Source of the DNA: Dendrophyllia cribrosa
Lineage: Eukaryota; Cnidaria; Anthozoa; Scleractinia; Dendrophylliidae
Reading direction: 5' to 3'
NCBI GenBank assembly: GCA_024195265.1
Contig: JAJLRJ010000001.1
Span: forward strand, 6,947,857 to 7,011,856
Length of the DNA stretch: 64,000 nucleotides
The stretch's first letter is position 1. Each line of letters starts with the position of its first letter. Below the pieces are notes generated by a model that did no database searches, had not been told where the DNA came from, and saw only the letters and a list, made by a program, of their open reading frames with translations. The position numbers were made by a program, and so were the translations under genes. This document shows, in pieces, positions 1 to 64,000 of the stretch.

Positions 1-1184
1 AGAGATAAGATTTGAACACACCTCGGCTGTACGACATGATATATAACTGAGCCATTTCTGTTTGTATTGTGTGTGAAGTCGTTGAATAGAGAGTTGACCA
101 TCACCACTGGCAAACTGGCGAGAAATTGCATTAAAATTGACTGTGACACACAAAACTGACCAAACGGAAGGGAAACCACCCGCTGTCTTTCGATTTTGTA
201 AATTGACAATGAAAGACTTTAAAACAAATTTATTAAAAATTTGACAGCCTTCATGGGGACAAACTTAATGGATGGGTGAAACAAAGAGTGCAATCTTAAC
301 AAACTCTCGTGAGTTAAATCACCGTGCTTCACACGAACAATTCCATTATAAACAAATATTTAACCACTCAAGTTTCCTCCATGTGGCCAAGAGTCTAATG
401 CACGATTAGCCCAAATATTGAACCGACCTATCAAGGAACTGTCGTCGTTCTTGTCATGGCAAAGTTTACTTAGGGATAAAGACCCAGTTCTATTAAAGGG
501 ACAGCGAAAATTTACCCTCGCGTAATACATTGTGTTTGTAAATGAAGACTGGCATTGAACCTTTCAAGCCACAGTGGGTTATCTGTAAACACAACTTCTT
601 TCTGTGCAAAACTGTTTTTGTTATCAATTCAAAGAACGTCAAAACATGACCGTCTCTAATGCAAATGAGCTCGCAAAAAGCAGCGTGCTTTTCTAAGTAG
701 CTCGCATCTCCTTGGCGCCAAGGGTTCTATTTCTCGTTGCGGAAAAAAAATTATCTTCATTTATGAATGACGCTATTTTCCTTTTTTATTGGCACTCAAG
801 TATTTGATAGTGCACCGTACAAGATATTTTTTCACCGCTTTGTTAATTGTGAATGAATAAGCAAAGCGTAAAAAGAAAACACTCGCCCATAACAATCCTT
901 CATGCAATGAATTCAGTGAATCTGTGGGTGTTCCCGCCACCAGTCTTTTTCTCCGTTTACTCATCTTACAGGACATCGTGCTACGTTAATTATTCATCAA
1001 TGTTCTCCAGTTTCCATTGTTCTATCGAACTTTTGCTCGTTAAATTCATGTGGGTAACCCATTCTTTTTGGCAATCAATAATTTATACCCGTCAAGGTTC
1101 TTATAATAAACCACTTCTGAGGGAGACCATTCAGGCGCTCCATTGTTCAGAACGTGGTTTCTTTTCATTTCAAGCAGGCACATC
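1..1184. other. Upstream flank of the Sox gene, no gene recognised
   Basis: AT-rich non-coding DNA. A 147-codon open frame at 853-1296 runs through the TATA-like boxes and the probable transcription start of the Sox gene and shows no recognisable domain, so I do not call it a gene. The stretch probably holds cis-regulatory DNA for the downstream Sox gene, but no specific element can be assigned by eye. Confidence 0.5.
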
Positions 1185-1217
1185 TATAAACGAGGGGCTT
1201 CGGACCAGCTATAAAAA
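1185..1217 (+). promoter_or_regulatory. TATA-like boxes of the Sox gene
   Basis: Two TATA-like hexamers or octamers, TATAAA at 1185-1190 and TATAAAAA at 1210-1217, lie 139 and 114 nt before the Sox start codon. A start about 30 nt after the second box would give a short 5' UTR of roughly 80 nt with no splice needed, in keeping with an intronless gene. The transcription start itself is inferred. Confidence 0.5.
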
Positions 1218-1323
1218 CGACTCGCGCAGGTTGACCGCTCTCACTATACACTATCAACTCCGAGCGCTGAAGTCTTTAAAAGATCGACAGTTTTAAATTG
1301 TTACACTTGAAAATATCACAAGG

Positions 1324-2052
1324 ATGACAAAACCCAGTGAACACATAAAACGGCCAATGAACGCCTACATGGTTTGGTCGCGAAAAGAGCGAAGGCGTAT
1401 CGCAGAGGAATGCCCTCGAATGTTGAATTCGGAAATTAGCAAACGTTTGGGTCTTGAGTGGAACGCTCTTTCACCCGATGCTAAAGATCCGTACGTTGTG
1501 GAGGCAAAGCGACTGAGGGAGCAACATAAAAAAGACCACCCAGAATACAAGTACCAGCCTAAAAGGAAGCCAAAAACTACACCCAAGTTGAAAACGCAAA
1601 GTATCAATCCATACGGTTATCATGATATAAATGGGATGGGATACCCACCTCCTTCCTCGATGTGTAGCCCTGTGCCGCCGGGACATTTAATGCCGCCAGG
1701 GCCCATCTTTAGCAACTGCGCGCGAAATTGCACACTGGCCGCGGATCCTCCTCCTCCATATCATTTCGCGCCACACTATCCTATGATGCAGACCATGGCT
1801 GAGATGAAAGGATCTTGCTCCACGCATTTACCGCTTCATGGAAGAGAAATTTCTTGTGGGCCGCCCATAGCTTACTCCAGCCATCATCCCTCCGTTCCAC
1901 ACTCTATGCAAGTTGGACATGTGGTTCACCATCGAAGCGTTTTGCCCGAGTCGCCGTCCATAGTTCACGCTCCAACTCCAATCGATAGCAGAACTGGGAT
2001 CCCTCGGTCGTCAATTGACTATGTAATGATGAGGCCGGACGTTGGTTACTAA
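1324..2052 (+). CDS. SoxB-like HMG-box transcription factor, intronless
   Basis: Encodes 242 residues. The HMG box occupies about residues 8-84 and begins [20 protein letters not shown], followed by the NSEISKRLG and EWNAL segments and a basic end (YQPKRKPK). HMG boxes of Sox proteins bind the minor groove at AACAAT-type sites and bend DNA in the nucleus. NSEISKRLG with a following EW, and the KRKPKT end similar to Sox14/Sox21, point to group B rather than groups C, E or F. The box is divergent, for instance [20 protein letters not shown]. The rest (85-242) is rich in Pro, His, Met and Ser, as in many Sox activation tails, with no other domain seen. The start was chosen because the box begins eight codons later and the frame is closed upstream. 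Animal SoxB genes are commonly single-exon, as here. Assignment to Sox is firm; subgroup B is moderately sure. Confidence 0.93.
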
Positions 2053-2366
2053 TGAGAACTGACTTGTTTAAGATACTAAGGTAAATTATACATAGAAGAT
2101 TTCAACTTCCAACTTGTTTGGATTCATATGTAAATACTGTATAGACTCAACTCGTAAGATCATAGAGTGGTAATAGCCTTTATAAAACATTTCACAAGTC
2201 CTCGTTCGTGGAAACCATATTTACTTTAAATACAATTGAAAAGACACTTGGACTTTGTAAAGCAGTAAAGTAATTTCCCTGCTGCATGCATCTGTCGGTG
2301 CGATTATATTTATTTCTGTAACAATTTTATGGAGATATTCCCGGAGCGAAGACTCCGAATTTCTAT

Positions 2367-2372
2367 AATAAA
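2367..2372 (+). terminator. Poly(A) signal of the Sox gene
   Basis: AATAAA lies 315 nt after the Sox stop codon. A second AATAAA follows at 2437-2442. Either would give a compact 3' UTR. Confidence 0.6.
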
Positions 2373-2449
2373 ATTACTTGAAACATGTTTATTCTAGTTG
2401 TACAGTTTATCGCCCATAAAAAGTGTTTATTAATACAATAAAAATAATA

Positions 2450-5400
2450 TACCATTTCAATTATTGGTTTTCTTTCGAGAAGACAGCGTGGTCGAGATCG
2501 CTTTCAAGTTTTGCGCCGTGAAATACAGGCAGCTCCATCGATAAAAATGTCCAAGGTCGAGACGGATTTGACATGTATCGACTAAAACTTTACTTAACAG
2601 AGCAATTTCTGCATGGGCTCTATTAGTTAAAAATTATATCATTTTCACAATAAAGTGTAAACTATGTCATTGTAAAGCGACAAAACATCCACACTTTGTT
2701 ATCTCAAAGAACGTGTTCAATTCTACATGGCAACCGAAGACAAAAGGCCGTTGATAACACAAAGTATAACCTGTCATAAGTCACCAGTATATACTGCTTT
2801 GTTTCATGTCCTTGAATACGAATGTTTAGAAATGAATTCAAAACGATAAGCAACGAAACATCTACAATTACTGTCATTATATCACGTCGAGATAATTTCG
2901 CTTAAGCAATTTTTATGTTATAATTTTTACCCTTTGTTTCTATTATATATCGTCTTCAACTTCTGAACAGAACTGACCTCTTTTGTCTGGCTATACTCTT
3001 AGCGAGAATCTTTGATGACCCAGGGATTTAGCTCCCGTTTGTTTAAAGAAAAGACAACTGAGCCGATGCGGGATTAATCCTATCCTGAGGAAGGACTGAA
3101 ATCTCCATTTGTTCTTGTCCTGTCGTTGAGTGGTTCGATTTTATTTGCTGACTTTCGCGATTAATTTAATAAGCAACGCATTATACTCTTTGGACAAATG
3201 AATGTCTCTGGGCAAAGATTTTGACAAACAGGAAAATGGAACTGAATTGAATTGCGTGCTTGTACACTCCCCCCTCAAAACTTGCGATAATAGTTTGTTA
3301 AGAAATTGGGTCAATAGGTAGGTAGAATTTATTATTGTGGTCTATCGATTTGAACTGAATACGGTTAATTATTCCAAGCTATATACAATTCAGGTGCCAA
3401 CGGTCAGCTAGCTCTGGCCACTGGTAAGTTCCATAGAGTCATCCTTCACTGACGCTTCAAACTACCAGTTCGATTGATTTTAACCTTTCTTTTCTATCAC
3501 CACGAGAACGCCTTTGGCAAATTGTCTGTTAAGTTCTTAAAATAGTAAATGGGCTTGAATTTTGCGAGCATGGAATATGCCCTGGCCTCCTGTTTTAACA
3601 TTCACTGACATTAAAAGTCATTGTCTCCCGTATATTGCCAAAAGATGTCGGCTTTGCCATGAAGAATCAGCGACGACTGAAGAAATTGCTGCATGCCCCC
3701 GAGTCAGAAATCTCCAAGGTGTCGTCGGAAGGTGTCGGAAGAAGAATGTCGGAAGAGTAGCATTCAAAATCTCGTAAAGGTCTGAAATCTCAAACTTTCA
3801 ACTTTGAAAGCTGAAACTAAAGAAAAACGTAAACAAGAATTTAAAGCATACTGTCTTATAAAATTGATTTTATTTTCATTAAAACTTTTCTTATTATGAC
3901 CTTCATCGTGCTTGCAAGAGTGTAGAGGTTTGATTGTTACGAAATAAGACTGACTTTCAAAACTGGGGCAATTAACCAAGAGAATCAAAAGAGTGCGAAT
4001 TTCACCAAAATAAAGGAAAAATTAAACTTGTGGAAATGTCCGAAATGTGTAGTAAAAAAGCGCTTGTTTTATCCAACTTCCTTATTAAAAAAGATAACTC
4101 CGTGAAGCGAGGAAAATCGGAAATAAACAAATCATTGTTCAGAATCTTAATCAGTGACTAATTTTGAAACACGCGTTGTTTAGTTACAATTCGACATTTG
4201 TTTTGCTTGTTCAAGATACAGTTGCAAAAAATGGCCACTTTAGAAAAACAGTCGTGCACTCCAGTGCGTCTATTGAATTTTTGAACCGTGTTAAAACATA
4301 TCATGAATATATCTGAAACTAGAAGAAGAAACGAAGAAATGCATGTAAATTCATTTTAAACGGGCGACAGAAAAAAAAAACATATTAGGACGCGTGAAGT
4401 TAATCATACGAAATTGCGATGAATGTCTCTTAAAATAAAAAATAAAAAACACCCCTGGACCTTGTATTATACCACGTTATCGCTAGGTTTGTTTTCGTTC
4501 ATAGAGGAGGCTTTCTAAATCGGCTGTAGGCCATTCACCTAATTTGATTTTGCATTCAGGCGTACATGCTATAGCGAACAAAGGTTCCTGACAGCGGCTG
4601 CAGGTTCTTTAGTCATTCGTGACTGGTGGTCTATAGAAGCGAGATGGAAGTAAAGATATTGAATGCAACTTCGTTTGAAATGGTGGCATGAAGGTGATGG
4701 GAAACGTCACATTATTTAATAGTCTTGAGATCCGGGTTTAACAGAAATGTCCAGTATACAACTTGAAAAGAAGGTGATTTGGTGAATGATCACGGAGGAA
4801 CCGATTACGGCTAAATAACCTAGTTGCATGCAAGGAAACAAGCCCTTTAAACCGGTCCGCTTAAGTCAGGTGAATTGTAAAACGCTTTGTTTGCCTCATT
4901 TAAAAAACATAATTATATAAATGAAAGGAAGCTATATAAACAGATGGCTAATCAAGGATTTAACACAAAGCTAACGTATTCAAATAAGAAAACGTTTCGG
5001 TATTTTTTCTTTCTCAGAAGTTCCTAAACGGGATAGATTTCTCGCTCTGCTAAGTCCACTGTAATGTTTTATTTAATCAGAACTTGTTAAATGCTTTGTT
5101 TTACAATATTTCTTGCACGAGTTTTTCGCCTTCGACTGTACTCTATATTGAGTCAACCTAAGCCTTCCGTAATTGAAATGATTTTGTCAACTTGTCATTG
5201 TCATGACAAGCGGAAACTCTCAATGCTACCCTGACAAGCAAATTGAGTTGGAACTGACTCAAAAGCATGCCTTTAACAACTTTTTTTGTTTAGAGTTTAA
5301 GTATAAAAGCAGATTTACCTTGAAAAGGTAAACAATTTTATCACGCTAGGATGGCTAAATAAACACCTGACACGGAATGCTGGTCAGAGGGCGGTCTCTT

Positions 5401-8400
5401 TTCACTTGGACTGGGTACCAAACAAAAAAAGCCATTAGGTTTACACAAGAGAGGATGGACTATCCTCTCTTGGTTTACAACTTTGAATTTTTGAGATAAA
5501 AGTTTCTTTTTTGTTTATCTTTAAAACTTAAACAGTGTCAAGCAAAATGTTTGAGACTGAAATTTGAACGTCTTAAGAAGAAGATATTTTTGAAAGACAA
5601 GCAATACGATAATTCACGTGCAAGGAGGGTGATTCGGTTAGCGCGGACCCCCGACCTCAAAGATATTAAAGGTCGGTGGTCGAAGACTCAATTTTTTCTT
5701 CCACAGTGTTGCTTCACGCTCCTTTGACAAGAAGCTTAGATTCACATTGTCTTTCAGTCAGGGTACCCTCGTGCCCTTAGGAAAACCTATCAAAACGCTA
5801 GTGCTAAACCAGTGATGAGTGGGCTAGCTGTTCCGACCAGGCGAGAGTTACAATACTTCCTAGAGGCCACACAGACCGGAATATTAAACCGTGGAAGCTT
5901 TACCAAAACTAAAATGTCAGCTGACTCCTTCTTTGCGACTGTTTTTCTCTTGTTGCCTAGTAACTTGACGAAAACTTCGGGCTTAATTAGAATGGATCTA
6001 TATCGTACAGGCTTTTATGACCAAATAAAAGAGCTTGCAAGCCACTTTAATACTCGGTAGTTATTTATTTAACAATTTGCAAAGCCGTTATGAGTGTCAT
6101 CCGACAACGTTGTCATCGAACATCTGCTTGCAAGACGCGTTAATATGGGAATGGGGTGTATTCTTGCTATCAGGGGATTTACCTCGAAACGGCCTTATCT
6201 TTCTGTGGACATTATTGGTCTATTAAACAGATGTACGCAGCGGTCACAAAACTGAGAGACTTACACAAACAGACACTGTCAACTGACTGGCGAAGAAGGG
6301 AAAATATGACATTCGATCGGTTTTGGATCATAGCTGAATAATATAACATTTTGGATCATAGCCAAATGATGGATAAGGACTTTTCATTGCACGTTTCCCT
6401 ACGCCGGTTTTCACTATGAAAAAAAATAAAACCTCTGGAATCTAGGGTAGATCAAGAACTAATCCATTCGAACAGAAAACACATTTATTATAAGTTGCTT
6501 CGGTAAAAAGCATAAACGCGGAGAGCATTTAAGGCTTACAGTGTTTGTAATGATCGCTTTTGTTTTAGGAAACGTCGTTTGTATGTTGTAGTAGGGAATT
6601 CAGTGAGTAGTTTAATTTTGATATTCATTCAAAAGGGGAAAACTTCGAGTAGCGAAATTGTAAATGCTGTATTAGAAATAACTGCACACATGTTGGAACT
6701 GATTAAGTTTCGAAATTTCCAATCAAGCTTTCTTGTCAGAGAAACGGTAGTAAAGTTAACCAGGTGTTTTCACAATCTAAAAGCAAATTCTAAACGTCAT
6801 GGAGTTGCTCGATGGCTGTCAACCTCCACAATAGGTTCTCCAAAGTCTTTTGACGATGGAGGGATTCAAAATGTTTTGACCTGTTAAAACCAATCTTTTT
6901 TATGGCTTTTGGAATGCAGGTGACATTTCTGTTTTTTTTTTTTTCTTTTTAGTCGGAAGATAAGTCTCGTGTTTTAAGCTAATAGTCGAGGAGACAAGTC
7001 ATGGATCATGTTTTGTTAAAAGTACAACTGACGAGACTGTGATGAACGTTTCCGAGGACAGAATTGATAATTGAGAGCCGAGATCCTGTCAGGTACATAC
7101 TCTGTTCAGTTTACCTGATACGTCTATGAGGGACAGAAGTGTCAGAGTTTATTATGGTGAAATAGCAAAACCGTCAAGCTAATCTCCGTGTTCCATACTG
7201 TAATTTGTATTAAGAGTAAATTTATCTCACTTTTATGCTCTGTTGGGTGGATTCACACGTGGGGTTCATCAGACCCTCTGAAACAGGTGTCAGTCAACAC
7301 TGGTGCCCCGGCTGAAAACTAAAGCGATTTTTATGCGCCATTATGCTATGCTTTGTTAGACAGATGAAATTGCGCACCAAAATAATACAAGTTTCTTTTT
7401 CTGTTTCGCTTTTCAAAAACCGCCAGTTTAAGACTTAACTCACCAACTTTTAAGTCATATGGTCCCCCAGAATGACCAGATGAAGGAGCTTTCGTGCCAG
7501 ATGTTGTTTCGCTTCTAAAATGCTAAGAATTGGGATACCTGAACAGCTGCATATGCTCGGCTAGTCGAGCACGTGTAAGAGGAGTTGCTAAATGTTTGTT
7601 TCTCCGCTTATCCTGTACGATTTCTGCTGTGGTACCTTACTGAGCATGCTGTGTATTAAAGCTGGAGATCTCCATTCAAAGTTTTTTAATAGACGAGCAA
7701 CAAAACACTTAACCGAACTGGTATAAAAAATTCTGTGCATGTCTGGGTAAAAAATGCACAACGAAATAAATACATCCCGAGATACAACACTATGGAAAAT
7801 ATTCCTCATGACAGCTTTTTTTACTAAAAAAAGGCTAGGCCTTTCGTTATCGTTCAGTTGTGAAACACATTGTTTAAATAACCTTCACTAAAATTAAGAC
7901 ATGATGCCACGGCCAACTGCCCCCGAGTTATTAATAAATTTCCGTATTGATCACTTATGATGTGAAGGAAACGCCAGAACGACATATAAATTTAATTAAT
8001 AACCCTCCATTCACATTCACTAACAGAAACATGTTAAGTTTAAAATAACATGGCCGTTTATCGAAACGTTTTGCTGGTACGAAATGTCACATAAGCTAGT
8101 TTGCATTTGAAATACTTGATGACTGAAGGTGTCTTGATTATATGTTGAAAACAAGACAGTTTACTATGTAGCGGTACTAAAAATGCTAAAACACTATTGA
8201 ACACTACGGCTTGTAAATTAAGGTAAATAAAAAGGAGCAAAATTTGTTAACAACTGGGCCTTCAATGAATGTTTTCTCTGCTCGCTGGTGATGAATTTAG
8301 AGGCTAGTTAAACAAAACATAATGGAAACGTCACTTCATAGGTCTTGTGACTCTATTAAGTAAAGTAAACAAATGGATCGCTTTGCACTTTTTTGTGCTT

Positions 8401-11400
8401 CTACAAAGCACGTGGAATAAACAAAAGGCACATTGTTAATCACTTTATATCATCTATTCTTTCTCTTCCTTTCAAACAGCTGATTCGAAGGGGCGATTTA
8501 ACGATAATAATTACACACTTTACAACATAAGAATTGAATTAAGGCTTCAAATTGTTACTTTAACTCTTCTGCGCCGAATAGTCGATTTTCTTTGAATCAG
8601 GCTACAAAGAAGTCAAAGTTGTTTCCCTTTCAAAAGGTGTTATAAATGTATACTTGCCAAAGAGATCATGCAAAATTGAAAGTATACATCTAACAGCGAC
8701 ATAAAAGTGAGTGGTTATGAAATTAGTCCTAGGCGGCTTTGTAAATTCGGTTTACTTTACTTTCACCCGCGCAGATAAAGTACGTAATGGAAGCGAAGAC
8801 GCGTTCGAGTAAGCAAGGCTTGTTTTTGATGGAATGTTCTGGAAACTGTAAACATCTTTAGGTACGAGTCACTACCAAGTTGCATGACTTTTTTCCGTGG
8901 CAATGATAACACAAAAAAGTGTTTGATTAACCGTAGTGGGATGACTTTATGGTGGTAACTAGTGAGATATAATCCGGCGTCCTCACATTATTAATGTTGG
9001 TACCACCGTACAATTATTCCAAGTGTTTGGAGCGACGGTATAATCGGTCAGTGGATTGAGCAATTATGAACTCATAGTTTCATAGTTTAGTCAGTTATGA
9101 TAGTGACTGTTTCATATATGAAAATCCCAGATGAGGTAAAACCAAAACTAAAAAAAAAACAGTAGTTTGAAAGGTTGAGGAGAAAGCAAAGGCAGTACAG
9201 GTTCGACATCGATCTTTATAGTCGGTTACTGACAGAATGTCCCTTAAACTTAAGCAGAAGCTTATCACGTAGAAGCGTGCAACTTCCCCCTATATGTTCA
9301 GAACTATGCTGGGGATTATTAGAATTCCCAACCGACCAATCAGAATCGCGGATTGAATTTTTGCCCTTATATGGAAGGAGGTTTTCAGCTCCACGCGCGT
9401 ACGCGCGGCCGCTCAAATCGGCAAGAAAACTTCGAGGAAACTACAAGCGCTTCGCGAAATATGGACAGCTTACTTTCAGGGCTATTTTCGTCGCTACCAA
9501 ATCACATTTTGAGGCTCAAAACTGAAGAGGAAAAAGTATTGAATATTTTAGTAGTTCTAAGAAGATGACAACGGAGTAAGGAACGAAAAAAAGTTCAACA
9601 CCGCGAAATCTGGACAACTCAGGTTTTTTCAAGCCTTGTTTCATCTCTACCAAATCACCACAAAAATGGCTCTTTAAGGAATTTCATGTGCAATATGGTA
9701 ATGTATTTTACTTATTCAAATGTAGTTTCAAATTAGAAAGATTGTTTAAGTCAGGTTTTTATGGTAGTAACAAAATATGAATTGTTTTTAACTTCACAAA
9801 GAGATTGAAGCGTACGGAAGAAGCGAAGCAAATTCTCATGATTCAGTACGCATGCCATATGTTTTTTTGTTTTATTTTGAAAACAAAAGTGTTTTTACTC
9901 TCCTTTTCGCTTATAATTTATCGCTCAAACATACAATAATTCGTGTCTGACTTGAGCTTAGGGTTTTTCTTCCCAGATCGGTTGGAATAAAATTTGAAAT
10001 ATGAACGGCGGCGCGGTGTTTATAAATATTCAGTTCGCTCGAGTTCGCTGTATTTTAAACAGCCAACACTTTTTAAAACTTTGACCGACTTTGTCAACCC
10101 ATCCTTACATGTACCATGGTTTTTCTTTGTATATAAGCTTACTAGACTTAATTGTTTTTCAAAGCGATTTTTGAGAGGAAATGAGCATACCAAATCGGTA
10201 CGTTTCAAACATGTTTATTTAGCTCTCGAGCCTACTTGTTTTCCGAATTTAAGCTTAATATGATTTCGTACGAGAAAGTTCTGATCATTTGTATCTTGAG
10301 AAATAATTTAACGTACTATTTTCAAAACTGAGTTGCATTAATTTTTTGTTTTGTAAATGTGGCATCGCTTAGGTTCTGAACTCACGGAGTACGTTTTCAT
10401 GATTTCGACAAAACTAAACTGCGGTTGTCTTGAGGAATTTCAAAGTTTTCGTATCTAAGCTTAAGCTTAATTGTTTTCAAGCAGAAGCTATCATGAGCTG
10501 TTTCGAGTTACTTGTTATGAGTAATTTTAACTGTGATAAACTGGCTGTCTCTCATTCAACTACATTGTATTTGAGTCTATTTGTCTTTGTTTTTAAATAA
10601 AAGTGATTTGGAGAAACCTACATGTTGTGTGCATCTTTATTTCATTTTCATCTTTCTTTGATGCAGGTGTCCTAAAGTTTTGAACTCTGTTTTTTTATCA
10701 TTTCACCGTGTTTCATTCATTAACTGATTTTGATTGCTGGTATGTTGCTGTTGACACAAATCGCTGTGGAGTATTAAGTTAAACCTGAGACGGCAAGCAA
10801 TCTAAATGGGAATTTTTTCGCTCTGCTGGTAAAGTTTTTTCACGGTTGATACAATTTCTCCTTTTCTCCGCTTCCTCCAGTTCGGCATAATCGGCCTTCT
10901 TTTCTCCAAAGGGAGTCAATGGCCGTTTGAATAGTATAAAGTTGACATTTTGGTCGAGTCTCAGAACTGCAAAGTGCAATTATTGACCTTTGTAGTAGCT
11001 TGTATGAAACAAGATACAAGCTTTTCCTGCAATTGTTGTAGGAGCGCGCGTTTCGCGTGGAAGTAGGCTTCTTTTAGAACTCCATATTAGGAAGTAAATT
11101 CTGATTGGCTCCCCGCGTTTTCTAAAAATCCCCAGCATCGGAAACGAGTTAATCGCTTCTCTGTTATGAGCTTCTGACTTAAGTTATAACAGTTGCATGT
11201 CATTTTCCACGTGGTGGGGTTGAAATTGTGAGCAAGGCTTAATTTATACACCGGGTATAGTCACTGTTCATGTATGTGTACTGAACTGATCGTCGTTGCA
11301 CGATGAGTATGGAATTTTATAGTTTAAAATTTACGACATATTTCTTGATGGAAAATTGCTATCCGTCATTCTTGCAGAATTCTGAAATGCGGTCAAGTTG

Positions 11401-11607
11401 AACAGGAGCAGTGATATCAACTACTTTCGCAGTGCAATTTATATCCTGTGTTTATCGGAAAGAAGTCAATTAGAATGCACTCATGTTGTATAAGTATCCT
11501 TAATTAATATATCTGATCACACAATTCTTAGAAAAAAACGTTAATAAAAAGAGTTTGACGTGGCATTAGGGAGAATTCAGTTTAAAATTTGGCACTGAAA
11601 ACGAATT
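2450..11607. other. Gene-poor intergenic DNA
   Basis: About 9 kb of AT-rich sequence. Open frames here (for example 5812-6060, 6579-6887, 9175-9525) are short, overlap on both strands and show no domain I recognise. A small hairpin with 11-bp arms lies at 5446-5472. Together with the rest of the 17-kb gap after the Sox gene, this could hold long-range enhancers, but nothing specific can be pointed out. Confidence 0.5.
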
Positions 11608-11741
11608 TAAAGCCCCATTTACACGACATTCATTTTGGATCCGGCACTCCTAAATTTTGGCCCGCGGGCCGATAATTTAGGGCACGGCCCGCTTGATTTT
11701 TGCTGTATAAATGCAAAATGTTTGGCACGCGTGCCCAAAAA

Positions 11742-11788
11742 TTTAGGCGGGCCGAGACCACCTCAGGAGGTAGTCTCGGCCCGCCTAA
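11742..11788. repeat. Short palindrome inside the Harbinger element
   Basis: A near-perfect GC-rich inverted repeat (GGCGGGCCGAGACCACC mirrored by its complement around CTCAGGAGG) in the subterminal part of the transposon. Confidence 0.7.
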
Positions 11789-12414
11789 AAAGAGGCCCGC
11801 GTGCCAAAACGAATGCATTCTCGTTCCGGCGGCGAAAATAACTTTTGGCGCCAAAATTTCAATAACACAGGCGCAAACGTTTGTTGTTCGCGGAAAGAAA
11901 GATGGCCTCGAGAGGGAAAAGTACACACAAAGGTAACTGATATTCCAAATAAGTTAGCAATTGTTCTATATTCTGCTGTCGAGGCTAGGTAATACAAGGC
12001 TATTGCCAATGGACGATTTGGAGTAACAGCCTTTCGCATTGGTGTGTCCTGACGAGATATGTCATCACAAATCTCATGGTAGAATATATTCAAATGTCCC
12101 ACGGGTTACTCTGAAGTTTGAATACCACAGTTCATCCGGAAAACGTGATTCGACCATGTCGAACCAGGCAAAAGAATGCGGGTGCATCCACACATCTCTC
12201 AACCGCGGAGGGTTTAAACAGCTCAAAATAGCTTGCATCAGGCCGTACTGTCGCCGCTTCAATGCCTTATTGAAGAGTGGTACGAGCGATGACCTTGCTT
12301 CGTTCCTCAGTTCTGTTGGTCGTTTTCGCTTTTTAAAGGCATAAAGCGATAAAATTGCTTTTTGCACTCGAGTATCCTCCATTCTGAACAACCCGCGTCC
12401 GCGAACCCGAATGG

Positions 12415-12602
12415 AAACTATAATGAGGAAAAACAGCGAAGTAAAAATATACAACTAAAGAATGAGGTTTCTTGACATTTCGGACAGCCAAGCTGTCCTT
12501 CTTCAGGGGATATAAGAAGGACAGCCTGAATGTCCGAAATATCGAGAAACCTCATTCTCTAGTTGTATATTTTTTCTTCGCTGTTTTTCCTCCTTATAGT
12601 TT
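12415..12602. repeat. Imperfect hairpin (MITE-like) nested in Harbinger copy
   Basis: Left arm starts AAACTATAATGAGGAAAAAC and its complement closes near 12602; arms of 60-90 nt with a smaller inner inverted repeat built on GGACAGCC. It interrupts the region just upstream of the transposase remnant, so it is probably a later insertion. Confidence 0.65.
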
Positions 12603-13277
12603 TTATTCTAAATACTTAAAAACAGCAAGATTTGGTTTGTGGTCGTTTTAATATAAGTTTCAACCCAAATGGCCCCGGGGACAAGCGAAGAACTATGTGA
12701 GCCGCTGTTAATGAGACCGGTCAGGCTCGCAAATTTAAGAGTGCCGTTCTCATTTTCGGGGTGCCGTTCAGAAATGAACATTGATAAAAATCGAACATAT
12801 TTTGACGTGTAAATGAAGCGGGCCGTGCCCAAAATTATCGGCCCGCGTGCCAAAATTTAGGAGTGCCGGACCCAAAATGAATGTCGTGTAAATGGGGCTT
12901 AAGTCACTAACTCAGTTATTTGACCATTTATAACAAACGATGAACATATATAAGTACATGTATCTACCACGGCGACTTTTCTCATTGTTATTAAATGGAG
13001 CTGAGTTTTGATCGCGTAAGTTACTCTGCGTTTTTATCAAGATTGTTATTAAAACAATCATTTTGATCTATGTATCAGTGATAGTTTATTTCGTCCACTC
13101 GTTTTGTTTCCCGCTCTGTTATTTAGCAATGCACCACACAATTTGATAAATCCATCAAAAACGTTAAACTTGACCTTGGCATGCTGGCACAACCACCCGG
13201 TGTTATCATAATGCATACGTTACCTCTAGTACTATTGCATCAGCCACAAAAAAAAAATGAAGACGGTTGCGAAACAG

Positions 13278-13427
13278 GCCCTGGTCGTTCAAAGGGTGGA
13301 TAGTGCTATCCACCGGATAAATCACTTTATCCAGTGGATAACACAATTGGTTTTGTTAATGCCGTCTATCCACTGGTTAGTGCTTTATCCGGTGGATAGA
13401 GCTATCCACCTTTTGAACAACCGGGGC
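13278..13427. mobile_element. 150-bp MITE with 3-bp CAG duplication
   Basis: Inverted ends of about 70 nt starting GCCCTGGTCGTTCAAAGGG, mirrored by ...CCTTTTGAACAACCGGGGC. CAG occurs directly outside both ends (13275-13277 and 13428-13430). No coding capacity. The superfamily is not identified. Confidence 0.75.
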
Positions 13428-13633
13428 CAGATCAGAAACTGGTCGGTAGATACTGTTCCATTATTCCATGGGAAAAAAAATAGAATAAACGTCTGAGAAT
13501 AAGGTAACTGAAGCTCATCGAGAGAAAACTGTTGATTTCCCTGCATGGTGTGCCATGTTTTCAATAGAAGCTAATGAATTCAGGCAACTAATTGTTCGTG
13601 ACATATGTCCCACTGACTTCTCCAACGGGAGAG

Positions 13634-13634
<1 letters not shown>

Positions 13635-13669
<35 letters not shown>
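13635..13669. repeat. Poly(G) tract, 35 nt
   Basis: Uninterrupted run of 35 G. It lies in an open frame (13592-13996) and turns it into a glycine run. The tract length should be treated as uncertain in any assembly. Confidence 0.9.
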
Positions 13670-13670
<1 letters not shown>

Positions 13671-13996
13671 TGCCGGAACTCCAAGAACAACTTAAATGCT
13701 TGAACATTGACGAGAGTTATACACCAGATGTAGTTAAATCCATGTTTTGCGACGCTGAGGTCCTCCATCATCGGAAGATTCGACCGATTCAGTATCACAC
13801 GCTTCAACATGCCTTGCAAATCAATTTCTGCAAATACTACTCAATGGTTCTATCTCAAGTGGAAATGTTAAAAACTCTCATTGGTACTTTCTTATCGAAG
13901 TTGACTGTTCACAATCTCCTATTTTCCCGTGTGTTCATCGAGTCCGATGGTTCAGTTCGTTTAACCTCCAAAATGAATGACGTCACTGTGCGCTGA
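13670..13996 (+). other. Orphan open frame of about 108 codons
   Basis: An open frame from the ATG at 13670 (MPELQEQLKCLNIDESY...) runs to the stop at 13996. It reads more protein-like than its surroundings, but no domain is recognised, no splice partners were found, and it directly abuts a 35-G tract. It may be a decayed exon or chance. Confidence 0.2.
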
Positions 13997-14279
13997 CCTG
14001 GCAACAGAACAAAATCTCCTCAGGGGCACGGAGAGAGTGAAGAGCAGAATTCTTTTGTACTCTCCGTAGTTCAATTTCGCGCCTTTGCATTCAACGATCG
14101 AACGTACTCGATGAACACACGGGAAAATAATGGACTGTGAACGTACTTTTAAGGAATATAACTAAAGAACTAAACAAGTCGATTTCCATTGCCAATAAGG
14201 CGGACCTTGGAAATGGCCGGTGAATAATAGAGATTATACACTAAATACCATTTGGTTGTCAGTTTTACTAAGGTTGTGT

Positions 14280-14780
14280 TCCTTTTAGATAATCTAAGTC
14301 CGGATGTTGCGATCGAAAATTCGATTTTGCGTTCCATTTAGGGACAAACCAATCTTAGATTGAAATCTGAACGATCCACGGACAGAGGTGGATCGACCAG
14401 ATTGGTATCTGAATCCGGTTTAGCGAACTATCTCAGTTTCGGATCAATAGCACGTGGTAATCTTGGACGCGATCCATTCGACCAAAATTTTCAGAAATTC
14501 CGGTTCAGAATCGAAAGGATCGGAAATTTTCCGAGAAAAGTCTTCAGAAATTTCGAAAACTGTTGCACCACCAAAATTTCCGAATTTCCAAAGATTCTGG
14601 GAAGGAAACCAAAGGGAATGGAAATTTTCGTGACGAATGTTTCGCAAATTTAGGAATACCTCGCGAGGTCGTCCTTTTTTCCCGAAAATTCAGGTAAAGC
14701 CAAAAATCATTGTTTCATTTACCGCCGAAATTTTCAGAAATTCTCATCGGAATTTTAGGTCGAATGGATCGCGCCCCTTG
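14280..14780. repeat. Inverted-repeat block, probable MITE
   Basis: The sequence CGCGATCCATTCGACC near 14468 recurs as its complement near 14757-14773, flanking internal AAATTTTCAGAAATT-type motifs in both orientations. A separate hairpin (GATCCAC...GTGGATC) lies near 14370-14395. No clear target duplication was seen and the edges are approximate. Confidence 0.45.
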
Positions 14781-15479
14781 TCTTGAGACCCATAAACGGT
14801 TGGTCGGTCACACCCTGTCGCCTTGGGGAATGTTCTTGTCCTTTTTACCAAACAAGGTCGCAATCTAACGACCTAGAACATGTAGATAACTAGTTGTTTT
14901 TTCAACTTAACATATTAACATATGCCAGACAAACGCGTGCGTTTACATAAAACTAACTAAGATATCCAACCGCAGTTTTAATTAGCCATTCTGCCATTTT
15001 TCGTATAAATTCTGATTTTTTCCAAAGGAAGTAAGTGAAATTTAGTATAAGATTCATTGCTGATCTAAAAACCAAACCGGCAAAAAATTGTTGAAAAAAA
15101 GGAGTTGCTCCGAGAAAGCCGGAATTACAAGTTCAGCAAATTCACATGGTGGGGAAAAAAATCGTTACTCTAGCAAGTGGCAATATTGTCCAATTTTATT
15201 TACCAAACTGACGTGGCTTTTTGTGGAAACAATCTGAAAGAACAATGAAAGATAGTAGATAGTGACAGGCAGTCATAGTAATTCCTTTGTATTTTAATTC
15301 ATCGGGACTCTACAATGGAAAAGACAAAATTAATTGAATACGTACTTATATACCTACTGTAAATAGCTACCTTGCAACCATTTTTTGAATTGCCTTTAAA
15401 AACGCTGACTCCTTCGTGATGTATTCACATTTGACCGATTAAAGGGGACACCATCCGGCTGATGTATCGTGTTTTCATG

Positions 15480-16890
15480 ACCATGCGGGAACTTGCCTTT
15501 AGAGCTTGCTTTATTGTCTTGAAATATGAAGACTTAAGCGACGAAATGAGGGCTACAAAAATTTCTACACGAATATAATGGCAATTTGGATTTCTTGATC
15601 GCCTGTCGTGAGCGAAATCAAATTTGATGAACTATAATCCACTTCCATCCTTTGCAAGCTTCCATTTAGTTTCACATCCAATCTGAAGTAAATCTCTGTG
15701 TGACGTGCCTTATAAAACTGAACGAGCCTTTTTTCGACATATATATATCAAACTATAAGGAAATGGCTTTGAATTTAGCCATTATGTCAGTTTAAGGTAA
15801 ATTTTTCTAACAAAATTCAAAGCGAAGCATATATTTTTTCGCTGCACGTGGTCTCATCGTTGACAATGGAAGGTTGCTGGTAAGCGGGTCAACACGAGGG
15901 GGCCTTGGCTAGCTTTTGTAAACATTGCTTTCCAGGTATTATTTGTTAAATAAATTAAACCCTGTATGTAAGAAATAATGGCTTTTTCATGCTTGTTAAA
16001 CGTTTGTTTTTTTCGCGTCTTCTCACCACAATTAAAACATTGGTAGGAGGTAAACCTAACAAATAAGTCACCAGTTTCATTGACATAATTAACCACCTGA
16101 AATTATTTTCCTTTATTCTTGGAAAAGAAACTTAAAAAAATAGCGATTGTTCGATTGTTTTTGTTATTTTTCTACAAGCTTTATTCAAGTCAAAGAAGCC
16201 TATAATTGAAATTTTGTATGTTCTTAATTCTTGATTGATATAAGTGGATGAGTAACGTTCTCCACAAGTTTTACTAGTTATAGCTATAAAGCCCCATTAT
16301 TACTCTCCCGTTGACGTTTATAAGTCGATTTTACGGTCTCTTGGATTAAGGGAGGGGTTGACTAGGTTTACGGATTGGCGGATTTGTAAACAACTTTGCG
16401 CGGATTCAGAGGAAAATTCTGACGGATTTGTGGATACTGCAAATGGCCGAGCGGATTGCAGTTTTATTCATTTTTGAGGCCCGGATTACAGTTTTTGCTT
16501 CTTATAAAGTTCTGATATGGTATCTTAACCCTCTTCGGACATGTTGATTTTTTCATATTTTCGTCACGGCTGAGATTACGTGAGGTTATCCTATGCTGTT
16601 CCTTTAATATTTAACTGCGCTGTTACTTATCACCCGCAATGCGTGGGACACTGTCCCGACTTGAAATATCGTGTTTTCATAATTATCAGACCGGGAGCTT
16701 GCTACAAGTTTGCATTTTTGTCTAAAATAGAAGTAAAAATCGCCAAAAGTAATACACGCAAAGAGAAATGAACTAGACAGACAAAATAACGACTAAAAAC
16801 TCAAAATTCCACCAGAATGGAAACTTTGATTTCTTGACCGCCTGACACGAAATCAAATCTGATGAATTGTAATCCACTTCCATCCTCGTA
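15480..16890. repeat. Two diverged direct copies of a dispersed repeat
   Basis: About 70 nt around 15590-15660 (TTCTTGATCGCCTG, then CTATAATCCACTTCCATCC) recurs in the same orientation around 16820-16890 with roughly 85% identity by eye. The family is unknown. The rest of 13997-19432 shows no convincing gene. Confidence 0.45.
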
Positions 16891-19432
16891 ATCCTACACT
16901 TTTTCTCCAAACTACTAATTCTGTTTTGCTCTACAGAATCTTATTTTCCAATTTAGTTGTATATTTGGCGGCATTTGGCGATATAACTTGGAAACAAATT
17001 AAGCAACATTTTTGCTTAAAGAACAATCTCATACCATCAATTGCAAGGTCTCAAGTCATGACATTTTTTGGGGGATCGACGGATTCGGCCATTTAAATTT
17101 AACGAATTGGCGCATTTTCATACCCCTATTCACACTCTTATAGTTTTGTCAGTTGACTTCGTGTCTTTAGGTTTCTGGCCGTAAGCGACCATGTGTAAAT
17201 TTTATCGCGAAACACTGTCCAAAGTTGCATTCAAATTGTGACTCTGTACTGATAAGGAGAAGCCAGGCTTTTCTCGCGCTCTCATCAAAGCGTGCCGCGA
17301 AAGACCAGGGTAAAGTTGGTTATGCCATGTTGAGTGTTGAAAAAGGCCATTCAACATGCTGAACCGGGTTTTAAATGTATATAGAGACAGGCTCTATCCA
17401 GTTCAACAAGTTACAACTTGTTGAACGACAACAGCCAATCGTTTCAAAATATTGTATTAATAAATTTACAACAACTTTACTATTAAACAGTCCAACCTCT
17501 ATTTAGCGGCCAGCTTTCAGGGTGTAGAAAATATATATAGTCATACTGTAAACAACACGAGCACGGAAAATCACATATTGAATGGATAAGGGTTTTAAGA
17601 GGTTGGTCGCACACCTTCATCAAAAATCTTAAGAGGCACTAACCCCCCCACCCCCCTTCCATCCCCAACTCTCACCCCTCTAGCCTCGGATGAAAAGCTT
17701 TTTTATTCTAGACTCTCTCGTAACACATTTACTTAAAGAAAAACTTCTCATTGATTGCCTTATAGTTTAAAAATATTCAGTTGGTGGTGAAAAACATTGA
17801 CTCAAATGTGACTTGGATACTAGCAATTTTGGCCACTAGAAACACTGGAAAATATCACCCCAAATTCATAACATCTAGGATTAATTTCTAAGGTGATGTT
17901 CATAATGGCCAAATCCATACATATTTCGTTGTTTACTTTTTATGTGAAGAAACCGGTTTTTCCACAGTTTGTGTAGGCTTCTACACAGCGCTTCTCCCCA
18001 CTAATTAATGCACTAAATATCGAGCGCGGGGAAAATGCATTGCGTGACGACCCAAATAAAGTACAGTTTATGCAAATGAGGCGCAAAAACCGCAAACAAC
18101 TGATTCCATTTGTAACAGTTATTCGTCCACAGATAATCCGAGAAGCCAAGAGCTTGAGCAGCTTGAGTAGTTTTTGTTAAGAAAGAAAACGCTTAACTCG
18201 GTTGCAATAGCTTATTCCTTGCTGTTTTGTGCCGGTGAACTGAAAACAACTATCGCAAGCTCTTGGCTTGTAGGTCTTGTAGGGTTCAGCTTTATGTGCT
18301 TATTTACAGGCTTTTATAATTAAGCGACTTCAAATTGGTTCATCGATTATTCAATGACACATGCAGTTTGGAGACAGACATGATAAATTCCCGGATAAAT
18401 TAAACCACTGATTAAACACAGGGCGATCTTCTTGGCCGCTAAAACCTCTCTTGGTTTTAAATTTTCTACGCTACGTACAAGGACAGACTGAATTCTTACC
18501 TATCGTCGCTGGTCAGTGGCAAGTTATATCCTTCCTTGGGTCAAGATAATTGTTTCAATGGCTTCAATTTAAGTCCACGTCGAACACTGATTCAAACATG
18601 GCGCGATTCGACGCGACTGACAGATCACTGAGTGGGAGAGAGAGAGAGAACAATTACAATCCCCAGGGGATAGCAGTTGTACATCGAAAACTACTCGCCC
18701 TACCTCCGAACGGGAGACATCTTAGTGCGAAAATTGTGATAATAGTGAGTCAAGTGGGAAGGCAGTAAATTAAGCGATATGCTTATCAAAAAATCTTTGG
18801 CAGTCCCTCAGGCAGGGAAGGTAATGCAGTAAGCTGACATGGCCGCAGACAAGAGAACAGATGCAGTTGCAGATCCGGGAGGGCGGGGACCCGGGATCCC
18901 ACCCACATTCATCATGTTTTGCAAAGAAATAAGGCTCAACAAGCCGAAAAGAATTTTATTCTGAACCATGTTGACCATAAAAGTTTTGGCTTTACAAAAA
19001 GTTACTTAAATCGCTGTCAAATTCTCCAGAGAATATTACATAAATTATTTTACATTTCGTCGCGCCGATTTATGTCGGGCCTGTACTTCGTCCCACCTCG
19101 ACTAACCCCCGATGGGTCTTCGAGGATGTTACTTTGCCGGCTAAATTGTGAACCATGTTTGTACCCGTTTTAAAGTGGCGTGAGACCCTCCAAAAGTAAT
19201 TGACCTTTAACTCAACCGCGCTTGTTTTAATTTAGAAGTGAAAATAAAACTGATTAATTCAAAGTGCGTCATGATGCCTACTCCACGAATAGTGGACTTC
19301 TTTAACGGGAACTGAATTAATTCCTGTGTGGAGGATATTCCACGCAAATATATCGGCCAGCTTTCCCAACACTCTTGCCGTTACTTCAGTGTCAAAGAAG
19401 TAATCCATTCTCTTTGAGAACAAGGGTATAGA
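16891..19432. other. Intergenic DNA, no gene recognised
   Basis: AT-rich. It contains a 26-nt perfect palindrome at 17401-17426 (GTTCAACAAGTT, 2-nt centre, complement) and a 14-nt inverted repeat around the AAGCCAAGAGCTTG segment near 18145 and 18257. Open frames at 17940-18149, 18550-18768 and 18919-19173 have no recognisable features. Confidence 0.45.
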
Positions 19433-20569
19433 TCAATTCTTCACCCGATACAAAAACTGTAACAAAAGCTTGTGAAAGGTGGGAGGGTGATCCACGTAAC
19501 AAGCATGTGTTGTATTTTTTACCATGAAAATCTTACGGTTGGGAACGTAAAACAGACTATCCAACGACGACGATTTTAGCATTGTGTCGTCCTTCTCGCC
19601 AAACATAACCAACAGCGGAACAGCCAATTTTTTATAATCACTGGTTGAATAGTGCGATGTATCAGATGGTGCAATGGCTACTAACCCACGGAGAACATGT
19701 GGGTACGCCATTACCAACGGCATGGCAAATTCCCCGCCTTTTCCTGGGGAAACTAAAACCGGTAGATGAAGCTTTAATGCAGCGAGTAAGTTTGTCATGT
19801 AACCCAAGATTTCATCTCGCGAATAGGGTATATTTACATCTTTTGAATTGCCATGACCTGGCAAGTCTACAGCCAGAGCTCGATATCCCAGTTCGGCTAA
19901 GATTTCAAATGTTCCAATGTTGATCCAGATCGCGGAGGTAAGTCCACTGCCGTGCAGAAATAAGACTGTAAACTTTTCATTGGAACTGTCACTCGGTCGG
20001 GCCTCTCTGTAGAATGTCATCCTTGCGTTTTCCAGTACACCCTCGTCGTAAGCGATCGTGTCCGCTTTTGCGTGCAGGGCGTTCATCATTTCAACGTTTG
20101 GGCGAGTATTAAAGAGTGTGATGTGTCCTGTTTCATGGTCTGAAGGCTTCCCTTTTAAATCGGTGTCTTGCTTAATAGTTGCGCCTGGAGACGATTTATC
20201 CTCTAAGACACTGGATTCTTGCTCTCTATTTGCTTTCCAAGGTTGATCTTCCACAAGTACATCGGAGTCCATGATTTTCTCACCATGTGCAATGTTATTT
20301 GCATCGTTCTTCGATTCACTTTCATCTTTAATAGTCTTCTGATCCGGAATGGTATATTTAGCTGGTTTAGGCGTTTGTGTTTTACTGTAATCGCTACCCA
20401 TTTGATCATAATACTTATCCACCAATGAACTAACTTTGCTTTTGATCTCCACCATAGGATTTTGCCCAGTGTTGACGTAATACCAAGCAAAGATTACAAT
20501 TAAAGCAGCGAAGAATATTGCTAGTACAATTTTTAGTTTCATCTTGGTTCCGCGTCTAAATAAGCACAT
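19433..20569 (-). CDS. ABHD14-like membrane-anchored alpha/beta hydrolase, nucleophile Ser missing
   Basis: 378 residues from one uninterrupted exon. A basic N terminus precedes one hydrophobic segment (about 11-31), so a type II signal-anchor is likely. Residues 35-180 are a hydrophilic, charged linker. The alpha/beta-hydrolase domain is about 180-378: LFLHGSG (203-209, oxyanion turn), the YRALAVDLPGHGNS block (229-242), the nucleophile elbow VSPGKGG (273-279), acid D327 in FGEKD, and histidine H355 in THACYVDHPP. The HACY and DLPG blocks match ABHD14A/B. In that family the elbow reads SPSLSG with the middle Ser as nucleophile; here that position is Gly276 (codon GGA, 19742-19744). Catalysis by the usual mechanism would be lost while Asp and His remain. 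Mammalian ABHD14 genes have introns, so the single exon suggests a retrocopy or intron loss. An alternative start is Met10 (20542), which has a better context and would leave the anchor intact. Confidence 0.88.
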   Translation of the reverse strand: MCLFRRGTKMKLKIVLAIFFAALIVIFAWYYVNTGQNPMVEIKSKVSSLVDKYYDQMGSDYSKTQTPKPAKYTIPDQKTIKDESESKNDANNIAHGEKIMDSDVLVEDQPWKANREQESSVLEDKSSPGATIKQDTDLKGKPSDHETGHITLFNTRPNVEMMNALHAKADTIAYDEGVLENARMTFYREARPSDSSNEKFTVLFLHGSGLTSAIWINIGTFEILAELGYRALAVDLPGHGNSKDVNIPYSRDEILGYMTNLLAALKLHLPVLVSPGKGGEFAMPLVMAYPHVLRGLVAIAPSDTSHYSTSDYKKLAVPLLVMFGEKDDTMLKSSSLDSLFYVPNRKIFMVKNTTHACYVDHPPTFHKLLLQFLYRVKN

Positions 20570-21476
20570 TATTTCTCTTTTTCCGGGTTACGTTCAAAAT
20601 CTAATTATTCCTTCAGTAATGGCGAGTTTTACACGTGAAATTCTGTTGCTAGGATACCCCACTTGTACGGATAGAATTTGTCTGGGTGTAAAATATAAAA
20701 AAATAATGTAAGAGTCTTTAGAGAGAATTCTGGTCGAGATTAAATGGTTTTCAAACCCATTAAAATTGTAAATTTTAGAAAACGCAAATCCGTAGATTAT
20801 TAGTTTTTGGAAAATTAGCATTGTTACCTGACAATATTTCGATATAACTTTCAGGGAAACTGCTACTGAATTATGTTAGAATCGTGCATTTAAAAGTAAT
20901 AATTATTTTTCAGTTCACACACTCATATTTACTTTGAAAGAAAACGAAGAAAGACCGTTTATTAAAACCTTCTTGCAGTTACATACATACAGAGCTTGTT
21001 TAATGGTGACATTGGCTTAGCTAGCCGGTTTCGCCCCTTTCGCAGCGGGAGAGTTGCTTAGATCGGACATATCGAATTTCATTATAAAGGTTTCATAACA
21101 AGATTCCCTGTTGCTAAGCAAAAAGCGAAGCCGCTGTATCCCGGTAGTCTCGTTTCTAGATCAATTTGTTTCGTTCCCCCCCCCCCCCCCCCCCTACACA
21201 GACAAGAAGAAGGCGAGAAATGGTCACCAAGTGTTGTCTGAAAATCTAGTGATCCTAGATACTATACTCCGCATGCATGATGAGCTATAGAGGCCAGTGG
21301 ATCGGGATAATGTCCGTTAAACATCCTTTTACTTCCAAGGGTGCCCAAAATTCTTCAGTTTATGAACGATATCAAACTGTATCCGCAACTAGCACGGTAA
21401 CGTCTCGGAGGTCACGAACAGTAACCGGAAGTTCTTGCTCCTAATCTCAGATAGGAAACTACTTTTTATAAGAAAC
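20570..21476. other. Short intergenic stretch between two - strand genes
   Basis: Upstream region of the ABHD14-like gene and downstream region of the large thioredoxin gene. It includes a 19-C homopolymer at 21176-21194. No further gene seen. Confidence 0.5.
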
Positions 21477-21482
21477 TTTATT
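21477..21482 (-). terminator. Poly(A) signal of the seven-domain thioredoxin gene
   Basis: On the - strand AATAAA occurs 36 nt after the TAA stop at 21518-21520. This implies a very short 3' UTR. Confidence 0.7.
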
Positions 21483-21517
21483 AAAATTGTGTGTAAAACG
21501 CGACTCGTTGTTCTGAT

Positions 21518-24500
21518 TTATAATTCGTCCTTTGGTCTTGTCATCGTCTTGACTTTATCTAAAGCTTTCTGCATGGACCTCACAACTATGAAAAGAAGAA
21601 ATCGAAATATGATATAAGATAGGTGATTTTAACTAATGAAACATGAAGGCTAGTGCAAGCTACACATACTTGATGTTAAAATTGTGCAAAATCATAAGGT
21701 TATAGAGCATGCATCATTCTGGAATTTAAGGCCAACGTTGAAATGAAGAGTTTGAAAGGGCAAACCAAACCATTCAATATATGGAGCGAGTTGCAAAAAA
21801 AATACGTCGTACTTAAGATATTAAAATAGTGGATTTGATTGGGCTGAACATCTACAAACATTCCTCGTTCTAAAAATATGAAAAGCGAAGTCATTATGGT
21901 CTTGGTATTTCTTCTAATTGGTCAAAAGAGGCGTGATTGCTATAACTAGTTAAAACACTAACGCAAAATCGATAAAAACATATAATTTTATACACTTTTC
22001 ATCGATTAGTTGTTTTTCACGGCAATACCTCACCTGCAGTTGCTTCCCAATAATAATACTTGCTTTCCTTATAAACTGTACCCGCATTAGAAATCTTCTC
22101 CATTACGTCACCTAAAGGATCTGATTTTCAAAATTTAAAGAATTGATTAGTTTATTTTGCAGCTTTAACCCCAGAGGGAGGAAAACCAAAATACCTAGGC
22201 CTGAAGAAAAACTCTCGGAGCAAGGACGAGAACCAAAAACAAATTCAACAAATATATGGCGTAAGTAAATTCTGAGAATTGAATCCAGGGGCCGTATTCA
22301 CGAAATCCTACCTAAGATATATCTTAAGATATAACTTAAGAGAAAATTTAGGAGCTTCCTAAGATATGTCCTAAGTGCTATTCACGAACGATATCTTATG
22401 ACCATCCTAAGGTAAGCGCAACTTAGCAGTCTCCTAAGTTTAATGGTCGCGGGCAGTTATCGATTAGTAAAAGTAAACCAATCAGAGACAGTTTATATAG
22501 CGCGATCTTATGAATAATAAGTTATGAAAATTACATGAATGAATATTTTGTATTATTTTGTATATAAATTGTTGTTGTAATCACAATGACGATACAATAA
22601 TCTTTATTTCATCTCGAATTTAAGATAGCAAAACCGTGATAATATCTTCGTTCATGGTCAGTAGCGAAAGCAACAAACAAATCCATCATCATTTTAATAG
22701 GGTCTACTTCGATATTTCTTGTACAAGGGCTTATTTTCACGAAAAACGGAAATATAACTCCGCAAAGAGAAAGAAATGTGGAACCCGTTAATGACACGAA
22801 GGCCTATATAAAACTAACCGTGTTGTTTGTGATATCACTAAAAATATATATTTAATTTTTCTTAGCAATATAATGCTTTAAAATAATATTGAAATTTAAA
22901 TTTAAGTCTGAATGCCGGAAAAGAACTGACAAAGACTGACTGTCTTTGTCAGTTCTTTTCCGGCATTCAGACTTAAATTTAAATTTCAATATTATCATTA
23001 ACCGTGAGTGCCACGCAGCAAAAAACATTTTAATTAATGCTTTAAAATGTTTATCTAATCGGTAACTATTGTGATACACAATAATCACGCTGAAAATCGA
23101 CGTAAAACTCGTTAACAATCGAATTTAGCCTCCGTCAAGACATGTTTTAATAAGTTAGGAGGTCAATTTTGACCTCCTAAATTTAGGAGAAAAATTAAGA
23201 CATATCTTAAGTTAGGAGGTCTTCGTGAATACCAGTTAAGACATGTCTTAAAAATTCAGGAGGTCCTAAGTTTAGAAGAAAAAATAAGACATGTCTTAAA
23301 ATAGGAGGTCTTCGTGAATACCAGTTAACTCCTAAGTTATATCTTAGGAGGCTCTTTGGACTTAGGATGCTTTCGTGAATACGGCCCCAGGGCCACATTG
23401 TGGGAGGCTGCACCATCCCTGCCCCTCCAACGTAAGAAAAATTATGAAATATCGTCATTGTTTCACTTAATGTCGTCACTCTTCTTGTGACAAAATACTC
23501 CGATTTTGTCTTCACGAAGCGAGGTTAATAAATTTGTCGTGCCTTGGGAGCTAAGCCGGGCGAATTCGAGCAAAAAATATATTTATATACTTGAAGATGT
23601 CGTGCAGTAGCCTGGCAACAGCGCAACAAAGCTTGAATGACGGTACTACTTCATGTAAGCCTATATAGGAGCATGGTAAACAAAGATGGCGGACGGTTAA
23701 TGGTACGCGAACCATCGAAAGGACCTTTTACCAACGTTTTTAGTTTCAAAGAAGACGAAGTGGAATGGCGAAAAGCCTCATACGCAAATCGAGACGCCAC
23801 CAAAGTTTCGACCCACGGTGCACCCTCCCCCGAGCTTCGCGAGATTCTGCGAGATACGTATTTCTAGTTTAGTTATCCCGCGGGGTCTCCGCGTTGCCAT
23901 TTTGAACAGAGAGGAGGCTCTGGGGACTAGGTTGTATACTTGCTATATAAATTAAAGCAACCTGAAATACCAACCCATGAACATGATTCTTGGAATATAA
24001 GCTCCATCGATGTCAAACTTCTTGGAGTGAAGATCAAATTCATCCTGCAAGAAAAGATATATATATATATATATAGAGGTTATTCAGCGTGAAGTTGTGT
24101 AATACGGCTGAGAAGGCTCAAAAAAATTAAAACTGACTAGTTTAGGCGAGAAAAAATAAAAACTGACGAGTAAAAATGCCAAGCCGTATTACACAACATT
24201 TCGCGGAATACATTTTTTACTATACGACACTAATCTTCTCCTAAAACTAAGTTTTTAAAACTGTTTTTCCTAGCGCGCGGTCAGAAGAGTGTAATAACGT
24301 GTCATATTTGCACTCGTTTTGATACATATTTGCACTCTAGAATTCCATGTCGAATAATAAAACAACATATTCAGCAGATTTCAGTTACACTTTGGCTGTA
24401 TTGATCGACTTGATCATCTAGCTTACATCACACTGTAAAACTTTGCATGATTGATTGATTTTAATAATATATTTTCATTACGGATGTCAGTATTTGTGTT

Positions 24501-26021
24501 GTAAGAACTCATAGTAGCATCAAGAACTGATTGCTATGTATTTCTAATTTTGTACTAAATTAGCCATGCGCGGTTAAGTCATTTTGTTATGCCTGTTGCA
24601 AACTACTGCGGGAAAGACTTTACTGCATTGGCTACATCGGCCGGAATATTGCGCCGTAATCACTTTCTGTGGTGAATTTCGTGGAAATTTTAGCCTGTGA
24701 ACAGGCTCTCTGGTGGGATAGGGCGAAAAAAAAAACGGCGAACGGGGAGGGGAAAGGGGTCTCCCCAGTTTTCCCGCGGCTCGCTTCGCTCGCCGACTTT
24801 CTTTTCGCGGATATCTACTTTCGTCATACCCCCACAAGGAGGCCTGTTCACAGGCTATGGAAATTTACGCTTGAATGCTTGCAACCATAAGATCACGCGT
24901 ATGAACAATGAAGCATTTCAAAACAAAAACAAACGACCGCAACGTCTTTTGGGGAAAGGTGGGCCTGTAATAAGTGCCCCCTTTCTAATTAGCACACTCT
25001 CCCTCTTCTCCCTTGAGTATTGTTTTTAGCGCCTCTTGTACCGACAGTTATTTCAAGCACACTCCTCTCTTTGAAGACTTGAGGTATAATAGCCAATTAT
25101 ATTCTGACTGTTCAAACCATACTCTGAAATGTCAGCCACGTTCTCGCCCTACCCCCTGTGGGTGAACCATTGGTACTGTTGTTCTGACTATACGAATTGT
25201 ACATGTTCTGTTATTGTTTTTGTCAAGTGCCCCCCTTGAGCTCACCAAAAGTCAATAAACGCCCCGGGCGCTAAATCGAATCATTACGGTCTTAAATTTG
25301 TTACTTTTATAAAGTTCAAAACGGTGCTACTCTTTATTGCACATGGTTACACCATAAAACCTAACTACGACATAATTGTGTTCATCAAGGCTGATGGAAA
25401 GGGAAAGCTAATTGGAGTACATAAAAGAGAATCTATGAGTAGATTTTAACCAACCTCCACATTAACCATGACAAAGTCTTTGCTGAGCTCCTTTATCTTC
25501 TCAGATGCAACAAATTTGGGTTTGAAAGCTTAAAAAAAAAACATTCTGAACTGATTATCATTTTAAGAAATTCATGAATAAAAGCATACTGCCTTGAACA
25601 AACTAAGCATTAAGTTACACAAGTTGTGGCCAAGGCGGGAGAGAAGGTCGAGCAGCAGAATGTTTACTTGGGGTCTGCCGCCGCAGTTGTCAGTTATACA
25701 TATTGCTGTTGTAAATAACTTATATGAATTTTAAAATTCATTGTCAAATCTGACTACTACTACTAACTATTTCTTTTAGCCCCGAAGAAGGTATGTCTTG
25801 CAATTAAACGGAAATATCGAGCAAATTTGTAACCGTGATTTCAATTTTCTATATATATTCAAGGTTTCATTGATATTATGTCGTTTTCTTTTTCGTCGCG
25901 TTGTCATTGGCATTGGAATGTCTCCCGTCTATTGTTAAAAAAGTAAAGTATCTGAAATACTGATTTATTGATCCAAGTCTGCAAAGGCACTCCTCATCGG
26001 TTTGTTGCAGTGGTTTTGCTT

Positions 26022-26063
<42 letters not shown>

Positions 26064-29000
26064 ATGTGTAATACATCAATCAGTTTGAAGCACATTAACT
26101 AAGAGATCCATGCAGTCTGGGAAAAAGGAAGAGTCAGTGAAGATTGAACACCAATAGTCCTTTTTACAGTTGTGTGCTTGGTGACCTTGCCTTTGAGTGG
26201 AAGCGAGGCTGGAGGTGACCTTGCTTTGATACAGACCTTGGAGCTTTTCAGATGTAAATTTAGCTAGTTAGCATGAGAAAAGCATTATTAACATATGAAA
26301 GGCAGAAAGGTTTGTATCAAAGCAAGGTCACCTCCAGCCTCGCTTCCACTCAAAGGCAAGGTCACCAAGCACACAACTGTTAAAAAGACTATTGAATGCC
26401 GGTTTATAGTAACTTTAACTTGATGGCTTGATAGCTCAGTGGATAGGGTATTGCACCGGTATCGCAAGGTCATGGGTTCGAATCCCGTTCAAGCCTGAAT
26501 TTTTTTCAGGTTGCTTTTTCAACTGCTTTAGTTGAAAGCACACTGCGAGGATCACAAATCTCACTCATATCTATCCACAGTTCAAATATATGATTTCCAT
26601 ATATTCACATTCATATATATTCACTATCATCGGGTATATTACGAACTCACAATTGACCATCTATCCATGTGGCTTGATAGCTCAGTGGATAGAGCATTGC
26701 ACCGGTATCGCAAGGTCATGGGTTCGAATCCCAGGTTGCTTTTTCAACTGCTTAAGTTGAAAGCACACTGCGAGGATCACAAATCTCACTCAGTAACTCT
26801 TAACTTTGTCATTTTCGAAGTTTAGAAAGTTACAAGTTTTTCCATACATACCCTGACAAGCACTGCACCAGCTCTTGTGAATTAACAAAAATATTGGCTT
26901 CCAGCTGCAAAACGTAAAATGAGTGAATGATATTAGAATTTTGGATACAAACCTACTCATAACTTCACTTTGCACTTTTTTTTTCTCTCACAAGACCTCG
27001 TAGCTCAGCTGGTAGAAATTATTATCTCGCTGAAATAAATCCGATGGGCATCATTCAAAACGTTTTCAAGCTTTATTTTTGTTTGCATGAACGAATTTTC
27101 AAAATTGCGAGAATCATTTCCTTTTATCAAACTATGAACTTTTAGCAACTACAGTTACCCAATAGTTAGACTCTTTTTTTCCCTCAAGCATAGCCGACAA
27201 AGAGATTTACGCCGTGAGCGAACGTGAAAATCGGGCGACTTTCGCGCATGCGCACATTCACGCGTTTCGCTTGCTGCACTTTCTATTTCTGAGATAGCCC
27301 GTGAGCAGGCCTTGCCGGCGAGTTTTTCCTCGGCTCGCTTCGTTCTCCACCTTCTTTTCCGGGAGGCCTGTTCATAGGCTATTTCTGAGAGAAAGGAAAG
27401 TCTGCAGATGGTAGATTATCCAGAAGTGTGATTACCTGTTCTTCGCTTCAACATAAGCATCCTCAAGCTTCATCCAGTTTATTTCTTTACCTAATCCTGT
27501 AAGTGTGTAATGATGATGATTTAACTCTTAGCTTGCCGTTGTTAACGTATTCACCATGTTACCTACCATGCATGCGGTTATATAAAGTGGTTCTTGGTCC
27601 TCTTTGTACATCTCAAAAACAGCAATAGAGCGCTTGCATGTGACGTCACGGCGGTCATATTGGTCATATTCTCAAAACAATGAAATGGCGGCCATATTGG
27701 TGTCCTAAACAAATCCTATGGGACTTTACCTCTATTCTCATTTAAACATTTCCAATTGTTTTAGCACTCTAATATGGCCTAACTAACATATACCTTGCTA
27801 TTGTAGAGTTTTATTTTTTTGGTCTATTTAGCAAGCCAGTGTTTTCACAGTGTCTTTCTAATAATGTAAATTTTGCTGGTTTTTAGCGAATGTCTGAGTG
27901 TCAGATATATTTTAACCACGTTGAATTGTTAAATCAGTTAGATGCAGTCGCACGCTTTGGTTATGCTGCCTCCAGCAAGACTCCTGATCAAGTTAGATAA
28001 AAATTAATCCTTTCTACCAAAGTCAAACTTTAATTTAAGACAAATTCCATGTTTCATGTAGTAAAATACCGAAAAACATACGGAAATACAGGAACTGTAC
28101 CGCTAAAGAGCTTTCATTTGAATGGTCACATTGTACTGAATTTCATGCACAGATTTAAGGTTTGACTCACCTCTATCCAAAGAAGGTGGCGGCTTAATGA
28201 GTTTCTTCAAAGCTGTTTTCATCGTATGTATCACTTAAGAATAATAAAAAGACAAACGTCCATTATTCTATAACACAAACAGACTACAGGTCCATTGCTA
28301 CTGCCTTAGGGGAGGGGGGAGGAGGGAGAGGGGCTCCTAACGACTCGCTGGTACCCCTTTTATTTCCCGCTTGTTGGGGAGAGACAGTGTGGAATAAAAT
28401 TTCTTGTCTAAGAAAGCAACTCGACACACTGACCTTGCGATAAACGTCATTAATAATGCAGATAATACAAAGACTATCAGCTCGAACCATTAGGAACGTA
28501 TAGAAAAGCCAGGTTTGGAGAATTAATTTTGTTACTACTATCAGACAGAGAAAAAGGCTGATCATGTATACTTACGCTCCTCGTCGTCATTATAAAAGAA
28601 CTTGAACTTGATGTATTCAAGATCGTTGTTATGGAGATCCTTTTGTACTTTTCCTGCATGATCTGTGACAACAAATAATCAAATACGATAAGATTAAAAT
28701 AACATCCACTCCGATAAAACTCCTCTAAAGAATTACTCACCAAGAAAGAAGATTCGAGGAAAATATTTTCCATCAACGTCGAATTGTTCATCTTTCGGCT
28801 CCTCGTCGTCCTTAAGTAAAGTTGCAAAAAATTAACAAATAGGCCATGAATTACAAAAAGCCATTTCAGTGTGGCCTTGCGCGCACGCCCATTTAAAAGC
28901 AAACAACGGCTGAAAACAAATTTCGTTCTCTTGCCTCTACTTGCGTTTGGCGACCAAATGGTGGTAAACTCGTGCCTATTTGCGGACAAATTTAAGCTCG

Positions 29001-32000
29001 ATCAAAGTGAACGCAATTCAAGTCAACGCAAGCCACCGCAAGTACACACAAGTCCTGGCCAAACAGTTATAAGTTTCGTTGTCCAGTTTTGATTTCAGCG
29101 TAGGGTTTTCTGATTTTGTTTCTGTTTTTGTTAGCATTTGAAACACTTTTTATATTAAATGAGTTAAAAAAAACAGTTGTTATTGCTCCAGGTATATATA
29201 GCGCTTATACTTGAAAATTCGTGTAGTACCTCCACATTTATCATGACAAACTTCTTACTGAGCTCGGCAATCTCTTTTGATTCTGCGACGATTGGTTTCA
29301 GAGCTGAAAAGAGAAAAATAACAGTTACATATAAAGTGTCTTGCCTCACTTAGAAATTTCAAATGCTAAACAATTTACTTAGGCCCAGTTCAGAAAAACA
29401 TGATGAAAGGCCTGTATGGACGTTTATTTTTCTAATAACTTCAGCCTATTTATTCCTTAGTTACCTTTACATGCTCCACACCATGACTTGTGTATGATCA
29501 GCATCATAGGTTTTTCGCTGTGGAACGTTAACAATAGTGAGTTTAAAAAACATATCAGCATATCGTCTCGTTAACTCTTACGACTGACAAACCTGTGACC
29601 CTCAAAAAACAGATCGCGAATTGGATTATAAACGCTGGCTTTTGTTTTGGTGCTAGGGTGGATAGGTGTTTGTGTTAGATGGAACTTATCCTTATAGATG
29701 CGAATCCCTGAGTATAAAACTCCCACAACAAAAGAGGGTGTGACCCAAGTTCGCCGCTGCTAATTTTACACAGCCTGTATAATCTGCCGTTTGAATTTCT
29801 TTGCTGCGTATAAAACACTGGATTAATTGATTTGTTATTTATTCATACCTCTTCTTTGCTTCTTCCAGGCCTTTGTCCATGGTCATCCAGTCGATATTCT
29901 TACCAAATCCTGCAAGCAAAGCACCGTATGGAACCTCACATAAGCGGACACACTTGCGACAACGTTCTGGTGTCCGCTAAGGACAGTTATCCGCTTATGG
30001 GAGGCCAAAATGCAGTGTTTGTGTCTATCTTGATCACCACGACTTAATGTCCGCTTACAAGTGGGGCGCGCATATAGAAGTTGTCAGATAGCAACGAAGG
30101 ATAATAAGTCAAGGCGCAAGACATACCTTTATCTAATGCTGCTGGTTCAGGTAAAAGTTTCTTCATGGACTTGACGACTGGAAGCAAAGGAAAGTGTGAT
30201 TAACTACAGTTTAAAAAATGCATAACCAAAACAAAGTCAAACATTTGGAGGGTAATCACGATCTACAGTTATTATAATTATTCATCGATTAGTCCAAATT
30301 GATTTCCACTAGCTAAAGAGAATTAACACCTTGTTAAATTAATATGAAAAAAATCTTTGTAAAAAACGCATCAGGTAGTAACTGAATTTTAGCTTAGTTG
30401 ATGCGGAGAGTCGCGCAACCTCTGTGTGACCAGAAATAGCACAATAAATGGCTTATAGATTCCTGTCAATTCACGCAGTTGTGTCAGATTTAACAGGCAG
30501 ACAACCATGCACTCAAACAAGAAGAGTTTTTCATACTTACTTTCTTCAGGTGTCTTGTAGAAAAACTTCGTTTTATCAAGGTCAGTGTCTTCATTATCGA
30601 TATCCTTCTTCAATTCGCCATTGGAATCTGTCATTGTTCAGAGCAAAGATAAGTTACGAGCAAGAATAGTCGAACTAGAAGCGTAACGCTTTAGTAGGAA
30701 AATTTCCAAAACCTGTATCATGGATCCAAGATAGCTTTCATGTTTTTATCAAATTTTCATTATTTTGTAGAAGAAAACTGTATGTGCTCTATGTTTAAGC
30801 CACTTTTCTGACTCGCGTGTATATTATTTTTAATGATGGTTATCCAACTAGTTTAGCTTTTTAGTTATTTTGGGTAATCAGCTACTGTATCTATTTTTAA
30901 TTTATATATTATGTATACATCTTTGTAACTTTACAGTACGAATAAACGTTGTTGTTGTTGTTGTGTTTAATTTACCTAAGAAAACAATTCTTGGAACATA
31001 GGATCCATCCACGTCGTATCGTCCATCCTTTGGTATTTCATCGTCCTATAAGAAACAGATAACAGCATTTGAAATAATAATGAAGATACTAAAGCTGCGT
31101 TCACATTAAAGCCGAAACATGTTTAGAGTAAACATGTTTCAACTAAACATGTTTCGCGTAAACGTGTTTGTTCTGGCATTGTTCACATCAGATGTCGGTT
31201 TCAAACACGTTTCATGCATGGTTGAATCATTTATGCTGTTTTGCGATGCGGTACGCTTAAAACCATTCTCATTCAGTTTTGCGGCAATGTTCTCCCATAT
31301 GTTTTGTTTCCTTCCCATTACCGCTAATTGTCGTTGTATTTCCTCGTCTGCCCATACTTCGACCAGACATTTTGCTTCATAAACGCTCCAATTTTGGTTC
31401 TTTTGCACACTCATGTCTTCTCTGCATCCATCCGCCATTTTGAATGTGTTCAGTCTGATCATAATTGAAACAACCTCGTGAGGTAGTTTCAATCATGATC
31501 AGACTAATCATGTTTCAATCATGATTCGCGCAATGCACTGCCTGATGTGAACACTTTTTATGATGAAACATGTTTCATTCGTGATCAGACTAATCATGTT
31601 TCGACCTAGTGTGAACACAGCTTAAGATTCCTGACGTGAAATAGCTATCAAAATGAATTATTTACTTAATCTGATAACAGTCTGTATGTCTGTCTTACTG
31701 ATTGACTGACTGGCCGTGGTATTCCGACGAAATGAACGTGACATTCGGCCATGACCGAAATGCTTCTCTTGCCTAGCATTAAGAGCTTTGGGGTGCCAGA
31801 TTTATATTTGCCTTGCAAACACTAGTATTTCTTAAAGCACACGTTTTCTATAACTACCACCCTTTATAAGCTTTTGTTACATGTAGATAAAAGACAAAAA
31901 TGTGTAGGAACTTTCACATGTATGAACGTTAATGCCAAAACTGAGATTACATGTTTATGTCCCGCCACTTATCTGTAACTGTATTCAAAACATAAGCCTT

Positions 32001-35000
32001 GGAAATCACACAGTTACTTTCAAGCTGCCGAGCCTAAATAAAAGCAGTTTGATCTGTCATATTCTCCCTTATAACAAAGTCAGTTACAAGAAGCATTTTG
32101 ACTCATACCTCAAGGTTAACCATGATAAAGTTTTTGCTCAGTTCAGCAATTTCCTTCGACTCATTAATTTTAGGTTTGAGATCTGCAATAGAATAAAAAC
32201 ACTGGAAAATAAGCTAATGATACAAGAATCATGTGATCTGCATATGTAATTCTGCAGTAATCTGTTTGGAGTTTCAACTCTGCTACTTTTTCAACTTTTA
32301 GTTATGGCAATTTTACAATCTTCAAATCCGGTTCTATATTCAATTATCCAGCACTCGATTGGACTTACTTTGACTGATCTGACACCAGCTTTTATGCAGC
32401 ACCATCATAATGGGCTTATTGCTAAGAAGAAGAGAAAAAGAGGAAGAAAAAGTCATATATGAAAAAATTAGCAGTTCTTCCAAACTGCGAACTTATCTAT
32501 CATTTCTCTGTCAAGGTCAAACTCGATCTCTGTACTTACGATTCTTTTGCCTCCTTGAGAGCATAGTCAAGTTTCATCCACTTCAGGTGAGCACCAAACC
32601 CTAATTAATGCATTTTTTATATGTTAATGACATCAAAGTAAGAGAAGTTGATAATTATGTAAAATTCTGAAGTAAGGAAAAAACAATTATGATATGAAAT
32701 TGCCAACGAGGCACTCGCTTCTCTCTAGATCCTTTTCTGTCAAAAGAAAATTATGTTTTTTACCATTTACACAGTGGACGTCTCTATAAGCAGGATATAA
32801 GCTGAAAGACTAGTAAAGGAACCAGTCAGAACAAAAAGAGGCTACCCGCGCTGTTATTGGATGACAGCAGTTTATCGCTGAAACTATCTCATTCTACAAA
32901 CCTTCCATTGACTCGCGTTGTATCACGACAACTTTTAAGGAAACACTTAAATGTTGTTATTGCTCACTTGGAGAGATAAGCATATCTTATGCATGAAACA
33001 AAAAGTCAAAACACGCCATTGGTAGAAATCATTATGGAAATACCGTGAATTCAGTGTTCGTTACGTACCTCTGTCTGGAGAAACGCTTTCATCGACTCCT
33101 TTTTCGAGAACTTTCTTCATGATTGCAGCAACTATATATAACAAAAATATCGAAGTAAAGAATTGCTAACGTATAATCCAACTCCTACAATTCAAACGAT
33201 AAAGCAGATTTTAGGTTCATCAGGATTATTGTAACAGATGATCAAATTTCTTTTTTTTTGTAGACCATGCCATTCCCGCGAATAAGAGCGTTAAAATTCG
33301 GCCTGACCACAAGTTAAGATATTTATTATCGCTGGAGCAATTCTAATACCCTCACAGTAAGTTTAAGAAGTTATGGACAATTAAGGTAAAGCTTCGAAGT
33401 CGAGTCAGGAGTTCACTGGGTAATATTTTAAAACGTTGAGGCATTTATGTCTGGTACTCGGAGAAACGGATCGAAGAAACTTGAAAATAAAGGTTTCTTA
33501 ATTAGAACGATAACTACAATTCATTCATTCATTCATTCATTCTTTATTTGCCATATATACAACATGTTACAGAGCAAGATGAAAATAATAAAGGATAGAG
33601 AAAAAAGTGAATGGCGAGGAGACCTGAAAGAAACCACGAGGCTTATAATGAGTCAGGTTTCCTCACTTAAAAATAACTACAATGAAATCAAGTAAGGGGA
33701 AATTGGGCCTTTTTCTAGAAGGTTATATTATGAAACAAAATATAATTTAGGGCTCACTTTCTTCAGGTTTTCCGTAAGCGTACTTGTAATCTTTGAATTC
33801 GGGGTCTGTGTTGTGGTACTCTTTCATTATTTGGCGTGTGAAAGGATCTGTAGGAATCGTGGAAACATAAAAACAGTCAGTTTAATTCGTAAAGAGGAGA
33901 GAAAAAAACAAAACAGAATTGGAACTGAATGCAACCACTGGTAGGCAAACTCATTTCATAAAATGTTTATGTTATAATCAGTTTGAATGTTACTTTATTC
34001 TATCTACAGTGGCCCCAATTACTACTTTCGTGCTAAACACTAAAAGGGTCTATTTTAATTATCTTATTTCATTTTTTGCCAGAGTTAAAAAGCTGCAAAT
34101 TTCCAAAAGTAGGAAGATAAAGCTTTGCGATAAAACACTTTGAAACATACCTATAAAGAACATTCTTGGAGCGTAGGCACCGTCCACGTCATATTCTTCC
34201 GCTCCCTTTCCGCTGTCATCCTTCGCACAAAAGCAACAAGAGTAGAAAACTTGTGAAACTTTTCTTGTGAGGTAAAAAGGTAGTTGAATGACACGTCAAA
34301 ATATCACTGATGTGCCTCCAGGCAATAAAGACTTTTCATGGTATTTTTAATATGAGCGTAAGAATGTCAGTGGAAATAAGTGATTCGTTTTATAGAGCAG
34401 TTTTCAATTAAGTGTGAAAAGTAATTACCGTATTTTCTCGATTAAACGCTGGGCCCCGAATAAACGCCGGGTATAATAGAGGAAGTTGTAAGTAAGCCCC
34501 TCAAACGTTTATTTGTGGTATAATAAACTAACGATTTAAGGGCAAGGTACATAGTTGCCAAGAAAAACGAATAATAACCCTTTCTTAAAAAAATGACGGG
34601 CGAGAAAAAACTGCTGATTCAAAGAAACGCCGGGTCCACTAGGCCAAGTTTGAAATAAACGCCGGGGGCGTTTAATTGAGAAAATACGGTACACAATTAC
34701 TTTGGTTTTTCATTGCTACGCTTTGTGATTGGCTAAAAAAATCTTGCGCCACTTTCTCGACCAATCAGAAGAAAAATCAAAACCAATCGTGACTTGCTCG
34801 CACGCGTTTTCCCGCGCTTGGCGCCGCCGACATGTAATTGCTTCGAGCTCTGATTGGTTCATTGGAATGTTTACGACTGCTGTGATTGGTTAGAGTAATT
34901 ACTTTGGTTGTGGTTTTACCACACTCAATTGAAAACTGCTCTAAAGAAATTGTAAAGAACTGGCTTCACCACCTTCAGCTCCGTTTGTAGCTCTTTGCTA

Positions 35001-38000
35001 TTTGTACTAGTATAACGAAGACATGATATCAATTTCGTTAAACCTTCACAACAGTTTCGCGGGATTTTCCTGGTTTCTGATAATACGGCAAGCTCCGCGA
35101 AATGTCGCCTGTTTTTCCACTGAAAGCTAAAGAACCGTGCATGTTTCCTTCCCTGCAGTGCATGTTATGTTCCTACTGGCGGTTTTCAATGGAGCGTCAA
35201 AAACTAATCTAATCTGACCACTCTGGCCAACACAGCAGATGCAGACAATCAAACGGAAACAATCATCACTCGAAGCAAATTGCATCACGTATACGTAGCC
35301 AGTGTCGAGCACGAATAATAACCTCATATGAGGAAGTGACCATTTGTTTTTCTTTTTTGGTGGTAAGTTTTTCTTGCTCACCAATCAAAACATGTAATTT
35401 TACAAAATCAAAGCAATCCCCCTACTTTTCTTTCGATACTCAATTGAAAACGCCACTCTCTGCTTACTTACCTCAATGTTGACCATGACAAACTGCTTGC
35501 TCACTTCAGCAATCTCACTGGACACCGCAACTTTCTTTTTCAAAGCTTAGGGGGGAAAGATTGATTTGCAATTAAATAACACGTTTATGTACACGGTAAA
35601 TCATTGAATCAACAAAAGGAGAAAATAGTGTAAAGTTTTCATTGGAAAATCCTGGTCATCAGGAACAAGCTCCGAGGATTTCTGAGGCCTTATTCTTGGT
35701 TTTCACTTACGTCATATCAAAATTCAGAAGCATTAAACAATAGATTTCGATTTCAAAATGTTTATAGAATTGTAGAGAGTTTAAAACTACACATCTTGGC
35801 CAAATGTTGAAGCGCAAAAGCATTTCGTTCAAGAGTTACAGGCGAACGAGTATTAGACATTTTTAGTAAGAAATGTATGGAGCGGCCGTCTTGGTGCCCA
35901 ACTAATGGGCACCAACATGGCAGCCAAAAAAGTTTTAATTACACCAAAAATCTCATAACAAAATATTGTATTCACTATAAAGGCCATTTAATCGGCTTAT
36001 AAACATCTATAATACAAAAATAACTTTCAACTTGTTCAATTTTGTTTGTTTTCACGGCTTATCTGAAATAGCGTGACAAATTGCGTGACACATTTAAAAC
36101 CTTTATAAATCGGAAGCAAAACATCTTTAAAACCTGAAACTTTTTGTGAAAGATTATAACACTGGTATCCGCATACCATGTTAGAAACAACTTTGTAGGA
36201 TGTATACTTTAAATTTTTGAATTTTTATGACGTCATGTGAAAACCAAGAATTATTATAGCATTTTCTTCCTGTTGATAATTGTCTTGATAATGATTTTCA
36301 TGGTCAACTGTTCTTACTTTTGCACGCTCCGCACCACGATTTGTGGACTATCAGCATCATTGGTTTATTGCTGCGAATAGAATAAGATACTTATGTGTAA
36401 TATACTCGACAAAATTCTTTGTTAACTGCGTTACTGATATGAAAACAGCGTTTTACTTCATAACGGCTGGTGCTGGCTTTTTATCCTAGCAGAATCATTT
36501 TTAACCGCAGTTAATTCTACAACAGTTTGAAACCACTCTAAAAAACGTGGACCCAATTTAACCTAATGAAATAAGGCACGAGCATTTTTTGTGTACCTCA
36601 TCTCTGAATAGGGCGGGTCGATATGATATGACCAGACAGACAACACACAGTATGACAAAAAGCCTTGTGGCTTTAAAGCCGGGCCGGTGTGGCTCGAGCG
36701 ATAACCAAGGGTATCGCTTTTGACATTATTAATTAAACAATAATCGCGTGTAAAAGCAGTAGCATTCTTAACTTCTTAACATGCCCTACCCGAACAGTGG
36801 AGATGTGTGTAAATGTACGGTTCTACTGAGTAATCACAACGTACGTTTACTATTCAAATTTCAGTTGTTAATTTGTAAATCACCAGCTTCATCCAGTCCG
36901 ATTTTATGACACCGCGATCTTATAACGACCTATAACAGTAGACGGGTACGTCATGTTTATATATTACTTTTTATTTTAGTGCTAATTAGAAGAATTCAGA
37001 AGCAGTCTAGCCACAGGTAGCCCAAGCTATATGTGTCACAGTAACCGTTACGAGCGAAATTATAAGGATTTGTATGAGAAAAAATGGTCCATTCTAGAAG
37101 CTAAAAAATACGAACAAGATTTCAATAAAAATTGCCTACCTTACTTCGCTTGTGTGTTTCCTTGTCTCCTGTGTGGTTTTTGAAGCGATTTAGAGCGTTT
37201 CCAGTGAGTTTTAGTTCCATTGCTTTCTCAAGCAATGGAACTAAACTCACTGGAAACGCTCTATATAGACTATATAGAGAGAAAGCAATGGAACTAAGGC
37301 AATTTTTATTGAAATCTTGTTCGTATTTTTTAGCTCCTAGAATGGACCGTTTTTTCTCATACAAATCCTTATAATTTCGCTCGCAACGGTTACAGTGACA
37401 CATATAGCTTGAGCTACCTGTGGTCTAGCTATAATTTTTTCAACCGGTTGGTTTGCCTTACCTTTCTTTTGCCTTCTCAAAGCCTTCATTAAGTGAATTC
37501 CATTCGATATCTTTTCCCCATCCTGTGAATTAGTTTATATAAAGTCATATACTGTAGCTGAGTGGCATAATATATGTCACATATTATTAACAACTTCAAG
37601 CAAGAATTCGAATAGAGCAAATTGCTAGAATCAGTGATTGTGTAGACAGCAAATTCTCCCCCAAAATAGGACAAAGAAGCATCATTGATTCTTGGTTCTT
37701 TTTCACTTTTTTATTGCTCCCGTTGTTTGAATTGTAGTAACCAAGCGGCATAAGCCAGAAAAGAAAAAATGTCAGCATATCTTTTCAAGGATGTTTTCCG
37801 AGAATAGAGAGGTAAACATCATAATGTAAACCGCAAACGCGAAACAGCTTGCCGTCTGTCGTTTATTGTCGTATGTGAAAACATATCTCCTAATAGGAGT
37901 CTCGAACGCTCGGCAAGGGCGCTTGTTCAGGTCACAGAAATAGATCATGCGACATTGCATAACCTCTGTAAATAAGTACGATGAAAAAAAATTTGCGGTT

Positions 38001-41000
38001 TCTGTCAAGCTTTTTTCTACTCTTGGGTGAGAGCTAGCAATTGCAATCACCCTTAGAAAAGAAAAATTGAGAACAAAAGAAAAATTGTAAAATTGTGATA
38101 ATAAATTTTTCCGCTCCTTTTCAGCACAATCGGTTAAACGGATAAACATGACTTGTTATTTACCATTATCAGAGACTGCTTTGGATTGGTCCTCCATCTT
38201 CAGTGCTTTTTTCATTGCTATGACCACTGTTTGACGAAAAATAAAAGAGCAGCCATACAATCGTTTATTCATCTCTTTATTTATTCATCTATCTACTTTT
38301 ATTTATCGCGTTCGAAGAACGCAATTCTAATTTCGTGTTGGTTGTCCTGTGGTTTATGTGCAGTAAAATTTGAGATTTTTTGGTAGACGGTCTTCCAAAT
38401 GGCCGCCCCTATTGTTTTTTTCAGGGGCTCATTTCCGCCAGAAGTTCCTTCGAACGCGTCTCCATAATCTCCGATTACTGCTAGTTTATTTACTTATTTA
38501 CTTATCGCAGTTATCGCGTTCGAAGAACGCAATCCTAATTTCGTGTTGGTTGTCCTGTGGTTTATGTGCAGTAAAATTTGAGATTTTTTGGTGGCCGGTC
38601 TTCCAAATGGCCGCCCCTATTGGATTTTTTTCAGGGGCTCATTTCCGCCGAAAATTCCTTCGAACGCGTCTCCATAATCTGTGATTGCTGCCAGTTTATT
38701 TACTTATCATAGTTATTTGATACATGTATAGTTATGCAATATATTATATGACAACTCACATTCTTCTCCGTTGTTGTAATAATATTTCACGTGCTTGTGT
38801 TTTGTTCCCTCGTTCCATAATCCCTTCTCAACATTTCCTTTTGAATCTGAGATAAGATAAGTGGAGTGTTAAAAGACAAATCAAGAGAGTATGTTTCGAA
38901 TCATACACCAATTAGAGGCATAAGAAATTCAGTTTCCCATGTAAGTCAACATTAGAAGTGATCTTGTCTAGCTTCTGTAGAGTGGCCGCAGAAACTCGTG
39001 ATGAGTTTAGATGATTTGAGGTTTAGAGCTCTTATTGCACATCCGGTGAATTAATGAAATTCAATCGCACACAACTGATCTTCTTTGCTCACGTCGGTTC
39101 TCGGCGTAACGACTTCGTTTTAAGCTATCTCTTAAGTTTTGTAGTTTACTGGATATGTCAAAATGCTTTACTAGACACATACTCCCTGTATATCTCACTA
39201 TTATACGAGAATAAAATCGTTCTCGATGTCTTAGCCTAGGACCACCTAATGGTTCTATAATATCATTGGTTTGGTCACCATTGGATGAGCTGAACATCCC
39301 TGGCTTCCGTTCTGACCAAAGGCAGGCGTTTGGAAATCAAAAAGGTTTCCATGATAGCAGCTACTTGTTTCTACTTTCCGGGTCCTTACCTAAAAAGAAT
39401 ATCCTTGGTACGTATTTGCCATCCACGTCAAACTGGTCTTCTTTTGGTTCGTCATCGTCTCCCGTGTTCACCATCACGAATTTCTTGCTGAGTTCAGCAA
39501 ATTCCTTGTGACTGGCCAACTTGGGTTTTAAGACTATTTTTGTGTATCAAAACATAATTTCGTTAGTTCAAGACGTGTCTTTATATATCTTCAGAAACTA
39601 TCATAACGGTGACTTTTTATCCTTGTTGTTACACGAAACAATTTATAACGATAACGCAACATGTGTTATATCGCTATGTTATGCTGATTGCTAACGCAAA
39701 TTCCTTGACTCTGAAGATGACTTCCACTCAACAGACTCAAGTTGTCTAAGCATCAGCGATTAAGCAGATTTAGCAAAGACAACGCGACAGCGCGCGGAAT
39801 AGTCTGGACACAAGTTCATTTCAACCTCCTCTGGCGTTGTCATTACTAAATCTGCATCGTGTCTTACTCAGACTATCATATGAAGACAGATTGCAGAAGC
39901 TTTAAGGTTCAAACGAAATCAACCACGTTAGTAAATGTCGCAAGAAATGATCTCGGGTAACATCGCCTAGGGTGACATTATATCATGTCATTTGTACCTT
40001 TGCATGAGCTGCACCAAGATTTGTGAATGATCAAGAGCATCTTCTTGTTACTATGGAGACAAACGTCAAAGAAAGAATACTTGAGTTACAAAAGTGTCAA
40101 ATACAATCACAAAAACTGTTTCTGTCTTTGGTTATAGTCGGCGTCATATCTTGAGCAAAAATAATATCGTCTACAAATAAGGTGCAGATTATTTTCTCTT
40201 AACTCGTGGATAATCATGTCGACGATCTGTCCAAACGGAGACTGAGTGGACTCACTGCCATACCCTCGTTGCTGCCTTAGGCTGCATTTTTTGGGAAAAT
40301 AAGAATTCGGATTCTTGAATCCAAAAAAGGATTTTGCGGTTTTTTTTTTTACTAAAATCCAAAAACGGATCATGAATCCGTTGAATCCATACTTCGGTGA
40401 GATTTTCAGATCAAATCTCAATCCGGATTTTTAGATTTGTGATCTGATAGTTTTTTGAATGGATTCGATAAAAGTGCATCTGACAAGCGGTCATTCGTGC
40501 AAATTTACTCGTTCCGTTCGCTGTTTTGTTTCTTCCACGATTTCATATCACGGACAATTGCGTATATTTTGAAAACAATTTGTCGAGCAGACTGATAAAC
40601 ACAAGCGAGTCAAAATAGGTTCATTTGCATAAAAACGTTTTTTTTTTTTACTTTAAATGATTTTAGGATTTTTCGTTTCTTTGATCATGAAAAATCCATA
40701 TGATCTGAGATCACAAGGCCAATTTCGGATTCTCCCAAAAAAAACGCAGTCTCATTCTTTCTGCATTCGCTCTTAAATTCGCGTCTGCATTTAACGTCAG
40801 CTAGTACGTTACCCCGGAAACGAGAATAGCCCGCCGCACAGAAGATTGTTGTCGCTCCCGGCGCACCTCGAGATTCTGTGCGACGAGTGATTTCCGCGCG
40901 TCGCCTTAAGCGTTCAAAAAAAACGGTGAACAGCTGTACTAATGGTGAATGGCGGTTGCACATCTGACAGCAGGGTACGGTAGGGTAGGTTTTAGGGGGG

Positions 41001-44000
41001 GGGGTGGGAGTAGGTTAGTAGGTAGGGTAGAGTGGAGTAGGGTAGGTTAGAACGATAGGGTGGAGGATGAAGGGCTTGTCAAATGCGTAAGTTCTTTTAT
41101 TTTGAGCTATCCAGATATAGTGACAGTACAAGCCCTTTTACCGTGGAAGTTCCACGGGCCCTGCTAGCGATATCATAACGCCTTTAAGGCAACAAACCTG
41201 TTTTTAGCTTCCTTTAATCCCTTCTCGTACGATACCCAGTTGATATGATCACCAAGTCCTGTTTAAAATAAATGTGCATCAAGTGAGTCGCTCAATTCCG
41301 AGACTGGTGTAAAATGCAGCACGTCGTGCAATTTTATTTCCACCACAGTTAAGGCGTTTGAAACAGAAGAGAAAAAAGAAAGAAGGCCTTTTACAGTACC
41401 TCTTGACAAATCTTCTTTGGTATCTTTTGGTTTCCACCAAGGATCTTTCTCTTTTGCCTCTGCTTGGTCATCTTCTTTCTTCTCTTCTGATTTTTCTGCA
41501 GAAAACCAAGAAAACCTCTTGTAGCCGGTGAACTTTTTTTTTTCAGAAATCATAAAAAATGTAAATAATATTCGCCCCATGTAGTTACAGTACTATGTCA
41601 TACCTATAAATCCAGTGTCCTTCATTTTGAGAGCCCTCTTCATCGCTGCTATTACTAAGGATGAAAACACGAAATTTGTTAAATATTATTCGCCACTTTA
41701 GAAACGAGAAGGAAACTGGGCCGAGTGAACTTTCGCAACGACTTCTGAGATCGTTACAGGGGACGCTTCTTTTGTCTCTGTCCCCAGTAACAGTACCAGA
41801 AGTCGTTGCGAAAGTTCACTCGGCCCAGTTACCTTCTCGTTTCTAAAGTGGAGAATTGCCGTGGAGTTCCGACAGTAGCGGTCCCCGTTCCTTTCGGAAA
41901 GGCCTAAGGGGCCGCAACTTTCGGGTAGCCGCTACTTCAGGGTGGGACGTTACTTTAGGGAATTACCAGAAAGGTCCTAGAGTGAAAACCAAAACTAAAG
42001 TAATTACTCTGAACAATCACAGAACTCGCATACAATCCGATAAACCAATCAGAACTCGAACCAAATATATGTCGGCGGCGCCAAGCGCGGGAAAACGCAT
42101 GCGAGCAAATCACGATTTGTTTTGGTTTTATTTCTGATTGGTCGAGAAAGTGGCGCGAGATTTTTTAGCCAATCACAAAGCGTAGCAATGCAAAACCAAA
42201 GCAATTGCGAAATTACTTTCGACACTCAATTGAAAAGCGCTCTAATATAAAATTAACGTTACTTTTGGGGACAGCTTCTTTTGCGACTCTACGGTATTTC
42301 GAGGCAATAGTCTCTGGTTTATAGCTGCCAAAACATAATTTGCTCTGTAGTCAAACCATCCGTTAGAAATCCGTCCTATGTTATTATTTAAATTCATATT
42401 CATTTTTACTAAGAGATCAGTGTGTGACATACATTCTTGTGGAGTACTGTAGTAATATTTAACATGTGGATGTTTGGTGCCTTCATTCCAAATCTCGTCA
42501 ATGACTTTCCCTTCAGGGTCTATACAACAAGAAACAAGCAAATAATTATTACAAACTATTAATTCAACTAAAAACTATTACTTCACTGAACTACAAACTA
42601 TTACTTCAACTACCAACAACAACAGTCCTGTTACAGTTATATGGTGGTAAATGCCGTGTTTCTTAAGCTGGGCCTGAACCCAGTAGGCATCCATTCGAAT
42701 AAAAGCGATTGGGCAATATTTATTTTATAAAATGCTAAAAGAAATGCGCACGCTATGATTGGTCAGATGGAGTTCATTATATCTCGATAAAACACGCACC
42801 ATACGTCACGTACGTGCTTTACCGAGTTATAATGCACACAGCCTAACTCACCAAGCACGTGGGAATTTTAAAAAGCACAAAAAAGTAACCTCTATTTCAG
42901 AACTTACTCATGAATAAAACTCTTGGAATGTATTCTCCATCCACTATAAACTGGCTTCCCTTTGGTTCCTCTTCATCCTCTGTGTTAACCATCACGAAGT
43001 GTCTACTCATTTTTGCAAACTCCTTTGAATCGGCAAGTTTGGGCTTCAGTGCTGTAGAAAATCGTTACATTGCAAGAATAAGGACTGGTCTTTGATCAAA
43101 TTAAAGTTATGTGATCAACTGCATTACACATGCGAAAAGGGTTTGATTGTGCATCCGATCACAGACTGGACTTTTTTCCCCTCTCCCCGCCGCGCGTCTC
43201 GCCTTTCTCGCGTGGGGTGATTTTCACGCGCGCTCGCGTTTCACTCGCTCTACTATCCCTGAGGAAAAAAGAGGGACTACTCGTAGTCTAATCACAGACG
43301 GAAGCCGGATAAAGATGAAGTGAGTGAATTTCAGTTTTCAAACCGTTCACTGATTCAAAGTCTGTTTCTTTGCTTTATTGTTGTACCTGTTCGGTATATA
43401 TTCGAACAAGATTTTGTGATTCTCAATCGTGTTTTAATACATTTGTATCATTTTAACGTGCGCTCTAATAAGGACTAATTCATTCTGTAGGGTAAAGTAA
43501 GAGATTTACGAAATTTTAACTCATATTTTCACATCAGATGAGCTACAAAAACACCTCGATGCGGCGCCTTTGAGATTCATTGCATTCTCGCTCGCCCCCA
43601 GAGCTCCACGGTGCTTTTTTTAAATGGTAACTCGTTTCAATGGCTGACCAAACGAAACGAGGGCTCTGGTGACGAATATGGGTTTATTGGTCAAATATCA
43701 AACAGAAGAAGTTCTTCAAAATGTTTGACCAATGCGTTTGAAGGCAGTTTACACCATCAAACAGTTGAATCAAAGTATAATTTGATCAAAGAAACTTTGA
43801 TAGTGTAACTACCGGCCTTTACATTACTTTATTCTATGATTATGAATCGTAATCATAATACAGTCGATTATAAAGAGAGTGTCACCTTTGCATGAGCCAC
43901 ACCATGTTTTGTGAATGAGAAGTAACATCAGTTTATCACTGTAAGATAAAAGTAAACTCTGTTAGTTTATTGTATTCTCTACATAATTACCGTTGGGATG

Positions 44001-45914
44001 ATTTGGTTTACAAAGCGTAAACGTACGTTTCTGAGATGATACTACTTTGAAACGTATCTTTACCTGCTTGAATGTGTCACAAAAATTAAAGATAAAAATC
44101 AACTATCGACGCGTCAGTATCAGTTTTAAGACAAAAACATGCCTTAAAAGGTAAGAACTTGAGATGTTCTGATGAAGACTTTTGTTTGGTTATAAGACAT
44201 CAAGAGACTATGATCTAGTCTCTTGAAAACATATACAAATTAGTTTTCTTTTAAAGTGCCCCTGTGATCAATTTTTTTATTTTCATTTTTTTACATTTTC
44301 GTGTACAATTAGACTTTCTTACTCATCTTGCCAAATTTCAATTCATTACGAATACCAGAAGTCATTTTATTTTAACATTTATTTCCGAGAATTTACGGCC
44401 GCGATTAATCAACCTTGTTCCAAGGCTTGGTTGCGAATGGGAGAAAGTGACGTCAAAGACTCAAACATACCTCACGGGTTGAAATTATAATAACAATAAG
44501 CATAGAAAATTGCTTTTCGCGTGATTTTCAATACTTATTGTTATTATAATTTCAACCCGTGAGGTATGTTTGAGTCTTTGACGTCATTTTCTCCCATTCG
44601 CAACAAGGAACAAGGTTGATTAATGGCGGCTGTAAATTCTCGGAAATAAATGTTAACATAAAATGACTTCTGATGTTCGTAATGAATTGAAATTTGGCAA
44701 GATGAGTAAGAAAGTCTAATTGTACACAAAAATGTAAAAAAATGAAAATCAAAAATTTGATCACAGGGGCACTTTAAGACAGTTTGTGTGTGTTTACCTC
44801 TTTTTTATTTGTTCTAATCCTTCCTCAAAAGTGACCCAGTTGATGCTGTCACCAAACCCTGTGTTAACAAACGTAAATGATCGTGTAACCAGGTCCTGGT
44901 TAATTAAAGCAACTTAAGATTAAGTGGGATTTTCTGCACATCCCTTTGTTAAAGTCACGGTATAAAAACCGGTCTGAATAGGGTTGAATTGTACGTTAGT
45001 GCGTTGAGTGAGTACTACTAGAAACCAAACGGGATCTACATTACCCTTCGAACGTGCTTACCCGAGAACACAACTGCATGGGATCTACGTTCCGCTGATT
45101 TTATAATTGTAATATAAAAAAAGTATTTCGAACAATTATCAGGGCTTACCTCTAGCAAGAAAGTTGTTTTTTATGACCTCTGGTTCTTCTTCAATTTCCT
45201 TTGAGACGTCGCTACCATCGATTTTCAGGACTGACTTCATGCTATCAACGACTGTAAACAAGAGAGGTCTTCAATAAATCGCAAAACGTAAGCTGGTGGA
45301 TAAAATTTTTGTTTTCATGTTCTAATTACGAATGTTCTCCTTACTTTCAGAGGTTTTTCCGTAGTAGTATTTGGTATCTTTGTGCTTTCCGTGTTTATTA
45401 TAAACATCGTCCATAACCTCACCATCAGACGCTGTAGAATAAAAATAAAAAGTGGCTTTAACTTCCTTCCCATCAGGCATTTAATAAAACAATCGTCGCA
45501 GTAGCAATAAGTAAAACGTGTTTGTGTTGAATATGCCGCACTTTATGACTGAAAACGTGCAGCAATAAAAACCTTCAAAGCAATTCAGATTCAGTGATTT
45601 CGCGCGCTTTTTACGATAAAAATATGCTCCTAACTAAGAGAAAACAGTCTTAGTGAAAATAAGCTGCTTTTCGTCAATTTATACAAAGATATTTTAACTC
45701 ATTGTCAGAGATTGATATGAATAATTTTATGCTGGATATTTCAATTTCTTGGTTCTAATGCATGTAAAATACCATCTAAAAACTGCTCTGATTGTAGTAT
45801 TGACTTACACAGAAACAAAATCCTGGGAATGTATCTTCCGTCTGGGCGGTATTTTTCGTCTTTGGGTTCTTCGTCGTCCTAGAGGTAAAGTAAACACAAG
45901 TTATAATATTGGTT

Positions 45915-46009
<95 letters not shown>

Positions 46010-48480
46010 TTCGTCTTCGTCTTCGTCTTCGTCTTCGTCTTCGTCGTCGTCGTCGTCGTCGTCGTCTTCGTCTTCGTCTTCGTCTTCGTCTTCGTCTTCG
46101 TCTTCGTCTTCGTCTTCGTCTTCGTCTTCGTCTTCGTCTTCGTCTTCGTCGTCGTCGTCGTCGTCTTCGTCTTCAGTCTTCAGTCTTCCGTCTTCATCTT
46201 CGTCATCATCATCATCATTATCATTATCGTCATCATCATCAACAACATCATCATTATTCTCATCGTCATCTCAATCATGATATTTATGATTATCCTTAAT
46301 GTAAACATGACAATTTAAAAATTGTTTTAACTTTTCATTTTTGTATCTTCTTACAAGTAAGAGGAATTTTATTACTATACCTCCACATTCACCATCACAA
46401 GGTCTTTACTGAGGTCTGCTATTTCCTGTGACTCGGCAAATACGGGTTTTAAAGCTGAAAACGTCAATAACAAGTGTTATCATATGACTCGTACAGCCTT
46501 GCGAACCTTTTCTTTGCAAAACCATTGATGAAAGTCCCGTATGAGGACTGTACTTATTTGCGTGAGCGGGGCTGGAGAAAGGCGTACGGCCCTACTACAA
46601 AAGCGGATGGCCTTGCGCGTTAAAATTTCAAGTAATTTTGTCTCCAAATTGGTCATATGATAATATACTAATTGACTAAGTTAGGTCGGGCCGGACGGGA
46701 AAATATTTGGCTCTCAATCATGGCGCATGGACCTCGCTGCGCTCGGTCCATGCGCCATAATCTCGAGCCAAATATTTTCCCATCCCGCCCTCCCACTTAG
46801 TCAATAAGTACATCATATCAGCTAATTTGATTCTAATGTTCCCTCTTTCAGCATTCATGCTTAAAAAACAAAAATCAGAATTAAAACTCCACCTTTACAT
46901 GCCCCACACCAAGTCTTGTGAATGAGCAGCATGAGTGGTTTATTGCTATGAAAAGAGGAAATTGAAAGAATATGTTAAAATGGTACTTACGGTATAGAAA
47001 AAGTTTGAGCGGTGCTTGCTCAATTTACAGCAATCTCAGATTGCTTGAAATTTGGCCGTATCTACATTAGGGCTACCGTCAAAACTTCACGTTCTATGCT
47101 GGTGCTCAATTAAATATTTTACATGCACGTTATAATAATATATGATCATGAGGTACTGTAAAATAAATCAGCAGTTAAAAATTTATCTGACAGTTGAAAA
47201 TCTTTTCATTTTATATAGCTATTAGCTAATTAAGTTATCCATTGAGGCCCGTTTAAGATAAGTTTTAGTATGATGTGCTTGCAGATGCAAGCAATTCTCT
47301 ACCCTGTTGAAAAGTAGATAATTTATATTTTGTTTATTTTACTTTTCTCCCGGTCCGACAGTGTCCATTAATTCCATTGTTTGTTATCTAGTAATTCTTT
47401 GACTTATTTGTTAATATTGGTGGCTGTGTGATGTCATGTAAAATTAACTGAAGTGCAAATCCGGTACTGTCGATAACTAGAAATATGACTGAACAAGTAT
47501 AAAAAAAGAGAAAATGATGGACCGTTGCAACCTGCCATTAATTTGGCAGTTGGGCGTCAAGACTAAAATCTCGCAAGCGATGGGTAAGGGTCGGGTAATT
47601 AATGGTTGAGGATAAATAAAATTTTATTTAGTACAAGACAGTGCCATGTTATTTAGGAAGAGCTAAATTCTAAATTCTTTATATTGCCTCGCCAGAAATT
47701 GAAATACATTTACTTTACTCTTGCTTGCAAGTTATCAGTTGTGTTCTTAGACGGCCGGTTATGGCTTTATTACGATTTAATAACACGTGACATCGGAGCA
47801 ACCGACCAGAACAAATGAACATATTGCACGCCAAGATTCACTTCTCCTTTTCTCTCCATTCTCGTTTTACATTAGTTTACTACAAGTAACAACAAAACTC
47901 CGGATTTTATCAAAACGAAAGAAAAAAATGAGCTCATCAAGTTGGACATAGTTATGAATTGTATCGTAAGGTAGTAGCGATACAGATGTCGCAATAGTGA
48001 ACGAAAAGTAAAATTATATATCTTCACTGGATGAGCTAAAAAATCCTCTAGAAAACTCGAAGCATGTTTGATGAAAACAATCCAATTTTCAAGTCAATAA
48101 ACTCGAAATAATCATTGACTTGGTAAGCGTTTCAAATGGCTATCACTAACGTGTTAATATTTTCCGTTCAAAACTTGGCATTGTTTTGATTCGCTGTTGG
48201 TTTTTAGTGTTCGCTGCTTTAAATACACTGATATAAGTAGCTGTTACCTCTTTTTTGCTTCTTTTAAACCATCGTCGAACGTTTTCCATTCGAACTTCTC
48301 TCCCCAACCTGAGAATTTCAAAACATTAAAAATATGAACTTTAAAGCTGCGTTCAAGTATTAAATAATCTTCTTTTTAACCAAATCATTGACACATACCT
48401 CGATCGAGGGGATCCTCTGGTTCACAAAGAACAGATATAGCTAAATTAAATAGAACTATAAACGCAACGTGAGTCTTCAT
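21518..48480 (-). CDS. ER-retained protein with seven tandem TXNDC12/ERp18-type thioredoxin domains
   Basis: Assembled from 42 exons, 3057 nt, 1018 residues; all junctions are GT-AG and keep frame. Exons in transcript order (high to low): 48480-48399, 48308-48248, 46945-46893, 46454-46381, 45878-45809, 45431-45345, 45251-45150, 44858-44798, 43938-43886, 43051-42908, 42519-42433, 41654-41604, 41495-41400, 41258-41198, 40050-39998, 39533-39390, 38846-38760, 38226-38164, 37522-37462, 36370-36318, 35545-35472, 34220-34151, 33847-33758, 33131-33069, 32600-32540, 32421-32369, 32182-32109, 31045-30976, 30627-30541, 30177-30127, 29909-29849, 29517-29465, 29303-29230, 28810-28741, 28662-28576, 28233-28171, 27496-27436, 26904-26852, 25528-25455, 24044-23975, 22120-22034, 21585-21518. 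A signal peptide (1 to about 19) leads in and KDEL ends the protein, so an ER lumen location is expected. Each domain has the TXNDC12 hallmarks: KPxMLxIHKxWCxxC, then LKP, E(I/F)AxLSK, FVMVN, an acidic DDEEPKDE stretch, YxPRI(L/F)F with the cis-proline, and KYYY. TXNDC12 and AGR proteins are single-domain ER thiol oxidoreductases or chaperones. The function of a seven-fold array is unknown; multivalent disulfide exchange or client binding is inference. Confidence 0.92.
22289..23387. mobile_element. Foldback DNA element with GGGCCGTATTCACGAA ends
   Basis: Inverted ends GGGCCGTATTCACGAA at both sides, with CAG outside each end (22286-22288 and 23388-23390). The right half has several subterminal repeats built on TAAGACATGTCTTAA and AGGAGGTCTTCGTGAATACC. 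No transposase. Lies in intron 40 of the thioredoxin gene and contains a perfect palindrome. Confidence 0.75.
22883..22995. repeat. Perfect palindrome, 54-bp arms, 5-nt centre
   Basis: Positions 22883-22936 are exactly complementary to 22942-22995. The lack of any mismatch suggests a recent origin or gene conversion. Confidence 0.95.
24057..24074. repeat. (AT)n microsatellite
   Basis: About nine AT units, 12 nt upstream of exon 40 on the - strand, inside or next to its polypyrimidine region. Confidence 0.85.
24691..24857. mobile_element. MULE-like MITE copy 1 with 9-bp duplication
   Basis: Inverted ends TAGCCTGTGAACAGGC and GCCTGTTCACAGGCTA. The 9-bp duplication TGGAAATTT is perfect at 24682-24690 and 24858-24866. 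A 9-bp duplication is the hallmark of Mutator-type elements. Non-coding. Lies in intron 39 of the thioredoxin gene. Confidence 0.88.
26026..26062. repeat. (GT)n microsatellite
   Basis: About 18 GT units in intron 38 of the thioredoxin gene. Confidence 0.95.
26166..26380. repeat. Foldback repeat with 72-nt arms
   Basis: 26166-26237 and 26309-26380 are near-perfect complements (ACAGTTGTGTGCTTGGTGAC at the outer end). The loop is 71 nt. No target duplication identified. In intron 38. Confidence 0.8.
26425..26567 (+). repeat. tRNA-derived SINE copy 1 with a complete tRNA-Thr(GGT)-like head
   Basis: The first 72 nt (26425-26496) fold as a full cloverleaf: acceptor GGCTTGA/TCAAGCC, box A TAGCTCAGTGG, anticodon loop CCGGTAT (anticodon GGT), box B GGTTCGAATCC, then a T run. 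After it comes a body, CAGGTTGCTTTTTCAACTGC to AAATCTCACTCA, which also follows the second copy at 26671. The shared non-tRNA body and the rare GGT anticodon argue for a SINE rather than a working tRNA gene, though copy 1 alone could pass as one. It sits in intron 38, antisense to the host gene. Confidence 0.75.
26671..26792 (+). repeat. tRNA-derived SINE copy 2, 3' acceptor deleted
   Basis: Same head as copy 1 (box A, GGT anticodon loop, box B), with a better D stem (GCTC/GAGC). About 20 nt covering the 3' acceptor strand and T run are missing, so box B runs directly into the shared body. Not a functional tRNA. Confidence 0.78.
27295..27381. mobile_element. MULE-like MITE copy 2 with 9-bp duplication
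   Basis: Ends TAGCCCGTGAGCAGGCC and GGCCTGTTCATAGGCTA, the same family as the copy at 24691. The 9-bp duplication TTTCTGAGA is perfect at 27286-27294 and 27382-27390. Only 87 bp long. In intron 37. Confidence 0.87.
28171..29909 (-). other. Domain R6 cassette (residues 746-881), active site CGAC
   Basis: Exons 31-36 (61, 53, 74, 70, 87, 63 nt). Starts GFGKNIDW, with C779 and C782 in WCGAC, then [38 protein letters not shown] and [10 protein letters not shown]. The most compact cassette in the genome (1.7 kb), with no large repeat in its introns. Confidence 0.9.
30780..30964 (+). mobile_element. Non-LTR retrotransposon 3' tail with (GTT)n end
   Basis: A + strand tail ending AATAAACGTTGTTGTTGTTG, i.e. 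a polyadenylation-like motif followed by a GTT microsatellite, as at the 3' ends of some invertebrate LINE or SINE families. The 5' edge is not determined. It ends 12 nt from the donor-side edge of exon 28. Confidence 0.45.
31093..31622 (-). mobile_element. Harbinger-like element A carrying a Myb/SANT ORF
   Basis: Ends AGCTGCGTTCACA and TGTGAACACAGCT, with TAA at 31090-31092 and 31623-31625. On the - strand an open frame (31139-31492) includes [20 protein letters not shown] and [19 protein letters not shown], which resemble the Myb/SANT-like DNA-binding proteins of PIF/Harbinger elements. No nuclease, so non-autonomous. In intron 27 of the thioredoxin gene. A relative lies at 50746-51230. Confidence 0.8.
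33518..33700 (-). mobile_element. CR1/L2-like LINE 3' fragment with (TGAA)n-type tail
   Basis: On the + strand, (ATTC)n at 33518-33543 is followed by TTTATTTGCC. Read on the - strand this is a 3' end with AATAAA and a TGAA-type tail, as in CR1/L2 LINEs. No reverse transcriptase is present. In intron 23. Confidence 0.45.
34394..34942. mobile_element. MITE with AGAGCAGTTTTCAATT ends, interrupted
   Basis: The left end AGAGCAGTTTTCAATTAAGTG is mirrored by CAATTGAAAACTGCTCT at the right. The interior includes CCAATCA-type motifs and the TTGGCGCCGCCGACAT segment, shared with a second copy at 41980-42244. A different element is inserted near its left end. In intron 21. Confidence 0.75.
34429..34689. 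mobile_element. Nested MITE with CGTATTTTCTC ends
   Basis: Ends CGTATTTTCTCGATTAAACG and CGTTTAATTGAGAAAATACG, with TAC outside each end (34426-34428 and 34690-34692). Comparison with the uninterrupted relative at 42200 shows it was inserted into the outer element. Confidence 0.78.
37007..37428. repeat. Long foldback repeat beside exon 19
   Basis: Arms 37007-37137 and 37297-37428 are near-perfect complements. A second palindrome lies in the centre (37190-37262, GCGTTTCCAGTGAG and its complement). The right edge is about 34 nt from the donor of exon 19. In intron 19. Confidence 0.8.
38164..41258 (-). other. Domain R3 cassette (residues 341-476), active site CSSC
   Basis: Exons 14-18 (61, 53, 144, 87, 63 nt). 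Starts GLGDHINW, with C374 and C377 in WCSSC, then [33 protein letters not shown] and [10 protein letters not shown]. Shares the fused 144-nt exon and the WNEGTKH segment with R2, so R2 and R3 look like a recent pair. Exon 14 ends in the weak donor GTTTGT. Confidence 0.9.
38305..38715. repeat. Tandem duplication of about 208 bp
   Basis: ATCGCGTTCGAAGAACGCAA starts at 38305 and again at 38513. The two units are about 95% identical by eye and continue through GGCCGCCCCTATTG to CTGC(T/C)AGTTTATTTAC. In intron 17. Confidence 0.85.
41693..41851. mobile_element. Foldback MITE, 159 bp
   Basis: Arms of about 68 nt (CCACTTTAGAAACGAGAAGG at the left end) with a short centre built on AGGGGACGCTTC. No target duplication is clear. 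In intron 11, next to another element. Confidence 0.8.
41980..42244. mobile_element. Second copy of the AGAGC...TTTTCAATT MITE family
   Basis: Right end CACTCAATTGAAAAGCGCTCT matches the end of the element at 34394-34942. The interior shares GGCGGCGCCAAGCGCGGGAA and GATTGGTCGAGAAAGTGGCG with it in the opposite orientation. The left end is degraded. In intron 11. Confidence 0.65.
44255..44773. mobile_element. 519-bp foldback element with TTAA duplication
   Basis: Arms of about 240 nt, starting AGTGCCCCTGTGATCAA and closing TTGATCACAGGGGCACT. TTAA flanks both ends (44251-44254 and 44774-44777), as for piggyBac or Kolobok superfamilies. No transposase. In intron 8; its edge is about 20 nt from the donor of exon 8. 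Confidence 0.85.
45915..46270. repeat. Compound GTCATC / GTCTTC microsatellite
   Basis: About 90 nt of GTCATC units, then about 170 nt of GTCTTC and GTC units, then CATCAT-rich decay. It produces long Ser-rich and Val/Ile/Phe-rich artificial open frames on the + strand. On the - strand it reads GATGAC/GAAGAC, similar to the Asp/Glu codons that begin the adjacent exon 5. Confidence 0.95.
46671..46805. repeat. Foldback MITE-like element, 135 bp
   Basis: ATTGACTAAG at the left is mirrored by CTTAGTCAAT at the right. Arms of about 60 nt include ATGGCGCATGGACC. In intron 3 of the thioredoxin gene. Confidence 0.75.
48399..48480 (-). other. Signal-peptide exon of the seven-domain gene
   Basis: Exon 1 encodes [19 protein letters not shown], a typical hydrophobic signal peptide, then EPEDPLDR, and stops one base into the next codon (phase 1). 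The ATG at 48478-48480 was chosen because it opens directly into this signal and the next exon joins in frame. Phase 1 matches the phase at both ends of every domain cassette. Confidence 0.88.
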
Positions 48481-49987
48481 AGCTCATTCAGCTTCCAGCT
48501 ATCGACTTCTATTCACTGTCAGGTTTGCGCTGTGAAAAATATATTTTAGCGGTAAAGACAATATTACCTTAAACCACCTGTTAAAATACCCGGTTGTCTC
48601 ATTGCAAAATGGACTAACGAAATGGGAGCTCATAAAAATCAGAGCGGGTAGCACGTTCTAATTTATTAATAATTTAGTGGTCTTTTTGTGAGGGAAATTT
48701 AATTCTGGTGCGCGGTGCGTGCATGGAAAGGCGCACGATTTCTCCAGTAGGTTAATTTCGACTTCAAGAAGGATGTTTCTGTGAATCGCCGCTGTTAAAA
48801 GCTCATTGCGCTCTGTTGAAGCTGTCGGGAAGATGTTTGAGAAACTCAGTGCTGAATTTTGGGTTAAGGCCAAGCGACAATGGCAGACCGGCATTTTTTT
48901 ACCGGAACCATCACTATTTTGAAAAGGGCAAAAGCTTGGCGATGAAACCCTGACAGTTGTCGCGTTTACACCCAAACTGGTTTCACTTGTGCTGAATCGC
49001 CTTCGATGTTTTTACGCCTTTCGTTTTCACGGCACCGCGTCGAGACATAGAAACGGCCTTATTCTGAAAACGCTCTTAAGAAGTAAGGCATTAACGGAAT
49101 TGCCCGCAGTCCGTCCGTTAAAACGGATGCGTTGTAGACTACAGTTCATCTTATAAACACCGAAACCGCGTCAGTTATTTTTTTTTTTAATTGATACTTC
49201 CTTTGAGTTTTCGTCAAAAAACGATCAGTTTCGTGTGAACCCCTCGGAAGCTGTATCGCTTTTATGCTTGAGTTTCGATCGGGTTCGTCAGGTGCAAAGG
49301 TAGGTCTACTACTGAATCTGAGGACAGGTACGCTGTCTGAATTTGACGAAATCAAGACAGCCAGTATGTGGCCAGCGAAAATCTCCACAAGAATGCGGAG
49401 GAGTTACCACCTCGCGCGAATACTTCCGCCATTTTTCTTTTGCGGACAGAATATGGAAATGGTCAAATCAGAATATATAAATCGCGCTATATAAGTTATT
49501 AAATTATTATTACAGAAAAGGGAAATATAGATATGAAAATTAAGAAGAAAAATAATCAAATCGCACTACAGCTTTTGGATCAAGTGCATGTGCAACGCTC
49601 AAGAGTTATGAAGCAAACTTTTTTCATAAGTAAGGGTTTCCAATTAAAAAATCTAGAAAGCAATTATTTGATGACTGTATCGAGACTGACTGTATAGAGA
49701 ATGACTTGTATTCACATCGTGTTTGCCCTGTTTCCAAGATTGCCGAGGTTTATACATCGATAAGTGTATTGCTGTATATTTGTGATTTTTCATGCGAACG
49801 ACTGACCGCGTGCTGTTTGAAAGAAGCCTAAGCACTAGGTCCCCTAATATGGAAAATTACCTGAGTCAGCATGCGCACGCGCCGTCTTACGCAAGAAAAT
49901 CTCGTGCGACTTGCAGCCTTGCATCAGACCCAACGTGGAAATTATACTACGCCGTAATATCGTCAAAAAATCCTTAAAAATTAAAAA
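48481..49987. other. Divergent intergenic region between the thioredoxin gene and HSPA9
   Basis: 1507 bp between the two start codons, which face away from each other. No TATA box was seen at a useful distance on either side. No ER-stress element (CCAAT-N9-CCACG) was found by eye. The HSPA9 side has an NF-E2/AP-1-like and an NRF1-like motif. It may act as a shared or partly shared promoter region. Confidence 0.6.
49862..49883 (+). promoter_or_regulatory. NF-E2/AP-1-like and NRF1-like motifs upstream of HSPA9
   Basis: TGAGTCAGCA at 49862-49871 is the complement of the NF-E2/ARE consensus TGCTGACTCA. It is followed directly by TGCGCACGCGCC (49872-49883), which matches the NRF1 consensus YGCGCAYGCGCR at 11 of 12 positions. 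The pair lies 105-126 nt before the HSPA9 start codon. NRF1 is a known regulator of nuclear genes for mitochondrial proteins. Binding here is unproven. Confidence 0.4.
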
Positions 49988-61741
<11,754 letters not shown>

Positions 61742-62607
61742 ATTATTCAACTTGTCAGCCACGATCACAGCCCTTCAAGAATTATCTTTCTTTATCAAGA
61801 AAAAAAATACTGGTTTACTTAATGATTCCTGCAAGGCTGCGGTGTGCGGGGAATTTCTATACGATACCACGAAACAAGAAGAAACTCGTCGCATTTAAAA
61901 TGCTGCAACAGGAACAGTGACAATATCTGCTGATATGGACTTGTTTTTTTAAACATGTAGATGTTCAAGATAGGGGAAGGAAGAAGGTCAATTTTTCCCT
62001 ACCCTCCCTCCCTCCCTTCCCACCCGCTCATAGTAGGTGAGGTGTTTCATCATAAGAGAATAATTGTCCTTGATTGTTTGTTACTTGTGTTCAGTCAAAA
62101 CATTCACCGCCGTCAAAATCCGTCGCAGATTTATGTGTGCGTGTTTTTTTAATACTGTATTATTAATGCAAAATTGTTATAAATGGCGTGGACTTGCATC
62201 AGTAAGTAAATTGCTTGTGTTTCGGAAACTCGCTCACCCAATTACGTGTAGCTGTTATGCCTTCGCGGTAGGAACTTCCGCGCGTGTTCTCCTGTTTTGC
62301 TTCTGACTGGACCTATCTGAGAGTACAAAGAGATTCCGCTCCTAGTCAAGTACTCAACTCAATGTGAAATCCACATGTGTACGGAAAGATGACATTGTTT
62401 GCACGTATGTTCGATCTCAAACAAGTGCTCATCATTTCATGACATTCTTTTATTGCCACGTGCGCAGTAAAAAGCCGGTTTGGATTTTTGGAGGTTTTCC
62501 GTGGGTTTGTTGTCTCAATCTTTAGCATTGTTGCATTGTTGCCAACCGTTGTCAAAAAAAAAAAATTGTGAAGCAACGGAAAGCTGTTTTTAATTTCGCC
62601 CTCTATA

Positions 62608-62613
62608 AATAAA
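62608..62613 (+). terminator. Probable poly(A) signal of HSPA9
   Basis: AATAAA is the first canonical hexamer found after the HSPA9 stop at 61741, giving a 3' UTR of about 0.87 kb. Confidence 0.5.
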
Positions 62614-64000
62614 GAAATGTATACCAAGCAGAAACGAGTCGTTTACTTGTTTTTACAGCCTACTTTAGCATGTTTAGTCTAAACAGTTTTAAATTTCTCT
62701 GCTCCTAGATCCTGCAGATATGCAGATATGCCGGGGGGCGGAGGGGACGGGGGGGGGGGGGGGGGGGGGGGGGAGGGGGAGGGAAGTACTCCTCAAAATT
62801 TTTGGTTGAGTTGTGCGGCCAAACCAGAAGCTGACGTCCGAACTACATAAATAAATCAATAAATCGTCTTTATTTAACGAGGGTGACACTAAATAGTCAT
62901 AAGACAAATAAACCTGTGGCCCTCGGATTCCAGATCGAATTCTCATAAGTGTATGTAAAGCGCCATGAGACGTGATATGTGCGCTATGTAAGTTTTTTAT
63001 TTTTTTGTGTGTATATATAAGTCCTTTACCCTAAATCGATATCTATTTTCAGAACAAAATGACTAAAATAAAACAAACTGCAAGGCTGATGTGACTACGT
63101 AAAAAGTAAACTTTGCGAGACACCAATACGACAGAAACCGATAAAGCGGGGGTAGCAACCGCGTTCATTTTTTTTGGGCTGATTGGGTCTTTGTAGATCC
63201 TACTTATCGTTTACAGCGTTATCATTTGCGGTCCTTTGCAGGTTTGGCTTCTTAAAAAACCCACACCTATACCTTTATAGGTGTAACATATACAGGGGAG
63301 AAGCTCCTCGGTGTGGGGAAAAAGAGGAAAGGGGGGTATGTATACTGTCGTGGCTTGAATACGTTGAGAAGAACAACGGCCAGGGTAAAAAAAAGTCCTT
63401 TTTAAGTGGCAATTTTTCTTACGGGGTTTTCTTAAGTGTATCTCTGGCCCAATTAAGGGATCGCTCCCATTTGAGCACGCTTTGGAAGATTTCTTTATCC
63501 GCGACATAAGTTGCTCGTCAAAGACATCTTTTATCGTAAAAAGTGATGACGCCACAAATAGTACAAGGACCTTGGCCACTCACGGGCGGTTTGGAGCAGT
63601 TTAGCCTGATCGATGATTTAGGGATCCTGCTTTGCGTGATTGAGTGCAAAGTAAAACTACTTCGGTTCGCGCGAGCCGTATGGTTTTTCGGCCGTTCTTG
63701 CAGATACCACGCAGCTCTTAACAACCTCTAATTTCATTGGACCTGTATATCACGCAGCTCTATTGTTTTCAGGGCTAGGGTCCATTGTTGTGTTGTTTGT
63801 TCTATTGTTTTCTCGGCAAATCAGAGAAGACCCTTGTAAAAGCTGGCAGCCCGTTCTTGCCTGATTGTGAATATTTCGGTCTTTTTTCCTCTATTCTTTA
63901 GGAGCATCAACGAGGCTCTTAGGAGACAACTTTTGAATACGAAACAACCTCCGAACCCTCCCTTCCCTCTCCTACGCGTTTTGCTCCACCGAACCCCCAC
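62614..64000. other. Gene-poor right edge with repeat debris
   Basis: Holds a 25-G run at 62749-62773. A stretch TCTTTATTTAACGAGGGTGA near 62864 and the stem-like GCGCCATGAGACGTGATATG-GCGCTATGTAAG at about 62960-62992 are typical of 3' ends of LINE/SINE-type repeats in marine invertebrates. Open frames at 63183-63731 overlap on both strands and show no domain. No gene called. Confidence 0.45.

What the first reader, a model, noticed from the sequence alone, without database searches (positions are those of the whole stretch)
21518..48480. A seven-domain, KDEL-ending TXNDC12-type thioredoxin protein
Seen directly: 42 exons join in frame into 1018 codons, from a signal peptide through seven copies of a TXNDC12/ERp18/AGR-like domain to KDEL-stop. 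Known: TXNDC12 and the AGR proteins are single-domain ER proteins; multi-domain ER thioredoxin proteins such as PDI are built from a different domain subclass. I know of no described protein with seven TXNDC12 units. Inference: a multivalent ER oxidoreductase or folding scaffold, possibly serving heavy secretion such as mucus, skeletal matrix or venom-capsule proteins.
Basis: partly seen in the sequence, partly recalled or inferred. Interest (0 to 1): 0.92.

Follow-up and report, generated by a model that had tools for sequence, protein, structure and literature searches.

The report
Seven-unit ER thioredoxin of cnidarians
A coral-type genome carries a single gene whose protein strings together seven copies of a small protein-folding enzyme that other animals seem to use one at a time; relatives with six or seven copies occur in corals, anemones, hydroids and jellyfish, and we found no description of them.

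Summary
On the minus strand 42 exons (41 of 41 introns GT-AG) join into one 1018-codon frame: signal peptide, seven TXNDC12/ERp18-type units, KDEL-stop. An unnamed 3,207-nt contig, so evidently a spliced transcript, holds a 1018-aa frame that aligns without gaps at 93.8%. A protein search gave 24 multi-unit relatives, all cnidarian by name or by nearest relative: seven units in all eight coral-type hits and most anthozoans, six in all eight medusozoan-type hits and one octocoral-like contig. Unit trees match four positions in order across the anthozoan-medusozoan split, so the array probably predates it. Cnidarians also keep a single-domain TXNDC12. One unit (unit 5 here) is C-x-x-S in nearly every array, the kind of change that makes ERp18 a substrate trap (PMC8944254). 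A published Acropora divergence island, read as PDIA5 plus TXNDC12, very probably lies in this gene. Most likely it is an ER-retained oxidoreductase with six dithiol sites and one client-trapping site. Activity, location, clients and cell type are untested.

The parts
21518..48480 (-). Whole gene (CDS span), 42 exons, 1018 aa, seven TXNDC12-type units, C-terminus TRPKDEL
   Evidence: full-length spliced relatives
48399..48480 (-). Exon 1: start codon and hydrophobic N-terminal signal peptide ([19 protein letters not shown]...)
   Evidence: signal peptide judged by eye, no predictor run
45150..48308 (-). Unit 1 (exons 2-7), active site CGAC
41604..44858 (-). Unit 2 (exons 8-12), CGSC; exon 10 (42908-43051, 144 nt) replaces a 74+70 nt pair
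41400..41495 (-). Exon 13: extra charged linker exon (phase 1-1) between units 2 and 3
   Evidence: low-confidence linker in the model of the relative P0001 (residues 308-335)
38164..41258 (-). Unit 3 (exons 14-18), CSSC; exon 16 (39390-39533) is the same 144-nt type
33069..37522 (-). Unit 4 (exons 19-24), CGAC
30127..32600 (-). Unit 5 (exons 25-30), monothiol CQIS active site
   Evidence: closer to TXNDC12 than to AGR2/AGR3
32369..32421 (-). Exon 26: HKSWCQIS, the C-x-x-S site (candidate substrate trap)
   Evidence: first Cys kept in 25 of 25 array sequences (window + 24); fourth position Ser 22, Thr 1, Ala 1, Cys 1
28171..29909 (-). Unit 6 (exons 31-36), CGAC
21518..27496 (-). Unit 7 (exons 37-42), CSAC, ending in KDEL and stop
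21477..21482 (-). AATAAA polyadenylation-type signal 35 nt after the stop
19433..20587 (-). Downstream neighbour (not part of the gene), an alpha/beta-hydrolase ORF, ABHD14-like by eye; in Acropora the annotated neighbour is ABHD14B
   Evidence: PMC6505131 section 16

Best explanation
It is one gene for a soluble, ER-retained thiol-disulfide oxidoreductase made of seven TXNDC12 (ERp18) units in a flexible row. Six units carry C-x-x-C sites with small spacers like that of TXNDC12 (CGAC, CGSC, CSSC, CSAC) and would exchange disulfides with clients; beyond the signal peptide the chain has no other cysteine. Unit 5 keeps only the first, attacking cysteine (CQIS) and would hold a client as a mixed disulfide instead of releasing it. 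The row would raise local site density on clients rich in cysteine or repeats, and KDEL would bring the protein and a trapped client back to the ER. The array was built by tandem duplication of a phase-1 exon set from a TXNDC12-type gene, probably before anthozoans and medusozoans split and probably as six units, with a later copy of unit 2 giving seven. Shown here: gene structure, single open frame, unit class, sorting signals by sequence, conservation among cnidarians, position-specific CxxS. Inferred: catalysis, trapping, avidity, ER residence, clients, order of duplications.
For: Gene and frame. Spliced full-length relatives: six unnamed contigs of 3,142-3,651 nt each holding a 1013-1022 aa seven-unit frame (P0001, P0002, P0003, P0005, P0007, P0008). 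Unit class: TXNDC12 best by sequence for the whole protein, best stretch unit 1 (148 bits vs 78 for AGR2), and for the CxxS unit 5 (124 vs 57 bits); 1sen overlays one unit of the P0001 model at target TM 0.92, rmsd 1.0. Active sites: 133 of 133 readable sites outside the CxxS unit are CxxC (of 163 units, 25 are the CxxS unit, 4 had no readable site, and one reading in a 36-residue fragment of P0016 was dropped). CxxS unit: first Cys 25 of 25. The 25 sequences are not independent: P0011/P0013 and P0016/P0020 are pairs of models from one species each. Chain from residue 20 on: 13 Cys, all in the seven sites. cis-Pro-type motif DGxYxP[RK] in 158 of 163 units. KDEL, RDEL or KEEL at the end of 24 of 25 (P0020 is a truncated model). 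Old array: in a tree of units from 12 of the 25 arrays plus 13 single-domain proteins, Med2 groups with Anth2+3 (95/92), Med3 with Anth4 (91/58, weak), Med5 with Anth6 (96/89), Med6 with Anth7 (96/86), in the same order. Copy of unit 2: units 2 and 3 are the closest pair here (59%) and share the 144-nt exon. Mechanistic parallel: ERp18 and PDIR lacking the second Cys of CXXC form mixed disulfides with ATF6alpha and serve as substrate traps (PMC8944254 section 9); ERp44 (CRFS) and AGR2 (CPHS) form mixed disulfides with clients (PMC12384036 passages).
Against: No activity, localisation, expression or client was measured. Units 1 and 5 are not resolved across the anthozoan-medusozoan split: medusozoan unit 1 falls beside anthozoan unit 5, and medusozoan unit 4 near both, on long branches; holding Med4 with Anth5, or Med1 with Anth1, is not rejected (p-AU 0.434 and 0.136; log-likelihood 1.0 and 12.7 lower), which is no proof. 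Hexacoral unit 1 sits among single-domain TXNDC12 (98/92), so a separate origin of unit 1 is possible, though the single-domain proteins alone as a clade is not rejected either (p 0.494). The octocoral-like units 2 and 3 group with each other (100/99), and the octocoral-like P0015 has six units with both ends present, so the seventh unit may have arisen twice, been lost, or been homogenised. The trap site reads C in P0019 and A in P0021. A Nematostella RefSeq isoform (P0010) starts at the end of unit 1 without the signal peptide; a shorter start is not excluded. The AlphaFold model has pTM 0.31, so nothing is known of unit packing.
Confidence: 0.6

Rival explanations
1. A regulator of the unfolded-protein response rather than a general folding enzyme: units bind and reduce the luminal parts of stress sensors, as ERp18 does for ATF6alpha and AGR2 for IRE1beta, and the seven units give graded sensing of cysteine-rich client load.
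For: ERp18 reduces the ATF6alpha dimer and slows its export (PMC8944254 section 9); AGR2 bound to IRE1beta is a solved structure (9i3u, 9i3f titles) and a mucin-AGR2-IRE1beta axis is proposed (PMC12384036 passages). Unit 5 shares the CxxS state of AGR2/AGR3.
Against: At least six cnidarian species listed also have a single-domain TXNDC12 that could do this; unit 5 is not an AGR by sequence; no interface residues were tested.
Confidence: 0.2
2. A mainly non-catalytic chaperone, matrix scaffold or calcium-buffering protein of the ER, in which the thioredoxin fold serves binding (calsequestrin-like).
For: Chain from residue 20 rich in D/E (185) and K (146), net charge about -18, pI 5.8; Foldseek lists calsequestrins among the multi-domain matches.
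Against: Six of seven units keep a full CxxC, and 133 of 133 readable sites outside the CxxS unit are CxxC across arrays, which binding alone would not preserve. The calsequestrin matches have low TM-scores (query TM 0.10-0.17 in the rows shown).
Confidence: 0.1
3. Several neighbouring genes or a mis-joined cluster of TXNDC12 copies, as annotated in Acropora digitifera.
For: A. digitifera has separate models (PDIA5-like P0149, TXNDC12-like P0028); unit-sized exon sets could in principle be separate genes.
Against: Only one signal-peptide exon and one stop in the frame; six separate 3.1-3.7-kb contigs carry a whole seven-unit frame; the A. digitifera models are 97.2% and 99.4% identical to two stretches of one such frame, P0005.
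Confidence: 0.03
4. A secreted or cell-surface protein (as reported for AGR2 and newt anterior gradient protein) with an extracellular role in mucus, skeleton or capsule.
For: Signal peptide; secreted AGR relatives are reported (titles and abstract starts of PMC4839744 and PMC7519367 in the listing).
Against: 24 of 25 array sequences end in KDEL, RDEL or KEEL; one N-glycosylation sequon only.
Confidence: 0.07

Closest known systems
TXNDC12 / ERp18 / ERp19 (PDIA16)
   Same: Same domain class by sequence for the units tested (1 and 5), CGAC-type sites, xDEL end
   Different: TXNDC12 is one domain of 172 aa ending EDEL (PMC12781119 table); here seven units, 1018 aa, one of them CxxS
AGR2 and AGR3 (PDIA17, PDIA18)
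   Same: CxxS state (CPHS, CQYS) resembles unit 5 (CQIS); same wider family
   Different: Single domain; unit 5 scores 124 bits to TXNDC12 and 57/52 to AGR2/AGR3, so the CxxS looks convergent
ERp44 (PDIA10)
   Same: Monothiol CRFS site with RDEL end, works by mixed disulfides; several octocoral- and medusozoan-type arrays read CQFS, CEFS, CSFS or CMFS
   Different: a-b-b' layout, other thioredoxin class, one redox domain
ERdj5 (PDIA19)
   Same: Row of thioredoxin domains with four CxxC sites and KDEL; first Foldseek entry by E-value, but TM only 0.12-0.17
   Different: Six thioredoxin-like domains, 793 aa; J domain (recalled)
ERp90 / TXNDC16
   Same: Seven thioredoxin-like domains listed
   Different: No canonical CxxC (PMC12781119 table)
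Acropora digitifera LOC107334364 'PDIA5-like' and LOC107334366 / LOC107334421 'TXNDC12-like'
   Same: Very probably fragments of the orthologous gene; order along the scaffold and ABHD14B neighbour fit
   Different: Annotated as separate genes, one as PDIA5, and called 'either a gene or a pseudo-gene' (PMC6505131 section 16)

Membership tests
TXNDC12 domain family (unit level) | Sequence closest to TXNDC12 rather than AGR or PDI | tested here: met
   Whole protein (best stretch unit 1) and unit 5 against PDB sequences; seven Thioredoxin_7 stretches. The other five units were not run singly against PDB.
TXNDC12 domain family (unit level) | CxxC redox site | tested here: not met
   Met in units 1-4, 6, 7; not in unit 5 (CQIS).
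TXNDC12 (protein level) | Single-domain protein of about 170 aa | tested here: not met
   Seven units, 1018 aa; so this is not a TXNDC12 in layout
TXNDC12 (protein level) | Signal peptide plus xDEL retrieval end | tested here: met
   Sequence shows both; the signal peptide was judged by eye
Protein disulfide isomerase family, broad sense | ER-resident thioredoxin-fold protein acting on thiols | not testable with these tools
   Fold and signals fit (on the relative P0001); activity and location not measured
AGR2/AGR3 | Unit 5 closest to AGR | tested here: not met
   124 bits TXNDC12, 57 AGR2, 52 AGR3
PDIA5 (name used for the Acropora fragment) | b-a-a-a layout with CSMC, CGHC, CPHC sites (PMC12781119 table) | tested here: not met
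   P0149 is 97.2% identical over 467 residues to residues 49-515 of the seven-unit frame P0005, and is three to four TXNDC12-type units by profile

The most novel reading that the evidence does not exclude
A cnidarian-specific, roughly phylum-old disulfide machine: a fixed row of TXNDC12 units in which one position has been kept since before anthozoans and medusozoans parted as a built-in substrate trap, made to fold and hold back cysteine-rich secretory polymers such as nematocyst-wall or mucus proteins until they are fit for export. It would be the ER counterpart of the phylum's hallmark secretory products.
Probability: 0.2. Interest if true: 0.85.

Novelty: new variant of a known kind. Interest (0 to 1): 0.62.

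Why it matters
Of the 24 PDI-family members tabulated in PMC12781119 none has more than four CxxC sites; this protein has six plus a monothiol site, all in one TXNDC12-type row, and it occurs in hexacorals, octocorals, hydrozoans and scyphozoan-type animals but in no named non-cnidarian protein that the three searches returned. The fixed place of the CxxS unit makes a direct test possible of whether evolution turned one copy of an oxidoreductase into a client trap, the trick biochemists use at the bench. It also bears on a published case: the second-ranked divergence island between Acropora palmata and A. cervicornis, read as PDIA5 plus TXNDC12 models, 'either a gene or a pseudo-gene', very probably lies in this one gene, so that result can be re-read.

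Tried and rejected
Separate genes: rejected by full-length spliced contigs; an intronless retrocopy behind one of the six contigs is not excluded but would itself derive from such a transcript. Unit 5 as an AGR-derived unit: rejected by scores. Arrays outside Cnidaria: searched with the whole protein (26 hits), one unit (544 hits, only the best 120 listed and seen) and three units (58 hits). Unit counts by my own profile on all fetched proteins: no named non-cnidarian protein had two full units; the catfish P0027 repeats part of one unit, and the unnamed P0195 is one unit in two pieces. Limits: searches scored only the 7,989 and 7,994 candidates sharing most words, so distant arrays could be missed. 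Structure of the array: the model of the relative P0001 is confident per unit (mean pLDDT 79.6) but not in layout (pTM 0.31); Foldseek matches to ERdj5, PDI and calsequestrin are low-TM fold matches and were not used as evidence. Own genome: the genome search 'own' was tried four times and never answered, so the single-domain TXNDC12 of this very genome was not seen. Codon-level selection tests were not run: no DNA of relatives was at hand. Expression: no listing showed cell-type data for this gene; supplements could not be searched, and the lists were cut to the best by title and abstract, so a paper naming TXNDC12 in passing could be missed. A first motif scan misread some sites of distant units (for example in P0014 and P0021); one search replaced it.

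Full report
What is in the sequence. The gene lies on the minus strand, 48480 to 21518. rebuilt it from the DNA: 42 exons, 3057 nt, 1018 codons and a stop. Exon ends, high to low coordinate: 48480-48399, 48308-48248, 46945-46893, 46454-46381, 45878-45809, 45431-45345, 45251-45150, 44858-44798, 43938-43886, 43051-42908, 42519-42433, 41654-41604, 41495-41400, 41258-41198, 40050-39998, 39533-39390, 38846-38760, 38226-38164, 37522-37462, 36370-36318, 35545-35472, 34220-34151, 33847-33758, 33131-33069, 32600-32540, 32421-32369, 32182-32109, 31045-30976, 30627-30541, 30177-30127, 29909-29849, 29517-29465, 29303-29230, 28810-28741, 28662-28576, 28233-28171, 27496-27436, 26904-26852, 25528-25455, 24044-23975, 22120-22034, 21585-21518. 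All 41 introns are GT..AG.

Why it is not chance. Exon lengths and phases repeat unit by unit: 61 and 53 nt in 7 of 7 units; 74 and 70 nt in 5 of 7, and 144 nt (their exact sum) in units 2 and 3. All seven units start in phase 1 and units 1-6 end in phase 1, so whole units can be copied in frame. Pfam finds seven Thioredoxin_7 stretches (E 9.2e-128). The closest relative in the protein collection, P0001, comes from a contig of 3,207 nt and has exactly 1018 residues; the two align end to end without a gap, 955 of 1018 identical, 40 of 41 junction residues identical. A 3,057-nt open frame on a 3.2-kb contig leaves no room for introns, so it is a spliced transcript (or, less likely, a copy of one); its species is not given. 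Five more such contigs (P0002, P0003, P0005, P0007, P0008; 3,142-3,651 nt) carry seven-unit frames of 1013-1022 aa.

What the units are. The whole protein scores 148 bits against human TXNDC12, best stretch unit 1, and 78 against AGR2; unit 5, the odd one, 124 against 57. Units are 39-59% identical to each other. The sites are CGAC, CGSC, CSSC, CGAC, CQIS, CGAC, CSAC. From residue 20 on the protein has 13 cysteines, all in these sites. An AlphaFold model of P0001 made with 22 relatives gives seven thioredoxin folds with good local confidence (mean pLDDT 79.6) and no trusted layout (pTM 0.31; linkers at residues 155-167 and 308-335 below 50). One unit overlays the TXNDC12 crystal structure 1sen at rmsd 1.0 and target TM 0.92.

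Who has it. Of 26 hits to the whole protein, 24 are multi-unit. Eleven have names: Porites lutea, Desmophyllum pertusum, Nematostella vectensis, Exaiptasia diaphana (two models), Paramuricea clavata, Xenia (two models), Hydra vulgaris, Clytia hemisphaerica, and a 'Seg...GoldUCD' entry that I recall as Aurelia. The 13 without a species name fall next to these by BLAST (P0005 by its match to Acropora). Unit counts: the eight coral-type hits P0001-P0008 and the window have seven; the eight medusozoan-type hits (P0014, P0017-P0019, P0021-P0024) have six; among octocoral-type hits P0009 and P0012 have seven, P0015 six with both ends present, and the Xenia models five, one with a fragment of a sixth; Exaiptasia P0011 has seven with unit 4 incomplete, P0013 is a broken model of the same; Nematostella P0010 has six because the isoform starts after unit 1. 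The other two hits are nematode proteins with one unit. A three-unit search (58 hits) added Rhopilema, Actinostola, more Xenia and unnamed fragments; its named non-cnidarian hits had one unit each. A one-unit search (544 hits, best 120 listed) shows single-domain TXNDC12 across animals, including Stylophora, Desmophyllum, Montipora, Nematostella, Exaiptasia and Actinia, so at least these cnidarians or their close kin have both forms; the list also holds the Acropora array fragment P0028.

History. A careful tree was made from 90 units: 77 from 12 of the 25 arrays and 13 single-domain proteins, 130 columns. Medusozoan unit 2 groups with anthozoan units 2+3 (95/92), unit 3 with 4 (91/58, weak), unit 5 with 6 (96/89), unit 6 with 7 (96/86): same order, one extra unit in anthozoans. 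Units 2 and 3 of the window share the 144-nt exon and are its closest pair, which fits a copy of one unit. So a six-unit array before the anthozoan-medusozoan split is the simplest reading. The weak spots are units 1 and 5 (long branches; the tests neither support nor reject the expected pairings), hexacoral unit 1, which sits among single-domain proteins (98/92), and the octocoral-like units 2 and 3, which group with each other (100/99) while P0015 has only one of them.

The CxxS unit. In 25 of 25 array sequences (window plus 24, two species twice) the corresponding unit keeps the first cysteine; the fourth position is Ser in 22, Thr in P0009, Ala in P0021 and Cys in P0019. It is the third unit from the end in 24 of 25; in the truncated model P0020 it is the last. 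Of the other 138 units, 133 readable sites are all CxxC; four units had no readable site (one in P0011, three in P0013, models with missing exons) and one reading in a 36-residue fragment of P0016 was dropped. ERp18 lacking its second cysteine forms mixed disulfides with ATF6alpha and serves as a substrate trap (PMC8944254, abstract and section 9 read). ERp44 (CRFS) and AGR2 (CPHS) form mixed disulfides with clients (PMC12384036, passages read). Unit 5 is therefore best read as a natural trap inside an oxidoreductase row. This step is inference.

A published locus explained. PMC6505131 (section 16 read; passages) ranks second among divergence islands between Acropora palmata and A. cervicornis a 15-kb stretch with models named PDIA5-like (LOC107334364, 'three weakly conserved tandem repeats', missing splice signals) and TXNDC12-like (LOC107334366), with another TXNDC12 model (LOC107334421) beside it and ABHD14B next in the figure legend, and says 'either a gene or a pseudo-gene'. 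Two A. digitifera proteins from contigs of the same length (997,381 bp) match one full seven-unit frame, P0005: 'PDIA5-like' P0149 at 97.2% over 467 residues (positions 49-515), 'TXNDC12-like' P0028 at 99.4% over 154 residues (positions 866-1019). In the window the gene is followed on the same strand by an alpha/beta-hydrolase ORF that looks like ABHD14.

How it most likely works. See Best explanation: an ER-retained, multi-site thiol oxidoreductase with one trapping unit. Next likely: a stress-sensor regulator; less likely: a non-catalytic matrix protein or a secreted factor. Clients are unknown; cysteine-rich secretory proteins of cnidarians are a guess from biology.

Known or new. PMC12781119 (section 7, part 1 of 2 read; passages) tabulates 24 family members: TXNDC12 is single-domain; the most CxxC sites is four (ERdj5); ERp90 has seven thioredoxin-like domains without CxxC. 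The listings of ten literature searches (one search found no paper) showed no account of a TXNDC12 array; the library lacks most subscription journals, and supplements could not be searched. So the sequences are in databases and the architecture seems undescribed: a new variant of a known kind.

Noticed in passing
P0149 and P0028 (Acropora digitifera) versus P0005: The A. digitifera 'PDIA5-like' and 'TXNDC12-like' models match two stretches of one seven-unit frame; a published divergence island rests on such models.
   Followed up: partly
P0153 (unnamed jgi contig, 1170 nt): An FKBP-type isomerase C-terminal piece (27 bits) runs in frame into two medusozoan-like units; possible fusion of a prolyl isomerase with the array, or a chimeric contig.
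   Followed up: partly
window 26425-26496 (+), inside intron 38: tRNA-Thr (GGT) gene call by ARAGORN and Rfam (50.9 bits); a second similar stretch about 250 bp away, seen by eye, suggests a tRNA-derived repeat.
   Followed up: partly
window 31142-31492 (-), inside intron 27: Myb/SANT-like domain ORF of 117 aa (35 bits), resembling transposon accessory genes (recalled).
   Followed up: partly
window about 45900-46280: Long GAC/GAA/GAT simple repeat in intron 4, close upstream of exon 5; it gives apparent ORFs of over 100 codons on both strands.
   Followed up: no
window 1297-2049 (+): HMG-box ORF (87 bits), SOX-like by eye.
   Followed up: partly
window 56589-56897 (+): HSP70-family exon (117.5 bits), looks like mitochondrial HSPA9 by eye.
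   Followed up: partly
P0157 (Stylophora pistillata): Database protein named UDP-N-acetylglucosamine transporter contains a TXNDC12 unit in its second half (residues 320-440 of 540); probably a mis-joined neighbour gene.
   Followed up: no
medusozoan-type arrays such as P0019, P0021-P0024: Long charged or glutamine-rich spacers between some units and charged tails before the xDEL end, by eye longer than in the coral-type arrays.
   Followed up: no
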